Below are positions 1 through 64,000 of a stretch of DNA of 64,000 bases, one piece after another. The notes under the pieces were generated by a model. That model saw only the letters and a list, made by a program, of their open reading frames with translations. It was not told the origin of the DNA and searched no databases. Source of the stretch: Octadecabacter arcticus 238 (GTDB lineage: Bacteria > Pseudomonadota > Alphaproteobacteria > Rhodobacterales > Rhodobacteraceae); contig NC_020908.1 in assembly GCF_000155735.2 (NCBI RefSeq), forward strand, positions 1,431,001-1,495,000, in the 5' to 3' direction. Each line of letters begins with the position of its first letter. The stretch's first letter is position 1. The position numbers and the translations under genes are program-made.

Positions 1-641
1 TATCCAAAGCCGCGCTTTGTCTCGATCAGGTCTGACCCGAGTTTGCGCCGCAGCCGACCAATCAGAACTTCGATTGCATTGCTGTCGGGTTCTTGGTCGC
101 GAAAATAGATGTTTTCTGCCAAGACACTTTGGGCGACGACCTCGCCTTTGTGGTGCAACAGATAGCTCAGCAGTCGAAATTCCAGCGGGGTAACTTTAAT
201 CCGCCGCCCCTCGAGTGTGATCCGCATTTGCAGCAGGTCGAGTTGTAAACCGCCGACGCTTAGCGCTGTCATTTTTTGTGTCGACGTGCGTCGTAAAAGT
301 GCGCGCAGCCGCGCGAGCAGTTCTTCCATCTGGAACGGTTTCACCATGTAGTCGTCAGCGCCTGCGTCAATGCCCTCCACGCGCTCGTTCCAACTGCTTT
401 TTGCACTCAGCAGCATGACGGGAAAATTTACCCCCTCTTTGCGCCAGTTGCGCAACACGCTGATCCCGTCCATCCGCGGCAGCCCAATATCAAGGATGGC
501 TGCTGAATAACTTTCAGTGCCGCCTTTTTCCCATCCGTCTTCACCGTCACTGGCGATTTCGGCGATGTAGCCTTCGCTTTGCAGGACGTCTGCGATCAGG
601 TCGGCGATCCGCGCCTCGTCTTCAACAATAAGAATGCGCAT
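1..641 (-). CDS. OmpR-family two-component response regulator, C-terminus cut by window edge
   Basis: Read from the ATG at 641 the protein opens MRILIVEDEARIADLIADVL, a receiver domain with the acidic pocket at residues 8-9, the phospho-acceptor Asp at 51 (ILDIGLPRMDG) and the conserved Lys at 101 (YMVKPF). A winged-helix DNA-binding domain begins near residue 125 and runs off the left edge (GRLRRKLGSDLIETKRGFGY). The ATG follows directly on the TGA of the PepSY gene (644-642), so both should be on one transcript. A sensor kinase is likely beyond the left edge; that is inference. PepSY proteins next to OmpR regulators often belong to envelope or metal stress circuits, but the signal cannot be read here. 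Confidence 0.93.
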   Translation of the reverse strand, partial: MRILIVEDEARIADLIADVLQSEGYIAEIASDGEDGWEKGGTESYSAAILDIGLPRMDGISVLRNWRKEGVNFPVMLLSAKSSWNERVEGIDAGADDYMVKPFQMEELLARLRALLRRTSTQKMTALSVGGLQLDLLQMRITLEGRRIKVTPLEFRLLSYLLHHKGEVVAQSVLAENIYFRDQEPDSNAIEVLIGRLRRKLGSDLIETKRGFG

Positions 642-1181
642 TCAACAGGCCCCTATGCCAAGTGTTGCGCCAGTTAACGCATCAACCGTCACAGTTTGAA
701 CCGAGCCGGTCTCCGTGACCATGCGGATTAAATATGCCCTGTTGTTGCCTGCCACAGTGAACCTGACGCGGATCATCTGACCGGGGTGTCGGCGCTGCAC
801 GATCCCGAAGATTTCGCGCAGAGGTTTCGCGTCGCCGCGGGCCACGGCGTCATTGGCGCGTGTCATGTTGCGCCGACTGATTGTGATGCCTTCACTGCCG
901 CTGGGGGCGCTGCATCCACCTGCTGATTGATCCTGCTGGTCTCGGTCCGTCGACGAGTTATTGCCCGGTCCAGAAGGAGAGCTCGGTGGCGACGCAGGAC
1001 TTGCGGCTGAGGGTGCGCTTGCCGGTGAGGCGGCAGAGGGTGATGAGGGGGCGCTTGGCGCCGAGGCCGCCTGTGCGCTGCTCAATTGGGTTAAGATCGG
1101 GTTGCAATACACAGCCCCGACCGCAAGGCCCAGTCGGGCAAGTGCCGCGCGCCGTGTGAGTGTTGTGTTCGAACTGCTCAT
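642..1181 (-). CDS. Tat-exported PepSY-domain protein with Ala/Ser/Pro linker
   Basis: 179 aa. The N-terminus has a twin-arginine style signal (TLTRRAALARLGLAVGAV) and an AQA cleavage-like site. It is followed by about 45 residues of Ala/Ser/Pro low complexity, a short acidic/Gln stretch, and a C-terminal PepSY-like fold (about residues 105-179, ending in repeated V/T-rich strands and GIGAC). It probably sits in the periplasm; PepSY domains are usually linked to protease inhibition or redox/metal modules. Its ATG overlaps the TGA of the upstream kinase-like gene by 4 bases (ATGA at 1181-1178), pointing to translational coupling. The low-complexity region resembles that of the Tat protein at 2520-2849, so the two may share a history. 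Confidence 0.8.
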   Translation of the reverse strand: MSSSNTTLTRRAALARLGLAVGAVYCNPILTQLSSAQAASAPSAPSSPSAASPASAPSAASPASPPSSPSGPGNNSSTDRDQQDQSAGGCSAPSGSEGITISRRNMTRANDAVARGDAKPLREIFGIVQRRHPGQMIRVRFTVAGNNRAYLIRMVTETGSVQTVTVDALTGATLGIGAC

Positions 1182-2491
1182 CCGACTTTCTCCTCAAGTG
1201 AGCATGCTGGCACGATGAGATGGCTTTGGACAAACTGTTGCAAGGTCTTTGCGCAATCTGTCTTGATCCGCGTCGTGCACTCATCAGGGAACGCCACTGA
1301 CAATAGGTCCGTGATCTCGACCAAGTTCATGTGCTCTTCGAGAATGGACCAAATGACGCTTGATCCGGGGTTGAGGCGATGAATACCAAGGCCATGACCG
1401 TCAGAGACATAAAGCTGTTCGTCGACGCAGGCTTGGATGGTTCCGTGTGCCCGTTGATAGGTGAGTTCGGGATCAAAGACGGGTTGCTCGTTCTGCATGG
1501 CGGAAATAAGTGCCACAGATTGCGATGGCAGCGCGTGCAATGGCACGTAGGTCACAGGTTTAGGCCATGAAAGGAATTGAAGTTCCAGAAAGTCCGCAGC
1601 CTGTTCTGCATCGCTATAGTTTAAGCGGTAGCGGGCGGCGGATTGGGTGACGGCGTGGCTCGCCATCAGAATCCTGCCAGAATGTGCCAAGCGCGCGAAA
1701 TTCTGCGTAATAAGGTCATCAAGCAAATCGACCGATGAAATATCGTGCAGGTTTGGGTCTTTGTCATCGTCTTGTCGATCAAGCACGACGATGGCGCCAA
1801 TTGGCAACATGGACCCACGCGCGGCGAGTGAACTGATCGCGAGGTAGCCATATTGCGCGTTTTCAAACGCTGCGCAGCGATCGACCCAACTGCGAAAGTC
1901 GTCGCTGAAGCTGTCGGGCAGCGGTAAACGCAGCCGAGGATTTATCCCGTTGGCGACCCCAAACATAGCCCCCTTATCGTCGATCTGAACGGGCAGAAAA
2001 TCGTCGGTAAAGACGCGGTAGCCACGCTGGGCTAACACCGCTGTCAAAGTGCTTTTGCCGCTGCGCCGCCTGTTGGGAAACAACACAAGGCGGCCCCTGA
2101 ATTCAACTGCAGCACAATGCAGACACAACCACGACGGATTGGACTGGATTTGCGCCCATGCAAGCGCCACGACCATTTCGCAAACAGCATTGACCGCGTC
2201 CCAGCGACGCGCTGGTTGGTCTGGGTCCCCAGTTTGGCACAGATAAGTGTCTGGACCATCACCCGTGATCGTCATGCACGGGGCAGGGGCGCAGTTTTCT
2301 TGCGTCAAAGTGAACGGCCAAGACGGTAAAACCTGTTCTAAAACAGGCAAAAGCGCCTCTGCGTTCTTTAACAGAACGGGCGCATCTAGGCCAGAAAACA
2401 GGACGTTCTGGTCGCCGTTTGGAGAGACTTTCAACATTTGGTCTACCGTAGAATAAAGAGCGCGTTCAAAAAAGGCCCCGTGACCCCGCAT
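1178..2491 (-). CDS. HprK-like P-loop protein with C-terminal PqqD-like domain
   Basis: 437 aa from the ATG at 2491. A P-loop of HPr-kinase type (PNRRRSGKST, about residues 139-148) is followed by FTDDF (about 161-165), the spacing seen in HprK-related kinases. The last 75 residues (LYVSDGHGLGIHRLNPGSSV..) look like a PqqD peptide-binding fold. The frame stays open upstream to 2710, but that part is the shifted shadow of the repeat-rich Tat gene, so I chose the first ATG after that gene's stop. Kinase plus PqqD fusions occur in peptide-modification (RiPP-like) clusters and next to lasso-peptide genes; here the flanking genes encode Ser-rich exported proteins. Substrate and activity are unknown. 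Confidence 0.75.
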   Translation of the reverse strand: MRGHGAFFERALYSTVDQMLKVSPNGDQNVLFSGLDAPVLLKNAEALLPVLEQVLPSWPFTLTQENCAPAPCMTITGDGPDTYLCQTGDPDQPARRWDAVNAVCEMVVALAWAQIQSNPSWLCLHCAAVEFRGRLVLFPNRRRSGKSTLTAVLAQRGYRVFTDDFLPVQIDDKGAMFGVANGINPRLRLPLPDSFSDDFRSWVDRCAAFENAQYGYLAISSLAARGSMLPIGAIVVLDRQDDDKDPNLHDISSVDLLDDLITQNFARLAHSGRILMASHAVTQSAARYRLNYSDAEQAADFLELQFLSWPKPVTYVPLHALPSQSVALISAMQNEQPVFDPELTYQRAHGTIQACVDEQLYVSDGHGLGIHRLNPGSSVIWSILEEHMNLVEITDLLSVAFPDECTTRIKTDCAKTLQQFVQSHLIVPACSLEEKVG

Positions 2492-2519
2492 CGCGTCGTG
2501 AGGCCACGGGTTTGGAATT

Positions 2520-2849
2520 TTAAACCGTACAGAAATCTGGATTGGTGCTGTCTGTAACTGTCGCATCACAATCATCTGAGTTTGATGCACCGCTTGGCCC
2601 AGACGAACTGGATGGGCCACTGCTTGCAGACGGCCCACTGCTTGCAGACGGTGCGCTGCTTGCAGACGGCGCGCTGGCCGCAGACGCTGCACTGGCCGCA
2701 GACGCTGCACTGGCCGCTGATGCTGCGCTAGCTGCGTGTGCCATACTGATCGTGGTCATCGCAGGCACGGTATAGGCGACGACGGCGAGGCCGCCAATCT
2801 TTGTCAGCATGCGACGGCGGGAGAGGGACTTGCTGTTTTCGTCAGTCAT
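2520..2849 (-). CDS. Small Tat-signal protein with Ala-Ser tandem repeats
   Basis: 109 aa. Twin-arginine motif SLSRRRMLTKIGG, hydrophobic stretch and an AHA cleavage-like site. The mature part is about eight AAS/APS/ASS/GPS triplet-like repeats from a 9-bp tandem DNA repeat at about 2590-2735, then a short acidic tail with two cysteines (DDCDATVTDSTNPDFCTV). No known family recognised. It is first in a four-gene minus-strand run (this gene, HprK/PqqD protein, PepSY protein, response regulator). The Ser-rich repeat makes it a candidate substrate of the neighbouring kinase-like protein, which is inference only. Repeat number probably varies between strains. Confidence 0.7.
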   Translation of the reverse strand: MTDENSKSLSRRRMLTKIGGLAVVAYTVPAMTTISMAHAASAASAASAASAASAASAASAPSASSAPSASSGPSASSGPSSSSGPSGASNSDDCDATVTDSTNPDFCTV

Positions 2850-3045
2850 GGGATTTCCTTTTGGCTTTGCGTTCGAGTTTCATGCGCTTGATCTGACGAC
2901 GCCAGAAAAGCACCTCGGGAATTTTCATAGCCGATGCCAACTATTGATTGGCTTAAGCGCCTTGTCAGCGTTTTGTCAGGTTCGTTGGCCTATGCATGCC
3001 ATTATCTTGAATGCAGGCGCATTTTGACTGCGAAAGGCCATTCCA

Positions 3046-3636
3046 TTGCGGATATTTCAGCCACCCGAACGCACCTTGAAGACCCTCCACAGTTGGCTTG
3101 GCATTTTGATCCTGCCATGGATTCTCGTTATTGGAATGACGGGGCTTTACCTCAATCATTGGCAGTTCGTGAACCGCGTGCTGACACAGGCAAGCTATGA
3201 TGAATCCCAGTTCGACCGCTGGCCCAACCCAGTGGAGCAAAATCTGGAGGATACAATTCTACTGGCCCAAACCCTTTGGCCGGATAGCAGCGTTCGAAAT
3301 GTTGAATTTACCAATTACCACGACAGAGAGGCTTCGACATTAACGGCAGGCCGAACTCAGTTGATCGTTGATCTTGCAACGGGGCATTATTGGCTCAAAA
3401 CGCAGTTCAGACGAAGAACCTACACCCCCGAAGGAACGCTGCTGCACACGAAAACCTACTGGGGCGCGTTGTTCAAATCAATTCATGAATACGGCTGGTT
3501 TGATCGTCGATTTGGCACATGGCTGGCCGACATTACGGCGAGCGCAATGGTCCTGTTCGGTTTGAGCGGCATCTACCTTTTTACCGCACCACGCTTGCGT
3601 CGCCGTAAAAACAGACGCGCGCGAATGGGTGCTTAG
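3046..3636 (+). CDS. PepSY-associated TM-helix protein
   Basis: 196 aa. First membrane helix at about residues 16-36 (LGILILPWILVIGMTGLYLN), a periplasmic PepSY-like region of about 110 residues, then a second helix at about 160-180 (ASAMVLFGLSGIYLFTA) and a strongly basic tail (PRLRRRKNRRARMGA). This is the short form of PepSY-associated TM proteins, some of which work with iron or copper uptake or flavin redox partners. It is transcribed divergently from the Tat protein at 2849; the 196-bp gap (2850-3045) should hold both promoters. An IS66 element lies 60 bp after the stop. Confidence 0.82.
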   Translation: MRIFQPPERTLKTLHSWLGILILPWILVIGMTGLYLNHWQFVNRVLTQASYDESQFDRWPNPVEQNLEDTILLAQTLWPDSSVRNVEFTNYHDREASTLTAGRTQLIVDLATGHYWLKTQFRRRTYTPEGTLLHTKTYWGALFKSIHEYGWFDRRFGTWLADITASAMVLFGLSGIYLFTAPRLRRRKNRRARMGA

Positions 3637-3780
3637 TTGTTTGATCCCACGGTTTGATGGTGTGATCTGTTCTTTGGAATGGAAGGACGCATTATGGTAA
3701 ACATACAGGGAACCCCCTCTTTTTTTGGCATGATCTAAGGTGCGATTATTGCGCGAAGCTGGCGATATGGCTGGCGCGAT

Positions 3781-4161
3781 ATGAGGATTTTGATGATGAA
3801 CAAGACTAGGCGTGGCCGAGGTTCCAAATACACGGATGATTTCAAGCGACAGCTTGTAGCGGAAAGCCACACTGCTGGCGTGAGTGTTCCAATGGTTGCC
3901 AAGAAGCACGGTGTGGGCACCAACCGGATTTATGCATGGCGCAGCGATGGGCGGTTTCAGCCTGACAAATCAGATATAGGCCAGTTCACCCCCGTAGAGA
4001 TTGCCGATGCGGGTATGGTGGACACGCCTGCGTCATCCGGCACCAGCATCTTACCTGTCCCCCATATTGAGATCACACTTGAGAACGGTCGCAAGCTGAG
4101 CGTGAGCGACGGGGTTGATGCTGGCTTTGTGCTGGAACTGGCGCGAGGACTTGCAGCATGA
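3781..4161 (+). CDS. tnpA: IS66 accessory protein TnpA (copy 1)
   Basis: 126 aa. Helix-turn-helix N-terminus ([36 protein letters not shown]) as in IS66 OrfA/TnpA, which is needed for transposition together with TnpB and TnpC. Its stop overlaps the ATG of tnpB (GCATGA at 4157-4162), the usual coupled arrangement. Confidence 0.93.
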
Positions 4162-4505
4162 TCCCTGTTTTGGGGGATGCGAAGATCTGGCTTGCCGCAG
4201 GAGTTACGGATATGCGGCGCGGCTTCAACGGGCTGGCGGCGCAGACCGCGCAGGTTCTTGCAGCTGACCCTTACGCGGGGCATCTATTTTTGTTCCGTGG
4301 CCGTCGTGGCGATCAGATCAAGATGATCTGGTGGGATGGTCAGGGCGCGTGCCTGTTTACCAAACGGCTTGAACGTGGACGGTTCGTATGGCCCTCAGTC
4401 AAGGAAGGTAAAGTCAGCCTAAGCCGCGCACAGCTTGCGATGCTGATGGAAGGCATAGACTGGCGTATTCTCAAGAAGACATGGCGTCCAAGTATGGTTG
4501 GATAG
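4158..4505 (+). CDS. tnpB: IS66 accessory protein TnpB (copy 1)
   Basis: 115 aa, full length for the IS66 OrfB family. It has the typical signature [12 protein letters not shown], then [22 protein letters not shown] and a C-terminal [16 protein letters not shown]66 TnpB proteins are required for transposition but have no assigned catalytic role. Overlaps tnpA by 4 bases. Confidence 0.94.
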
Positions 4506-4574
4506 CTGTATGTTTTATAGGACTTCTTGCCTTTGTGGGATTCCCATGATGCCCGAGATTTGGTATGTAATGGC

Positions 4575-6269
4575 ATGAGTAAGACCCCTCCAAATCTGAC
4601 TAATCTGCCCCCTGAAGTACAGGCATACGTTGCCGCGCAAACAGCGGAATTGTCAGAGCTGAAGCAAGCGTTTCTCGGGTCATCCCTTGGCCATGCGACG
4701 GTACAAAAACGCCTCAAGGATGAGATGGCATCAGTGGACGCCGCCCTGAGTGCCGAGCGCACCGCTCATGCGCGGGCCATCCAGAACCGAGACACCATCA
4801 TCGCCGATCTGCGCCTGCAACTCCACGGTCACAACAAGCACCGCTTTGGCTCAAAGTCGGAAAGCAGTGCACAGCTGGCGCTTGAGTTGATCCTTGAAGA
4901 ACTTGAGATCGAACAAGCCGTTGAGACAGATGATGAACCCTCTGACGCTGAGGCCAAGCCGCCCCGCACACCGCGCAAGCGCAAACCTTTCCCAAAGGGG
5001 CTGAAGCGTGTCCAAAAGACCATCACCCCCAGTGATGCTTGCACCGACTGTGGCGGCAGCTTCAAAGTGCTTGGAACGGATGTGATGGAGGAGTTGGAAT
5101 ATGTCCCGGGACATTACATCGTGAACCAAATTGGCCGCCCGCGTCTGGCCTGCACCTGTTGTGAGGCCGTTGTTCAGGCTGAGATGCCAAGCCGACCCAT
5201 TCCGAAGAGCTTTGTCGGCCCCGCGCTGATGGCCCACATCCTGTGCTGTAAATACGGCTATCATCTGCCGCTGTATCGCCAGAGCCAGATGTTTGCCAAC
5301 GAGGGCATTGATCTGAGTGGATCGCTCATGGCGGGATGGGTCGGCAAATGCACCAAACTGCTGGAGCGCGTCTCAGATGCAATCCGCGATCACGTCTTTG
5401 AGGCGCAGGCGATCTTCATGGATGACACAACGGTCAAGCTGCTCCAGAAGGGCAATGGCAAAGGAAAGAATAAGACCAAAACCGCGCGACTGTGGGTCTA
5501 TGCCCGAAAAGAAGACACTTGGGCCAGCGGAGCTCCACCTGCGGTGTGGTACCAGTTCTCCACCAGCCGTGAGGCGGAGCATCCCAGCAAGCATCTCGAA
5601 AGCTATGAAGGCTACGCCCATGCGGATGCCTATGCTGGGTATAATGACGCCTACCGCACGGGGCGGGTCAAAGAGATGGCATGCATGGCCCATGTGCGGC
5701 GTGAGTTCTTTGACCTTTATGAAAGCACAAAGCTGCCCGTGGCGGGCGAAGCCGTGCTGCGGATTAAAAAGCTCTATGATGTTGAGACACAAGCGCGGTT
5801 CCTGCCCCCTGCGGAACGCGTGGCCCTGCGTCAGGAATACGCCAAGCCGATCTTTGATGACCTGGAAGTCTGGCTTAAAGAGCAACTGGGCAAGATCTCT
5901 AGCAAGACGCCGCTGGCCAAGGCGATCAAATATGCACTGGCGCGCCTGCCAAAGGCACGGCCCTATCTTGATCACGGCTTTCTTGAGCTGGACAACAACA
6001 CAGCCGAGCGCGCAGTGCGCCCTGTGGCCGTGGGACGCAAAAACTATCTCTTCATGGGATCAGAAGCAGGCGGCAAATCTGCAGCAATTGCTTATACGTT
6101 GATAGAGACCGCCAAGATGAACAAAGTGAATCCCAAAGCCTGGCTCGCATGGGTGCTGGAACGCATCCAGGACCATCAAGCAAACCGTATCAACGATCTC
6201 ATGCCGTGGGCCTATCAGGACATGATCGATGCTAAAAACGCCGAGGCCAAGGCAAAAGACGCAGCTTGA
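4575..6269 (+). CDS. tnpC: IS66 transposase TnpC (copy 1)
   Basis: 564 aa from ATG 4575 (an upstream TTG at 4527 is in frame but the ATG fits the family better). Order of parts: coiled-coil leader, zinc-binding cysteines (CTDCGG.. and CTCCEA), DDE core with FMDDTTVKLL, HADAYAGYNDAY and the NNTAERAVRP motif, and the C-terminal helix. This is the catalytic transposase of the element. Confidence 0.95.
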   Translation: MSKTPPNLTNLPPEVQAYVAAQTAELSELKQAFLGSSLGHATVQKRLKDEMASVDAALSAERTAHARAIQNRDTIIADLRLQLHGHNKHRFGSKSESSAQLALELILEELEIEQAVETDDEPSDAEAKPPRTPRKRKPFPKGLKRVQKTITPSDACTDCGGSFKVLGTDVMEELEYVPGHYIVNQIGRPRLACTCCEAVVQAEMPSRPIPKSFVGPALMAHILCCKYGYHLPLYRQSQMFANEGIDLSGSLMAGWVGKCTKLLERVSDAIRDHVFEAQAIFMDDTTVKLLQKGNGKGKNKTKTARLWVYARKEDTWASGAPPAVWYQFSTSREAEHPSKHLESYEGYAHADAYAGYNDAYRTGRVKEMACMAHVRREFFDLYESTKLPVAGEAVLRIKKLYDVETQARFLPPAERVALRQEYAKPIFDDLEVWLKEQLGKISSKTPLAKAIKYALARLPKARPYLDHGFLELDNNTAERAVRPVAVGRKNYLFMGSEAGGKSAAIAYTLIETAKMNKVNPKAWLAWVLERIQDHQANRINDLMPWAYQDMIDAKNAEAKAKDAA

Positions 6270-6445
6270 TCAAGGGCAGCGTTGATGCTTACGCATTATG
6301 GGACAAGTACGTCATGGTTTTGTCACGGTTTAGTTCCGGTCTCTTTCGAGCAACGTTTGCTATGAAGGAGATATGGAATGGCAACGAGATACACAGACGA
6401 GTTTCGGCGTGAGGCGGTGCGCATAGCGATCAGCAGCGGCTTAAC

Positions 6446-6483
6446 CCTTGCCCGACAGTCGATACGCAGTATCGTTGAGAGGG
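6446..6483 (+). repeat. Hairpin mini-insertion 1 (38 bp) inside IS3 orfA
   Basis: Separates SGLT-coding and VSSDLG-coding parts of orfA. 5' arm ends GCCCGACAG, then stem TCGATAC, loop GCA, stem GTATCGT, then TGAGAGGG. Stem has one terminal mismatch. Sense orientation relative to the transposase gene. Confidence 0.85.
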
Positions 6484-6550
6484 GCGACGCAGGTATCATC
6501 AGATTTGGGCGTTGGCCTTTCGACGCTAAACAAGTGGGTTCAACAACATC

Positions 6551-6591
6551 CGGCGCCCGGCAGGGTATTGCGCAGCAATGTCCCGAGAGGG
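6551..6591 (+). repeat. Hairpin mini-insertion 2 (41 bp) inside IS3 orfA
   Basis: Lies between codons for QQH and HDDLM of orfA, which are adjacent in related proteins. 5' arm GCCCGGCAG, stem GGTATTGC, loop GCA, stem GCAATGTCC (one bulge), end CGAGAGGG. Sense orientation. Confidence 0.87.
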
Positions 6592-6787
6592 AGCATGATG
6601 ATTTGATGATCGTCATTTGAGCGCCATTGGTCCAAGTGAAGATGGCGATGGCCGCATGAGGACGTTGAGAAGGAGAACACCCGCCTTAGCAAATAAGTCC
6701 GGCTGCTGCGTGAGGAGAGGTAAGTGCTAAAGTGGAGGCGTTGGCAATTGATCCAGTGGATCATTTGTCGCCGATATCGCGGCGATC

Positions 6788-6828
6788 CACTGACCGGCAG
6801 GGCATTGCGCAGCAATGTCCCGAGAGGG
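6788..6828 (+). repeat. Hairpin mini-insertion 3 (41 bp) at the IS3 remnant deletion junction
   Basis: 5' arm CACTGACCGGCAG, stem GGCATTGC, loop GCA, stem GCAATGTCC, end CGAGAGGG. Same stem class as insertions 2 and 7 but with C where they have T, turning a wobble into a C-G pair. The OrfB reading resumes immediately after it. Confidence 0.85.
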
Positions 6829-6996
6829 GGCAATCACACGTTCAACATCGCGCCTCATCTGCTGGATCAGGATTTCTCAGCGGATGGCCCCAACCAGAAA
6901 TGGGCTGGCGACATATCCAATATCTGGACCAGTGAAGGGTGGCTGTATCTGGCCATCATCCTTGATTTGCACTCCCGTCGCGTCATCGGATGGGCC

Positions 6997-7034
6997 CCCT
7001 CTCATCGATACTTTGTATCGACTGCCGGTCAGTG
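6997..7034 (-). repeat. Hairpin mini-insertion 4 (38 bp) inside IS3 orfB
   Basis: On the minus strand: CACTGACCGGCAG, stem TCGATAC, loop AAA, stem GTATCGA, end TGAGAGGG. Removing exactly 38 bp restores GGATGGGCC-GTCAGTAACCGC, coding IGWAVSNRMK as in related OrfB. Antisense to the transposase. Confidence 0.9.
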
Positions 7035-7083
7035 GTCAGTAACCGCATGAAAGAGTTATGCCCAAAAGTTGGTGACGGCTTGA

Positions 7084-7606
7084 TTAAGCAGCATTTTGAA
7101 GTTGCTTGATCCCGTCTTTGAACTCAACCCCTTGAATGACTTCGGGTAGGCGGTTGGTGCCGCTGAGCTTTCGCCATTTCTTCTTGGCTGACATCATCAG
7201 CTTGAAGACCATCGACAGCGCCGTTTTTCGGCTCAGGCAGCCCTTTGTCTTACGGGTTCGGTTACGAACGGTGGCGAAGACGCTTTCGATGGGGTTGGTG
7301 GTTCGGATGTGCTTCCAGTGCTCGGCAGGGAAATCGTAGAACGTCAGCAACATGTCGCGATCTTTGGTCAGCTTTTTGACCGCCCGCTCGTATTTGACGC
7401 CGTAGGTTTCAACGAACAGATCGAAGGCGACGACGGCCGCCTTTTTTGTTGCCGCCATCTATTACCCAGCAGGACATGCTTGCATGCCTGAGAGGGCATA
7501 TGTCTTGCAACCCTGCCTTGGCCTTTTCATGCATTGGATTGGGCATAGCACCCGTGATGTTGGCCATCTTGTGGACCCAGCAGCGTTGTTCTTTCGTCGT
7601 CGGGTA
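7084..7606 (-). pseudogene. IS256-family (Mutator-type) transposase, C-terminal remnant
   Basis: Reads YPTTKEQRCWVHKMANITG..KAKAGLQDI, then (after a 37-bp insert) WMAATKKAAVVAFDLFVETY.. to the stop at 7084 (..VEFKDGIKQLQNAA). This is the last third of an IS256 transposase, including the segment with the third catalytic acidic region (NPIESVFATVRNRT). The N-terminal two thirds are missing: at 7606 the frame passes into unrelated sequence. A right terminus is probably near 7057. Confidence 0.88.
7460..7496 (+). repeat. Hairpin mini-insertion 5 (37 bp) inside IS256 transposase
   Basis: TATTACCCAGCAG, stem GACATGC, loop TT, stem GCATGCC (one mismatch), end TGAGAGGG. Its removal rejoins LQDI and WMAATKK, the usual uninterrupted IS256 sequence. 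Antisense to the transposase. Confidence 0.9.
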
Positions 7607-7795
7607 TATCGCGAGCCCACCAACGGTAAGCAGCGCCAACGTCAGCACCAAAGATATATACACCCACAGAGTGTAAAACCACTTTGCCGCCGTCATATTG
7701 GCAAACTGGGGATTCCTATAAAGGCCGTCGTGGCACTGTCCGTCAGTTCCTTCGCGCAGTCTTTGTCCAAGTTCAGTATCTGGGTCAATTTGGCC
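7607..7795 (-). pseudogene. Fragment of an unidentified membrane protein gene
   Basis: Between the sigma-factor and IS256 remnants the open frame codes for DTELGQRLREGTDGQCHDGL then a single hydrophobic helix (WFYTLWVYISLVLTLALLTVGG). I do not recognise the family. It probably belongs to a gene that was adjacent to the sigma factor before rearrangement. Confidence 0.45.
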
Positions 7796-8191
7796 CGCAT
7801 CCTCATACGAAAAACCAGACACGCCAACGAGGATCAGCGCCTCGCGTTGTTCATCATGCAATTGGTCAAACGTGATTTTGAAATCCATAAATTGCAATCG
7901 GCCGTCGCGATCGAGCTTAACTGAAATCTTGTTCGAAAAGAAGTTGTCCACGTCAGCATTTTCGCGGTTCAATGTGCGGCAGCTGCTGTGAAAATTAATG
8001 CGCAGGATCGTAAAGCGCCAAGCCCGCATGTTCGTCTCAGGATTGAATTTATCTATGTTTACCAATGCTTTAAGTACGGTGTCCTGCATCATATCATTTG
8101 CTGTAGATCTGGTCCGCGTCAGGCTATGGGCAAACGCCCTGAGCGCCGAAAGATATGTCACCAACTCGTCGTGCGGATCGAGGTTAGTCAC
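7796..8191 (-). pseudogene. EcfG-like RNA polymerase sigma factor, truncated in region 4
   Basis: Residues 1-132 read as a sigma-70 family ECF factor of EcfG type: region 2 (TRTRSTANDMMQDTVLKALV.., NMRAWRFTILRINFHSS), a linker, and the beginning of region 4 (LHDEQREALILVGVSGFSYEDA). Homology stops there; the recognition helix is replaced by unrelated sequence. EcfG factors drive the general stress response of alphaproteobacteria. Without region 4.2 this copy cannot bind the -35 element. Whether another ecfG exists elsewhere is not visible. Confidence 0.8.
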
Positions 8192-8394
8192 TGTCTGACG
8201 GGGTCGCAGTTGCGGGGTGACAGATACACAGCAGCTACGCTTGAAGTGATACTCAAAGATTGGTCTGACTTTGACAATGAAAACCCGGTTAAGGTGAACC
8301 TGTTCAAGTGTTCCATGCGATTTGGACCGCCTCTGGCCAGCAGTTTGTCGATTCCGAAGCCGGTCTGCGCAGCCTTATGTTTTATGGGCCACAG

Positions 8395-8988
8395 CTAGCG
8401 TTTCGCAGCATTCCAATCCGAATACATCTCCGGTCTTTTGCGCAGCAGCTTACTTTCAGTCTTTTCGCTGAGCGTCAGATCGCCGTCCGGCGACACATTG
8501 CGATGCTTGAGGGTGATTTTGAAGTTCAACCGATCCTCAAAGAACGAAACCAGCTTGTCCATCTGTTCGTACTGGAACAGGTGATCGACGATGACCTCAC
8601 CGCTGCCACGACGCAGAAACTTTGTTGAACTGCCGACATTGGCCCATCCCGCGGGTTCACCCTTGGCATATTCGATTACAAAATCATCAAAGGTGATGGT
8701 CTTGGTGCTGTGGGGATTGCCATCCACATCCGCGCGTCGACGATAGCGGTACCAGCTGCCTAGCCAACCAATAGGATGGCGCACAACACAGATCAATTTC
8801 ATGTCTTCGAGCCCACATTTTTCAAGATAGGGCACAAGAAAGCGGTTATGTCGATAGGCTGGCGTGTGTTTTAGAATCGGTGGATTGCGCATCACCATGT
8901 CCGAACGCGGCGCCAATGCCGCCTCAAGTGCGGTCGTCCCCGTCTTCGGCATCGCCAAAAAAAACCAATTTTTCCTTCGCAAATACAA
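8395..8988 (-). CDS. Sulfotransferase family protein
   Basis: 197 aa. The 5' PAPS-binding loop is at residues 14-22 (PKTGTTALE) and the 3'-phosphate motif is VVRHPIGWLGSWYRYRR at about 68-85. This short form is common in Roseobacters. Likely transfers sulfate from PAPS to a sugar or lipid; the acceptor is unknown. The start at 8988 is the first ATG after an AT-rich leader. A 203-bp gap to the sigma remnant holds a 12-bp palindrome TGAACCTGTTCA (8295-8306) but no gene. Confidence 0.85.
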   Translation of the reverse strand: MYLRRKNWFFLAMPKTGTTALEAALAPRSDMVMRNPPILKHTPAYRHNRFLVPYLEKCGLEDMKLICVVRHPIGWLGSWYRYRRRADVDGNPHSTKTITFDDFVIEYAKGEPAGWANVGSSTKFLRRGSGEVIVDHLFQYEQMDKLVSFFEDRLNFKITLKHRNVSPDGDLTLSEKTESKLLRKRPEMYSDWNAAKR

Positions 8989-9109
8989 GCATTTACACGC
9001 AACTCCTGTTCCTCGTTATCTTGTAAACTACTCCTTAACATCTCTGCGGGAAAGATGAGTTGTGAACGATTTTAGTTGAAGTGTTCATGTTTTGATCTCA
9101 TAAGAGTGA

Positions 9110-9124
9110 GAACAAGAGGTGAAC
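9110..9124 (+). promoter_or_regulatory. LexA SOS box upstream of recA
   Basis: GAAC-AAGAGGT-GAAC exactly fits GAACN7GAAC, the reverse complement of the alphaproteobacterial SOS consensus GTTCN7GTTC. It ends 61 bp before the recA ATG. LexA control of recA is expected. Confidence 0.85.
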
Positions 9125-9185
9125 GAAGCATCAGTTACGACCCCCATTGAAGCATCTAGGGGGGCATGGAATAAGGACAAAAATC

Positions 9186-10301
9186 ATGGCAACGGCAGAG
9201 CTCCTAAAGATGACAGACAAGAAATCAGCGGACAAACAAAAAGCGCTCGATTCGGCGCTGGCCCAGATCGAACGTCAGTTCGGCAAGGGATCGATCATGA
9301 CGTTGGGCGGCAATGCTATTCAAGAGATCGAAAGCACGTCGACGGGGTCACTTGGCTTGGACATCGCGCTTGGAATTGGCGGCATCCCGAAGGGACGCGT
9401 CGTTGAAATTTACGGGCCTGAATCGTCGGGCAAAACTACGCTGACGCTGCATTGTCTCGCGGAAGAGCAGAAAAAAGGTGGCGTTTGTGCGTTTGTCGAC
9501 GCAGAGCACGCGCTTGATCCCGGCTATGCCAAAAAGCTTGGGGTGAACCTTGATGAGCTTTTGATTTCGCAGCCCGATACGGGTGAGCAGGCGCTAGAGA
9601 TTGTCGATACGCTGGTCCGCTCCGGCGCGGTCTCGATGATTGTTGTCGACTCCGTTGCAGCCCTGACGCCGAAATCCGAACTTGAAGGCGACATGGGCGA
9701 TCATTCTGTCGGCGTTCATGCCCGCTTGATGAGCCAAGCAATGCGCAAGCTGACTGGATCCATCAGCCGCACCAAATGTACCGTTATCTTCATCAATCAG
9801 ATCCGGATGAAAATTGGCGTTATGTTCGGCTCGCCCGAAACAACGACAGGCGGAAACGCGTTGAAATTCTACTCTTCTGTGCGTCTGGATATTCGCCGCA
9901 TCGGATCCGTTAAGGATCGCGATGAGATCGTTGGCAACAGCACTCGAGTAAAGGTGGTCAAGAACAAGGTCGCGCCACCGTTCAAGCAGGTCGAATTCGA
10001 CATTATGTATGGCGAAGGCATCTCTAAGTTGGGCGAATTGGTCGATATGGGCGTCAAAGCGGGCATCGTTGAAAAGTCCGGCTCATGGTTTTCCTATGGA
10101 GATGAACGCATCGGGCAGGGCCGTGAAAACGCCAAGACCTTCCTGCGTGAAAACCCACACTTCGCCAACGAGATCGAGGATAAAATTCGCGCAGCGCACG
10201 GACTTGATTTTGACGGCGCAACCAAAAAAGACTGCGCAACCAAAAAAGACGGCGCAGCTAAAAAGCCGGGCAAAGAAGACGACGCGCTTCTGGAAGATTA
10301 A
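9186..10301 (+). CDS. recA: Recombinase A
   Basis: 371 aa from ATG 9186, preceded by AAGGAC; a TTG at 9147 is in frame but less likely. Walker A GPESSGKT at residues 77-84, Walker B region [12 protein letters not shown], the [20 protein letters not shown] segment and the C-terminal oligomerisation/DNA loops are all present. The C-terminal tail carries short Lys-Lys-Asp repeats ([16 protein letters not shown]) rather than a purely acidic tail. Strand exchange and LexA co-protease. SOS box at 9110-9124. Intact. Confidence 0.98.
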
Positions 10302-10443
10302 ATTTGATTGCTGGTCGATTTTTGGGGCCATTGGGGGCGCGGGGGAAACCTTGCGCCCTTTTCGCGTTGCGCGCTGTGGACTTGCGTTCGGCGCAAGGCT
10401 ATTTCACGACAGCAATAATTGACCCCGACGGAAAGCCAAACAC

Positions 10444-13098
10444 ATGACCAGCCTGTCAGATATCCGATCCACCTTCCTTGATTACTATGCGCGCCAAGGT
10501 CACGCGGTCGTGGCGTCCAGCCCGCTGGTCCCGCGCAACGACCCGACGCTCATGTTTACCAATTCGGGCATGGTGCAATTCAAGAACCGCTTTACGGGTG
10601 TGGAATCAGGCGACTATCAGCGTGCGACCAGTTCACAAAAATGCGTGCGCGCGGGTGGCAAGCACAACGATCTGGACAATGTCGGTTATACTGCGCGCCA
10701 CCATACGTTCTTTGAAATGCTCGGTAATTTCAGTTTTGGGGATTACTTCAAAGCCGAAGCCATCCCATTCGCGTGGAATCTGCTGACCAAAGATTTTGGC
10801 ATCGATAAATCCAAACTGCTGGTGACAGTCTATCACACCGATGACGAAGCCTATGACCTTTGGAAAAAGATCGGCGTTCCTGAAGATCGTATTATCCGCA
10901 TCGCGACGGATGATAATTTCTGGCGCATGGGGCCAACCGGCCCCTGTGGTCCGTGTACCGAGATTTTTTATGACCACGGTGATCATATTTGGGGCGGCCC
11001 GCCGGGATCGCCCGATGAAGATGGCGATCGGTTCATTGAAATCTGGAACGTCGTGTTCATGCAAAATGAACAATTCGATGATGGCACCTTGAAGCCGCTG
11101 GACATGCAAAGCATCGACACCGGCATGGGGCTGGAACGCATTGGCGCACTGCTGCAAGGTGGGCATGACAACTACGAAACCGACCTTTTTCGCGCCCTGA
11201 TCGAAGCGTCAGCCCATGCGACCAGCACGGATCCGTTTGGTGATCAAAACGTGCATCACCGCGTCATTGCCGACCATCTGCGCTCCACCTCGTTCCTGAT
11301 CGCAGAGGGCGTATTGCCATCAAACGAAGGGCGCGGTTACGTGCTGCGTCGCATCATGCGTCGCGCCATGCGTCACGCGCACATACTCGGATCGAAAGAT
11401 CCGGTCATGCACCGGTTGGTGCCAGCCTTGGTGCAACAAATGGGCGCGGCGTATCCTGAATTGGGGCTGGGACAGACGCTAATCGAAGACACGCTGCTTA
11501 ACGAAGAAGTCCGGTTCAAGACGACATTGGATCGTGGACTGAAACTGCTTGATGACGCACTCGTTGATGTGCCCGAAGGGTCCGATCTGTCCGGTGATAC
11601 CGCGTTCAAGCTCTATGATACGTTCGGGTTTCCGCTGGACCTCACGCAAGACGCATTGCGTGAGCAGGGTCGCGGTGTCGACACCGACGGGTTCAAAGCG
11701 GCAATGGATGCTCAAAAGGCCAAGGCGCGCGCGGCGTGGACCGGCACAGGCGCGTCTGCGGATGCGGCGATCTGGTTTGATATCGCAGACAAGCAAGGCA
11801 GCACAGAATTTTTGGGATATGAGACTGAAACTGCACAAGGCCAGTTGTTGGCAATTGTGTCAGATACTGATCCCGTTGACAGTGCTAGCAAAGGCGACTG
11901 CGTCGCGCTGATTTTCAACCAAACTCCGTTTTATGGCGAGAGCGGTGGACAGGTGGGTGACGAGGGCACAGTCAAGACCGACACAGGCACCGCCCGCATA
12001 ACTGACACCAAAAAGGTCGTCGGACTATTTTTGCACATGGCCGAAGTCACGAGCGGGACAATTACCAAGGGTCAAGGTAGCGAACTGGTGGTGGACCCTG
12101 CGCGCCGCGCTGCGATACGTGCCAACCATTCGGCCACACATTTGTTGAACGAAGCCTTGCGAGTCGCCCTTGGCGATCACGTAGTCCAGCGCGGATCGCT
12201 GAATGCAGCGGATCGTTTGCGGTTTGATTTCACCCACACTGGCGCCATGACCTCCGCGGAATTGACGCAAGTCGAACAGGACGTGAATCGTTATGTGCAA
12301 CAAAACACGGCCGTATCTACACGGATCATGACACCGGACGACGCCCGCGCCATTGGCGCACAGGCGCTCTTCGGCGAAAAATACGGCGACGAAGTCCGCG
12401 TTGTGTCCATGGGCCGCGCGAAAACGGGCAAAGGCGCCGAAGGGCTGACCTATTCGTTGGAACTGTGCGGCGGCACCCATGTGGCGCGCACGGGCGACAT
12501 CGGCATGTTTGCATTGACTTCCGAGCGGGCGTCGTCAGACGGCGTGCGCCGCATCGAGGCACTGACAGGTCAAACCGCGATGACGTACCTGCGGACACGC
12601 GACGAAACCTTGGGCGACGTAGAAGGCATGCTCAAAGCGAAGGGTGCAGATGTAGCATCCCGGGTCAAAGCCTTGATGGATGAACGCAAAGCGCTGGCCA
12701 ATGAGGTGGCGCAATTGCGTCGCGAGGTTGCGATGGGGGGCGGTGCGAAGGATGAAGGCCCACAGGCTAAGACGATCAACGGCATCGCGTTTAAGGCGCA
12801 GGTGATGCAGGGCATCACGGGCAAGGATTTGCCAGCTATGATTGACGAGATGAAATCGGTCATGGGCAGTGGTGCGATCTTGCTGATCGCGGACGGCGAC
12901 GGCAAGGCCGCGGTTGCTGCGGGTGTTACGGCAGATCTGGTCGACAAAGTCAGCGCCGTTGATCTGGTCCGCGCGGCTGTTGCCGAGCTTGGTGGTAAGG
13001 GGGGCGGTGGTCGCCCCGATATGGCGCAGGGTGGCGGCAAAGATGCCAGAAATGCTGACGCAGCCATAGCAGCGGCTGAAGCGATCCTTCTGGCCTAG
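10444..13098 (+). CDS. alaS: Alanyl-tRNA synthetase
   Basis: 884 aa, normal length. The N-terminal class II aminoacylation domain contains the motif-2 area ([30 protein letters not shown]). The editing domain follows with the zinc ligands HSATH (about residue 560) and CGGTH (about 680), then the C-terminal DHHA1-type domain with the Gly-rich [16 protein letters not shown] loop. Downstream of recA as in many Rhodobacteraceae. A strong terminator follows at 13182-13216. Confidence 0.98.
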
Positions 13099-13117
13099 TC
13101 GTTTCTGCCTTCCCCCT

Positions 13118-13174
13118 GCCTTTGTCTCAAAAATATCCCGGGGGGGGCGAAGCGGGGGCAGCGCCCCCTCCGAG
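13118..13174 (+). repeat. GC-rich dispersed intergenic repeat, copy 1
   Basis: CTTTGTCTCAAAAATATCCC followed by a G-run and the palindrome GGGGGCAGCGCCCCC. The same block, inverted and with a longer middle, lies at about 22155-22250. Intergenic blocks of this type are familiar from Rhodobacteraceae genomes; function unknown. Confidence 0.7.
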
Positions 13175-13181
13175 ACACAAA

Positions 13182-13216
13182 AAAGGCCCGCGTTTCGATA
13201 TGAAACGCGGGCCTTT
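13182..13216 (+). terminator. Intrinsic terminator after alaS
   Basis: Perfect 15-bp stem (AAAGGCCCGCGTTTC and its complement) with a 5-nt loop GATAT, flanked by A and T runs so it can work in both directions. Confidence 0.93.
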
Positions 13217-13227
13217 ATTTATTAATA

Positions 13228-14420
13228 TACTCCTGCGCCTGAATTGACCTGACGATTTTGGGCCTGCGATTCACTTCGTCGCATGGCCAAAGGCGGTTCA
13301 GTCTGTATTTTGAGTTTATGAGCAAGCAATACAAAACAGTCTCCTTATCCGACGAGCAGCGCATAGCACTTGAAGCGCTTTGCCGCCGCCGCAAAGTTGA
13401 CGCCCTTGTTTGGAAACGGGCGCGCGCGTTTCTTCTTTTGGACGCAGGAGAAGACGCCGGAACGGTTTGCCGGATTTTGGATATTGGCCCGACAGTTTTG
13501 ACGGAGTGGCGATTTGCCTTTGCCGGTGTGGGACTATCGTTTTTCGGTCTGAAGGACTACAGCCAGCGTCAGGGTCATTTGTCCGTCGTGCAAGAGCAGG
13601 CGGTGAGAGCCCATTTCACCGCGCAGCCTGCCCGCAATGCCGATGAGGTCTGTGCCTATGTTCTAGCCGAGTGCGACCAAAACTACAGCACGTCGGGAGC
13701 CGCCAAGCTGATGCGCCGCCTGGGGTTCGCGTATAAGAAACCACAATTACTGCCTGCACAGGCCGATGAAGCCAAGCAGGCTGCGTTTATTGCCAAATAT
13801 GAGGCCCTGATGAACGGGTTGGCCGCAGATGAGATGGTTGTCTTTTCGGACGCTGTCCACCCCGAACACCAGAGCCGCCCCGCCCATGGTTGGTTCCCCA
13901 AGGGACAAAAGACGGCCCTGAAGGCGACATCAGGGCGCAAGCGGCTCAACATTCAGGGCGCGCTTGACCTTGAGACTTTCCAGTTCACCTTTGTGGAAGG
14001 CGAGAAGATCAATGCCCAGACAACCCGACAGATGCTGGAAAAGTTGGAACGCAACAACCAAACCAAGACGGCCATCCACGTCTTTGTCGACAATGCCCGC
14101 TATCATCATGCCAAGATACTACAGCCATGGCTGGACAGCCCAGAACGTCGGGTGAAGTTGCATTTCTTGCCAGCATATGCCCCGCACCTCAACCCGATCG
14201 AGCGTCTTTGGGGTGTTATGCACAAATGGGTCACCCACAATCGGCACTATGCAACGTTCAACCAATTCACAGAGGCCATTTTCGACTTCTTCCGCAAGAC
14301 CCTGCCAGAAAAATGGCCAGAGTTCCGCGACACCGTCACCGACAACTTCCGCGTCATATCGCTCAAGGAATACAAAGTGATTTGAGGGGAAAACCTCAGG
14401 TCAATTCAGGCGCGGGAGTA
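13228..14420 (+). mobile_element. IS630-family insertion sequence (about 1193 bp)
   Basis: Inverted ends TACTCCYGCGCCTGAATTGA at both sides (left from 13228, right ending 14420), with TA at 13226-13227 and 14421-14422 as the TA duplication typical of IS630/Tc1 elements. Inserted just downstream of the alaS terminator, between alaS and the convergent typA. Confidence 0.92.
13318..14385 (+). CDS. IS630-family transposase
   Basis: 355 aa from ATG 13318. Helix-turn-helix region at the N-terminus, then the DDE core: FSDAVHPEH, VFVDNARYHHAK and PHLNPIERLW (the DDE third residue in IE). Full length and without interruptions, so probably active. An in-frame upstream start at 13258 would add 20 residues without family support. 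Confidence 0.93.
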   Translation: MSKQYKTVSLSDEQRIALEALCRRRKVDALVWKRARAFLLLDAGEDAGTVCRILDIGPTVLTEWRFAFAGVGLSFFGLKDYSQRQGHLSVVQEQAVRAHFTAQPARNADEVCAYVLAECDQNYSTSGAAKLMRRLGFAYKKPQLLPAQADEAKQAAFIAKYEALMNGLAADEMVVFSDAVHPEHQSRPAHGWFPKGQKTALKATSGRKRLNIQGALDLETFQFTFVEGEKINAQTTRQMLEKLERNNQTKTAIHVFVDNARYHHAKILQPWLDSPERRVKLHFLPAYAPHLNPIERLWGVMHKWVTHNRHYATFNQFTEAIFDFFRKTLPEKWPEFRDTVTDNFRVISLKEYKVI

Positions 14421-14432
14421 TAAATCAGAATC

Positions 14433-16247
14433 TTAGTTCTTCTTTGCATTCCGCTTACGTTCAATCGGGTCAAGGTGACGCTTACGCATACGCACGACGA
14501 GCGGCGTGACTTCTACCAGCTCATCGTCATCGATATAGGCAATCGCCTGTTCCAGCGTCAACGTGACCGGTGTTGTCAAACGAACGGCTTCGTCGGTGCC
14601 CGATGCACGCACGTTGGTCAGTTGCTTGCCCTTCAACGGGTTCACCTCCAGGTCGTTTTCACGCGCGTGTTCGCCAATGATCATGCCCTGATAGACAGCT
14701 TCCTGCGCGCCGATGAAGAACTTACCGCGATCTTCCAGCTTCCAAAGGGCGTACGAAACAGAGGTACCGTTTTCCATAGAAATCAGAACACCAGCGCGAC
14801 GGCCTGGAATTGGACCCTTATGAGGTGCCCATTCGTGGAACACGCGGTTCATAACGCCTGTGCCGCGTGTGTCGGTAAGAAATTCGCCGTGATAGCCGAT
14901 CAAGCCGCGCGATGGTACGTGCGCCACGATTCGTGTTTTACCGCTGTTTTGCTTCATCTCGATCAGTTCACCCTTGCGCGTGCCGGTCATTTTTTCGATC
15001 ACGGCGCCGGAATATTCGTCATCCACATCGATTGTGACTTCTTCGATCGGTTCGCAACGTTTGCCGTCAATGGTTTGGAACAAAACCTGCGGGCGCGAGA
15101 CTGACAGCTCGAACCCCTCGCGACGCATGTTTTCGATCAAAACACCCATCTGCAATTCGCCGCGACCGGCGACTTCGAACGCTTCACCGCCCGGCGTGTC
15201 GGAAATTTTGATCGCCACGTTGGATTCGGCTTCTTTCATCAAACGCTCACGAATGACGCGAGACTGGACCTTTTTGCCGTCACGGCCAGCAAGCGGGCTG
15301 TCGTTGATGCCAAAGGTTACGGTGATGGTTGGCGGGTCAATTGGCTGCGCAGGCAAAGCTTCGGTCACCGATGTAGCGACAATAGAATCGGCCACGGTTG
15401 CCTTCGTCATACCGGCCAGCGTGACAATATCACCGGCTTCTGCCAGTTCGATCGGTTGCTGGCCGAGCCCACGGAACGCGAGGATTTTGGTGCAGCGGAA
15501 GGTTTCAATCAGCGACCCGTCAGCGTGCAGCGCTTTCACAGTTTCGCCAGCTTTCAGGGTGCCAGATTCAACGCGACCTGTCAGGATACGGCCGATGAAG
15601 GGGTCCGCGCTCAGCGTGGTGGCCAGCATGCGGAACGGTTCGTCGCGCGTCGCGATCTGTTTGGGGGCTGGAACATGCTTCACCACCATATCGAACAACG
15701 CATCAAGATTTTCGCGTGGGCCATCAAGTTCGGCGTCACACCAACCGGAGCGACCAGAGGCGTAAAGATGTGGGAAATCAAGCTGTTCTTCGGTGGCATC
15801 CAGGTTGGCGAACAGATCGAAACATTCATCCAGCGCGCGATCAGGCTCAGCGTCTGGCTTGTCGACTTTGTTCAATACAACAATCGGGCGCAGACCAAGG
15901 GCAAGCGCCTTGGAGGTCACGAATTTGGTTTGTGGCATTGGGCCTTCAGCCGCGTCGACCAGCAGAACAACACCGTCAACCATGGACAGGATGCGCTCCA
16001 CTTCGCCGCCAAAATCGGCGTGACCTGGCGTGTCGACGATATTGATGCGCAGGCCTCTCCACTCAACCGATGTGGCTTTGGCGAGGATCGTGATACCGCG
16101 TTCGCGTTCCAGATCATTGGAGTCCATCGCCCGTTCGGTCGTGGTTTGGTTGTCGCGGTAAGTGCCCGATTGTTTCAATAGCTCATCCACGAGTGTGGTT
16201 TTGCCGTGGTCAACGTGGGCGATGATAGCGATGTTACGCAGGTCCAT
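14433..16247 (-). CDS. typA: Ribosome-binding GTPase TypA/BipA
   Basis: 604 aa. G1 AHVDHGKTT at residues 10-18, switch region RGITI, G3 DTPGHADF, G4 NKVDKPDA, then EF-Tu-like domain 2, EF-G-like domains and the TypA-specific C-terminus (..[20 protein letters not shown]..). Acts on 70S ribosomes in stress and cold adaptation. The start is supported by AAGGA 8 nt upstream. Confidence 0.97.
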
Positions 16248-16366
16248 TGGAAGTCCTTAAGAAAGCATAAAAGCGGGCGCAAATGCGTCCCGCAGAAGAT
16301 GTTGCGCGGGCAATACCGCGCCTTTGCTGGAAAGGATAGGGGGTATTGACCGAATTCGCCTTAGCG

Positions 16367-16702
16367 TTAGTGGGTCGCTGATTTTGAGAACATTTGGATG
16401 ATGACAATTCCTGCAAGGATCAACGCCATACCAAGAACCGCGGGCCAGTCGAGCGTTTGGCGAAACACCACCCAGCCGATCACTGCGATCAGCACAATGC
16501 CCGATCCTGACCAAATCGCGTACATGATGCCGACGGGCATCGTTTTCAGCGTCAGGGCCAACAAATAGAACGCTGCGGCGTAGGCGATCACGACGATGAT
16601 AGACGGACCCAGCTTTCTAAACTGTTGGCTGGCCTGAAGGGCTGTGGTGCCGATGGTTTCAAAGATAACGGCGACGATGAGGGTGATGAAATGTGCGGGC
16701 AT
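16367..16702 (-). CDS. Small multidrug resistance (SMR) efflux protein
   Basis: 111 aa, four membrane helices. The catalytic Glu lies in helix 1 (IVAVIFETIGTTAL), and the GIMYAIWSGSGIVL motif of helix 3 is typical of EmrE/SugE-like proteins. Works as a dimer in the inner membrane exchanging protons for cationic compounds or guanidinium; the exact subclass cannot be fixed. 119 bp before the typA start on the same strand. Confidence 0.92.
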   Translation of the reverse strand: MPAHFITLIVAVIFETIGTTALQASQQFRKLGPSIIVVIAYAAAFYLLALTLKTMPVGIMYAIWSGSGIVLIAVIGWVVFRQTLDWPAVLGMALILAGIVIIQMFSKSATH

Positions 16703-16730
16703 GATTTGGCTTTTCTACGTGGCGCAAGTC

Positions 16731-17360
16731 TTAGGTCGCAACGTACCAGTCTTTGCGGTGATTGAACGTGATGATCATATTGACGATGAATGCGCCCAGC
16801 ATCGACAGCAAGACCGCGCGCGTCTCGATGATGAAAAACGCGGCTGCGAATATGCAAATATCAAACAGCAGCTGCGTAAATCCGGCGCGAAAACCTGTCG
16901 CTTCTTGAACATAAATCGCGAGGATCCCGACGCCACCCAAGGAGGCCCCGTGACGGAATATCGCCAGCAATCCTGCCCCCGTGAGCGCGCCGAACAGCGC
17001 CACGCCGTAGATAGGGTTCAAGGTTTCAAAACTGATGAGACGGGGAAACCAGATAGAGAATGCCGATACCATGACGACTGCGATCACGGTTTTCAGCACA
17101 AAACGAGGTCCGATGCGTTTAAAGCCCAGCCAGTAGAACGGCAGGTTTACTGCAAAGAACATCAGCGCAAATGAATAGCCCGTTGCATACGACAGCAACA
17201 ATGCCAGACCCGCGGTCTGCCCTGTGACCAAGCCAAGATGCGTCAGGATTACGAGGCCAGTTGCGGCCATGCCGGTTCCCGTCAAAAGGCCCTGCGCGTC
17301 CTCAAGATAGGTGTGGCGGCGGGGGCGGTTTCTCGGGGGGATGCGTTCTATGTCGGACAT
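16731..17360 (-). CDS. YitT family membrane protein
   Basis: 209 aa with about five hydrophobic segments (TGMAATGLVILTHLGLVTGQ.., TGYSFALMFFAVNLPFYWLG, FVLKTVIAVVMVSAFSIWF, GVALFGALTGAGLLAIF, LLFDICIFAAAFFII). The GASLGGVGILAIY motif is the signature of the YitT/DUF161 family. Function undefined. Lies 28 bp upstream of the SMR gene, possibly co-transcribed. Confidence 0.85.
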   Translation of the reverse strand: MSDIERIPPRNRPRRHTYLEDAQGLLTGTGMAATGLVILTHLGLVTGQTAGLALLLSYATGYSFALMFFAVNLPFYWLGFKRIGPRFVLKTVIAVVMVSAFSIWFPRLISFETLNPIYGVALFGALTGAGLLAIFRHGASLGGVGILAIYVQEATGFRAGFTQLLFDICIFAAAFFIIETRAVLLSMLGAFIVNMIITFNHRKDWYVAT

Positions 17361-17465
17361 GGCGATGGCCTATGGGTCAGGCTGGACCAAGTCCAGAAGA
17401 AAGGGCCACCCGAATTTTTAATCATGCGGGCAGCTCTTTGATTCTTTTTGCTGTGTAGAAGAAAA

Positions 17466-18677
17466 TTAGCTCAGTGCAGCGCTCAGGTTTTCGTTGATCT
17501 TCTCAAGGAAACCCTCTGTCGTCAGCCATGACTGATCGGGGCCAACCAGAAGAGCGAGATCCTTGGTCATCGAACCGGATTCAACCGTATCGACGATCAC
17601 TTTTTCCAGGGTTTCAGCGAAGGCCATCAGCTTGGCGTTGTCGTCCAGCTTGGCGCGGTGACGCAACCCGCCGGTCCAAGCGAAGATCGACGCGATTGAG
17701 TTGGTGGACGTCGCTTCGCCCTTTTGGTGCTGGCGGTAGTGGCGCGTCACGGTGCCATGTGCGGCTTCTGCTTCAACGATCTTACCGTCGGGCGTCATCA
17801 GCTGGCTGGTCATCAAGCCGAGCGAGCCGAACCCTTGTGCGACCGTGTCTGACTGCACGTCGCCGTCGTAGTTTTTACAGGCCCAAACGTACCCACCGGA
17901 CCACTTCATTGCAGATGCAACCATGTCATCAATCAGGCGGTGCTGATATTCAAGTCCGGCTGCATCGAAGCGGTCTTTAAATTCCGCGTCAAAAATACGT
18001 TGGAAAATCAACATAAACTGACCGTCATACTGTTTCAAGATCGTGTTTTTGGTGGACAAATAGACCGGATAGTTGCGCTTTAGGCCGTAATTGAACGACG
18101 CGCGGGCGAAATCCTCGATTGAGTTGTCGAGGTTATACATACCCATGTAGACGCCGGAGGAGGGGGCATCAAACACCTCTTCTTCCATCACAGTGCCGTC
18201 TTCCCCGACAAATTTCATCGACAGTTTGCCCGGGCCGGGGAATTTCATGTCGACGGCTTTGTATTGATCGCCAAATGCGTGGCGGCCAATGATGATTGGT
18301 TGGGTCCAGCCGGGCAAAAGGCGCGGGACGTTCGAGCAAATGATCGGCTCGCGGAAAATCGTACCGCCTAAGATATTGCGGATCGTGCCGTTGGGCGATT
18401 TCCACATCTTTTTGAGGCCGAATTCTTCGACCCGGGCTTCGTCTGGTGTGATGGTCGCACACTTCACTGCAACGCCGATTTCTATTGTCTTTTCAGCGGC
18501 ATCAATGGTGATCTGGTCATCCGTCGCATCGCGGTTTTCCATGCTAAGATCGTAATACAACAGGTCAATATCGAGGTAGGGCAGGATCAGTTTGTCTTTG
18601 ATAAAGGCCCAGATGATGCGGGTCATTTCATCGCCGTCCATCTCAACAATCGGGTTGGCTACTTTGATCTTATCCAT
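17466..18677 (-). CDS. icd: NADP-dependent isocitrate dehydrogenase
   Basis: 403 aa of the eukaryote-like, homodimeric NADP type. Opens [20 protein letters not shown], with substrate-binding [14 protein letters not shown] and the metal-binding region [21 protein letters not shown]; the C-terminus ends in ENLSAALS. Catalyses oxidative decarboxylation of isocitrate to 2-oxoglutarate in the TCA cycle. AAGGA lies 9 nt before the ATG. Intact. Confidence 0.97.
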
Positions 18678-18833
18678 CGGTGGATGTCCTTGTGCTGGGT
18701 GCGGAATTTAGGGTCGGATAGCCCATGTTCAGGCGGGTGAAAACCCCTGTATGCCGTTGTATACCGTTTTGCATATCGCTGCGTGCCATGCTGTTACATT
18801 CGAATATACCGCATCACAGCCCATGCACAGGGC

Positions 18834-18865
18834 GTACACAGGCTGTACACAAGCTGTATGTACAC
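18834..18865. promoter_or_regulatory. Iterated GTACAC repeats upstream of icd
   Basis: GTACAC occurs at 18834, 18845 and 18860, within a repeated context (..GCTGTACACAAGCTGTA..) in the 290-bp gap between icd and the HD-domain genes. It could be an operator for icd; nothing else supports this. The rest of 18678-18967 shows no gene. Confidence 0.3.
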
Positions 18866-18967
18866 TTTTGCGGATCGTCCGTGACAGAAAGGTGAAATTT
18901 TCCTGCAGAAAACTTCATGGAAGAATGGATATTTGAGAAGCAAAGACGAGGTAGAAAAGAAGAAGGG

Positions 18968-19494
18968 TTATGTGTTGGCGCCAAACCATGCATCAATCTG
19001 CGGCGCGAGGGCGGTCCAGGGGGCAGGCGCGCCGCGTTTGGCTTTGACACCGACGCGGGTGTCAATCTGGGTGCGGGTGACGTTGTAGTCCTGCCAAGAT
19101 CCGCCGCCTGATTGCAGATTGCAGATTAACGGCTGGGCGCGAACAACAGCTTTGGCAAAGTTCGCGTCGGGTGTTGCGGCGGCCTCAAAGGTTTCCCAAA
19201 TCGCGCGAAATTCGGTTTCCTGAAAATCAGGCAGCATGCCAAACAGACGGGTTGCGGCGGCTTGTTCTTGCGCCTCGACCGCGGCCACATCAAAATCGCC
19301 GTGGATCGGGTTGTCGCCCGCATCGATTTCGACAATATCGTGGAGCAGCAGCATAAGCAGCACTGTGTCCAAGCGCGCAGGTGCCGCGGCATGATCAACC
19401 AACGTCATCGCCCAGAGCATAATGTGCCAAGAATGTTCACCGGAATTTTCATGGCGCGATCCATCACACAGCGTCGTGCCGCGCAGGACCGATT
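18968..19494 (-). pseudogene. Second HD-domain protein, N-terminus missing or start lost
   Basis: The frame DQLKSVLRGTTLCDGSRHENSGEHSWHIMLWAMTL..LLHDIVEIDAGD continues to 18968 and is paralogous to the intact gene just upstream (EHSWHVCLWAL.., LLHDIVEIDEGD). The region before DQLKSV, which carries the start in the paralogue, is absent: the frame runs back into the end of that gene with no good start codon, and the first ATG (19420) lies after the first HD histidine. I infer a tandem duplication with loss of the 5' end. A non-ATG start with residual function cannot be excluded. Confidence 0.6.
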
Positions 19495-20136
19495 TTAGCT
19501 GGTCGCGGCTTCCATCACGAACCGCAAGCGCGACGCGGTCGGTTCCATCGGTGCAAGGCGGAGTTTGTTCAGCAAGTTGGACGCGTGTTGATAAAGTTCG
19601 GGCCAGTCGTCATGCAGATCGGCAAAGCGGCCCGTTTCGAGGATGCCGCGCAGGATATCGTGTTCGTTTTGGGTTTGAACCGGATTGGACAGTTCCAGAA
19701 ACATCGGCACGGCTTTGTCGATCATTTTGGCATAACGGGCATCCTTGGATTTGCCAGTTTCGAATTCTTCCCATAGCTGGCGATATGCGATGTCTTGGTC
19801 AGCCGGCATCAGGCCAAAAATGCGGGTCGCGGCGGCGGCTTCTTTGGCGGTGATGTCATCATGATCATGGGGCAGGTGGATCGGATGATCGCCTTCATCA
19901 ATTTCCACGATGTCATGCAGCAACAGCATCTGGATCACACGGGCGATGTTGGCCCCATTGGACTGATCCGCGAACACGAGCGCCCAGAGGCAGACGTGCC
20001 ATGAATGTTCGGCGGTGTTTTTAAAGCGCGACCCGTCGGCCAGCACATTGGCGCGGATGATGGATTTCAGTTTGTCGGTTTCGATCAGAAAAGCCAGTTG
20101 CGCGGCTATGCGGTCGGCTGTCTGAAGATTTGGCAT
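19495..20136 (-). CDS. HD-domain hydrolase (YfbR/HDDC2-like)
   Basis: 213 aa. The HD metal ligands are visible as EHSWH at about residues 42-46 and LLHDIVEID at about 72-80, with a second acidic cluster. Proteins of this type are 5'-nucleotidases or related phosphohydrolases acting on nucleotides. The ATG overlaps the TGA of the 150-aa gene by one base (TGATG at 20138-20134), so they are probably co-translated. Confidence 0.85.
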   Translation of the reverse strand: MPNLQTADRIAAQLAFLIETDKLKSIIRANVLADGSRFKNTAEHSWHVCLWALVFADQSNGANIARVIQMLLLHDIVEIDEGDHPIHLPHDHDDITAKEAAAATRIFGLMPADQDIAYRQLWEEFETGKSKDARYAKMIDKAVPMFLELSNPVQTQNEHDILRGILETGRFADLHDDWPELYQHASNLLNKLRLAPMEPTASRLRFVMEAATS

Positions 20137-20588
20137 CAGGGGCTTTCGGTTTTAGGAAAATTGGCGGTCATGCAGGCGTGCGTCGGCAAGACTGACGGGG
20201 TCCGCAGCATGTTGGTGAAGAGGGCTGCATCCGGAAATCCGTCCCACGGATAAAGCCCGTGGATCGCGTTGGCGAAGGCTTCTATGACAGAGTGGTCACG
20301 GAGGGGCGTGTCATCGGTGAGTGTCAGGGCGCGGGGAAGTGAAGGAATAGGTTCATAGCCGATAATCTCCCAATGATTGTGGGGCACAAGTGCCAGATCG
20401 ACCGCCAGCATTGCTTTGACGTCGCGGGCCGGAATCGCGAAGACCTCTGATTTCAGGGTCATGTGGCGGCCGGTGAGATAGAGGACGGCGCGTGTGTCAC
20501 CGTCTTTGGGTGCTTGGGCAATCTGGGCGAGCGTGAAATCGCTATCCAACAGTGGGATCAAAATGTGATCGGCGTCTTGCGCGTCCAT
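20136..20588 (-). CDS. Conserved hypothetical protein
   Basis: 150 aa, no recognised domain and no signal peptide or membrane helix. Seen: an N-terminal LIPLLDSDFTLAQIAQAP segment, mixed alpha/beta composition and a C-terminal HGLYPWDGFPDAALFTNML. It heads a coupled pair with the HD-domain gene. Confidence 0.7.
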   Translation of the reverse strand: MDAQDADHILIPLLDSDFTLAQIAQAPKDGDTRAVLYLTGRHMTLKSEVFAIPARDVKAMLAVDLALVPHNHWEIIGYEPIPSLPRALTLTDDTPLRDHSVIEAFANAIHGLYPWDGFPDAALFTNMLRTPSVLPTHACMTANFPKTESP

Positions 20589-20602
20589 TGGTCCCTCGGG
20601 GC

Positions 20603-20833
20603 TTATTGTGGCGGTTCTGGGAATGCTTTGGCGGCGCGTTCCGCCAGCATGTCGCGGGCGCGTTTTTCGGCGCGGCGCACGCGGATCGAGGTCAGGAACG
20701 CTTCTTGCAGGGTTTGGCTGGACGAGCCGAGGATGTCTGCGACTTTTTGGATGATGCCTTCGTCGCCTGTGCGCAGCTCATCCGCGAGGGCGAGCTGCGC
20801 AATTTCGTCGGCCATGTCTTCGGTTAGTGCCAT
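20603..20833 (-). CDS. Small conserved hypothetical protein
   Basis: 76 aa, highly helical and charged (LADELRTGDEGIIQKVADILGSSSQTLQEAFLTSIRVRRAEKRARD in pieces), no known domain. 13 bp after the hydrolase gene and 14 bp before the next gene, same strand, so part of the same minus-strand run. Confidence 0.65.
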   Translation of the reverse strand: MALTEDMADEIAQLALADELRTGDEGIIQKVADILGSSSQTLQEAFLTSIRVRRAEKRARDMLAERAAKAFPEPPQ

Positions 20834-20846
20834 GTTTAGCGGGCCA

Positions 20847-21500
20847 TTAGCGGGTTGTTTCGGTCATGCGGTGACGTACGTAGGTTTGCACTGTATCAAT
20901 CATCGGATCCATGTGCGGATCTTCGAAGAAGTGGCCCGCACCGGGCGTTTCTTCGTGGGTGATGGTGATACCTTTTTGTTCGTGCAATTTATTCACGAGG
21001 GTCACGGTGTCAGCAGGCGGAGCCACGCGGTCAGCCGCGCCGTTGATGATCAGGCCAGAGCTTGGGCAGGGTGCCAAGAAGCTGAAGTCATACATATTGG
21101 CGGGCGGTGACACGGAGATGAAACCAGTGATTTCAGGGCGACGCATCAGAAGTTGCATTCCGATCCACGCACCAAACGAGAAGCCAGCGACCCAGCAATG
21201 TTTGGAGTTGTTGTTCATCGACTGCAGATAATCCAGTGCCGAGGCTGCATCGGACAATTCGCCGATGCCTTGGTCGTATTCCCCCTGCGAGCGGCCAACG
21301 CCACGGAAGTTGAACCGCAACACCGTAAAGCCCATCTGATAGAAGGCGTAGTGCAGGTTATAAACGACCTTGTTGTTCATCGTTCCGCCAAACTGCGGGT
21401 GCGGATGCAGCACAATGGCGATCGGCGCGTCGCGTTGTTTTTGTGGGTGATAGCGGCCTTCAAGGCGGCCTTCGGGTCCGGGGAAGATGACTTCGGGCAT
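20847..21500 (-). CDS. Alpha/beta hydrolase (dienelactone hydrolase-like)
   Basis: 217 aa from ATG 21500. The nucleophile elbow is GFSFGAW and the catalytic His is in GAGHFFED; HPHPQFGGTMNNKV near residue 32 is the signature of the YprA/CocE-like short alpha/beta hydrolases found beside suf genes in Rhodobacterales. Likely a cytoplasmic esterase or acyl hydrolase of unknown substrate. Divergent from iscR. The open frame extends to 21554, but the inner ATG fits the family. Confidence 0.85.
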   Translation of the reverse strand: MPEVIFPGPEGRLEGRYHPQKQRDAPIAIVLHPHPQFGGTMNNKVVYNLHYAFYQMGFTVLRFNFRGVGRSQGEYDQGIGELSDAASALDYLQSMNNNSKHCWVAGFSFGAWIGMQLLMRRPEITGFISVSPPANMYDFSFLAPCPSSGLIINGAADRVAPPADTVTLVNKLHEQKGITITHEETPGAGHFFEDPHMDPMIDTVQTYVRHRMTETTR

Positions 21501-21665
21501 TTTTGTCCGTTTCTGGTCTGGAGGTACCGATTGTTGACTAAAACGCTCAGGCACCTTAGAAAGATTCTAAATCGAGGCGGGGCGACACCCCTGCAGTCAG
21601 ACTGAGTTAATAGGGTGCTGGGGCGACGTCAACGCCCAAGCACTGCACAGTGAGGGGCAAAACCT

Positions 21666-22124
21666 GTGAAATTAAGCACAAAAGGCCGGTATGCGATGGT
21701 TGCACTGGCCGATATCGCCTTGCAGCCTGTGGGAACGCTGGTCAGCCTTGGGGAATTGTCGCGCCGCCAAGACGTATCATTGCCCTATCTGGAGCAGTTG
21801 TTTGTGAAGCTGCGCCGTGCGGGACTGGTTGAAAGTGTCCGTGGTCCGGGGGGCGGGTATCGTCTGGCGAGGCGGACGTCGGACATTCGCGTCGTCGAGA
21901 TATTGTCCGCCGTTGATGAGACAGTGAGTGCGATGCACCAAGGGGCAGGGGCGTCCGGTGGGTCGTCAGGATCGCGGGCGCAGTCGATGACCAACCGGTT
22001 GTGGGAGGGGTTGAGCGCGCATGTCTACGTGTTCCTGCACCAGACCCGGTTATCAGATGTGGTCGACAACGGGTTAGCGCCGTGTCCAGCCGTGCCGTGT
22101 TTGTTTGAGGTTGTGGACGAATGA
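21666..22124 (+). CDS. iscR: Rrf2-family regulator, IscR type
   Basis: 152 aa, GTG start with GAGGGG upstream. Winged helix (MKLSTKGRYAMVALADIAL.., LSRRQDVSLPYLEQLF, VRGPGGGYRLAR) of the IscR class. The three cysteines that hold the [2Fe-2S] cluster in enterobacterial IscR are missing; the region reads QGAGASGGSSGSRAQSM. Cysteines occur only near the C-terminus (LAPCPAVPCLFEV). Rhodobacter sphaeroides IscR is known to bind its cluster in such an unusual way. It heads the suf operon and should repress it when iron-sulfur supply is adequate. Confidence 0.9.
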   Translation: MKLSTKGRYAMVALADIALQPVGTLVSLGELSRRQDVSLPYLEQLFVKLRRAGLVESVRGPGGGYRLARRTSDIRVVEILSAVDETVSAMHQGAGASGGSSGSRAQSMTNRLWEGLSAHVYVFLHQTRLSDVVDNGLAPCPAVPCLFEVVDE

Positions 22125-22154
22125 TCCGTAAAAATGATCTGGCGATCAGCGCCT

Positions 22155-22250
22155 GCGGCGGGCGGCATCGTGGGGGCAGCCCCCAATCCTGGGGCGCTGC
22201 CCCGTCCTTCGGACCCCCCCGGGATATTTTTGAAGCAAAGACTGGGAAGT
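22155..22250 (-). repeat. GC-rich dispersed intergenic repeat, copy 2
   Basis: GGGGGCAGCCCCC, GGGGCGCTGCCCC and CCCCCCCGGGATATTTTTG, the inverted counterpart of the block at 13118-13174. Lies between iscR and the desulfurase gene and could form a strong hairpin within the operon leader. Confidence 0.65.
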
Positions 22251-22263
22251 ACATAAGAGCGTG

Positions 22264-23337
22264 ATGCGGGTTTATTTGGATCATAATGCGACGGCTCCGC
22301 TGCGGGTCGAGGCGCGGGATGCGATGATTGCGGCGATGGATGTCGTCGGCAATCCGTCATCGGTGCATGGGGAAGGGCGCACGGCCAAGGCGATTGTTGA
22401 ACGCGTACGGGCACAGGTCGCAGCGGCAGTGGGCTGCAATCGCGCCGAGGTGGTGTTTACCAGTGGTGCGACCGAAGCTGCGTCGATGTTAGGGCTGTTG
22501 AGCGCTGGCGCGGATGTCTTGGTGGACGAGATGTCCCACGATGCGTTGTGGGCGCATGTCAGTATGTCAGGACTGGGCGAGACACCAACACGCGGGCACA
22601 CGCTGGCGATGGGTTTGGCCAATGGCGAAACAGGGCTGATCACGCCGGCCCCACAAAAGGTCGATGGTCAGTGGTCCTTTGGCGAAACCCGCGCCGATTG
22701 GTTGATGTTGGATGTGACGCAGGCCGTGGGGCGCATCCCGTTCGCGTTTTCGTGGTCGGGTGCGGATTTTGCTGTGCTGTCGGGCCATAAGTTTGGCGGA
22801 CCCAAGGGCGTTGGCGTGCTGATCGTGCGCGATAATGTTGATATCAACCCGCTGAGCGTCGGGGGTGGTCAGGAAATGGGCCGCCGGTCGGGCACCGAGA
22901 ACATTATCGGGATCGCTGGCATGGGGGCCGCGATCGAGGCGGCCATGGGTGATTTGGCAAACGGCGTTTGGGACCGCGTCGAGAAACTTAGAAGTATTCT
23001 AGAAACTGGGGTTGAGGTTGCGTCAAAGGAGACTATTTTAGTCGGGAATGACAAAGCAAGGATTCCTAACACGTCCTGCCTGCTGACACCGGGTTGGAAG
23101 GGTGAGACGCAAGTGATGGCGATGGACCTTGCGGGGTTCGCAGTTTCCGCCGGATCGGCCTGTTCCAGCGGTAAGGTGAAAGCCAGCCGCGTGTTGCTGG
23201 CGATGGGATACGGGCAAGACGACGCCGCGAGCGCCATACGCGTCTCGTTGGGGCCAGAGAATACCGAAGAGGACGTCACGCGGTTTGTGGATGTCTGGAC
23301 AGATAAATTAGAGCGGCACCGGAACCGGTCGGCCTGA
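22264..23337 (+). CDS. Cysteine desulfurase, NifS/IscS-like
   Basis: 357 aa from ATG 22264. Opens RVYLDHNATAPLR, PLP lysine in SGHKFGGPKGVGVL, active-site cysteine in SAGSACSSGKVKAS. Removes sulfur from cysteine for iron-sulfur cluster assembly. A second desulfurase, SufS, ends the same operon, the usual alphaproteobacterial set. Shorter than E. coli IscS (404 aa) but complete in motifs. Confidence 0.93.
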   Translation: MRVYLDHNATAPLRVEARDAMIAAMDVVGNPSSVHGEGRTAKAIVERVRAQVAAAVGCNRAEVVFTSGATEAASMLGLLSAGADVLVDEMSHDALWAHVSMSGLGETPTRGHTLAMGLANGETGLITPAPQKVDGQWSFGETRADWLMLDVTQAVGRIPFAFSWSGADFAVLSGHKFGGPKGVGVLIVRDNVDINPLSVGGGQEMGRRSGTENIIGIAGMGAAIEAAMGDLANGVWDRVEKLRSILETGVEVASKETILVGNDKARIPNTSCLLTPGWKGETQVMAMDLAGFAVSAGSACSSGKVKASRVLLAMGYGQDDAASAIRVSLGPENTEEDVTRFVDVWTDKLERHRNRSA

Positions 23338-23352
23338 ATAGGAGTTACGCAG

Positions 23353-24876
23353 ATGGACACGATGGAAAAAGTAGACGTCAAAGACGGTGTGGATCAGGAT
23401 ACGGTGGATGCCGTTCAGGCGCTGTCGGGCACCTATAAGCACGGCTGGAACACCGATGTTGAGATGGAATACGCGCCGTTGGGCCTGTCCGAGGACATCG
23501 TGCGGCTGATTTCGGAAAAGAACGAAGAGCCGCAGTGGATGTTGGATTGGCGTCTGGAAGCCTATGCGCGCTGGTTGACCATGCTAGAGCCTGATTGGGC
23601 GATGGTCGACTACCCCAAGATCGATTTTCAGGACCAGTATTATTATGCGCGTCCAAAGAGCATGGAGGTGAAGCCAAAGTCATTGGATGAGGTCGACCCG
23701 AAATTGCTGGCGACCTACGCCAAGCTGGGCATTCCACTCAAAGAGCAGGCGATTTTGGCGGGCGTCGAGGGCGCAGAGGACATGTCCGAAGCGCCGCGCA
23801 AGGTTGCGGTGGATGCGGTGTTTGACAGCGTCTCGTTGGGGACGACGTTCAAGGACGAGTTGGCGAAGGCTGGCGTGATCTTCTGTTCGATCTCCGAAGC
23901 GATCAAAGACCACCCGGAATTGGTGCGCAAATATCTTGGCACCGTGATCCCGGCGGCGGACAATTATTATGCCTGCTTGAACGCGGCGGTATTTTCCGAC
24001 GGCTCGTTTGTTTACATCCCCAAAGGCACCAAATGCCCGATGGAGCTGTCGACATATTTCCGCATCAACGCTGAAAACACCGGCCAGTTTGAACGTACGC
24101 TGATCATCGCCGACGAGGGGTCGTATGTGTCCTACCTTGAAGGCTGCACAGCGCCCAAGCGCGACATAGCGCAGTTGCATGCGGCCTGCGTCGAGCTGAT
24201 CTTGATGGACGACGCCGAGATCAAATATTCCACCGTGCAGAACTGGTTCCCCGGTGACGAGAACGGCGTCGGCGGAATTTACAACTTTGTGACCAAGCGG
24301 GCCGATTGCCGTGGGGATCGCAGCAAAGTGATGTGGACCCAAGTCGAGACAGGGTCTGCGGTGACGTGGAAATACCCGTCCTGCATCCTGCGCGGTGATG
24401 ACAGCCAAGGCGAGTTCTATTCCATCGCCATTGCCAACAACATGCAGCAGGCCGACACGGGCACCAAGATGGTGCATTTGGGCAAGCGCACCAAGTCGCG
24501 CATCGTGTCCAAAGGCATTTCTGCGGGCAAAGCGCAGAACACCTATCGCGGTTTGGTGTCGATGCACCCTAAAGCCAAGGACAGCCGCAATTACACCCAA
24601 TGCGACAGCCTGTTGATCGGCGACAAATGCGGTGCACACACGGTTCCTTATATCGAGGTGAAGAACAATTCATCGCGGGTAGAGCATGAGGCGACGACAT
24701 CCAAAATTGACGACGAACAGATGTTCTACTGCAGATCACGCGGCATGGGCGAAGAAGAAGCTGTCGCGCTGATCGTCAATGGGTTTGCCAAGGAAGTGCT
24801 GCAAGCGTTGCCGATGGAATTCGCGATGGAAGCACAGGCTCTGGTGGCGATTTCGCTCGAAGGCTCTGTGGGTTGA
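23353..24876 (+). CDS. sufB: Fe-S assembly scaffold protein SufB
   Basis: 507 aa. Typical SufB blocks: [77 protein letters not shown] and the C-terminal [21 protein letters not shown] segment. Forms the SufBC2D scaffold. 15 bp after the desulfurase gene. Its last codons are partly duplicated at 25190-25243. Confidence 0.97.
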
Positions 24877-25160
24877 AACGTCAGGGCCGCCAAGACCTTA
24901 TCGCGATTGTTTGCGCTTTTGTGGGCGCAGGCGTTGTGCGTCGCGGGGTGCCACCCGTTGAGGGTATACCAGCAGTGGTCATGTCGATTGTTGGGGCGGC
25001 CATTGGCTTGATGCTTGCGCGGGCTGTGTTCAAGATGATGAACGACAAAGAAGCAGCGCGCGCGGCGTTGAAGCAGGCGGATGCGAACAAAGACCTGATC
25101 GAAGCTGATCCTGCTGCGGCGCTTTTTGACGATGAGAACGATAGGGGCGACAAGGCATGA
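24873..25160 (+). CDS. Small membrane protein in suf operon
   Basis: 95 aa with a TTG start overlapping the sufB stop (TTGA). Two hydrophobic helices ([33 protein letters not shown]), then a charged tail ([19 protein letters not shown]..). No known family. Its coupling to sufB suggests real translation. Confidence 0.6.
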
Positions 25161-25243
25161 TGCGTGGGCGGCACGACAAATGTTTGGACGCCATGGAAGC
25201 ACAAGCGTTTATAGCGATTTCGCTGGAGAACGTCTTTGATTGA
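25157..25243 (+). pseudogene. Partial duplicate of the sufB 3' end
   Basis: A 28-codon frame ending AMEAQAFIAISLENVFD matches the end of SufB ([17 protein letters not shown]) at both protein and DNA level. It lies after the small membrane gene and overlaps the next small membrane gene in the same way that sufB overlaps the first. It looks like a leftover of a tandem duplication. Confidence 0.7.
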
Positions 25244-25577
25244 TCGGCTTCTCCATTTGGAAATGCCGCTGGCATCGGTGGGACATCTAAAGGCTGTAAT
25301 GACAGGAGTTGCCATTGGAGCGGTGCTTTCTGTGCCGATGTTGGTTGGGGCTAACGGGTGGTTTGCCTTACCCTTTGTATTGTATTTCCCATTCCACGTC
25401 TGGATTTGCATTTCGGTGTTTCTCGGAGCAGTCTCTTCGTTAGAACGAGCCAGAACTCTTGGGCCATTTACCTATGGATTTTTTGGTTCACTTTTTGCGC
25501 GTTTATTTTCTCCATTTGTTTTGTCTTGGTTGGTTCTACACATCCATGCTGGCCGCAGTTCTAACAGGGGCCGTTGA
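25236..25577 (+). CDS. Hypothetical membrane protein
   Basis: 113 aa, TTG start overlapping the preceding stop. Three or four hydrophobic segments (VMTGVAIGAVLSVPMLVGA, FALPFVLYFPFHVWICISVFLGA, FFGSLFARLFSPFVLSWLVLHI). No family recognised. Base composition is AT-richer than the flanking suf genes. Confidence 0.5.
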   Translation: MIDRLLHLEMPLASVGHLKAVMTGVAIGAVLSVPMLVGANGWFALPFVLYFPFHVWICISVFLGAVSSLERARTLGPFTYGFFGSLFARLFSPFVLSWLVLHIHAGRSSNRGR

Positions 25578-26396
25578 TTGACCTACACCAACCCCCTCCG
25601 TTTGTTCTGGTATAAAAAGGAACAGAACTTTGGCGATGCCATCAGTCGCACCATTGTGTCCCATGTGTCGGGGCGCGATGTGACGTGGTCGGGGCATAAT
25701 GCGTGTGAGATGTATGCGCTGGGCTCACTGATGAAGATGATCAAGAACAACCAGCAGGACCTGCGTGAAAAGGGCGGCAAGCCGTTTATTTGGGGCACTG
25801 GCGCAATGTCGGGGTTGGTGGACCTCGAGTTCCTGAAAAACGTTCGTGTGGCGTTGTTGCGCGGGCCGATCACGGCGGCGCTGCTGCAGCGCGATGACCG
25901 TGTGTTTGGCGATACGGGGCTGTTGATTGCTGACGCCCTCGGGGATCGACCTGCGCGCGAAGACGTTGTCGGGTTGGTGCCGCATATGCATTTCGCCGAT
26001 GACCCGCGTTTTGCCAAGATTGCCGACGAAAACCCACAGATCCGACTGATTGACGTGCGTAATCCGGATGCCCACAACGTCGTCGCCCAGATTGCGTCGT
26101 GCAGCCACGTCATCAGCCAGTCCCTACATGGGTTGGTCACTGCGGACGCATACGGCATTCCCAACACATGGCTTGACCCGCTTGGCATCCACGGTGGCGC
26201 GATGCTGAAATTTTACGACTACGCGGCTGGCATTGGCCGCGCGATTGGCAATCCGATTGAGCCGAGCGACATCGAGCAGGTCGCACGAGCGGCATCGACA
26301 GGTGCGCTGGGCTACGCTGACGGGATTGCGGCGGCGCAAGAGGCTTTGTATGCGAGTTTCCCGAATGGTCTAAAACAACAAGAAATGGACGCGTAA
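25578..26396 (+). CDS. Polysaccharide pyruvyl transferase family protein
   Basis: 272 aa, TTG start directly after the previous stop. NFGDAISRTIVSHVSGRDV at the N-terminus, GTGAM, LRGPITAALL and the SQSLHGLVTADAYGIP segment are the marks of the polysaccharide pyruvyl transferase (CsaB/WcaK-like) family. Such enzymes add ketal pyruvate to surface polysaccharides. Its place between sufB and sufC is unrelated to Fe-S assembly and points to an inserted module. Confidence 0.85.
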   Translation: MTYTNPLRLFWYKKEQNFGDAISRTIVSHVSGRDVTWSGHNACEMYALGSLMKMIKNNQQDLREKGGKPFIWGTGAMSGLVDLEFLKNVRVALLRGPITAALLQRDDRVFGDTGLLIADALGDRPAREDVVGLVPHMHFADDPRFAKIADENPQIRLIDVRNPDAHNVVAQIASCSHVISQSLHGLVTADAYGIPNTWLDPLGIHGGAMLKFYDYAAGIGRAIGNPIEPSDIEQVARAASTGALGYADGIAAAQEALYASFPNGLKQQEMDA

Positions 26397-26880
26397 TGGT
26401 CCCCGAAGTGCAATTCTATCCCATGTATGAAGGCGAACCGATGTGGGCTGATGTTGACATGAAAATGCGTGCCCAAGGTCTTGTGCTGCATAAAATTATT
26501 CATCAGAAATCCATGGTTCTTCCGTCGAGCCAAGCGTCCAGTCATCACAATCGCGACTGTTCACAATTTTTGGACGGGGCTGCTGTCTATATTCGCAATG
26601 TGCAAGACATCGACGCGCTGAGCATGCACCCGCCAAAGGCGCTGGCTTTGGCGGCAGTTATTGTCGTGCAGAGCTATGATTTATGTGCGTATCACCTTAA
26701 GGATTTGAAAGCGCGTGGGGCCGGTCTAGGCAGCGCCACGCGTCAGTATTACGGGCGGTTATCATCGGATGTTTTGGCGGATCATCCTGCCCAAGACCCC
26801 GCGCAAGAGGAGACGCAAGTGTCGACGTTTGACCTTGATCGCCACCTCACGGCCTGCGCAATGCCGCATTTCGGCCCCAC
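26396..26880 (+). pseudogene. C-terminal part of an FkbM-like methyltransferase
   Basis: ATG overlaps the previous TAA (TAATG). The text MVPEVQFYPMYEGEPMWADVD..VLHKI..DGAAVYIRNVQDIDALS..LALAAVIVVQSYDLCAYHL matches the region after the Rossmann methyltransferase domain in FkbM-type proteins, so the catalytic domain is missing. The frame stays open to 27535, but beyond about 26880 it runs through the next gene in a different frame and is not real coding. End placed by loss of family likeness. Confidence 0.65.
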
Positions 26881-26924
26881 AAGGCTGTTATCGCTCTGCT
26901 CAAGTCAATCGAGGATCTATCAAA

Positions 26925-27458
26925 ATGGCAGTCAGTTCGACGACATTTGCGCAGCGGATGGAAACTATAAAGTCCGGAAAAACCACGTCGTGGACCGTTC
27001 CGGGGCAGGGTCTTGCGAGCGCGAGCGACGAGCGCAGCTTTTTACGCAAGTCGGGCCACAAAATGGCGGCGCGATCGACACACAAACGCATCAACCCGTT
27101 CATGTTTCTGCTGGCGCTGGCGCTGGTCGCCGGAGCAGTGAGCGTGATTGCGGCCCGATGGATCGACTTTACCTATCTGGACACAGCACTGGCATACGCC
27201 GCCGCAAAGGGTGTGGACGGCGCGTCGATCATCGGGTCGGTTCCGACCCCGATCAGTCTTGCGGTGGTGATAAGCATCGTCGCGATGTTTGTGCTGCGCT
27301 TGGGATCCAAGCAGACCGTCCCATTGCAAATAGTGGGTTTCCTCCGGGCGCTGCTGTTCGAGGGCGACCTTGTGGTGCTGGCGCCCGAGGTCTACGCCCG
27401 TTTTTATCCGCAGTCGTGGATCGCCGACATGATGGCGAGCGCTTCACTGCTAACCTAA
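26925..27458 (+). CDS. Hypothetical membrane protein between sufB and sufC
   Basis: 177 aa from ATG 26925, preceded by GAGGA. Soluble, basic N-terminal 65 residues, two membrane helices (FMFLLALALVAGAVSVIAA and SLAVVISIVAMFVLRLG) and an amphipathic C-terminus. No known family. Followed by a hairpin before sufC. Confidence 0.65.
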   Translation: MAVSSTTFAQRMETIKSGKTTSWTVPGQGLASASDERSFLRKSGHKMAARSTHKRINPFMFLLALALVAGAVSVIAARWIDFTYLDTALAYAAAKGVDGASIIGSVPTPISLAVVISIVAMFVLRLGSKQTVPLQIVGFLRALLFEGDLVVLAPEVYARFYPQSWIADMMASASLLT

Positions 27459-27485
27459 CACCTAAATTCACCTTTAATCTGATAC
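27117..27485 (+). terminator. Possible terminator or attenuator hairpin before sufC (27485-27517)
   Basis: The hairpin runs from 27485 to about 27517: outer stem CAGAGG/CCTCTG (27485-27490 with 27508-27513), inner stem CCGCG/CGCGG, then TTTT. It would end the inserted module or tune sufC expression. Confidence 0.5.
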
Positions 27486-27536
27486 AGAGGGCCGCGGTTT
27501 CGCGGGTCCTCTGTTTTGCTATGGAAAGAGAATAAA

Positions 27537-28292
27537 ATGCTAGTAATCAAAGACTTACACGTCAAACTTGAAGATGAAGACAAGCAGATTCTGAAAGGTG
27601 TAAACCTGACGGTTGAAGCGGGCAAAGTGCACGCGATTATGGGGCCAAACGGGTCCGGTAAATCGACGCTGTCTTACGTATTGTCCGGCAAGGGCGGCTA
27701 TGAAGTCACGCAAGGGTCCGCCACGCTTGAGGGCGAAGAACTGTTGGACATGGACGCCGAAGAGCGCGCCGCTGCTGGTTTGTTCTTGGCGTTCCAATAC
27801 CCCGTTGAAATCCCGGGTGTTGGCAACATGACGTTCCTGCGCACCGCGGTGAACGCACAGCGCAAAGCGCGCGGTGAAGATGAAATGTCTGCGGGCGAAT
27901 TCCTCAAGGTGATCCGCGCCAAGGCGAAGACGCTGAAGATTGACGCAGAAATGTTGAAGCGTCCGGTCAATGTGGGCTTTTCGGGTGGCGAAAAGAAGCG
28001 CAACGAAATCCTGCAAATGGCGATGCTGGAACCAAAAATGTGCATTTTGGATGAGACCGATTCCGGTCTTGATGTGGATGCGATGAAACTGGTGGCTGAG
28101 GGCGTGAACGCGCTGCGCAGTGAAGGTCGTGGATTTTTGGTTATCACGCATTATCAACGGCTTCTGGACCATATCAAACCCGATGTCGTGCACATCATGT
28201 CCGATGGCCGTATCGTCAAAACCGGCGGGCCTGAACTGGCTTTGGAAATTGAAAACAACGGCTATGGCGACATCCTCGCAGAGGTGGCTTAA
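27537..28292 (+). CDS. sufC: Fe-S assembly ATPase SufC
   Basis: 251 aa from ATG 27537 with GGAAAGAGA upstream. Walker A GPNGSGKS at residues 36-43, signature FSGGEKKRNEI, Walker B MCILDETDSGLD, H-loop VITHYQ. ATPase of the SufBCD scaffold. The stop overlaps the sufD ATG (TAATG). Confidence 0.97.
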   Translation: MLVIKDLHVKLEDEDKQILKGVNLTVEAGKVHAIMGPNGSGKSTLSYVLSGKGGYEVTQGSATLEGEELLDMDAEERAAAGLFLAFQYPVEIPGVGNMTFLRTAVNAQRKARGEDEMSAGEFLKVIRAKAKTLKIDAEMLKRPVNVGFSGGEKKRNEILQMAMLEPKMCILDETDSGLDVDAMKLVAEGVNALRSEGRGFLVITHYQRLLDHIKPDVVHIMSDGRIVKTGGPELALEIENNGYGDILAEVA

Positions 28293-29593
28293 TGGCACTG
28301 CCACAGAAAATAATACAAGCAAAGCATGACGCCACAGACGTACGGCTGGCACAGTTTGACCTGCCGGACGGCGCGGCGTGGATCACCGAGGCGCGCACCG
28401 CTGCGGTTAACCGTGTGAAGACAATGGGCCTACCACATGGGCGTGACGAATATTGGAAATTCACCAAACCCGATTCCTTTGTGCAGCCCGTTGCGCCTAA
28501 AGCGGCGTTATTTGACAATGACGAAGGCCCGCTTTGGGACGACACAGACCGTCTGAAGATTGTCTTTGTTGATGGTGTTTTTGATGCGGTTGCATCGGAT
28601 GACTTTTCCGGTGAGGGACTTGTGATCGAGCGGCTTTGCAACGCCGCGAGCAAGGACATCCATTGGGCTAAGGACCTCTACGGGGTGTTGGAGATTCGCG
28701 GGCAAGACGCGGTTCAGCGGCCTTTGGCTGCGCTGAATACGGCGTTTGCAACGGATGGCGTGCTGATCCATGTGACGGGTAAAGTGACCAGGCCTGTAAA
28801 TCTGATTTACCTCCATAAATCAGATAGTTCCGATGTTATCTTGCATCATTGCATTAAGATCGAAGATGGCGCTGAAATAACCCTTTTGGAGACTGGCCCC
28901 GGGGCTGCGCGCCTCAACACGGTCATGGAGGTAGAGGTTGCTGATAAGGCGGCGTTCCACCACGTCCGTGTGCAGGGGCGCGACCATGAGCGCCGCGCCG
29001 TGACAGGTATGTTCACGCGCCTTGGCCATGAGAGCGCGTTCAAGTCTTTCACTTTGACGATGAACGGGGTACTCACGCGCAACGAATGTGTGATTGAATT
29101 GACCGGCGATAATGCCATTGCCCATGTGGCAGGGGCTTGCGTTGGCGATGGCAAAGATTTCCATCAAGACGACACGGTGTTTATCACCCATGACTCGTTG
29201 AATTGCGAAAGCCGTCAGGTATTCAAAAAGGTGTTGCGCAACGGTGCGACTGGCGTTTTCCAAGGCAAGATTCTTGTAAAGAAGGGCGCGCAGAAGACAG
29301 ATGGCTATCAAATCAGCCAAGCGTTGCTGCTTGATGATGACAGCCAATTCCTCGCCAAGCCAGAGCTTGAGATTTATGCTGATGACGTTGCGTGTTCGCA
29401 CGGCTCGACCACAGGCGCGATTGACGAAGACTCGTTGTTTTATCTGCAGTCGCGCGGTGTCCCAAAGGCGCAGGCGACCGACCTACTGGTCCTTGCGTTC
29501 TTGGCCGAAGCCTTGCAGGAAATCGAAAATTCTACGCTGGCAGAGGGCATCTTTGAACGCCTTGAAGCTTGGCTGGCGCGTCACGGTCACTGA
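28292..29593 (+). CDS. sufD: Fe-S assembly protein SufD
   Basis: 433 aa. Opens with a helical domain and GRDEYWKFTKP, beta-helix core with HCIKIEDGAEITLLE and DDTVFITHDSLNCESRQ, and the C-terminal block KPELEIYADDVACSHGSTTGAIDEDSLFYLQSRGVPKAQA, given here only as landmarks. Partner of SufB and SufC. Overlaps neighbours by 1 base at both ends. Confidence 0.96.
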   Translation: MALPQKIIQAKHDATDVRLAQFDLPDGAAWITEARTAAVNRVKTMGLPHGRDEYWKFTKPDSFVQPVAPKAALFDNDEGPLWDDTDRLKIVFVDGVFDAVASDDFSGEGLVIERLCNAASKDIHWAKDLYGVLEIRGQDAVQRPLAALNTAFATDGVLIHVTGKVTRPVNLIYLHKSDSSDVILHHCIKIEDGAEITLLETGPGAARLNTVMEVEVADKAAFHHVRVQGRDHERRAVTGMFTRLGHESAFKSFTLTMNGVLTRNECVIELTGDNAIAHVAGACVGDGKDFHQDDTVFITHDSLNCESRQVFKKVLRNGATGVFQGKILVKKGAQKTDGYQISQALLLDDDSQFLAKPELEIYADDVACSHGSTTGAIDEDSLFYLQSRGVPKAQATDLLVLAFLAEALQEIENSTLAEGIFERLEAWLARHGH

Positions 29594-30078
29594 TGCCGGT
29601 TGCTCGTGATATTGTCCGGACCTACAGCGCCCCGCGTCGTGTGACGCGGGCGCTGTATTCGATGGGGCAACGCGAAGATCGCGCGATCATGTGGCTGATG
29701 ATCGGCTGCTTTATGATGTTCACTTCACGGCTGCCAGCGCTGCAACGCAACGCAGTCGGAACTGGCACGGATTTTCGGCAGGATACGATTTATGCCCTCT
29801 TTTCATGGCTAATCTTGGCGCCGCTGCTGTTTTACGCCATTGCGTTCATTCTGTTTGGTGTGACACGCGCGGTGCGCCCCTCAGCAACTGCGTATGGCGC
29901 ACGGTTGGCGGTGTTTTGGGGCTGGCTGGCTGCGACACCATTGGCCCTGTTTTACGGGTTACTTGTCGGCTTTAACGGGCTTAACCACCCTGGAACCGTG
30001 CTGGTTGGCGCGATTTGGTTGGCCGCGTTGATTTGGTTCTGGATCAACGGCCTTATTGAGACATCGAAAGCAATCTGA
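29593..30078 (+). CDS. Membrane protein of the suf operon (Yip1-like)
   Basis: 161 aa from ATG 29593, overlapping the sufD TGA. Four hydrophobic segments (IMWLMIGCFMMFTSRL, TIYALFSWLILAPLLFYAIAFILFGV, AVFWGWLAATPLALFYGLLV, GTVLVGAIWLAALIWFWI). Pairs with the next gene, a clearer Yip1-type protein; the couple is regularly found between sufD and sufS in Rhodobacterales. Role in Fe-S assembly unknown. Confidence 0.7.
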   Translation: MPVARDIVRTYSAPRRVTRALYSMGQREDRAIMWLMIGCFMMFTSRLPALQRNAVGTGTDFRQDTIYALFSWLILAPLLFYAIAFILFGVTRAVRPSATAYGARLAVFWGWLAATPLALFYGLLVGFNGLNHPGTVLVGAIWLAALIWFWINGLIETSKAI

Positions 30079-30695
30079 TGGACCTAACACTGACAAGCCT
30101 TTGGCATTGGACGAAACTGACGGTGCGCGCCCCTGCGACGGCGTCCGCACTGGTGAGGGCGGCGAAGTTGCCGATTGAGGTGTCGATCATGATGATCGCG
30201 CTTGCTGGGATTGTATCTGGCGTGTCATCGGGGTTTCTGGACTATCTGAGCGGCGCGCCGCCCGTGGAATTTCTGATGGCGGACGGGCAAACGCTGTCGT
30301 TTGATCGCAGCGGCCCGCTGATGCAGGCCATTTATGCCGTGGGCACCGGACTGGCGCTGCCCTATGCGATTTTTCAGGTTGGCAAACGCATGGGTGGCAA
30401 GGGCGGTCTCGCCGATATCATGGCTGTGACGGCGGTGCTGCAACTGGTGATGACGGTGATCTTGCTGGCGCAAACAGTCGCGCTGTTGGTGGTGCCGGTG
30501 CTTGGGTTTGGCTTTTTGGTTTTCGGGCTCTATGTCTTCTTTCGTGGCTTGGGCCACGCAGTCAATATTGGTCATGGTTTCAATAGTTTGGGATTGTCGA
30601 CAGGCGTGATCGCGCTGTCGTTCGTAGCCATAGTGATAATGGCGTTTTTGGTTGTTTCGGTGTTCGGCATCGGCCCCGTGGGAGAATTGAGATGA
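30078..30695 (+). CDS. Yip1-domain membrane protein
   Basis: 205 aa. About five helices, with the typical Yip1 order (IMMIALAGIVSGVSSGFLDYL, AIYAVGTGLALPYAIFQVG.., VLQLVMTVILLAQTVALLVV, GFGFLVFGLYVFF, TGVIALSFVAIVIMAFLVV). Start codon overlaps the preceding stop; its own end overlaps the sufS start by 4 bases. Confidence 0.75.
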   Translation: MDLTLTSLWHWTKLTVRAPATASALVRAAKLPIEVSIMMIALAGIVSGVSSGFLDYLSGAPPVEFLMADGQTLSFDRSGPLMQAIYAVGTGLALPYAIFQVGKRMGGKGGLADIMAVTAVLQLVMTVILLAQTVALLVVPVLGFGFLVFGLYVFFRGLGHAVNIGHGFNSLGLSTGVIALSFVAIVIMAFLVVSVFGIGPVGELR

Positions 30696-31915
30696 GCTTT
30701 GATGTTGCGGCCGTCCGCGCCGATTTTCCGATTTTGTCGCGTGAGGTGAATGGCAAACCGTTGGTGTACCTCGATTCCGGTGCATCGGCGCAAAAGCCGA
30801 ACTGTGTTATTGACGCGATCAACACGGCCTATGCGTTTGAATACGCCAATGTGCACCGTGGTCTGCATTACCTGAGCAGTGTGGCGACCGAAAAATACGA
30901 GGGTGTGCGCGCAACCGTTGCCAAGTTCCTTGGGGCGCGGGACGAAAACACCATCGTGCTGAATTCCGGCACGACCGAAGGAATCAACATGGTCGCTTAT
31001 GCTTGGGCGATGAACACCATGTCCGACGGGGATGAGATTATTCTGTCCGTCATGGAACACCACGCTAACATCGTGCCTTGGCATTTCCTGCGCGAACGCA
31101 TGGGTGTCAAATTGGTTTGGGTGGATGTCGACGCCAATGGTGATCTGGACCCGCAAAAAGTGCTGGATGCCATCACTCCGCGCACCAAACTGATCGCGGT
31201 AACGCATTTGTCCAACGTGTTGGGCACGGTTGTGGACGTCAAAACCATTTGCCACGGCGCGCGGGAACGTGGTGTTGCGACGCTGATTGATGGATCACAA
31301 GCCGCCGTGCATATGCCGGTCAATGTCGAAGATATCAGTTGTGATTTTTACCCGATAACTGGCCATAAACTTTATGGGCCATCAGGGTCCGGCGCGATCT
31401 ATGTTCGGCCTGAACGCATGGCTGAGATGCGCCCGTTTATGGGTGGCGGCGACATGATCCGCGAAGTCCACAAAGACGAGATCATTTACAACGACGCGCC
31501 GATGAAATTTGAGGCGGGAACCCCCGGCATTGTGCAAACGATCGGGTTAGGGGTGGCGCTTGAGTATATGATGGGGCTGGGGATGGACAACATCGCCGCC
31601 CATGAGCGCACGCTGCGCGATTATGCCCGCAGCAAGCTTGACGGGTTGAACTGGCTGAACGTGCAGGGCACATCTGCTGATAAGGCAGCAATCTTTAGCT
31701 TCACACTTGAAGGCGCTGCCCATGCCCATGACATTTCAACAGTGCTGGACAAAAAGGGTGTCGCGGTGCGGGCGGGTCAACATTGCACCGGCCCCTTGAT
31801 GGACCACCTTGGCCAGACCGCCACTTGCCGAGCATCTTTTGCAATGTACAACACCACCGAGGATGTTGATGCCTTGATCGACGCGCTGGAACTGTGCCAC
31901 AGGCTGTTCGCCTGA
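30692..31915 (+). CDS. sufS: Cysteine desulfurase SufS
   Basis: 407 aa, class II aminotransferase fold. PLP lysine in TGHKLYGPSG, active-site cysteine in RAGQHCTGPLMD, N-terminal VYLDSGASAQKP. Supplies sulfur to SufBCD. Last gene of the operon visible here; no sufE or sufT follows, because a tRNA and an integrated element begin 66 bp later. Confidence 0.97.
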   Translation: MSFDVAAVRADFPILSREVNGKPLVYLDSGASAQKPNCVIDAINTAYAFEYANVHRGLHYLSSVATEKYEGVRATVAKFLGARDENTIVLNSGTTEGINMVAYAWAMNTMSDGDEIILSVMEHHANIVPWHFLRERMGVKLVWVDVDANGDLDPQKVLDAITPRTKLIAVTHLSNVLGTVVDVKTICHGARERGVATLIDGSQAAVHMPVNVEDISCDFYPITGHKLYGPSGSGAIYVRPERMAEMRPFMGGGDMIREVHKDEIIYNDAPMKFEAGTPGIVQTIGLGVALEYMMGLGMDNIAAHERTLRDYARSKLDGLNWLNVQGTSADKAAIFSFTLEGAAHAHDISTVLDKKGVAVRAGQHCTGPLMDHLGQTATCRASFAMYNTTEDVDALIDALELCHRLFA

Positions 31916-31980
31916 TCCTGCGCTTTTGAGGGCACATCAACGTTGCACGCCGCCGCAAGGGACGCTATAGCGGCCAAAGC

Positions 31981-32057
31981 GGTCCCATAGCTCAGCTGGA
32001 TAGAGTGCTCGCCTCCGAAGCGAGAGGTCGCTGGTTCGAATCCAGCTGGGACCACCA
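31981..32057 (+). tRNA. tRNA-Arg (anticodon CCG)
   Basis: 77 nt with encoded CCA. Acceptor stem GGTCCCA/TGGGACC, D arm with AGCTCAGCTGGATAGAG, anticodon stem CTCGC/GCGAG around CTCCGAA (anticodon CCG), T arm GCTGGTTCGAATCCAGC. Its 3' end is a likely integration site for the truncated integrase just downstream. Confidence 0.96.
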
Positions 32058-32163
32058 TTTCCAAGCCCTCTGTTTACAAAGGTTTTATTCCTTGTAACGA
32101 TGGACACGAAAACATTTGAAAAGCTGCTTGTCACACTCTGGTCACACCAAGAGGAGCTTTGAC

Positions 32164-32520
32164 ATGGCTGCATTCAGGAAACGTAACAATAAATGGCAGG
32201 CGCAGATCCGGATCAAAGGACAAGCGCCTCGTACGAAATCCTTCATTACAAAAAGAGATGCCGAAAGCTGGGCTCGAAAAGTCGAGGCAGAACTAGAGGC
32301 CTCCGCTGTACGGATTGATCCACGCGCGTTGGAGCGCTCCACTGTTTGCGATCTTCTTGAACGGTATCGAAAAGAAGTGACCGTAGCAAAGCGTGGTGCT
32401 GCCTCTGAGAACACGCGCCTTGATGGCTTCCTTCGACAGGCATTGGCAAACAAACCCCGATCAAGAGTGACACCACAGGTGTTGGACCTGTCGCGGTTTG
32501 ATGCCGCTTGTCTTATGAAT
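32164..32520 (+). pseudogene. int: Tyrosine integrase, N-terminal remnant
   Basis: Begins MAAFRKRNNKWQAQIRIKGQ, the arm-type N-terminal domain of phage-like integrases, followed by the start of the core-binding (SAM-like) domain (STVCDLLERYRKEV..). The catalytic domain is missing: the frame is lost at the IS110 left end near 32540. Position 107 bp after the tRNA-Arg fits an element that once integrated there. Confidence 0.85.
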
Positions 32521-32546
32521 ATCCCAGCTTTTGTGCGAAACAAGAG

Positions 32547-32704
32547 CCACCGATCAGCATTCTAGAGTGCTGATCGGTGGTGGTGGTTGGATCGGCAAAC
32601 CCTTGGTTTTTGAGGACCGTAAACGAGTAGGATCAACCATCACCTTCGCCAAAGGCCTGAACGGCTACAGAGCGGCACAAAGCCCTCTAGGACAAGCATA
32701 GGAT
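32547..32704 (+). ncRNA. Candidate bridge-RNA region of IS110
   Basis: In IS110-group elements the noncoding end upstream of the transposase encodes a bridge RNA with target- and donor-binding loops. This stretch has the right place and length and starts with a strong hairpin (stem CCACCGATCAGCA). The loops have not been matched to flanks; low certainty. Confidence 0.35.
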
Positions 32705-33649
32705 ATGACGAAGATGACAGATGATACCATTGGGATCGATATTTCCAAAGCCACTTTGGACATTCACCGGCTAAGCGACGGGAAGACGATGTCGTTTAGC
32801 AATTGCCCTGTAGGATTTAAGGCGCTTTCCAGGTTCTGCGCAAAGACGGCAGTGGCACGCGTTGTTTATGAAGCAACAGGTGCCTATCACAGCGGGCTTG
32901 AACGCGCTTTGGGCGCACATTTGCCATTGGTAAAGGTGAACCCTTTGCAGGCGCGCCGGTTTGCACAAGCCCAAGGCTTGCGCGCAAAAACAGACGCTGT
33001 TGATGCCAAAATGCTGGCAGACATGGGGAATGCATTTGCATTAGAACCGGATGAGCCAGCAGCTGAAATTCAACACGATCTGAAAGAGTTACGCTCATTT
33101 CGGTCAGGATTGATCAAGGATAGAACCGGCATCATGAGCCGAATGAAAACTCAAACCCTGTCCATCACGCGCCGCCAAAGCAAAGCCCGTTTGGCTCAGG
33201 TAGATAAGCAAATCGCTGAAATCAATGCTGAAATTGAACGCTTGATAAACTCCAGCGATAAACTGGCGCACTCGATGAAAATCCTCCGCTCCATTCCAGG
33301 CGTCGGCGCTATCTGTGCTGCCACCATTTTGATAGAGATGCCCGAGATCGGGAGTATGGACCGGAAGCAGGTGGCCAGTTTGACTGGCCTAGCCCCGATG
33401 ACGCGTCAATCGGGGCAATGGCGCGGGAAATCATTCATTCAGGGTGGGCGGAAAATAGTGAGGGATGCACTCTACATGCCGGCCTTGGTAGCGATGCGAC
33501 ACAACCCAGACTTCAAGGCTAAGTATCAAGCCCTGATCAAAGCAGGAAAGCCCCCCAAAGTCGCCATAACGGCACTCATGCGAAAGCTCATCGAACTCGC
33601 CAACGCTCTCATCAAAGCAGATCGAAATTGGGTGACAAAGGGGGCTTGA
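32705..33649 (+). CDS. IS110-family transposase (DEDD)
   Basis: 314 aa. N-terminal RuvC-like domain (IGIDISKATLDIHRL, VVYEATGAYHSGLE, KTDAVDAKMLADMG), coiled middle part and the C-terminal transposase-20 domain (LRSIPGVGAICAATILIEMPE, LTGLAPMTRQSGQWRGK) with the conserved serine region. Full length and uninterrupted. Confidence 0.95.
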   Translation: MTKMTDDTIGIDISKATLDIHRLSDGKTMSFSNCPVGFKALSRFCAKTAVARVVYEATGAYHSGLERALGAHLPLVKVNPLQARRFAQAQGLRAKTDAVDAKMLADMGNAFALEPDEPAAEIQHDLKELRSFRSGLIKDRTGIMSRMKTQTLSITRRQSKARLAQVDKQIAEINAEIERLINSSDKLAHSMKILRSIPGVGAICAATILIEMPEIGSMDRKQVASLTGLAPMTRQSGQWRGKSFIQGGRKIVRDALYMPALVAMRHNPDFKAKYQALIKAGKPPKVAITALMRKLIELANALIKADRNWVTKGA

Positions 33650-33700
33650 TCAAGACGGATACTCCTTTGATAGCATTTACTGCAACAAAGGAGATGAACT

Positions 33701-34003
33701 ATGAGACTGACCCGAACGGACGAATTCCGTAAAGATGCGGTGCGTATCGCGCTGACCAGTGGGCTAACGCGTAAGCAGGTGGCCGATGATCTTGGTGTCG
33801 GAATGTCGACGCTGAACAAGTGGATCACGGCACACCGAGACACCGACGTTGTATCGAAATAGGATTTAGGCCTCGCCCAAGAGAATGACCGGCTTCGACG
33901 TGAGATACTTTTACCTGACAGCACATGCTTGCATGTGTGAGAGGGCGCATTCTCAAGGAGGAGCGGGACATCCTAAAAAAAGCCACTCAGTTCTTCGCGG
34001 GTC
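33701..34003 (+). pseudogene. IS3 transposase OrfA, broken
   Basis: MRLTRTDEFRKDAVRIALTSG then KQVADDLGVGMSTLNKWITAH, a complete helix-turn-helix. An in-frame TAG at 33860-33862 stands where the chain should go on into DLGLAQENDRLRRE. 45 bp later a hairpin insert splits RREI and RILKEERDILKKATQFFAG. Confidence 0.88.
33907..33945 (+). repeat. Hairpin mini-insertion 6 (net 38 bp) inside IS3 orfA
   Basis: 5' arm ACCTGACAG, stem CACATGC, loop TT, stem GCATGTG (perfect 7 bp), end TGAGAGGG. Excising it rejoins CGTGAGAT and CGCATTCTCAAG, coding RREIRILK. Sense orientation. One of the 39 listed bases is native. Confidence 0.9.
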
Positions 34004-34010
34004 TAAAGCA

Positions 34011-34909
34011 ATGAGATTTAGATTCATCGAAGAACACGCAGATCGTTTTCCAGCGAACCGATTGTGCAAAGTCGTCGGGGTTAGTTCTCGCGGTTTGCGC
34101 GCATTCCGCAATCGACCAGCCAGCCGCAGGCAACGATCTGATATGGTGACATTGGCGCACATCAAAGAACAGTTCCGCCTCAGTCTTGGCAGCTATGCAC
34201 TGCACGGCAGGGTATTGCGCAGCAATGTCCCGAGAGTGGCAGGCCCCGTATGACCGAAGAACTGAAAGAGATTGGTCTGAACGTCGGGCACCGTCGCGTG
34301 GGCCGTTTGATGCGCCAGAACGGTATCTCTGTAGTTAGAACGCGCAAACACAAGGTAACGACGGACAGTAACCACAAGTTCAACATCGCCCCGAACCTTC
34401 TGGATCGCAACTTCTCAACAGATCAGCCAAACAAGAAATGGGCAGGTGACATTACCTATATCTGGACCCGCGAAGGCTGGCTGTATCTTGCGGTGATCCT
34501 GGACTTACATTCACGCCGTGTCATTGGTTGGGCCGTCAGCAATCGGATGAAGCGTGACCTTGCGATCCGAGCACTGGAAATGGCAATCGCCTTCAGGGCA
34601 CGGTCCAAAGGATGCATCCATCATACGGATCGCGGCAGCCAATACTGTTCCCATGATTACCAGAAGATCCTGCGCCAACATGATTTTAAAGTGTCGATGA
34701 GCGGCAAGGGAAATTGCTATAACAACGCCGCCTTTGAAACGTTCTTCAAAACCATCAAGGCCGAACTGATCTGGCGAGACACATGGAACACACGCAGACA
34801 CGCTGAGATGGCGATCTTCGAATACATCAACGGCTTCTACAATCCGCGTCGCCGCCACTCAGCACTGGGCTGGAAAAGCCCCGTCGCTTTCGAACGCAAG
34901 GTGGCTTAA
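34011..34909 (+). pseudogene. IS3 transposase OrfB, interrupted by one hairpin insertion
   Basis: MRFRFIEEHADRFPANRLCKVVGVSSRG.. runs to QFRLSLGSY, then a 41-bp insert, then RPRMTEELKEIGLNVGHRRVG.. to the end (HSALGWKSPVAFERKVA). The DDE triad is intact in the second part (AGDITYIWT, HTDRGSQY, NGFYNPRRRHSALG with the Glu upstream in AELIWRD..). Only the insert (net +2 frame shift) breaks the gene. Confidence 0.9.
34198..34238 (+). repeat. Hairpin mini-insertion 7 (41 bp) inside IS3 orfB
   Basis: 5' arm CACTGCACGGCAG, stem GGTATTGC, loop GCA, stem GCAATGTCC, end CGAGAGTG. Nearly identical to insertion 2. Its removal rejoins GGCAGCTATG and GCAGGCCCCG, coding GSYGRPRM. Confidence 0.9.
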
Positions 34910-34995
34910 ACGAGCACTTGGGGCGGCACTAAAGCGGGACAGGTCCAATCTTAGATTCCCATTACAATTATCCAATCAATTATTTGACAAATAGC

Positions 34996-36600
34996 GTAAC
35001 TCCCAAGGACCCCATCGGATATCGGGTTTTGTGTTGCCCTTGCGACGTTAGAGCCGAGCGATGATCTGTTGTGGTGATAGGGTGAGTGTTTCGAGGATAT
35101 TGCCCCCGTGTTTTCTGACCGTCGAGATGACGGATCTGATGTCAGCGAAGATCTGCGCGCCCTCGAGGGTGCGGAAAGTTCCCGAGATTTTCATGCGCAA
35201 CTTCATCATGCGCAGGTCCCGTTCGGCCTGATTGTTGGTGAAGGGAACTGTGAAGTCCGTAAGGAACCTTAGGACGTCATCACGGTAGTCGCGCAAGCGG
35301 ACCAGAAGGTTATGGCCTGGCCGCCTGGCTTTTCGGCCTCGCGCACCAGTGCGTCTAGCCAGTGGGTCTTGTCGCTCATGGAAGGCGAGGCTCTCGGTGA
35401 GGATCGCCATGTATTTGGTGAGGATGCCGTGGTGAACCGACGTGGGGAGTTCGGTCTCGCCTCGCCCCTGAGCCGCGCACTTGAGCTGATTGGCGCTGTT
35501 GAGCAGCACGCTCATCGCGCACGCCCACGGCTCCTTTTCGATTTCTTCGATGGCCTTGAGTTCCCGTAAATGATGCGCCCCGCACAGGGCGTGCGCGTCC
35601 ACCCCACTCATATGGGCGTAATAGGACTTCCAGTGGTCATGAACAATTGTCCCGCCGGTCAGGAAGGATGGAACAGCACCGCGCTTGGCGCTGATGCGAT
35701 AATGCGTGAAGGCGAGATCGCTGATTGAGTGCAGCCAGTGCAGCTTACCAGCAACACGAAGTCCGGTCTCATCCAGATGCCGAACGCCGCCTTCATTGAG
35801 CCGGGCCAGAATGTGTTCGACGACGCCACCCAAGGTACGCGCTGTGCCGTTCACTCAGTTGGTCACGCTGGCCGCGCATAGGCTGGTGGCACCAAACAAA
35901 TCACGCAGGAGTTGGCAGACCCGATCCTCGGGGATCAGCTGCTGAACATTGCAGTAGACCGCCGCCGCCCGAATGCGCTTACCGTATTGCACGTGTGCAT
36001 TCACGCCATCGGGAAAGGTGGCTGTCGTCGTGGCTCGGCAATGGCCACAACAATAAATCGCTGCCTGATGCTCTGTGACCTCCAGACGCGGCACCGGTAT
36101 GTCATAAACCTGACGCCTCTCCACCGCCTTGATCATCCCAGCCGTCAAGCCATGCTGACAGGTGCCACAGGCCTCAGCCTCATGTCGCTCCACAAAGTCA
36201 GGCGTTGCTGTCTGACGTAGGGTGTCGCCTCGGTGGCCAACTTGGCCACCACTTTTCTTACCCGACTTACCACGCAGGCTACGCGGTACCGGCTTCTTCA
36301 ACCCATCACTCGAAGGCGGCTTGCTGCTATTACTGCTGTTCTTGGCCAACTGACGCCGCAGATCCGCATTCTCTTGCGCCATGCTCGCCAACGCGGCTTC
36401 CAACTCGGCGATCCTGCGCAGAGCCGTGGCAAGGAGTTGTTCAAGAGCAGTAACTTGGTCCATTCCACCAATGATTCAGAGAAATCGTCACAGCGCCACG
36501 AAATTCAGACCACAACAGAAAATTCATGCGCCTAATGGCCAAGGAGACTCACATCAAAACTGACAAAAACCCGTTATCGGCTGGGGTGTTTGGGAGTTAC
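34996..36600 (-). mobile_element. IS66-related single-ORF element (1605 bp)
   Basis: Both ends begin GTAACTCCCAA and share further blocks (CGGTTTTTGT-like), the GTAA/TTAC pattern of IS66. Flanking octamers CAAATAGC (34988-34995) and AAAATAGC (36601-36608) match at 7 of 8, a decayed 8-bp target duplication. Lacks tnpA and tnpB, as in the tnpC-only IS66 subgroup. Confidence 0.9.
35048..36463 (-). pseudogene. IS66-type transposase split by one TGA
   Basis: Two frames in the same register: 36463-35855 (coiled-coil leader, KNSSNSSKPPSSDG, zinc-binding CGTCQHG and CGHCRAT) and 35854-35048 (DETGLRVAGKLHWLH, HDHWKSYY, NNQAERDLRMMKLRMKISG). The only break is a TGA where related proteins have Trp (ASVTN-stop-VNGTA). 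Otherwise complete at about 471 codons. Confidence 0.92.
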
Positions 36601-36653
36601 AAAATAGCTTTATCAGACAAAAAAACCAATTAATAAAGCAGTACACTGCTTAG

Positions 36654-37733
36654 GCTCAAGTTTCAAATGCAACACTCAGAGCCCTTTGGGCATAGGATGT
36701 TGTGATGGACATACGAAGCAAGCACCTCAGCAGCGAGGACCGTGGCGTGATATTAGCCGAGCATAATAGGGGCAGCAGTCAGCGGTTGATCGGCCAGCTT
36801 TTGCATCGCCCGGCGAGCACGATCTGCCGTGAGCTGGCGCGAGGTCGGCAGGAAGACGGCAGCTATTGCCCGCAAGCGGCGCGGCAGGCCTATGATGCCC
36901 GGCGTGCGCGCTGCCGCCGCGAGCGCAAGCTTGTGGAGGGGAGCGATCTTTATCGTTTTGTTCATGGCAAGCTCGTACATCTGCACTGGTCGCCTGAGCA
37001 GATTGCGCAGAGACTGCGTCTCATGAAGCCTGATGATCCATCCGCCCATGTGAGCCATGAGACCATCTATGCCGCGATTTACGCGCAGCCACGTGGTGGG
37101 CTGAAGGCGGCGATGATCGAGGCGTTGCGTCAAGCGAAGCCTAAGCGTGGGCTCAAGCGCAGGACAGCGGCGGGCAGTGCTATGGTCCCGGAATCATTGC
37201 GCATTATCAATCGCCCTGAAGAGATCGAAGCGCGACTGGTACCAGGCCATTGGGAGGGCGACCTCATCAAGGGCGCATTCAATCGCTCGTCAGTGGGGAC
37301 CTTGGTCGAGCGCAAGACACGCTTTGTCATTCTTTGCAAAATGGACGGCAATGGGGCCGAGGCCGCGCTCGACAGCTTCACCCGCCAGATGAGACGACTA
37401 CCCGCTGCTTTGCGCAAGAGCATGACCTACGACCGCGGCTCCGAAATGGCCTGCCACCCCGAACTCGCCAGACGGTTGAAGATCGATATCTGGTTCTGCG
37501 ATCCGCATGCGCCTTGGCAGCGTGGCAGCAACGAGAACACCAACGGACTGCTGCGTCAGTACATGCCCAAAGGAACTGACCTGAACGGTGCAAGCCAAAC
37601 ATGGCTGAACGACGTTGCAAACCTGATGAACAACCGCCCGAGAAAAACTCTCGGTTGGAGAACACCCGCTGAAGCCATGGCCGACGAAATCGCGGCCTTC
37701 AAATCAACCGTTGCACTTGATGTTTGAATCCAA
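36654..37733 (+). mobile_element. IS30-family element
   Basis: Inverted ends of the form TCAAGTTTCAAATGCAAC (left, near 36657) and GTTGCACTTGATGTTTGA (right, near 37710-37727) surround one intact transposase gene. Exact outer bases not fixed. Confidence 0.8.
36705..37727 (+). CDS. IS30-family transposase
   Basis: 340 aa from ATG 36705. N-terminal helix-turn-helix (LSSEDRGVILAEHNRGSSQR.., ICRELARG), then the DDE core: GHWEGDLIKGAFNRSSVGTLVERKTRF, MTYDRGSEMACHPEL, and PWQRGSNENTNGLLRQYMPKG with the catalytic Glu. Complete and without interruption. Confidence 0.95.
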   Translation: MDIRSKHLSSEDRGVILAEHNRGSSQRLIGQLLHRPASTICRELARGRQEDGSYCPQAARQAYDARRARCRRERKLVEGSDLYRFVHGKLVHLHWSPEQIAQRLRLMKPDDPSAHVSHETIYAAIYAQPRGGLKAAMIEALRQAKPKRGLKRRTAAGSAMVPESLRIINRPEEIEARLVPGHWEGDLIKGAFNRSSVGTLVERKTRFVILCKMDGNGAEAALDSFTRQMRRLPAALRKSMTYDRGSEMACHPELARRLKIDIWFCDPHAPWQRGSNENTNGLLRQYMPKGTDLNGASQTWLNDVANLMNNRPRKTLGWRTPAEAMADEIAAFKSTVALDV

Positions 37734-37956
37734 GCTGTTATGGCAATAAATGCAGGATTTCCACTATATGACGCATACCAAGCCATTAAAACCCCCAATA
37801 CGGGTATCCAAAGCGTCGAAAAAAATTCCGCCTTCATTTTAAATCCCCAACTCACTGATAGTTGATAACAATCGCCTCTACTAGGGTCAGGACCCATTAA
37901 TTGATTGAGTTTGTCGCGTTGTGGTGATTCATAGTCTTCAATTGTAGGGGGATATT

Positions 37957-38310
37957 ATGAGCAATTTGTATTGGCTGACTGAGGCGCAGATGGAGCGTCT
38001 CCGGCCGTACTTTCCAAAGAGCCGAGGTCGTGCTCGTGTGGATGACCGTCGTGTTTTGAGTGGCATTATCTTCATCAATCGCAATGGTTTAAGGTGGTGT
38101 GATGCACCTTCCGAGTATGGACCGCCGAAGACGCTATATAATCGATGGAAGCGCTGGAGTGATATGGGCATATTTGCCCAAATCTTGATGGGGCTGGCCG
38201 AGCAGGCCCCCGACAACAAAACCATCTCAATCCCCTCTCATCGAAACTGCGTTTCGACTGCCGGGCAGTGGACGCCACCTACCTCAAAGCACATCGTACG
38301 GCCGCCAGCC
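37957..38310 (+). pseudogene. IS5 transposase, N-terminal half
   Basis: MSNLYWLTEAQMERLRPYFPKSRGRARVDDRRVLSGIIFINRNGLRW.. (landmarks) is the N-terminal DUF4096-type domain of IS5 transposases; the chain continues after a 38-bp insert with DATYLKAHRTAASL, where the DDE Asp sits, and then stops at the IS3 end. Confidence 0.9.
38233..38270 (-). repeat. Hairpin mini-insertion 8 (38 bp) inside IS5 transposase
   Basis: On the minus strand: CACTGCCCGGCAG, stem TCGAAAC, loop GCA, stem GTTTCGA, end TGAGAGGG. Excision rejoins ACCATCTCAATC and GACGCCACC, coding TISIDATYL, the normal IS5 text. Compared with insertion 4 the stem has a compensated T-A to A-T change. Antisense to the transposase. Confidence 0.92.
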
Positions 38311-38353
38311 TGCCGGAACGTGTCAACGACTTTGAGACAGTGGCTTTTGGACT

Positions 38354-39366
38354 TTAGGCTTGGGTTTCTTCGGTTGGTTTTGGTGGGTTGATCCAGACGG
38401 CGGTCGGGATTTGAGGCGGTTTTGGTGGTTTGTGTACGAAGCGTTCGGGCGTGGCGAGGAATGCCGCGTCTAGTGTTGCTTGTCGCGCGGTGTAGATTTC
38501 TTGGGCCTGCCCAAAATGGATTTGGTCGGGCGTCATCAGACCAATCCCGGCGTGATGATGGTCTTGGTTATACCATGCAAAGAACCTGCGGCAGAATGCG
38601 CGAGCCTGCTCGATGGTTTCAAAGTTCTTGGGGAACTCTGGCTGATATTTCAGTGTTTTGAAGTGGGCTTCGGAGAACGGGTTGTCGTTTGAGGTGTGGG
38701 GCCGACTGTGGGACTTGAGCACACCAAGATCAACCAGCATCAGGGCTGTCGTCTTTGCCTTCATGGGCCCACCGCGATCTGCATGCAATGTCAGCTGATC
38801 GCGTGGAACCTCGTGTTTTTCCATCGCGTCGATGAACAGCTCTTTGAACTGGCTGGCGCTCTCCGCGTGCTCGACGCGCCAGCCAACAACGCGGCGGCTG
38901 AAGATGTCGAGGATGACATAGAGATAGAAGTAGGACCATTTCACCGGGCCCCTCAGCTTGGTGATGTCCCAAGACCAGACCTGATTGGGGGCTTCAGCTA
39001 GAAGTTCAGGCTTTTGATAGACGGGATGTGTGCTCTGTCGGCGGCGTTCGCCAACTTCGCCCTGCGCGGCCAATATCCGTTACATCGTGCGGATTGAACA
39101 CAGATAGGTGCCTTCATCCAGCAAGGTGGCAAAGACCTCTGTGGGCGTCTGATCCGCAAAGCGGGGTTCGCGCAGGTGTGCAATACCTGGTCTCTTTCTC
39201 TTTCCGGCAGAGCCCGCGAAGACGCTGCGCGCGGTGGGCGTGTGCGTGGTGGTGCCGTCAGCGCCGCACGCTGTCGAAGAACGCTCGCGCGCGATAATGA
39301 TAGCGCGGCGCAGACAGCCGAGGTCAAGCCGCTGCCGGTGGGCAATGCAATCGCGACGGCCATCAT
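38354..39366 (-). pseudogene. IS3 transposase OrfB with frameshift and stop
   Basis: N-terminal part from [21 protein letters not shown] (39360s) is joined by a one-base frame shift near 39175-39190 to REPRFADQTPTEVFATLLDEG; a TAA replaces the Tyr of RTMYRILAAQGEVGERR near 39080. The catalytic half from 39073 on is complete (WSWDITKLRGPVKW, HADRGGPMKA, DNPFSEAHFKTLKY). Confidence 0.85.
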
Positions 39367-39845
39367 GATTTGCCGCTGCGCTCTTGCGTCTGCTCCATCT
39401 CGTCCAGAAGTCCCGCCACTTTTTTTTGGATGGCAATGATGGCTTCCGCCTGATCCAGACGGCGCCGCAAGGCTGTCACCTCACGGTTGGCCTTGGCTAG
39501 CTCAGCTTGCAATGGATTGGCAGGTGCCTTTTGTGGGCCACAGCGCATTGGCTGCAATGCACCCAATGTGCCGGCCGTCCGCGCACGGCGCCAATCGGTC
39601 AGTGCAGAGGAATAAAGCCCCTCCCGCCGTAGAATGGCGGAAACCCCGCCAGTGTCTGCCACTTGGTCCGTCTCATCCAGAATGCGCAGTTTGTATTTGG
39701 CTGTGAAGTTGCGTCGCTTCGGGATGCTCGTCAGTTCCGCTGTGGGAGCCAACGGCGCATTAACAACGCGGGGAGGCGACGTTGGGGCCAAAACGGCTCC
39801 AGATCCAGCATCTGGCGAAAGTGGTGATTGTGAAGGCATAACCAT
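39363..39845 (-). CDS. IS3-type transposase OrfA
   Basis: 160 aa. Low-complexity N-terminus, then a helix-turn-helix ([44 protein letters not shown] in pieces) and a leucine-zipper-like C-terminus ([31 protein letters not shown]). Overlaps the orfB start, where programmed -1 frameshifting normally joins the two. Confidence 0.85.
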
Positions 39846-40368
39846 GGGTTCGTTCTCCTACGCCCTCAAGTGTAAACTTTAGCCAGTCAATTGTCTCACG
39901 CTTATTGGCACGGAGGGGCGGTTAAAAAAGGGGGGCGAGGACGCCTGATCGGGTTGACCAAGGGCGGTATGAATACAAAGCTACATGCTGTCACAGACAC
40001 CAGCGGACGACCAATCCGCCTCTTCATCACAGCAGGACAAGTCAGTGATTACACTGGTGCAGCCGCCTTGATGAATAATCTGCCTGAGGCTGACTGGCTC
40101 CTCGCTGACAGAGGGTACGATGCTGATTGGTTCCGTGAAACCCTTGTAGACAAGGGCACAACGCCCTGCATCCCCGGTCGCAAGTCGCGCAAAAAGACCG
40201 TCAAGTACGACAAGCGCCGTTACAAACGACGCAACCGTATCGAGAGAATGTTCGGAAGGCTCAAAGATTGGCGCCGCGTCGCAACTCGCTACGACAGATC
40301 ACCAACAGTCTTCGTCTCCGCAATCGCTCTCGCCACAACCGTCATATTTTGGTTATGAGTCCTGAGCC

Positions 40369-40697
40369 TACGTGACGTAGTTAATAGTAAAAGGCACTCG
40401 AGGTAATAACACTCGGTTAGGTTTCAAACAGAATCTTCATTTTCCATCACTCAACCTCAACTTTTTCAAACGTAATGGAGAACCCCTGCATTGCCCAAAA
40501 AACAAGAAGCATTACAGCGAAAACCAATATTTCAGTAGGGGTCAGCTTCCATTGTCTTTGGATTAGACCATTCTTTAGGCCCGCCGCAGATAAAAAAAGT
40601 TCCACATTTTCATGGTTTTCCTAAATTTTAAACTCCATTCAGCTCTCCGCATCACAATCAAGCTAAACGCCTCCTTCAATGCCGCCACACCTCTCAA
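40369..40697. other. Intergenic remnant between IS5 and IS66 pieces
   Basis: AT-rich, no clear gene. A 52-codon minus-strand frame (40605-40447, GTG start) codes for one hydrophobic helix (LTPTEILVFAVMLLVFWAMQ) and ends FEKVEVE; it could be a small membrane peptide, but there is no good ribosome site. Confidence 0.4.
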
Positions 40698-40797
40698 GCA
40701 AGCATCAACGCTGCCCTTGATCAAGCTGCGTCTTTTGCCTCGGCCTTGGCGTTTCGGGCGTTGATCATGTCCTGATAGGCCCACGGCATGAGGTCGC
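40698..40797 (-). mobile_element. IS66 right-end remnant
   Basis: About 100 bp matching, with scattered substitutions, the last ~25 codons of tnpC plus the right terminus of the three intact IS66 copies (GCAAGCATCAACGCTGCCCT against GTAAGCATCAACGCTGCCCT). It is the oldest of the IS66 traces here and cuts off the end of the DUF2059 gene. Confidence 0.88.
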
Positions 40798-40801
40798 GTC
40801 G

Positions 40802-41623
40802 CTAAAGTTCCTGCATCGTCATTTCATTGGCAGCGGCACGGCCCAAGGAGTGGCTGATCCCTGTAAACAAGCGATCAAAACTCTCAAACATCGCGCGGTT
40901 TATTTCACCGCCCGCCTCCGTTTCCGAAAACGCAATATAGGCCTGCAAATCCGCATCAGCGAGAGGTTGGTATGCCATAAACAGGAACGAATAAATCCAT
41001 TCGGTCGTGCTCTCGCTGATCTCTTGTTCCTGGCTCCAGACATCTGACAGGATTTGCTCTTCGCTCAACGCGCCATCAAAAGCACGGCCATCCACAAGCC
41101 CGCCATAAAACGCGAGGTTTGAATTCAGCGCGCCCTCTACGTTGGTTTCAATCAAGTTGTTAATGTCGACAAATTCACCGACCAATGCGATGCGCGGGTC
41201 GCCGTCCGCCGACGCAATCGCTGCCGCCTCCTTGGCGGCTTCTTCGACGGCGTCATCCAGCAATGCGCGCCGCGCGCTGACCTCAAGTCCGACAATCATC
41301 TGGCCTTGCTCGGAGCCGAAGAAGCCAATCAGCGGTGCCAGATCAGCCTCTTCCAAAGACGTCATAAAGTCTGTGCGAACCATGCCTTCCATCATGTCGT
41401 AGTCATAAATCCGTTCTACCGTGGCAGCCCATTCCGCTGTGGGTGGCCCGCCAAACAGGTCTTGGCCGATGGTATCGCCGTAACTGACCCCCTCTTCGCG
41501 CATGATCTCGATAATATCAGGCAGCATGAGCAGATCAAACAGCACATCCGTCTCGCTCTCCTGTGCCATCGCTGGCATGGCGAGGGTGGCGACGGTGGCA
41601 AGTGTTGCAAAACGCATAAACAT
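40802..41623 (-). CDS. DUF2059-type periplasmic protein, C-terminus altered by IS66 remnant
   Basis: 273 aa. Signal peptide MFMRFATLATVATLAMPAMAQ, then two repeats of the all-helical DUF2059 fold (EWAATVERIYDYDMMEGMV.., SEQGQMIVGLEVSARRA..; TEWIYSFLFMAYQPLADADLQAYIAFSETEAGGEIN). Function unknown. The stop comes five codons after the last good match, exactly where the IS66 remnant begins, so a short native C-terminus is probably lost. Confidence 0.82.
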   Translation of the reverse strand: MFMRFATLATVATLAMPAMAQESETDVLFDLLMLPDIIEIMREEGVSYGDTIGQDLFGGPPTAEWAATVERIYDYDMMEGMVRTDFMTSLEEADLAPLIGFFGSEQGQMIVGLEVSARRALLDDAVEEAAKEAAAIASADGDPRIALVGEFVDINNLIETNVEGALNSNLAFYGGLVDGRAFDGALSEEQILSDVWSQEQEISESTTEWIYSFLFMAYQPLADADLQAYIAFSETEAGGEINRAMFESFDRLFTGISHSLGRAAANEMTMQEL

Positions 41624-41767
41624 AGGGGGCCTCTCTTTCTTAACTCCTTAGGAATAGGCATGGTGGTCGGTATTTCCAAGGGGCAGCACAGGGCGCGCAC
41701 GCGATTGTCACCGAATGCCCTTGCGCGATGTGGTTTGTCAGATTATCAGGCCGACGATCGCAGTCGC

Positions 41768-41857
41768 GGAGAGGTGGCGGAGTGGTCGAACGTGGCGGTC
41801 TCGAAAACCGTTGAGGGTGCAAGCCTTCCCAGGGTTCGAATCCCTGTCTCTCCGCCA
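41768..41857 (+). tRNA. tRNA-Ser (anticodon CGA)
   Basis: 90 nt with encoded CCA and the long variable arm of tRNA-Ser (TTGAGGGTGCAAGCCTTCCC). Acceptor GGAGAGG/TCTCTCC, anticodon loop CTCGAAA with CGA at 41802-41804, T arm AGGGTTCGAATCCCT. Integration site of the island that follows. Confidence 0.96.
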
Positions 41858-41859
41858 AT
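41838..41859 (+). repeat. attL of the tRNA-Ser island (22-bp direct repeat)
   Basis: The last 20 bases of tRNA-Ser plus AT, starting GAATCCCTGTCTCTCC. An exact copy lies at 54679-54700. Gene-end duplications like this mark tyrosine-integrase elements. Confidence 0.95.
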
Positions 41860-41932
41860 AATCACAGCATGGCACTAAAACCCCATATTTCCTTGGCTTT
41901 ATAGTATTCAGAGTTGACGGCTTCCAGATTGA

Positions 41933-41968
41933 ACCCCAAGATGGACCCCAAATTGGACCCCATTTTGC
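41933..41968 (+). repeat. 12-bp iterated repeats near attL (three units)
   Basis: ACCCCAAGATGG, ACCCCAAATTGG and ACCCCATTTTGC follow each other with a 12-bp period between attL and the integrase gene. A similar array stands just inside attR. Likely arm-type sites for the integrase or sites for an excision factor (inference). Confidence 0.75.
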
Positions 41969-41980
41969 TATAGGTTAAGC

Positions 41981-43591
41981 ATGGTTTCTCGTATTTACAA
42001 AGCACACAAGATGCACTTCAGGAAGAAAAAATGGTATGCTTCCGTTAGCGTACCGCCTGAGGTTAGACACCTGCATTCAGAACCTAGGCTAAGGTTATCT
42101 ACTGGCACGAGTGACAAGACCACAGCAGGAATATTGGCTCGTGACAAAGTCGTCCCACTTATACACCGCAGGATAGACGCACTTTTTGATAAACTGGACC
42201 CGTTTGTCGAAGGTTTACGAGACATTCTTGAAAATGAGGGGGCAGATGTCAGCCAGTGGTATCATGACGGATGCATCAAACTAAAAGTTAGTGGCGACAA
42301 GACCACTTTAAGCGCGATATCTGGTGGGATCAAATTTAAGGCTAATGGAAGAGCTTTAACCGTCGTTGAGCAGTGGAAGGCTACTAATTATAAAGACTTA
42401 GCTATGATGGTAACAGGTCTAGGATATGCTGTTCCAGAACGGTTATTGACCGCGCTACCCCGAGACTTAATGCAAGAGATATACGATACCGCCAAGCCAA
42501 CAGGTGCCCCGCCTAGTGTGATGGGAAAACTTTATAAAGAAATCACAGGCTTGTTGGGGGACGAGGATGGCCAAAGGGCGCTTCAGATGATGCCAAGCAC
42601 AATTACAAGGATTAATATCCAGTCCGCCAAGACACTTATGCCAATGTTTATCGACTGGTCTGAACGCTACATTAAAGAAAAAAAGCGTAAAGACAGCATT
42701 GACGTACACACCAAACGTAAGAAAGCCTGTGCGATGTTTCTTCTAGTTTGCGGGAACAAGCCACTGGATGAGTACGACGCCGTTCATATGATCGAGATGG
42801 CACGTTATATGGATCATGATACCAATGGTCGCCAATGGGCCAAAGCAACAATCAAAAATTACGTGTCTTACGTCAAACAGGCCTTTGATTACGCAGGGTC
42901 TAGCCGAAACGACTTAGGAAAGGTCGTTCTGACAGCGCATCCATTCCATAACATGCAGGAAATTAAGAGCTACGGAAGCGAGGGTAAGCCATATTTGCCC
43001 TTAACCAGTGAGGAACTTACTTCCTTATTTAGCAGCAAAATGGAACCACAAGAACGTCTTTTGTTAGCCGTCTTAGTGACAACAGGCATGAGATTGGATG
43101 AGGCGGCGCTAATGATCTGGGAGCGTATTACTCTTCAAAATGGGGTCTTGTGCTTCTCGTTAGTGGACCATGTAGCTGACGAAGCCGTAAGGGTCAAAAA
43201 TGTAGGCTCACGGCGCTACATCCCTGTTCCCGATGTAATCAAATCTATGCTTGGCAATGGTGGTACAGGCCGCCTTTTTAACTACCGCATAGACACTGAA
43301 GGTAAATCAGAGAACGCCGCGTCTAAGTCACTTATGCCAATCATTCGCCAAGTCACCTCCCACCCCCAGAAGGCAGTGCACAGCCTTAGAGGGACATTCA
43401 TTGATCTAGTGCGCGAACTTGGTGACGTTGATAGTGAGGACAGAAAGTTCATCACTGGTCACAAACAAGGCGATGTTGGAGGAGATGGCTATGGTGAAGG
43501 TCCTTCTATGAAAAAGCGCCTTCATATCATCAACAAAGTTGAGCACCCTTGGTTGACCTCAGCCTTTGCGAACAGCCCACACAAACCCTAG
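41981..43591 (+). CDS. int: Tyrosine site-specific recombinase (integrase)
   Basis: 536 aa. Long N-terminal region with arm/core-binding parts, catalytic domain from about residue 340: Arg in TTGMRLDEAAL, HSLRGTF (His-x-x-Arg), ITGHKQGD (second His) and the Tyr nucleophile in GGDGYGEG. 122 bp after the tRNA-Ser and pointing into the island, the standard arrangement. Should integrate and excise the 41.84-54.70 kb island at the tRNA 3' end. Codon use is AT-richer than the core genes. Confidence 0.92.
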   Translation: MVSRIYKAHKMHFRKKKWYASVSVPPEVRHLHSEPRLRLSTGTSDKTTAGILARDKVVPLIHRRIDALFDKLDPFVEGLRDILENEGADVSQWYHDGCIKLKVSGDKTTLSAISGGIKFKANGRALTVVEQWKATNYKDLAMMVTGLGYAVPERLLTALPRDLMQEIYDTAKPTGAPPSVMGKLYKEITGLLGDEDGQRALQMMPSTITRINIQSAKTLMPMFIDWSERYIKEKKRKDSIDVHTKRKKACAMFLLVCGNKPLDEYDAVHMIEMARYMDHDTNGRQWAKATIKNYVSYVKQAFDYAGSSRNDLGKVVLTAHPFHNMQEIKSYGSEGKPYLPLTSEELTSLFSSKMEPQERLLLAVLVTTGMRLDEAALMIWERITLQNGVLCFSLVDHVADEAVRVKNVGSRRYIPVPDVIKSMLGNGGTGRLFNYRIDTEGKSENAASKSLMPIIRQVTSHPQKAVHSLRGTFIDLVRELGDVDSEDRKFITGHKQGDVGGDGYGEGPSMKKRLHIINKVEHPWLTSAFANSPHKP

Positions 43592-44048
43592 GTCATCCAA
43601 ACTCTGGCGTTGCTCTCCAGACAATGCCTCTTCGGCTGCACGTTGTTTGCTAATCTCTCTGTTCTTGAACGTTGAATGTTAACCTTAGGAGCCGCTTTAA
43701 GCATCTCTCAGTGATGGTTGCTGCGGTAGGCAGTTGGAAGTCCTTAAAGTCACTCAGAGACGCTCCCTGTGGCTCTCAGATACCTCTGAATTACCGCATG
43801 GCGTCACTTACACCCGACACATCAACCTAGGGTGGCCCTGAGGGGCTCTGTGGGCATCATACAGTGCATGTAGGGTATTTTCTAGATCAACGTCAGCAAA
43901 TGAGACTTACGCGCTTCTACGGGGCTAATATCTGGGGGCAAAACCTTTTTCTTATGTTGCCGCGCGAGGGGCATACCTAGCTGAGGCAAATCGTTTGGCT
44001 GTGATGGCTAGGGTCCCACGGCTTAAAAGTGTCAACTTCTCATTGGCC
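43592..44048. other. Noncoding stretch between integrase and IS66 copy 2
   Basis: No convincing gene. The last ~100 bp (about 43945-44040, ..CTTATGTTG..GGGTCCCACGGCTT..) are a diverged repeat of about 50165-50250 further inside the island. Confidence 0.6.
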
Positions 44049-44132
44049 GTAAACATACAGGGAACCCCCTCTTTTTTTGGCATGATCTAAGGTGCGATTA
44101 TTGCGCGAAGCTGGCGATATGGCTGGCGCGAT

Positions 44133-44513
44133 ATGAGGATTTTGATGATGAACAAGACTAGGCGTGGCCGAGGTTCCAAATACACGGATGATTTCAAGCG
44201 ACAGCTTGTAGCGGAAAGCCACACTGCTGGCGTGAGTGTTCCAATGGTTGCCAAGAAGCACGGTGTGGGCACCAACCGGATTTATGCATGGCGCAGCGAT
44301 GGGCGGTTTCAGCCTGACAAATCAGATATAGGCCAGTTCACCCCCGTAGAGATTGCCGATGCGGGTATGGTGGACACGCCTGCGTCATCCGGCACCAGCA
44401 TCTTACCTGTCCCCCATATTGAGATCACACTTGAGAACGGTCGCAAGCTGAGCGTGAGCGACGGGGTTGATGCTGGCTTTGTGCTGGAACTGGCGCGAGG
44501 ACTTGCAGCATGA
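44133..44513 (+). CDS. tnpA: IS66 accessory protein TnpA (copy 2)
   Basis: 126 aa, identical to the protein of copy 1 at 3781-4161. Confidence 0.93.
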
Positions 44514-44857
44514 TCCCTGTTTTGGGGGATGCGAAGATCTGGCTTGCCGCAGGAGTTACGGATATGCGGCGCGGCTTCAACGGGCTGGCGGCGCAGACCG
44601 CGCAGGTTCTTGCAGCTGACCCTTACGCGGGGCATCTATTTTTGTTCCGTGGCCGTCGTGGCGATCAGATCAAGATGATCTGGTGGGATAGTCAGGGCGC
44701 GTGCCTGTTTACCAAACGGCTTGAACGTGGACGGTTCGTATGGCCCTCAGTCAAGGAAGGTAAAGTCAGCCTAAGCCGCGCACAGCTTGCGATGCTGATG
44801 GAAGGCATAGACTGGCGTATTCTCAAGAAGACATGGCGTCCAAGTATGGTTGGATAG
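44510..44857 (+). CDS. tnpB: IS66 accessory protein TnpB (copy 2)
   Basis: 115 aa, as copy 1 except Ser for Gly in WWDSQG. Confidence 0.93.
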
Positions 44858-44926
44858 CTGTATGTTTTATAGGACTTCTTGCCTTTGTGGGATTCCCATG
44901 ATGCCCGAGATTTGGTATGTAATGGC

Positions 44927-46621
44927 ATGAGTAAGACCCCTCCAAATCTGACTAATCTGCCCCCTGAAGTACAGGCATACGTTGCCGCGCAAACAGCGGA
45001 ATTGTCAGAGCTGAAGCAAGCGTTTCTCGGGTCATCCCTTGGCCATGCGACGGTACAAAAACGCCTCAAGGATGAGATGGCATCAGTGGACGCCGCCCTG
45101 AGTGCCGAGCGCACCGCTCATGCGCGGGCCATCCAGAACCGAGACACCATCATCGCCGATCTGCGCCTGCAACTCCACGGTCACAACAAGCACCGCTTTG
45201 GCTCAAAGTCGGAAAGCAGTGCACAGCTGGCGCTTGAGTTGATCCTTGAAGAACTTGAGATCGAACAAGCCGTTGAGACAGATGATGAACCCTCTGACGC
45301 TGAGGCCAAGCCGCCCCGCACACCGCGCAAGCGCAAACCTTTCCCAAAGGGGCTGAAGCGTGTCCAAAAGACCATCACCCCCAGTGATGCTTGCACCGAC
45401 TGTGGCGGCAGCTTCAAAGTGCTTGGAACGGATGTGATGGAGGAGTTGGAATATGTCCCGGGACATTACATCGTGAACCAAATTGGCCGCCCGCGTCTGG
45501 CCTGCACCTGTTGTGAGGCCGTTGTTCAGGCTGAGATGCCAAGCCGACCCATTCCGAAGAGCTTTGTCGGCCCCGCGCTGATGGCCCACATCCTGTGCTG
45601 TAAATACGGCTATCATCTGCCGCTGTATCGCCAGAGCCAGATGTTTGCCAACGAGGGCATTGATCTGAGTGGATCGCTCATGGCGGGATGGGTCGGCAAA
45701 TGCACCAAACTGCTGGAGCGCGTCTCAGATGCAATCCGCGATCACGTCTTTGAGGCGCAGGCGATCTTCATGGATGACACAACGGTCAAGCTGCTCCAGA
45801 AGGGCAATGGCAAAGGAAAGAATAAGACCAAAACCGCGCGACTGTGGGTCTATGCCCGAAAAGAAGACACTTGGGCCAGCGGAGCTCCACCTGCGGTGTG
45901 GTACCAGTTCTCCACCAGCCGTGAGGCGGAGCATCCCAGCAAGCATCTCGAAAGCTATGAAGGCTACGCCCATGCGGATGCCTATGCTGGGTATAATGAC
46001 GCCTACCGCACGGGGCGGGTCAAAGAGATGGCATGCATGGCCCATGTGCGGCGTGAGTTCTTTGACCTTTATGAAAGCACAAAGCTGCCCGTGGCGGGCG
46101 AAGCCGTGCTGCGGATTAAAAAGCTCTATGATGTTGAGACACAAGCGCGGTTCCTGCCCCCTGCGGAACGCGTGGCCCTGCGTCAGGAATACGCCAAGCC
46201 GATCTTTGATGACCTGGAAGTCTGGCTTAAAGAGCAACTGGGCAAGATCTCTAGCAAGACGCCGCTGGCCAAGGCGATCAAATATGCACTGGCGCGCCTG
46301 CCAAAGGCACGGCCCTATCTTGATCACGGCTTTCTTGAGCTGGACAACAACACAGCCGAGCGCGCAGTGCGCCCTGTGGCCGTGGGACGCAAAAACTATC
46401 TCTTCATGGGATCAGAAGCAGGCGGCAAATCTGCAGCAATTGCTTATACGTTGATAGAGACCGCCAAGATGAACAAAGTGAATCCCGAAGCCTGGCTCGC
46501 ATGGGTGCTGGAACGCATCCAGGACCATCAAGCAAACCGTATCAACGATCTCATGCCGTGGGCCTATCAGGACATGATCGATGCTAAAAACGCCGAGGCC
46601 GAGGCAAAAGACGCAGCTTGA
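44927..46621 (+). CDS. tnpC: IS66 transposase TnpC (copy 2)
   Basis: 564 aa from the ATG at 44927. As copy 1 except two Lys to Glu changes near the C-terminus (VNPEAWLAW and AEAEAKDAA). Catalytic motifs unchanged. Confidence 0.94.
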   Translation: MSKTPPNLTNLPPEVQAYVAAQTAELSELKQAFLGSSLGHATVQKRLKDEMASVDAALSAERTAHARAIQNRDTIIADLRLQLHGHNKHRFGSKSESSAQLALELILEELEIEQAVETDDEPSDAEAKPPRTPRKRKPFPKGLKRVQKTITPSDACTDCGGSFKVLGTDVMEELEYVPGHYIVNQIGRPRLACTCCEAVVQAEMPSRPIPKSFVGPALMAHILCCKYGYHLPLYRQSQMFANEGIDLSGSLMAGWVGKCTKLLERVSDAIRDHVFEAQAIFMDDTTVKLLQKGNGKGKNKTKTARLWVYARKEDTWASGAPPAVWYQFSTSREAEHPSKHLESYEGYAHADAYAGYNDAYRTGRVKEMACMAHVRREFFDLYESTKLPVAGEAVLRIKKLYDVETQARFLPPAERVALRQEYAKPIFDDLEVWLKEQLGKISSKTPLAKAIKYALARLPKARPYLDHGFLELDNNTAERAVRPVAVGRKNYLFMGSEAGGKSAAIAYTLIETAKMNKVNPEAWLAWVLERIQDHQANRINDLMPWAYQDMIDAKNAEAEAKDAA

Positions 46622-46644
46622 TCAAGGGCAGCGTTGATGCTTAC

Positions 46645-46994
46645 TAATAGTATGTAGTTTTATAACCTGTAATAGTATCCAGATTCTCAGCGCTTGTACG
46701 GTCATGAGCGTAGAGATTACTTGGCGACTGACTGGCTCTTTTCCTTTGGAGCACGTGGATTTCCTTAATTCACAAAGTCAGTCGCCGCCTTCTCCCCCCA
46801 CAACAAAAACCAACTACCTAAGCAGCTTGCTGCGCATTTTATATCCCATTGGCTTAATCGCTGATGGGCATTTTTTATTTCCATTAGAGAGGGAAACGCA
46901 TGGCTACCGCCCACGCCAAAGGAAAATTGCTTGACTATCTGAAAAACAGCACTACTGGCTTGGCCGCATGACCAAAAACCCTCAAATACCTGAT
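46645..46994. other. Noncoding stretch between IS66 copy 2 and gvpA control region
   Basis: Only short frames; a 23-codon one from the ATG at about 46900 (MATAHAKGKLLDYLKNSTTG..) has no visible ribosome site. It probably represents old flanking sequence of the gas-vesicle gene. Confidence 0.5.
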
Positions 46995-47124
46995 TTGACA
47001 ATAACTTTTGACAATAAATCTTGACGGGCCGCGACTCATTGTGCAATTTTAACGTAGAGCAATATTGCTCGCAGAGACCTCTGCATCCCCCCCCCAACCA
47101 AAGGTAAGTTTCGCTGAGGTCTCT
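46995..47124 (+). promoter_or_regulatory. gvpA upstream control region
   Basis: Three TTGAC(A) hexamer-like repeats with exact 13-bp spacing (46995, 47008, 47021), a perfect 14-bp palindrome GAGCAATATTGCTC (47057-47070), and a 9-bp inverted repeat AGAGACCTC/GAGGTCTCT (47073-47081 and 47116-47124) in the leader. TTGACA-type -35 elements and a stable leader fit a strongly expressed structural gene; the regulator is unknown. Confidence 0.5.
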
Positions 47125-47148
47125 TAAAAAGACCAAGGAGATCTATAA

Positions 47149-47352
47149 ATGGCCGTAAGTAAAATGAATTCTTCTAGCAGCCTTGCAGAAGTTGTTGACC
47201 GCATTTTGGACAAAGGCGTTGTTATCGACGCTTGGGTCCGTGTATCACTTGTAGGCATCGAGTTGATCGCAGTTGAAGCTCGTGTTGTTATTGCAGGTGT
47301 CGACACCTACCTGAAATATGCTGAGGCTGTTGGCCTAACCGCCGAAGCATAA
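47149..47352 (+). CDS. gvpA: Gas vesicle structural protein GvpA
   Basis: 67 aa. Contains the nearly invariant GvpA sequence [40 protein letters not shown] and [17 protein letters not shown]. GvpA forms the ribbed wall of gas vesicles that give buoyancy. Strong AAGGAG site 8 nt before the ATG. It sits alone: none of gvpN, F, G, J, K, L, S, V or W is in the window. A strong hairpin follows. Confidence 0.95.
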
Positions 47353-47367
47353 GCGCTTTCTGACGCT

Positions 47368-47412
47368 AAACAAGGAAGTCGGCGCCGTGACGGTGTCGGA
47401 CTTCCTTGTTTT
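47368..47412 (+). terminator. Hairpin terminator after gvpA
   Basis: Perfect 13-bp stem AAACAAGGAAGTC with its complement (47368-47380 and 47399-47411) and an 18-nt loop, followed by T. It would end or reduce transcription into the next gene, as commonly seen after gvpA. Confidence 0.8.
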
Positions 47413-47444
47413 AACATTCAAAAATCAGATGGGAATTTATCGAA

Positions 47445-48104
47445 ATGACACTAACAGCAGAAATGTCGAGACTGACCCTTGTTTTTGCGAACTCTCGCTC
47501 GAAAAGACAGACCGAAATAGGTCTGATGAATGCCGCTCTTAAACGGCAAATCAAAGATGGCCGCGTATCAGCAAAGCTGACCTCGAAGACACTTTTTGAT
47601 GCGATTGAGCATGATCTCAAGGCGATCTCGCGTGATGTGGCTGCAAATCGTAAAGCGGCCTCAAGCCTAATTAAGATTTTTAGCACCGGGCGCCACGCCG
47701 AGGCAAAATTGCTTCGTGCGAAACTTGATGCTGACCGTAAGCATTTGGCGGTTACTGTGAAAAATATCATTGATGGTTTGGAGCTCGATCGTCTAGGCGC
47801 GCGACAAGTAGTGCGCAGCTGAGCAGTAGCACGCAAAATTAAAGTCGCCCCAGCCAAGACTGAAGCGCCAGCTGCTGTGGCCAAAAGTGACGCAGCAAAA
47901 ATAGCAACGGTGCCAGCTTCCACACACGTTGCAAAAGCGGATGTCCCCGCAATGCCAAGCAGCTCGGTGGCCCCCAGCTCCAGGCCCGCCGCAAAAAAAC
48001 CAACTGCGAAATCAGCCGTCAGCTTGGCACCGGCCTTTGGCGCAGCGAAAGTCACGCCAACACCACCGGCGGCGCAGGTTTCTAAACCCAGAGACACTAA
48101 TTAA
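47445..48104 (+). pseudogene. Possible gas-vesicle accessory (GvpC-like) gene split by a TGA
   Basis: 125 codons, all helical and charged (KRQTEIGLMNAALKRQIKDG.., SKTLFDAIEHDLKAISRDVA, HAEAKLLRAKLDADRKHLAV), then TGA at 47820-47822, then 93 more codons in the same frame: Ala/Pro/Lys-rich (KVAPAKTEAPAAVAKSDAAK.. to VSKPRDTN). The open frame across the stop suggests one 218-residue protein with a single nonsense change. Place right after gvpA and helical character suggest GvpC, but I see no clear GvpC repeat, so the name is a guess. Confidence 0.5.
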
Positions 48105-48458
48105 TGAAGCCCTGAAACCTTAAATTCAGGTGCGTCAAAAGAGAGAGCTAAGTAGCCGTGGGGTGCATTTGCACCTTTCTGGAGCGTAGTGAATAGAATG
48201 CAGTTTATCACTTTTCTAAGAGTTAGTGCGGATCACCTGGGCCAAAGTGGCTTGAGGCTGAATGACCATTAACTGCTTACGTTCAACACGGTTACCATTG
48301 GCCCTCAATCACCACAGCGGTAACTTATCAACCTTAATCCAGAGCATTTTTGCTTCGGCGTTTTGTCAGTCACGCCACTCGCTCTGATTAGTTGGCAAAG
48401 AGGAACCAAATACCTTCAGGCTGTGGCAGTGAGGCCGCCGTATCTGTATGCTCGTCTC
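48105..48458. other. Noncoding stretch
   Basis: No gene recognised. An in-frame extension of the next gene back to 48363 exists but has no family support. Confidence 0.5.
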
Positions 48459-49898
48459 ATGTCTAAGAAAATGACCACCGAGGAGTTCTTGATCCGCGCT
48501 GAAGAGATTCATGGTGAACTCTATGATTACTCTTACGTTGAATATCTCAATACCGGCACCCCAGTGCGCATCATTTGCCCGAAGCATGGGGAGTTTATGT
48601 GTTCGCCTAGGAACCATCTTCGACCTGAAAAACCTCGCGGTTGCCCGAAGTGCGGACGTGAGAGGCAGATTAAATTCGCGACTAAACCGTTTGATGAGTT
48701 TGTGTCTGTGGCAAAGAAAATTCACGACGGAAGGTATCAATACATTCCTGAGACCTACGCCAATGCAAGGTCAAACATGACCATGATCTGCGCGGAACAT
48801 GGAGAATTTCGCCAATCTCCAGATAGCCACCTTCGTGGGGCAGGCTGTCCAACTTGCGCAGGGGAGACTCGAGCAAAGAAATACCGAGACAGTCACGCTA
48901 GTGCCGTTGCGCAACTCGTAGCATCCCAATCCGATGGGAAGGTGATGCTTGATGCGACCAGTTACAGAGGTCAGAATGCGGACGCGCTTTTTAACTGCAA
49001 GCAGCATGGAAACTTCGAGCGCCGTGTAATCCTCGCGCTACAGACAACACATCCATGTCCAGAATGCTTGCAAATTGCACTGGACACATTTCCACAGGAA
49101 GCCGACAGCCTAAAGGCAGAAGTGCTTTCGGCTTTGGGGGAGAATTACACGGTTGAGCCCTTTGAGTTCGATGGGCGGGGCACAAAGATGACGCTTCAAT
49201 GTGAAGACCCAGAACACCCTCCATTCGCGCGGATCATTAGTAGTACCTTCCGGCTTCGCGGGTGCCCTGTGTGTGGAAAACAGAGCGCCTTACGCCACCG
49301 ACAAGAAGCCCTAGCGCGATTGGCGAAAGCAACCCGTAATGATCGTTTTGACGTCTGGCGTGCAGAGGCTTTAGAAATTCATGGCACCAAGTTTGACTAT
49401 TCAGAAGTGGAGTATCGTCGGGCGAGGGAGAAGGTGAAAATAGGCTGCCCTGTTCATGGTCCGTTCTGGCAGGCACCGGCTGACCACCTTAATGGAGGGT
49501 GCCGGAAATGTGCTGATGAGGATCAGAAAGGGGCGTATTCCAAGTTGTTTTTTCAGAGGAACCAAGCAGCAGGACTACAACCTGCACTTCTTTACTATCT
49601 TGGTTTTCATTTCGACGAGGTTTCGTTTTTTAAGGTGGGAGTAACGATCAACGATGTTGCAAAGCGCCATGCAATGCTCAACACGCTTTCTGGTCTGGAG
49701 TTCGATACCTTGGCCGAAGGCCCAATGACATTGTTGGAGGCATACGAAGCCGAACAGTACATTCAAACAGAACACGGCGACAATTCTCGTGGTCAACTTC
49801 CCTTTTCAAAGGAAGTGCAAAGGAGGATTCGGATAGGCCACACAGAGTGCTTCTTCGAACCGCTATCCAAATCATTGCTCGAAAAGTACTTCGTTTGA
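48459..49898 (+). CDS. Zinc-finger repeat protein with GIY-YIG-like C-terminal nuclease domain
   Basis: 479 aa from ATG 48459. Four to five copies of a treble-clef-like unit: helix with FLIRAEEIHGELYDYS, strand, then CPKHGEFMCSPRNHL..GCPKCG; also AEHGEFRQSP..GCPTC, CKQHGNFERR..CPEC, CPVHGPFWQAPADHLNGGCRKC. These are the DUF723-like zinc units common in phage and island proteins. From about residue 385 LLYYLGFHFDEVSFFKVGVT, AKRHAMLN and EAEQYIQ resemble a GIY-YIG nuclease. Probably a sequence-guided endonuclease of mobile-element type; homing, anti-phage or competition roles are all possible. Confidence 0.7.
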   Translation: MSKKMTTEEFLIRAEEIHGELYDYSYVEYLNTGTPVRIICPKHGEFMCSPRNHLRPEKPRGCPKCGRERQIKFATKPFDEFVSVAKKIHDGRYQYIPETYANARSNMTMICAEHGEFRQSPDSHLRGAGCPTCAGETRAKKYRDSHASAVAQLVASQSDGKVMLDATSYRGQNADALFNCKQHGNFERRVILALQTTHPCPECLQIALDTFPQEADSLKAEVLSALGENYTVEPFEFDGRGTKMTLQCEDPEHPPFARIISSTFRLRGCPVCGKQSALRHRQEALARLAKATRNDRFDVWRAEALEIHGTKFDYSEVEYRRAREKVKIGCPVHGPFWQAPADHLNGGCRKCADEDQKGAYSKLFFQRNQAAGLQPALLYYLGFHFDEVSFFKVGVTINDVAKRHAMLNTLSGLEFDTLAEGPMTLLEAYEAEQYIQTEHGDNSRGQLPFSKEVQRRIRIGHTECFFEPLSKSLLEKYFV

Positions 49899-50257
49899 AC
49901 GCCCTACTTAATGGTAAGCGCAGCTTAAACCCCAACTTTTGCGACCAGCGCATTTCTGCGAGTCCCTTGGCATTATAGATTTGCAGAGGAGATTATCGTG
50001 GGAGTACATCATGAGCTACGGATGGAGTCCGTTGCCTCCACTTCCCCTTATGGCGGTGTAACAGGAACATCCAACGTTGTCGCACACGACAGTTCAAAGC
50101 GGACCTCTAGTCAAAGCGAAGAGAGTGACCGCACAAAGTGCTGAATTCGTAGGACCAGAACCTTTTCCTTATGTTGTCGCGGGAAGTGCATACGGTGCAA
50201 AGCCAAATCCTTCTGTAGCTTTTAGTAGGGTCCCATGGCTTTAGATGTGAAGACTTA
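49899..50257. other. Noncoding stretch with internal island repeat
   Basis: No gene. About 50165-50250 repeats, with divergence, the noncoding text at about 43945-44040 (shared CTTATGTTG, GGGTCCCA, GGCTT), so part of the island was duplicated. Confidence 0.55.
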
Positions 50258-50752
50258 TTAGTCCTCAATAATTACAGCAGTTCCAGACGCTACCAACATG
50301 ACCATATTGCCTGCGCCGCTCAGTTCTACATAATCAAGATCAACACCAACAACAGCATTAGCTCCAACTTCATAAGCTTCTCGCTTCAGTTCGTAGAGAG
50401 CAGTACGGCGGGAGTCTCGCATAGTCTTTTGAACAGCCTCAGAGCGTCCACCAACAACATTTCTTACCCCAGCAAACAGGTCTTTGAACATATTCATGCC
50501 AAATGCACATTCAGCCGTGACAATCTCAATGCGCTTGGTGATGTTGAGGTTCGGTGCAGTTTCGGTGGTTAGCATGATAGCGTTAACCTGAGCCGATTCC
50601 TCGATCATCGATGCTTTCTGACGTTCTTTTGCCTCAGCGGACAAGTTACTCTTTTCTGTAAGTTCCTTAGCGTGCTTTTGTCGGCAATCCTTGCAGCGTG
50701 TCTCCTCAGACCAAAAGGCAATCTTTACCTTACACGTTCGACATTCAGCCAT
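50258..50752 (-). CDS. YbjQ/UPF0145-like protein with N-terminal zinc ribbon
   Basis: 164 aa from ATG 50752 with AGGAAG upstream. N-terminal [20 protein letters not shown] (two Cys pairs, zinc ribbon), a charged linker, then the YbjQ fold ([60 protein letters not shown]). YbjQ proteins form pentameric barrels of unknown function, once called heavy-metal binding. Downstream of the resolvase on the same strand. Confidence 0.82.
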
Positions 50753-50771
50753 TTTGACACTTCCTAATCTA

Positions 50772-51320
50772 TTATTGTGAGCCATTCAGACTTTTGTAGA
50801 CCGTAGCTCGACCGATACCTAATTCCTTGGCAATAGCAGTAGCCCCCATACCTGACTCTTTGAGTTCCCTCACCTTAGCATCATCAACAGTCTTGGGTCT
50901 GCCCTGATACAGCCCCTTGGCCTTAGCTTTGGCGATGCCCTCAGCTTGGCGTTTGCGGATGATATTTCGTTCAAATTCAGCAAATGCACCCATCATTTGT
51001 AGCTGTAGCTTTGCGAAGGCATCATCTGAACTGGCGGAGAAGGTCAGGTTTTCACTTCTGAAGGTTATAGATACACCTTTGTCGTTAAGCGTCTGGATAA
51101 TGGCTTGTAGGTCACGCAAGTCACGAGCTAAGCGGTCAATGCTGTGAACCAACACAGAGTCACCTTCTCTTACCCAATCCAACATAGCGTTCAGCGCTGG
51201 GCGATCCTTAGCGTTCTTACCAGACAGCTTTTCCTCAAAGAGCTTATCAACAGCCCCAAGGTCTTGACGATCAAAGTTTTGATCAACAGTGCTAACGCGG
51301 CGATATCCAACAACAGACAT
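50772..51320 (-). CDS. Serine recombinase (resolvase/invertase)
   Basis: 182 aa. Catalytic Ser10 in [10 protein letters not shown], conserved [10 protein letters not shown] and [27 protein letters not shown], and a C-terminal helix-turn-helix ([17 protein letters not shown]). Full length for the small resolvase class (about 180-200 aa). Strong AGGAGA site. Probably resolves multimers or inverts a segment of the island; candidate sites lie upstream. Confidence 0.93.
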
Positions 51321-51335
51321 TTTAGTCTCCTATGA

Positions 51336-51390
51336 TTCTAGACCTTTATAGAATACTGTCTACAAAATCATAATCAAGTCTAAATAGACA
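51336..51390. promoter_or_regulatory. Candidate res site upstream of the resolvase
   Basis: AT-rich stretch with inverted pairs: TGTCTA (51357-51362) against TAGACA (51385-51390), and TCTAGA / TATAGA nearby. Resolvases bind such dyads in front of their own gene. Not proven. Confidence 0.4.
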
Positions 51391-52454
51391 CATTCAGGGG
51401 GATTTCTTACTGTCTGCTATGGGTAGACCTTTATGGAAGCAAAATTTGGTGTCAGCGCTTGAGGTGTTCTTTGAATTTCACCCACGGCATTTTGAATGGA
51501 TCATTGAATGGCAGCTAGCACATACCAAAGCTAACTCTGACAGCTATTTGATCGGATATGTTTACTCTCTTATGGCCTGTCTTTGTACTCTTACTGGACC
51601 ATTACAGTCTCAACAGCTTCAGCTACATTAAAGGCTCAGTAGCTAAGTTAAACTATCGATAATATGTCCCGATAATTATTAATGAGTTTAGTTGACGCCT
51701 TCCCCCAGGGGCTATTGAGCAAGGATCGTCGGTAAGGTCACTACCATAGGGAAGGAACTTTACTTGACGGTTCTTGGGGGTAGACTGCTTATGGAGGCGG
51801 AAGAAGGCTTAGTGATAACTGATCTAGCATCCACTATGAGGCATAAAGCCTGTAAAAGTGCCGATTTAAGCCAACATCATCGCCTTTAATGCCGACCCCT
51901 ACCAAAGGCAGAGATAGTCGCTGAGAGGTACTGTAGTGCGTCCTGTGGGTCACTCCAAGCTAGACAACACGCACCCTTTTTAAGCCCCAAGGCCTTATGG
52001 ACCCCCCCAGCGAAAACTCAAGTGCTTCAACAGCATCTCGGCAAGGACATTGGCCGGAATATCAGGTAGTTTGTTAATGGTATGATAGCCTATGAATGCC
52101 GATATACCCCCTCAAGGAAATTACAGTTAAGCTCAATCACTTAGGTCATAATCACTGACTTATTACATGGGTGCTTATTAGCCTTATGACTAGCGTTGAA
52201 TGAGCGCCAATAATAGTGACATGTATACAACAATATTTCCTTGCAAGAGAACCTAACTAATACTGCATTAGGTGAATTAGGACTCTGCGTGCTAATAACC
52301 GCTCCCTTAATAGAGAATCTGTCGGGCGAGCATCAATGTTGCTGCCTACGGCTCATTGAGCAATTTCATAATTACAGAATGACTCCCCTTCGAGGGCTTA
52401 CTCCTTTGGGAGTCTTTTTGCGTTTCACACACCTTATGGAGAAAGATAGAAACT
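51391..52454. other. Long noncoding stretch in the island
   Basis: About 1.06 kb, AT-rich, without a convincing gene. A 70-codon frame at 51419-51631 (MGRPLWKQNLVSALEVFFEF..) is open but matches nothing I know. In front of the polymerase-like gene the stretch could hold a replication origin, but I see no iterated repeats that would show one. Confidence 0.5.
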
Positions 52455-53864
52455 ATGGACGGATCATTTTTTACTGAGCCTACAACACAGACATCTAATC
52501 AATTTGGAGAACTTCTGCATGCAGATTCCATTGTTCCTTTGCGGTTTGAGCCAGCAGATCAAGTAACAAAAGAATTTGTCCAAGGTTTTCTTGAAGTACT
52601 AGGATTACAGAGACCTACAGCAAATTCGAACCTCAAGAGGATACGCTGCCTTTCCGATCTTTTGGTGGGATGCCGTCAGTCCGAAACAGGTTTGATTGGA
52701 TGGCCTAGCGCCAACGACAACTTTACTGATGGTCCATATTCTGCTGTGATTCTTCGGGAAGTGCGGAGTGCTTTAGTAAAAGGTAGATTTGTTGAACTAA
52801 AGCAAAAATCCTCAAAGCAGGATAATCTTGCAGCTATTTATACATTCGAGCCAAAAATTACTCCCAATTACCTAAAGTTTAAAAGCCACGGCATTGGTCC
52901 AATGGTGGAAGTCCGAAGCGAGAAGGTTAAGGTGTTTGGCAATTCTGAAGGTGGCAAGCGTATGTCACCGCATCAATTCAAACCAGATTTTAGTCGTCTG
53001 GTAGGCAGTATGAAGACGATCAATAGCCTCGCACTGGTGTACCCTCTGGCTGATTTAGACGGTTTGGAGCTAGGGCAGTCAAAGCGTATCTTTAATAACG
53101 GCTCCCTAACCTCAGGTGGACGCATGTATGGCTCATGGCAGAACTCTAAAGAACTAGAGCGGCTACAGATGACTATTGGGGGTGAAGCTGTATGCGAGAT
53201 CGATGTGACTGCTTGCTTCCCGAATATTTGTCATGCTGTGTTTGGTGGTGATGATCATCTAGGGCGTTACCCATACCAACAGATTAAATTTGTTAGGGAA
53301 GCCAACAACCCAGATCGACGTGAGGACATGAAGAAGCTGGCAAAACTACTCTCGGCTGTCTGGGTTGCTAGTGGTGGTACACAGAAACAGTTTCCTGCAG
53401 GTAAGAAGACCACTGATAGTGTGAGTGTATCAATTCGAACTAAATATGGGTTACATAAGAAGACAAGATTTCAGGACCTGATGGACCAAATACTCGAGGA
53501 GTTTCCGTTCTTTAGGCTAATCAATAAGAGCAGCCCATGCCTCATGTTTAGGGAGTCTGAGATATTCAGCACAGCTATCTTGGATTTGGTTGATCAAGGA
53601 ATCCCAGCCTATCCTATGCACGATGCTATACTGGTTAGGTTGTCAGATCAGACTCGTGGTATTGAGGCATTGCAGTCCTCACTAAAGCATCATCTTGGAT
53701 TCTTACCTGATGTTGATGTTTCCTATATCGATAAGGGTGGTAAGGTCCAAAGCTATTATGCAACTAGACCTTATGATGATCAGGCTTCAGTAGTAAAACT
53801 TAAGAAACCTATAGCTATGAATTGGCATGACGACGATGATTTTGATGTGCTCGAAGATTACTAA
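52455..53864 (+). CDS. Putative polymerase-palm-like replication protein
   Basis: 469 aa, GGAGA upstream. No textbook domain, but the central part has RIFNNGSLTSGGRMYGSWQN (about 211-230) followed by AVCEIDVTACFPNICHAVFG with Asp250, like motif A of family A polymerases, and later IPAYPMHDAILVRL with His389-Asp390, like motif C. Proteins with the GGRxYG..W / EID / HD order occur on plasmids and islands and are usually left unnamed. I infer a divergent polymerase or primase-polymerase acting in island replication. Acidic C-terminal tail (HDDDDFDVLEDY). Confidence 0.6.
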   Translation: MDGSFFTEPTTQTSNQFGELLHADSIVPLRFEPADQVTKEFVQGFLEVLGLQRPTANSNLKRIRCLSDLLVGCRQSETGLIGWPSANDNFTDGPYSAVILREVRSALVKGRFVELKQKSSKQDNLAAIYTFEPKITPNYLKFKSHGIGPMVEVRSEKVKVFGNSEGGKRMSPHQFKPDFSRLVGSMKTINSLALVYPLADLDGLELGQSKRIFNNGSLTSGGRMYGSWQNSKELERLQMTIGGEAVCEIDVTACFPNICHAVFGGDDHLGRYPYQQIKFVREANNPDRREDMKKLAKLLSAVWVASGGTQKQFPAGKKTTDSVSVSIRTKYGLHKKTRFQDLMDQILEEFPFFRLINKSSPCLMFRESEIFSTAILDLVDQGIPAYPMHDAILVRLSDQTRGIEALQSSLKHHLGFLPDVDVSYIDKGGKVQSYYATRPYDDQASVVKLKKPIAMNWHDDDDFDVLEDY

Positions 53865-54588
53865 TCCTGAGGGTAGAAGCTTAAGAATTAGTAACGAATA
53901 ACAATAATACCCCTGATGGTTCTATATTCATGAGTAGTTACAAGGGTTATTCTTGAGTAGTAAAGGAGGTAGAAGGGAAATAAGAGGTAAGAGGAAGATT
54001 TTAGCATCTGACAATATGATCTCTCTTATGTCACCTCTGTGTTAAAATCTATCGTGGTGCAATAAAGTTAGTGGTCTTGATTATCAATTCCCGTAATGCA
54101 GATCGGGTATGACAAGTAAAAATGCGCTGGGCTTTGTAGGTTTAGACACCTGAGGCCCAGCGCAAATAGGTCTTTAAGTGGTTGCTATGTCGATTTGCTG
54201 CTACAGGGTGCCAAAATGTGCTAATGGCTCTGCGTGAAGCCCTTTCGGCCCGTGAGGGGCTGCCGAGGTCCTGTGGTTACTATCCTTCGCAATACCCCCA
54301 ATCAGTTACAGCGAAAATCTTGAGCATATCTTCCAGCAATGACGTTGGCGGTGTTTTTGTACCATAATCCTTATGAACTTTGGATGCACTCTCTGTGGCC
54401 CGTGCTATTGCTATGGCCGACTTAGGTCTGCGCGATTTACGCCTGCACCACTCAGGGGCTTGCCCTATCAGGTTAGTAGTTCGATTCCATATATGGCGTC
54501 CCAAAATATGAGGAAAAAGCAGGGTGACACCATTTGCCCTATCCATGACATATGATCCAATTATGTTTCTTTTTAACAGATATTATTG
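53865..54588. other. Noncoding right part of the island
   Basis: Holds a 10-bp-stem hairpin TGCGCTGGGC/GCCCAGCGCA (54123-54132 and 54155-54164). One minus-strand frame of 88 codons (54546-54280, MDRANGVTLLFPHILGRHIW..) is open but unknown to me. Nothing else seen. Confidence 0.45.
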
Positions 54589-54624
54589 ACCCAAGTTAGG
54601 ACCCCACTTTGGACCCCAGTAGGG
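54589..54624 (+). repeat. 12-bp iterated repeats near attR (three units)
   Basis: ACCCAAGTTAGG, ACCCCACTTTGG and ACCCCAGTAGGG, period 12, same strand and type as the array at 41933-41968. Lies 55 bp inside attR. Confidence 0.75.
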
Positions 54625-54678
54625 ACCACACAAAAACTGTATCATATTGATTTTAAATTATAATATTTTGTATACCAA

Positions 54679-54700
54679 GAATCCCTGTCTCTCCGCCAAT
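54679..54700 (+). repeat. attR of the tRNA-Ser island (22-bp direct repeat)
   Basis: Exact copy of 41838-41859. No tRNA structure around it, so this is the duplicated tRNA end left by integration. Gives an island of about 12.86 kb. Confidence 0.95.
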
Positions 54701-55039
54701 TACCCTAAAATAATTGTTTAATATCAATTGATTAGGCCTGTAGTGGATTTTAACGTCCCCCATTTAGGCCGCCATTCCTGTTTTGATGGAAAGTCTGGAT
54801 TGTCTCGAAGCTTAGATTCCCTGAACTGCGGATTCGTGCAGTTTTGACCTGATATCGGTCCCTATATCGATGGGCTGGAAGAATTGACTGCCCTCACGCT
54901 AACTGACCGACTAAGCCATGGAGTTCCATGTCGAGTAACGCGAAAGAGGTTTGCTAACTGACAAGCCTCGCATCTGGTGGTAATGAAGCACCAGTAAATA
55001 ACCACACATTCGAATTACGAAAATGAGGTTAGGCGAATC
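54701..55039. other. Noncoding stretch after the island
   Basis: No gene seen. A short block near 54806 (CTGAACTGCGGATTCGTG) recurs with changes near 62785. Confidence 0.5.
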
Positions 55040-55744
55040 GTGATTAAACTACTTAGAACCGCCGCATTTTTGCTTGGCAGGCCAGTCTCTGCCCCCGTCA
55101 TGGCGCAGAATTTTGACAAGGGGTTGGCTGCCGCCGAAGCGGGGGACTATGCAACAGCGTTGCAGGAGTGGCGTCCGCTGGCAAAGCAGAGGTATGCCTT
55201 AGCGCAATACAATCTCGGCGTCATGTACGACAACGGCCTTGGTGTGATTCAGGATTATGCAGAGGCGGTGGACTGGTACCGCAAGGCTGCAGAGCAGGGG
55301 GATGCCTCAGCGCAAACCAAACTCGGCCTAATGTACTTCAACGGCATAGGTCTGACGCAGGATTATGCCGAAGCGGTGATCTGGTACCGCAAGGCTGCAG
55401 AGCACGGGAATGCCTTAGCCCAAACCAACCTCGGCTTCATGTACGAGAACGGCCTTGGTGTGATTCAGGATTATACCGAAGCGGTGGACTGGTACCGCAA
55501 GGCTGCAGAGCAGGGGGATGCCTCTGCGCAAACCAACCTCGGCTTCATGTACGAGAACGGCAGAGGGTTGCTTCAGGACGCAGTTTTCGCACACATGTGG
55601 TACAACATTGGTGGTGCAAACGGGATTGAACGTGGCTTAGATAACCGCGGTCTAATTGAAGAGCAAATGACCCGTGAACAGATAGCAGAAGCACAGGAAC
55701 TCGCGCGACGTTGCATGGCGTCAGATTATCAGGACAGTGATTAA
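55040..55744 (+). CDS. Sel1-repeat protein, exported
   Basis: 234 aa. Signal peptide (LLRTAAFLLGRPVSAPVMAQ), one TPR-like unit, then four Sel1 repeats of 36 residues with the consensus AQTNLGFMYENGLGVIQDY and AVDWYRKAAEQGDAS (residues about 55-195). The DNA of the repeats is nearly identical, a sign of recent tandem expansion. Sel1 solenoids mediate protein-protein contacts, often in the periplasm. 32 bp before IS66 copy 3. Confidence 0.9.
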   Translation: MIKLLRTAAFLLGRPVSAPVMAQNFDKGLAAAEAGDYATALQEWRPLAKQRYALAQYNLGVMYDNGLGVIQDYAEAVDWYRKAAEQGDASAQTKLGLMYFNGIGLTQDYAEAVIWYRKAAEHGNALAQTNLGFMYENGLGVIQDYTEAVDWYRKAAEQGDASAQTNLGFMYENGRGLLQDAVFAHMWYNIGGANGIERGLDNRGLIEEQMTREQIAEAQELARRCMASDYQDSD

Positions 55745-55860
55745 GGCATGCCAAGCTGCGCAGCTGGTGGCCCTGGGTAAACATACAGGGAACCCCCTCT
55801 TTTTTTGGCATGATCTAAGGTGCGATTATTGCGCGAAGCTGGCGATATGGCTGGCGCGAT

Positions 55861-56241
55861 ATGAGGATTTTGATGATGAACAAGACTAGGCGTGGCCGAG
55901 GTTCCAAATACACGGATGATTTCAAGCGACAGCTTGTAGCGGAAAGCCACACTGCTGGCGTGAGTGTTCCAATGGTTGCCAAGAAGCACGGTGTGGGCAC
56001 CAACCGGATTTATGCATGGCGCAGCGATGGGCGGTTTCAGCCTGACAAATCAGATATAGGCCAGTTCACCCCCGTAGAGATTGCCGATGCGGGTATGGTG
56101 GACACGCCTGCGTCATCCGGCACCAGCATCTTACCTGTCCCCCATATTGAGATCACACTTGAGAACGGTCGCAAGCTGAGCGTGAGCGACGGGGTTGATG
56201 CTGGCTTTGTGCTGGAACTGGCGCGAGGACTTGCAGCATGA
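55861..56241 (+). CDS. tnpA: IS66 accessory protein TnpA (copy 3)
   Basis: 126 aa, identical to copy 1. Confidence 0.93.
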
Positions 56242-56585
56242 TCCCTGTTTTGGGGGATGCGAAGATCTGGCTTGCCGCAGGAGTTACGGATATGCGGCGC
56301 GGCTTCAACGGGCTGGCGGCGCAGACCGCGCAGGTTCTTGCAGCTGACCCTTACGCGGGGCATCTATTTTTGTTCCGTGGCCGTCGTGGCGATCAGATCA
56401 AGATGATCTGGTGGGATGGTCAGGGCGCGTGCCTGTTTACCAAACGGCTTGAACGTGGACGGTTCGTATGGCCCTCAGTCAAGGAAGGTAAAGTCAGCCT
56501 AAGCCGCGCACAGCTTGCGATGCTGATGGAAGGCATAGACTGGCGTATTCTCAAGAAGACATGGCGTCCAAGTATGGTTGGATAG
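56238..56585 (+). CDS. tnpB: IS66 accessory protein TnpB (copy 3)
   Basis: 115 aa, identical to copy 1 (WWDGQG form). Confidence 0.93.
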
Positions 56586-56654
56586 CTGTATGTTTTATAG
56601 GACTTCTTGCCTTTGTGGGATTCCCATGATGCCCGAGATTTGGTATGTAATGGC

Positions 56655-58349
56655 ATGAGTAAGACCCCTCCAAATCTGACTAATCTGCCCCCTGAAGTAC
56701 AGGCATACGTTGCCGCGCAAACAGCGGAATTGTCAGAGCTGAAGCAAGCGTTTCTCGGGTCATCCCTTGGCCATGCGACGGTACAAAAACGCCTCAAGGA
56801 TGAGATGGCATCAGTGGACGCCGCCCTGAGTGCCGAGCGCACCGCTCATGCGCGGGCCATCCAGAACCGAGACACCATCATCGCCGATCTGCGCCTGCAA
56901 CTCCACGGTCACAACAAGCACCGCTTTGGCTCAAAGTCGGAAAGCAGTGCACAGCTGGCGCTTGAGTTGATCCTTGAAGAACTTGAGATCGAACAAGCCG
57001 TTGAGACAGATGATGAACCCTCTGACGCTGAGGCCAAGCCGCCCCGCACACCGCGCAAGCGCAAACCTTTCCCAAAGGGGCTGAAGCGTGTCCAAAAGAC
57101 CATCACCCCCAGTGATGCTTGCACCGACTGTGGCGGCAGCTTCAAAGTGCTTGGAACGGATGTGATGGAGGAGTTGGAATATGTCCCGGGACATTACATC
57201 GTGAACCAAATTGGCCGCCCGCGTCTGGCCTGCACCTGTTGTGAGGCCGTTGTTCAGGCTGAGATGCCAAGCCGACCCATTCCGAAGAGCTTTGTCGGCC
57301 CCGCGCTGATGGCCCACATCCTGTGCTGTAAATACGGCTATCATCTGCCGCTGTATCGCCAGAGCCAGATGTTTGCCAACGAGGGCATTGATCTGAGTGG
57401 ATCGCTCATGGCGGGATGGGTCGGCAAATGCACCAAACTGCTGGAGCGCGTCTCAGATGCAATCCGCGATCACGTCTTTGAGGCGCAGGCGATCTTCATG
57501 GATGACACAACGGTCAAGCTGCTCCAGAAGGGCAATGGCAAAGGAAAGAATAAGACCAAAACCGCGCGACTGTGGGTCTATGCCCGAAAAGAAGACACTT
57601 GGGCCAGCGGAGCTCCACCTGCGGTGTGGTACCAGTTCTCCACCAGCCGTGAGGCGGAGCATCCCAGCAAGCATCTCGAAAGCTATGAAGGCTACGCCCA
57701 TGCGGATGCCTATGCTGGGTATAATGACGCCTACCGCACGGGGCGGGTCAAAGAGATGGCATGCATGGCCCATGTGCGGCGTGAGTTCTTTGACCTTTAT
57801 GAAAGCACAAAGCTGCCCGTGGCGGGCGAAGCCGTGCTGCGGATTAAAAAGCTCTATGATGTTGAGACACAAGCGCGGTTCCTGCCCCCTGCGGAACGCG
57901 TGGCCCTGCGTCAGGAATACGCCAAGCCGATCTTTGATGACCTGGAAGTCTGGCTTAAAGAGCAACTGGGCAAGATCTCTAGCAAGACGCCGCTGGCCAA
58001 GGCGATCAAATATGCACTGGCGCGCCTGCCAAAGGCACGGCCCTATCTTGATCACGGCTTTCTTGAGCTGGACAACAACACAGCCGAGCGCGCAGTGCGC
58101 CCTGTGGCCGTGGGACGCAAAAACTATCTCTTCATGGGATCAGAAGCAGGCGGCAAATCTGCAGCAATTGCTTATACGTTGATAGAGACCGCCAAGATGA
58201 ACAAAGTGAATCCCAAAGCCTGGCTCGCATGGGTGCTGGAACGCATCCAGGACCATCAAGCAAACCGTATCAACGATCTCATGCCGTGGGCCTATCAGGA
58301 CATGATCGATGCTAAAAACGCCGAGGCCAAGGCAAAAGACGCAGCTTGA
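56655..58349 (+). CDS. tnpC: IS66 transposase TnpC (copy 3)
   Basis: 564 aa from the ATG at 56655, identical to copy 1. Confidence 0.94.
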   Translation: MSKTPPNLTNLPPEVQAYVAAQTAELSELKQAFLGSSLGHATVQKRLKDEMASVDAALSAERTAHARAIQNRDTIIADLRLQLHGHNKHRFGSKSESSAQLALELILEELEIEQAVETDDEPSDAEAKPPRTPRKRKPFPKGLKRVQKTITPSDACTDCGGSFKVLGTDVMEELEYVPGHYIVNQIGRPRLACTCCEAVVQAEMPSRPIPKSFVGPALMAHILCCKYGYHLPLYRQSQMFANEGIDLSGSLMAGWVGKCTKLLERVSDAIRDHVFEAQAIFMDDTTVKLLQKGNGKGKNKTKTARLWVYARKEDTWASGAPPAVWYQFSTSREAEHPSKHLESYEGYAHADAYAGYNDAYRTGRVKEMACMAHVRREFFDLYESTKLPVAGEAVLRIKKLYDVETQARFLPPAERVALRQEYAKPIFDDLEVWLKEQLGKISSKTPLAKAIKYALARLPKARPYLDHGFLELDNNTAERAVRPVAVGRKNYLFMGSEAGGKSAAIAYTLIETAKMNKVNPKAWLAWVLERIQDHQANRINDLMPWAYQDMIDAKNAEAKAKDAA

Positions 58350-58658
58350 TCAAGGGCAGCGTTGATGCTTACGGCCCTGGTGAAGCCTGAAAGCAGCTTT
58401 GGTGCCGTTCCTAGGCAACACATTTGACGTCATTGCCATATAAAAAGGGCTTAGACGAATAGGCCGTAAATCTTATCCACCCAAATATTTACCTATTGAG
58501 CCGTGCTGCCACCCTTTTTGGCACTGGATGGAGCGTTCAACAAACGGTGGTTTCTGTCGGTGACACAACCCCCGTGACAGGACTTCCTTTGAGTGAACAG
58601 AGTGTGGCTAAAAGGTAGGGTTGTCCCGCCTCAGTAAGGCCGAGGCCGGTAATGTGTT

Positions 58659-59264
58659 TTATGTCAGATTTGGATAGACGCGTGTAACTGTGCTGTCTTC
58701 TGAAAGAACACGTACCGCGGTTTGCTCAATTCGCCGAACTTCATTCATCAGCGCCGCTAAGTCGATTTCCTCCAAACCATTTTTACCTTGTGATATGAAA
58801 GTGTCCTCATCGATTAAATAAACCCGCTTGATGAACCATCCTCTCAGTTCTTCTTCAGATCGGTTTAGAAATTCATAGTTTTCCCGGGAAACGAAGACAG
58901 ATTCCAACATTCGTTCAGGACCAGTTTCTATCCAGAGGTCAATCCGTTCGTCGAGATGCTCAACGTTATTTCTAGCATTTCTGCTGAAAATCGGTGAGGC
59001 TTCAACAACTTCTAGCGACGCTTTCAGTACACTGGCTCTAGCTTTTGATAGAGCAGAATTACTATTTGGATTCATATACTTAGAAATCATTGTGGTGTGC
59101 GATAACGCAGACTGAACGTAAGCCCAGACTTCGCGCCTTTGGCGGGTATTTTCGTTCGCAACAGTTTCGCGCAATCGATTATAAGCCTCGATGGCAAGGT
59201 AGGTTTGAACAAGCACTTCCTCGATGAGGAGGTTTCGATGTACGGGTGAAATTTCAATCGGCAT
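58659..59264 (-). CDS. Hypothetical protein
   Basis: 201 aa, mostly helical, soluble, no signal or membrane helix. Landmarks: LIEEVLVQTYLAIEAYNRLR near the N-terminus, NARNNVEHLDERIDLWIETG in the middle (reminiscent of HEPN-like R-x4-H patterns, here RNNVEH), DEDTFISQGKNGLEEIDLAA near the end. I do not recognise a family. Alone between two noncoding stretches and next to an IS, so probably acquired. Confidence 0.65.
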   Translation of the reverse strand: MPIEISPVHRNLLIEEVLVQTYLAIEAYNRLRETVANENTRQRREVWAYVQSALSHTTMISKYMNPNSNSALSKARASVLKASLEVVEASPIFSRNARNNVEHLDERIDLWIETGPERMLESVFVSRENYEFLNRSEEELRGWFIKRVYLIDEDTFISQGKNGLEEIDLAALMNEVRRIEQTAVRVLSEDSTVTRVYPNLT

Positions 59265-60235
59265 GTCGGTTGTTTAACAGAGTCTCAGAGAGGCTAGTAC
59301 TCAAATCGAGGAGTTGACGGAGCATCTGTCTAAAACGCTCGTTATTGGCACACCCATCGCTTGCCCTGTTTTCCGCTGCCACAAACCCTGTTCAAAACCT
59401 TTGGGGTAGGCGCTCATCTAAGCGCTCAGTATGGAAGCCAGCTAAGATCAGGCCATGAGCCTGCGGGTGTCACTGATAGCCTCTAGTGTCGACCTTGAGG
59501 CGGAGGGGGCTATATTGTGGCTTGTACCATGTCTGTAGGGCTTCCCTGAAGCCCCAGCGGTGGCGGTCGCGGTCCCTGCGAGATCGCCCCCTTGCAGGCA
59601 TGGTGCAGCCCCTCAACGTAAGCGGTGGTGGCCGTGGTGACGCCAACGTCTAGTTTTTCCCAGCCCGTTGACGACCTCTGATGTCAACATTTGTCAACAT
59701 CCCCGACCGTGATGAAGCCTACAGATATAGGTTTTATAAGGTTGCACGATGAGCCGCCAACCTTAACAATTGCTAACATGCGCTGGTTGATAAAAGTTAA
59801 GGTTTGGTTTGGTTGAATCGGTGAAAACTAAGTTTCGCCAGCAGCTCAAAACCTTATAAAACCTGACATTGGAGGATCTTTTTGGATGGAGTTTTTTCCG
59901 ACCTCATTTAAAAGAACGCCACGGTACCCGAACGCAGTTAGCTGCGGCCCTTGGGGTCTGTTACGGTTCAGCGCGGAAAGCCACGCTAAGGATGTCGCTC
60001 ACGGCCCATTGCGGGCTTTCGAACAGCCCGCAGCGAACGGCCGCAGTGAGCCCAGAGTCACCGATGCTGCGGCATGCATGAATGTTAGCTATCGTGCTCG
60101 AGCCAAAACTTTCGACGATCCCACTGACATTTTTGAGGCATTCGCAAAAGATCAGATATTGGCCTTTCGACCTTGATGCCCTCGGCCAATCATGTAGCCC
60201 TGGCTCGATTGAAACCCCCAATGAAGGGACCCGCT
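59265..60235. other. Noncoding stretch with long-range inverted repeat
   Basis: Contains the 15-bp inverted pair AGGTTTTATAAGGTT (59729-59743) and AACCTTATAAAACCT (59850-59864), and a GC-rich block near 59950-60070 (GGCCCATTGCGGGCTTTCGAAC..) that looks like the intergenic filler seen in many Rhodobacteraceae. A 96-codon frame at 59886-60176 is not convincing. Confidence 0.5.
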
Positions 60236-61063
60236 ATGCGTCCGCTTGAAGGAAAAGTCGCGTTCGTTACTGGCGCATCTGCGCCGCATGGCATTGGTCG
60301 CGCTATCGCTCTGCGGCTTGCGCAAGATGGTGCAGCGGTCGTTGTCTCGGACATTGACGGTCAGATGGAGGTGGGCGGCAAGACAGTGTCGCGTTCGGAA
60401 TTGCTACAGAACACTGTCGCGGAGATTGTTAGCTCAGATGGGATAGCGATTTCTCTCATTTTGGACGTTACGGACGCTGAGAGCATTGAAGCTGGGATAA
60501 AACAGTCGCTGGCGGAATTTGGGCGCTTAGATATTCTCGTCAATAATGCTGGATCGTTGGCTGGGTCCAATAGTTTTCTATCGACAACGCCCGAGCAGTG
60601 GAGCGCAAGTTTTGGTGTGAACCTGTTGGGTCCTATGATGCTTTCGCAAGCGGTCATACCTCACATGCGCCAAATTGGGGGTGGGCGAATTATCAACATC
60701 GGATCTACGGGCAGCCTTGGAGCGGAGCCGGGTTTTGGGGCCTACACGACGATGAAGCACGGACTGGTAGGATTCTCTAAAACACTTGCCGCAGAGTTCG
60801 GACCTGACGGCATTCTGTGCAACACGGTTTGCCCCGGTTACATCGCGACGGACATGCATACTGCCGCTAACAACCGCCTCGCAAAAGAACGCGACATTTC
60901 AGTCGTTGAGATCAAAAAGGAGCGATACGCTAATGTGGCGTTGAGAGACGCTGGGTTGCCCGTCGATGTCGCCAATGCAGTGGCTTATCTTGCAGGACCA
61001 CAAGCAAATTACGTCACCGGAATGAACCTTCCTGTAACTGGCGGTGTTCCCTTTGGTATTTAA
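60236..61063 (+). CDS. Short-chain dehydrogenase/reductase (SDR)
   Basis: 275 aa from ATG 60236 with GAAGGGA upstream. Cofactor loop TGASAPHGIGRA near residue 12, NNAGSLAG, catalytic Ser in NIGSTGS and YTTMK (Tyr-x3-Lys), C-terminal NYVTGMNLPVTGG. Classical SDR, likely NAD(P)H-dependent reduction of a keto substrate such as a 3-oxoacyl or sugar; substrate unknown. An insertion DGQMEVGGKTVSRSEL after strand 2 lengthens the usual loop. Confidence 0.9.
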   Translation: MRPLEGKVAFVTGASAPHGIGRAIALRLAQDGAAVVVSDIDGQMEVGGKTVSRSELLQNTVAEIVSSDGIAISLILDVTDAESIEAGIKQSLAEFGRLDILVNNAGSLAGSNSFLSTTPEQWSASFGVNLLGPMMLSQAVIPHMRQIGGGRIINIGSTGSLGAEPGFGAYTTMKHGLVGFSKTLAAEFGPDGILCNTVCPGYIATDMHTAANNRLAKERDISVVEIKKERYANVALRDAGLPVDVANAVAYLAGPQANYVTGMNLPVTGGVPFGI

Positions 61064-61279
61064 TCGTATCGGCATCCATGCGATAACTTGAGGCTTTTCG
61101 AAACAGACTCGTCTGCAAAACACAGTTTGGCGGAACCGGACTTTAGCGCAGTTGCAGCGAAAGCTAACTCGTCCGCATAGCTGACCTCTATGCAAAGTGC
61201 AGCGAATGTCGGCTCTCCGCCCTAAGTGAATATCGGTTTGTTTAGATCGAAGGTCGCAGAGGGGCCTCAGCGGCCCCGT

Positions 61280-61558
61280 TCAATTTATCTCATTGGCCGT
61301 CTCTTTGGCATCCTTGCAGAGAACAGAAATCATCCGCTTTACGGTTTGCATCTCCCTCGTCCGAAACCCGTGCCGATAGTTTGGATGGGCGGGGCCGGGT
61401 GGCGCGCCACCACCAGCACCGTGAACGCGGCAGACCCTCCAACCACGCACAGCAGGCGCTTGGCAACTCTGCCCTGTCCTCTTGGCAGTGGCCGTGCATC
61501 TGGGCGCGTCTCTGAGGCGCTGGGTGGGGTCTATGGGGTTAGCGGCACTTTTCATCAT
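61280..61558 (-). CDS. Small zinc-motif protein (HGG family of mobile elements)
   Basis: 92 aa from ATG 61558. RCTATAKRTGQSCQAPAVRG and RVCRVHGAGGGAPPGPAHPN match the small Cys/His proteins often found in rhizobial and Roseobacter islands next to transposases. Its ATG overlaps the TGA of the preceding 48-aa gene by one base (TGATG). Function unknown. Confidence 0.75.
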   Translation of the reverse strand: MMKSAANPIDPTQRLRDAPRCTATAKRTGQSCQAPAVRGWRVCRVHGAGGGAPPGPAHPNYRHGFRTREMQTVKRMISVLCKDAKETANEIN

Positions 61559-61704
61559 CAAACCCTCCCCCCATGCGTCACGTCGCCCACAATGGCTTGC
61601 CCGCCCTCGTTCACAGTCACACGTTCAACCCTGACGGTTTTCTGGGCCTTGGCGCGGTATTTCTTGAGCGCATCCATCTGGGCTAGATAGGTGTGGCTAT
61701 TCAC
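61558..61704 (-). CDS. 48-aa companion of the HGG protein
   Basis: GTG start at 61704. MNSHTYLAQMDALKKYRAKA followed by QKTVRVERVTVNEGGQAIVG and DVTHGGRV. The V-x-V-x-EGGQAIVG pattern is the usual partner of the HGG protein downstream, which supports this small frame as real. Confidence 0.65.
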   Translation of the reverse strand: MNSHTYLAQMDALKKYRAKAQKTVRVERVTVNEGGQAIVGDVTHGGRV

Positions 61705-61725
61705 CTCAATTTTCCTAACTATAAC

Positions 61726-62364
61726 CTAGTTGAAAAACATCTCACGTTCCGACTTGTTCAACAGGTGCGCAAATTTGCTGAGAAACCGGAGGTCTGCTTG
61801 GTATTCGTAGTGTTCAATTTCCCAGCATTTTCTCTGATACGTCCGGTGCCACATTCCCTTGGGTTTGGGCGCTATCCAATGCGCCGTTCCGGGTTCGCCG
61901 CCCAGCGCCATTCGTGTCTTGTTCGCGCGGCGTAGGGCGCGGTCATATCGCGGCTCTGACTGGCTGGTATAGGCGACGTTGTAGCAATGACGACATAGAA
62001 AGTATTTGCCGCCTAAGAACAGCTTGCCGACACGTCGCCCGCAATGTCGCCCATTCATGACGCCAGGGCATCGAAAATAGGGCCGCTGATTGCCGTAGTG
62101 ACAGTCTATGCGGGTTATGGGTATCGGTTGCGTTATCGGCTCCCAGTCGTCGCCGTTAAGCTGGATACGATAGCTTAAAACAAAGCTCGTTTCCGTGGCC
62201 TTGCAGCCAATACTAGCCACCTGCTTTCCGTCGCGGGACCATTGCCAGTGACCTTGCCAGCCGGGGCGCAAACAGCCTTCGCGGTTCAATCGGTTCACAT
62301 CTAGCGTTCGGCAGCCATCGGCTTTCCGCTTGCTGGCTGGTCGTCCTGATCCATAGCCGCCCAT
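61726..62364 (-). CDS. Zinc-binding conserved protein (MGGYGSGR family)
   Basis: 212 aa from ATG 62364 with AGGAGA upstream. Starts MGGYGSGRPASKRKADGCRT; middle strand-rich part with ITRIDCHYGNQRPYFRCPGV, CGRRVGKLFLGGKYFLCRHC (Cys pairs) and YNVAYTSQSEPRYDRALRRA. A recognised but unnamed family in alphaproteobacterial prophages and islands, usually beside the HGG gene pair. Confidence 0.78.
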   Translation of the reverse strand: MGGYGSGRPASKRKADGCRTLDVNRLNREGCLRPGWQGHWQWSRDGKQVASIGCKATETSFVLSYRIQLNGDDWEPITQPIPITRIDCHYGNQRPYFRCPGVMNGRHCGRRVGKLFLGGKYFLCRHCYNVAYTSQSEPRYDRALRRANKTRMALGGEPGTAHWIAPKPKGMWHRTYQRKCWEIEHYEYQADLRFLSKFAHLLNKSEREMFFN

Positions 62365-62426
62365 TTTTAGTCTCCTAATATTTTCCGAAATCATTAACCA
62401 ACTTTACGGTAATCGGTTCTCCGCCG

Positions 62427-62717
62427 TCATGAGTCCAAAGGCGCGTTAGACATGTCGCGCAGCGCTGGTGAGGCGGTGTATATGGCCCACCTAGCTCCGT
62501 CGTTATGTCGCCCGCGCCAACCGCACTTTTTGCAATGAAATCGCTCCTCAATTGCATTGAGGTGCGTAGAAGGCTGAAACTTTGAGAACAGTTGATAGGG
62601 GGCAATCAGGTAGCGATGATTGCACTGCGGGCAGGACAGCTCAACAACGTCGGCAGGGCTTAGATTATCGAGCCTTATGTCGAACCGAAATCCTGTTGTT
62701 TTTGGGGTCAGCGGCAT
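62427..62717 (-). CDS. Small zinc-ribbon protein
   Basis: 96 aa from ATG 62717. Two Cys pairs, ELSCPQCNHRYLIAP and FHCKKCGWRGRH, form one zinc ribbon. Same strand and run as the three preceding small genes; with them it looks like the leftover of a prophage or island. Confidence 0.65.
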   Translation of the reverse strand: MPLTPKTTGFRFDIRLDNLSPADVVELSCPQCNHRYLIAPYQLFSKFQPSTHLNAIEERFHCKKCGWRGRHNDGARWAIYTASPALRDMSNAPLDS

Positions 62718-63219
62718 TGGATCAAGATAGGTGTTTGGGTTGCAAACATGCAAGAACAAATAGTGAACACATGCGCGATTCCCCAAAATCTCTGAACTGC
62801 GGATGCGTGAATTTTGCACTTCACATCCGTCAAAGACCTTTAAGCTCAGACTTCCGACTGCCCCCCGTCGCCCCAAAGCACATCAACAACCGCAGGACGC
62901 AACTCTGCTCCACTTAAAGCCGCTGGAAGAGCTGACCTTTGACCCCGATGGGTTAAGCGGCGGTCCGAATTTTGTTATTCAGCAATTAGGCAGGAATTTC
63001 AGCGCATACTTCGCAGGCATCACCGTGAGAGCAGGTAGAAACGACCTATACATGGTCAAAAGTGGCTTCATCAAAACCCTATTGGATGCTGCAATTGAGC
63101 TTCGGGCCTGATCTTTTACTTTCGCCCAATCAGTGAGCTTACTTCGCGCCGCCGCCTTACCGAAGGTATCCGGCCATGTCTGTATCTCCAATTTCTCTAT
63201 GGAGATTGATAGCATATTT
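62718..63219. other. Stretch without a clear gene
   Basis: A plus-strand frame of 102 codons (62803-63111) ends PNFVIQQLGRNFSAYFAGIT..FIKTLLDAAIELRA and could be the tail of a broken gene; its first half is low in coding character. Nothing else seen. Confidence 0.4.
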
Positions 63220-64000
63220 TTACTGTCTACACTCGATGAAGCCCGTATAGGCCGACGCGATTTGGGCAATATCTACAGGCGCAACTGGAGCATCTGAAGT
63301 CCCTAGAACAGGCTCTACGCCGTTTTGAAACAGGAACAGTTTTGCAAGTTCACCACGAATTGCAAAATTTACGTTCTGGGGAATGTCGCCAGTGAGGTCT
63401 GCTACGTACTGTGCATCTAGCTTACTAACCACCACCCCGACGACTTCACCGTCAGCCGCAAGCAATGGCCCACCTGAATTTCCGGGCTGCACTGGTGCAG
63501 TGATTTGCATACCGCTCATATCGCCGCCGAAACCCAAGCTAGAAGAAACTGCTCCTCTTGTGACGTTTAAGCCTGAGAGCAACCCCGATAGCGGGAAGCC
63601 AACAACCGTAACATCTGAGTTAAGCCTTGCAGGGGCGGGTGAGAAGGTAGCAACAACATCACCGCTCCAGTCAGGGATTTGGAGAAGTGCAAGGTCGTAT
63701 TCTTCAGATTGTGATACGACGGAGGCTGGCAAGCCGTCGTAGGTCACCTGCACACAACCCTGCACGACGTGCGCATTGGTGAGTGCAAAGCCTTGAGAGC
63801 TGACAATAAAACCTGTTCCTGTGGAAATGCGGGCGACCTCGGGTGCGCTGACTTGAGCGGATTGTTGAGGCGCGTTGCTCGCGCTGTCTTGCTCGTTAAT
63901 GATAGCAAGCGTCTGCATAACAATCGTTTCTAGCGGGCCATCTCGCGTGATTGAGATATTTCTAGAGCTACCAACAGTAATGCTCGCGGCAACGGCATTT
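63220..64000 (-). CDS. Trypsin-like serine protease, N-terminus beyond window edge
   Basis: The frame is open to the right edge (..GSSRNISITRDGPLETIVMQ..), so the ATG at 63918 is internal. Protease core: STGTGFIVSSQGFALTNAHV (catalytic His), EEYDLALLQIP (Asp), QPGNSGGPLLAADGEVVGVV (Ser), the S1C/DegP-like order. No PDZ domain follows. Ends near residue ..AYTGFIECRQ. Probably periplasmic or a module of a larger protein whose first domain is outside the window. Confidence 0.85.
   Translation of the reverse strand, partial: NAVAASITVGSSRNISITRDGPLETIVMQTLAIINEQDSASNAPQQSAQVSAPEVARISTGTGFIVSSQGFALTNAHVVQGCVQVTYDGLPASVVSQSEEYDLALLQIPDWSGDVVATFSPAPARLNSDVTVVGFPLSGLLSGLNVTRGAVSSSLGFGGDMSGMQITAPVQPGNSGGPLLAADGEVVGVVVSKLDAQYVADLTGDIPQNVNFAIRGELAKLFLFQNGVEPVLGTSDAPVAPVDIAQIASAYTGFIECRQ

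Follow-up and report, generated by a model that had tools for sequence, protein, structure and literature searches.

Very small, possibly mobile hairpins inserted mainly in transposase genes of Octadecabacter arcticus 238 and related genomes

Among the described systems closest to the hairpins reported here, IS200/IS605 elements are characterized by the lack of a target duplication, a one-sided target motif and a hairpin with an unpaired T, and our hairpins likewise insert 3' of a short target without duplicating it and have an unpaired T. Integron attC sites are recognized by the core boxes RYYYAAC and GTTRRRY. The palindromic elements of Rickettsia resemble the present hairpins as palindromic inserts within open reading frames, and MITEs resemble them in being small, non-coding, dispersed and precisely inserted. 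The REP/RAYT/REPtron systems (PMC3733652; PMC1525189) comprise 20-40 bp palindromes which, as here, occur in many copies, sometimes lie in genes and are targets for other IS; REP are defined by a GTAG or CGTC tetranucleotide at the foot of the hairpin (PMC3733652).

The window, which is the whole analysed stretch of 64,000 nucleotides from O. arcticus 238, had been predicted to contain eight blocks interrupting transposase genes. All eight are genuine: a covariance-model scan (R2) recovered exactly these and no others in the window at E<=1, and a search with model R1 recovered 7 of the 8. Two lie on the plus strand in IS3 orfA genes read by eye, namely a short-class element at 6446..6483 (the host name is that of the original prediction), whose site and type are identical in 5 copies of this genome, and a long-class element with a bulged T at 6551..6591, whose site is common to 3 copies. 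Another long-class element (6788..6828, plus strand) occupies a deletion junction within an IS3 remnant, and its left flank is present in rearranged versions at loci L009 and L024. A short-class element at 6997..7034 on the minus strand is antisense to IS3 orfB, and the element at 7460..7496 (plus strand), with the pentamer TATTA, is antisense to an IS256-type transposase whose stop-to-stop frame measures 417 codons without the element and 321 with it. The plus-strand element in IS3 orfA at 33909..33945, the start of which had earlier been given as 33907, is identical at 37/37 positions to the element at L089, at the same site within diverged flanks. An element with a compensated basal helix (CAC/GTG) lies in IS3 orfB at 34198..34238 on the plus strand, and a short-class element at 38233..38270 on the minus strand, antisense, adjoins an Asp codon of an IS5 transposase; for this IS5 site the genome holds 9 occupied and 2 empty copies. 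The claim that removing a block restores the frame has to be qualified for 6788, where removal alone yields no normal frame at the junction. Over all 146 copies catalogued in this genome, the median stop-to-stop frame is 154 with the element, 158.5 without it and 166 without all elements.

Each copy is a single hairpin: beyond a 5-nt tail, the two ends pair in a basal helix of 3 bp, followed by an internal loop (GGCA/GAGA) and then by a variable stem of 8-9 bp, which in the long class has an unpaired T on the 3' side three pairs above the base. The outer frame proposed as common to all copies is less uniform at its 5' end: the tail is often CAYTG, but the 70 parsed sites divide into CACTG (28), CATTG (14), CGCTG (6), CGTTG (5), TATTA (4) and others. 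Stem and basal helix covary, with 97.2% and 95.8% of whole-structure cells paired and many two-sided changes in the stem, and the three basal pairs are formed at 60, 70 and 68 of the 70 sites, against maxima of 57, 68 and 67 over 1000 shuffles. The pairing is valid for the element strand; in short-class copies the pair at the base of the stem is there mostly G-U. Folding of the eight window blocks as single DNA strands gave modest z-scores (0.09 to -2.13), and the structural case rests on the covariation; the structure is preserved while the sequence of the stem varies.

Insertion is exact, occurs in either orientation, as had been predicted, and takes place 3' of a CCATC-like motif, mostly with G on the right. 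Comparison with uninterrupted copies confirmed the clean borders: an empty IS5 copy reads GGTGGCGTC followed directly by GATTGAG, and the same flanks are split by 38 bp in the occupied copy. The same was seen for IS30, for which the intact, element-free transposase gene at 36705..37724 (plus strand) provides an empty site for comparison. Target duplication is at chance level (a 3-bp match at 2 of 102 sites, 1.6 expected), and the target motif is one-sided, with C at L-1 in 74, T at L-2 in 63 and A at L-3 in 58 of 93 sites. A last pentamer base A accompanies C at R+1 in 6/9 sites, compared with 3/111 for G, a suggestive correlation between pentamer and target among sites that are not fully independent. 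A guide role for pairing between the target CCATC and the 3' GAGGG of the element (4/5 pairs, by eye) was set aside, as the GAGAGTG variants do not fit it.

The predicted bias towards transposase genes is strong. Of 132 copies sampled from other genomes, 101 touch transposase-like sequence, compared with 299 of 3074 control sites (9.7%), a control rate that may understate all IS sequence because the reference set of transposases was seeded from hosts of the elements. Confinement to transposases is nevertheless not absolute, since one copy lies in an RHS gene and 31 of the 132 sampled elsewhere have no transposase match in the reference set used. Some of these 31 look by eye like pieces of IS5 or IS21. 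Judged by Pfam domains, with IS names of our own reading, the hosts include IS3, IS5, IS30, IS256, IS630, IS91, IS110, IS481 or IS3, and IS66, with IS1182 and IS6 in addition in other genomes. The reported absence from IS630, IS110 and IS66 in the window does not reflect a rule, as elements occur elsewhere in these types and in IS91, and other genomes add IS6 and IS1182 to the occupied types. Moreover, homologous IS copies without the block exist, and copies in other genomes are mostly at transposases and cleanly bordered, so that neither outcome named in advance as refuting the original prediction was obtained.

The catalogue for this genome holds 146 copies, some of them weak, at 102 insertion sites, and further copies are present in related genomes. 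The motif CCGGCAG-N10-30-GAGAGGG has 60 exact matches in the genome and none for its reversed control. The size originally given as 37-41 bp is wider over the family, 34 to 45 nt at the 102 sites when the ends of weak copies are included. At gathering score, the Rfam matches in the window were two tRNAs, so that the hairpin corresponds to no known Rfam family, and a literature search at the level of titles and abstracts found, within the library and terms used, no description of such a hairpin element. No longer parent element was found: among 57 left ends CRYTGCCCGGCAG, 4 lie outside the catalogue, and the 3 inspected open no longer element. We give roughly even chances to the view that these hairpins, mostly 37-43 nt, are non-autonomous mobile elements of very small size that form a family within Rhodobacterales.

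Because many precise sites occur in unrelated IS families, we infer that the hairpin is mobile independently of its host IS. In two other genera (L043, L052), what seems to be one and the same IS5 site is occupied by elements with unlike stems, an argument for repeated insertion; the IS5 alignments themselves are compatible with both excision and repeated gain. We propose that the hairpin is recognized as single-stranded DNA, or RNA, and that an enzyme supplied in trans inserts it, much as happens with IS200/IS605 or REP elements. Because IS genes can be dispensed with and are themselves copied, the hairpins would survive mostly within them and then travel with the IS. The idea of a mini-element and its transposase bias survive from the original prediction; no mobilizing enzyme was found. 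Y1 transposase (PF01797) matches 39 of 394 genomes of the family, and a loose pattern, chance hits included, matches 267; 10 Y1 matches fall in the present genome, one of them next to an element. However, no PF01797 match was found in the element-rich genomes G013 (two contigs), G067, G342, G262 and G250, and for this reason Y1 was set aside as an obligatory partner. No orientation pattern was found along the chromosome (permutation p 0.996), which gives no support to lagging-strand insertion and counts against the proposal, as a replication-fork mechanism would often give such a pattern.

A rather unlikely alternative is that a hairpin of about 40 nt inside a transposase gene is precisely removed at the DNA or RNA level, most likely from DNA, since both orientations occur, and often enough to provide a working transposase, so that the host transposon stays functional. 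At diverged sites the element is nearly unchanged at 10 of 12 while the flanks differ by 14% (summed by hand over the ten sites, 9/391 element positions against 250/1825 flank positions). The IS at 33.6-35 kb of the window and that at L089 have two elements in common, with 0/37 and 1/41 differences, and are 18% diverged with a strong codon-position bias (142, 50, 25); over the 255 codons of orfB that follow both elements there are 98 synonymous changes (37.8 expected of 136), 37 non-synonymous changes and 1 stop. An ISNCY-like frame of 476 codons also emerges on removal of two elements. A four-element IS in G013 is present in six full-length copies, all with restored frames free of stops (6/6), and no element-free full-length copy occurs among 32 matches; yet these copies differ by 12 non-synonymous and 3 synonymous changes (4.6 expected), one of which loses the orfA start, and recent occupied copies show no purifying selection. 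Occupied IS30 copies differ mutually mainly at third codon positions (0, 2, 15, for example), but all 30 fetched full-length copies (42 matches) are empty. The five occupied copies comprise three that are partial or carry deletions, a rearranged one with 3 stops (L036) and a full-length one with 1 stop (L030). On the IS30 tree two changes are needed; both may be gains, or one of them may be a loss. Frameshifts or an absent codon bias are seen in further pairs (L004/L035, for example), elements vary more than their flanks at L034/L107 and L080/L013, and no excised product is known.

It is unlikely that insertion is random everywhere and the copies a purely neutral residue, found for the most part in dead IS genes since selection eliminated most of the rest. 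The RHS-gene copy and the broken state of most occupied IS30 copies would fit such a residue, as would the share of IS in the O. arcticus 238 genome, about 21% (PMC9208149). Nevertheless, intergenic DNA should then tolerate copies too, which does not agree with the excess at transposase sequence over the control sites, and random insertion fails to account for one element type recurring at one position in IS copies that have diverged, a finding that weighs against the mobile-element proposal as well. Programmed translational bypassing, known from phage T4 gene 60 and yeast mitochondria, would account for hairpins that interrupt otherwise intact frames; it is highly improbable and was rejected, given that the borders of the insert carry matching triplets for take-off and landing in 0/102 sites in either reading, that both orientations occur and that empty copies exist.

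Few known mobile DNA units would be as small as these hairpins, whose structure is explicit and testable, and they are found across a major marine order, marking transposase genes of many families. If they are removable, they would point to an unfamiliar excision or splicing activity, and no intron-like mobile element would be smaller than these parasites of transposons. If they are not, the question becomes which factor directs them to transposase genes or restricts them there, and why many are near-constant amid diverging surroundings. Either way, some of the seeming frameshifts in Roseobacter transposases are explained by them.

In light of these findings, the hairpins can be set against the systems considered at the outset. 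In contrast to REP, they have no GTAG or CGTC tag, the foot being GGCAG in 48/70 and GACAG in 10/70 parsed sites, they are found chiefly at transposase genes, not in intergenic positions, and several element-rich genomes have no Y1 transposase match. Whereas a complete IS200/IS605 element consists of two hairpin ends and tnpA, the catalogued copies hold one hairpin between their ends, without a coding part, a left and right end pair or a strand pattern. They differ from the Rickettsia palindromic elements in their length of about 40 nt, a multiple of three in 23 of 102 cases, and in hosts that are mostly transposases, and from MITEs in the lack of a target duplication and in ends that pair over 3 bp only, next to a 5-nt tail. 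Unlike integron attC, the elements end mostly in CAYTG and GAGAGGG, as judged by eye, and the core boxes are absent. The elements thus fall outside the definitions of REP, MITE and complete IS200/IS605, and their behaviour is closest to that of a non-autonomous single-strand hairpin element mobilized in trans.

All eight blocks of the original prediction are present at their predicted positions, one with its start shifted by 2 bases, and a covariance-model scan of the window recovers these eight elements and no others. Searching the whole genome of O. arcticus for the simple pattern CCGGCAG-N10-30-GAGAGGG gives 60 exact matches, and its reversed control gives 0. Two covariance models were built, one from 15 copies of the long class, in which the stem carries an unpaired bulged T, and one from 16 copies of the short class without the bulge; whole-genome scans gave 83 and 122 matches, respectively, among the best 150 candidates scored per model. 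Rescanning 79 fetched stretches and the window with both models led to 150 places after merging, and removal of 4 short fragments left at least 146 copies on 102 distinct insertion sites. Because a simple end check was passed by 124 of the 150 merged places and both exact core motifs are present in 60 of the 146 copies, the catalogue may include some weaker copies that are spurious or have decayed.

Both the long and the short class show covarying stem columns, with changes on both sides of the pairs. A strict structural parse fits 70 of the 102 sites and does not fit the other 32. Within the parsed sites, positions 6-8 and the final three bases form the three pairs of the basal helix, which are standard in 60, 70, and 68 of 70, counts that exceed every one of 1000 shuffles, and they comprise C-G, G-C, A-T, T-A, and wobble pairs (e.g., CCC/GGG, CAC/GTG, and CGC/GCG). 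In the internal loop, 65 of 70 sites read GAGA on the 3' strand, and 48 of 70 read GGCAG on the 5' strand taken together with the stem base. In the short class the stem base pair is usually G-U on the element strand, and pairing favours that strand. Comparison with uninterrupted copies bore out exact borders, with target duplication absent, and target preference is one-sided, with CCATC on the left and mostly G on the right. Among distinct sites, 31 elements are antisense and 17 sense to the host gene (p 0.06); we looked for a strand pattern along the chromosome of this genome and found none. Most likely, the element would move as a single-stranded hairpin that an enzyme acting in trans inserts. 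This would fit insertion in both orientations and without target duplication, a target preference on one side only, and a structure specific to one strand. At L072:1801-1840, an IS630 transposase carries an in-frame element that adds 13 residues between its NP and IERLW, beside a Glu that we take to be catalytic; three homologs lack the insertion. The IS5 insertion site likewise adjoins a presumably catalytic Asp.

Homology to Pfam-identified transposases spans the copy or flanks both sides in 87 of the 146 copies of this genome, lies on one side in 34, and is found on neither side in 25. After grouping of homologous contexts, 21 copies remained in 12 groups, and in a Pfam search with a single joined frame from each group, 9 of them have support for IS110 and IS66 hosts, 4 ISNCY-like copies gave only helix-turn-helix domains, and 8 were assigned no host. 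A Y1 (IS200-like) transposase domain at L032:2214-2570 follows one element (L032:1980-2019) at a distance of about 200 bp. At least 120 named stretches from other genomes hold 132 pattern matches, and a hairpin is predicted for 129 of them. Transposase homology occurs within 60 bp of 101 of the 132, against 299 of 3074 CATC|G control sites in the same DNA (odds ratio 30), a control rate to be read as a minimum for IS sequence because the reference set was seeded from element hosts, then enlarged from the named stretches. From the 97 matching records, eight annotated plasmid loci were examined. Six had their matched element rescanned, which lies within 150 bp of transposase homology in five and has none within that distance in L143. 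A second element in L142, 300 bp off, does come within that distance of transposase homology, and L148 was outside the rescan. By the first, smaller reference set, 18 of 35 copies in further genomes are near transposase homology, and joined frames among the other 17 gave transposases at several and an RHS gene at one. All but four of the 80 matches listed in the named scan carry names that we place in Rhodobacterales, the exceptions being two from Vreelandella neptunia, one from Labrenzia, and one named only Alphaproteobacteria. Two pattern matches (L267 and L302) on a 49-kb contig of V. neptunia, a gammaproteobacterium, would stem either from contamination or from Roseobacter DNA that was transferred. 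One query of phage records gave no match, and five viral contigs match the pattern. Another genome holds five near-identical elements (L060 and L122-L125) in similar GC-rich contexts, with no transposase match in this analysis.

It is unlikely, in our estimate, that the element is removable in the manner of an intron, being precisely taken out of the transposase gene so that the host transposase still works. Two or more copies of this genome share each of 25 sites, and 12 of these have flanks that diverge by about 7% or more. In ten of the 12, the copies carry the same element type with hardly any change, and flank differences reach right up to the border; taking one pair per site, 9 of 391 element positions differ against 250 of 1825 flank positions within 100 bp (summed by hand). 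The counter-examples are L034/L107, with different elements (21 of 40), and L080/L013 (11 of 46 positions); L070:2088/L008 (4 of 40) and L103/L105 (3 of 39), which belong to the 13 closer sites, also change more in the element than beside it. Selection shaped the frame in the pair made up of L089 and the window at 33.6 kb. In a related, element-rich genome, an IS3-type IS carries four elements, all within the orfB frame, in six full-length copies, three of which (L181, L182, and L185) have 3-bp flanking repeats; orfA is open as it stands, removal of the four elements gives an open orfB of 308 codons, and none of 32 matches is an element-free full-length copy. This suggests that the IS either was moved by a helper that has since been lost or has a transposase that works in spite of the insertions, and the 12 non-synonymous and 3 synonymous changes among the six copies favour the lost helper. 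The IS5 site of O. arcticus is occupied in 9 copies and empty in 2. For IS30, all 30 fetched full-length copies (42 matches in all) are empty, and the five that carry an element are mostly broken, one being full length with one stop, one rearranged with three stops, and three partial or deleted. Long-term signals thus disagree with the recent ones.

Three different elements (L002:2362-2395, L079:1801-1835, and L001 at about 3978-4013) are followed by the same TATCCGTATTGGTCAAGCTGG directly after ...TGAG, as if the hairpin were the target of an IS, by analogy with REP-targeting IS. Deletions or fusions have junctions inside elements at L026:6677-6689, L027:1831-1843 and 2008-2071, and L024:1819-1835, apparently linking inverted copies at the palindrome CTGCC(S)GGCAG. 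We do not class the elements as IS200/IS605 or REP because tests for the tag, the enzyme, and the two-ended layout each came out negative; it is in its mode of working that a single-strand hairpin inserted in trans would resemble a minimal IS200/IS605 or REP-type element.
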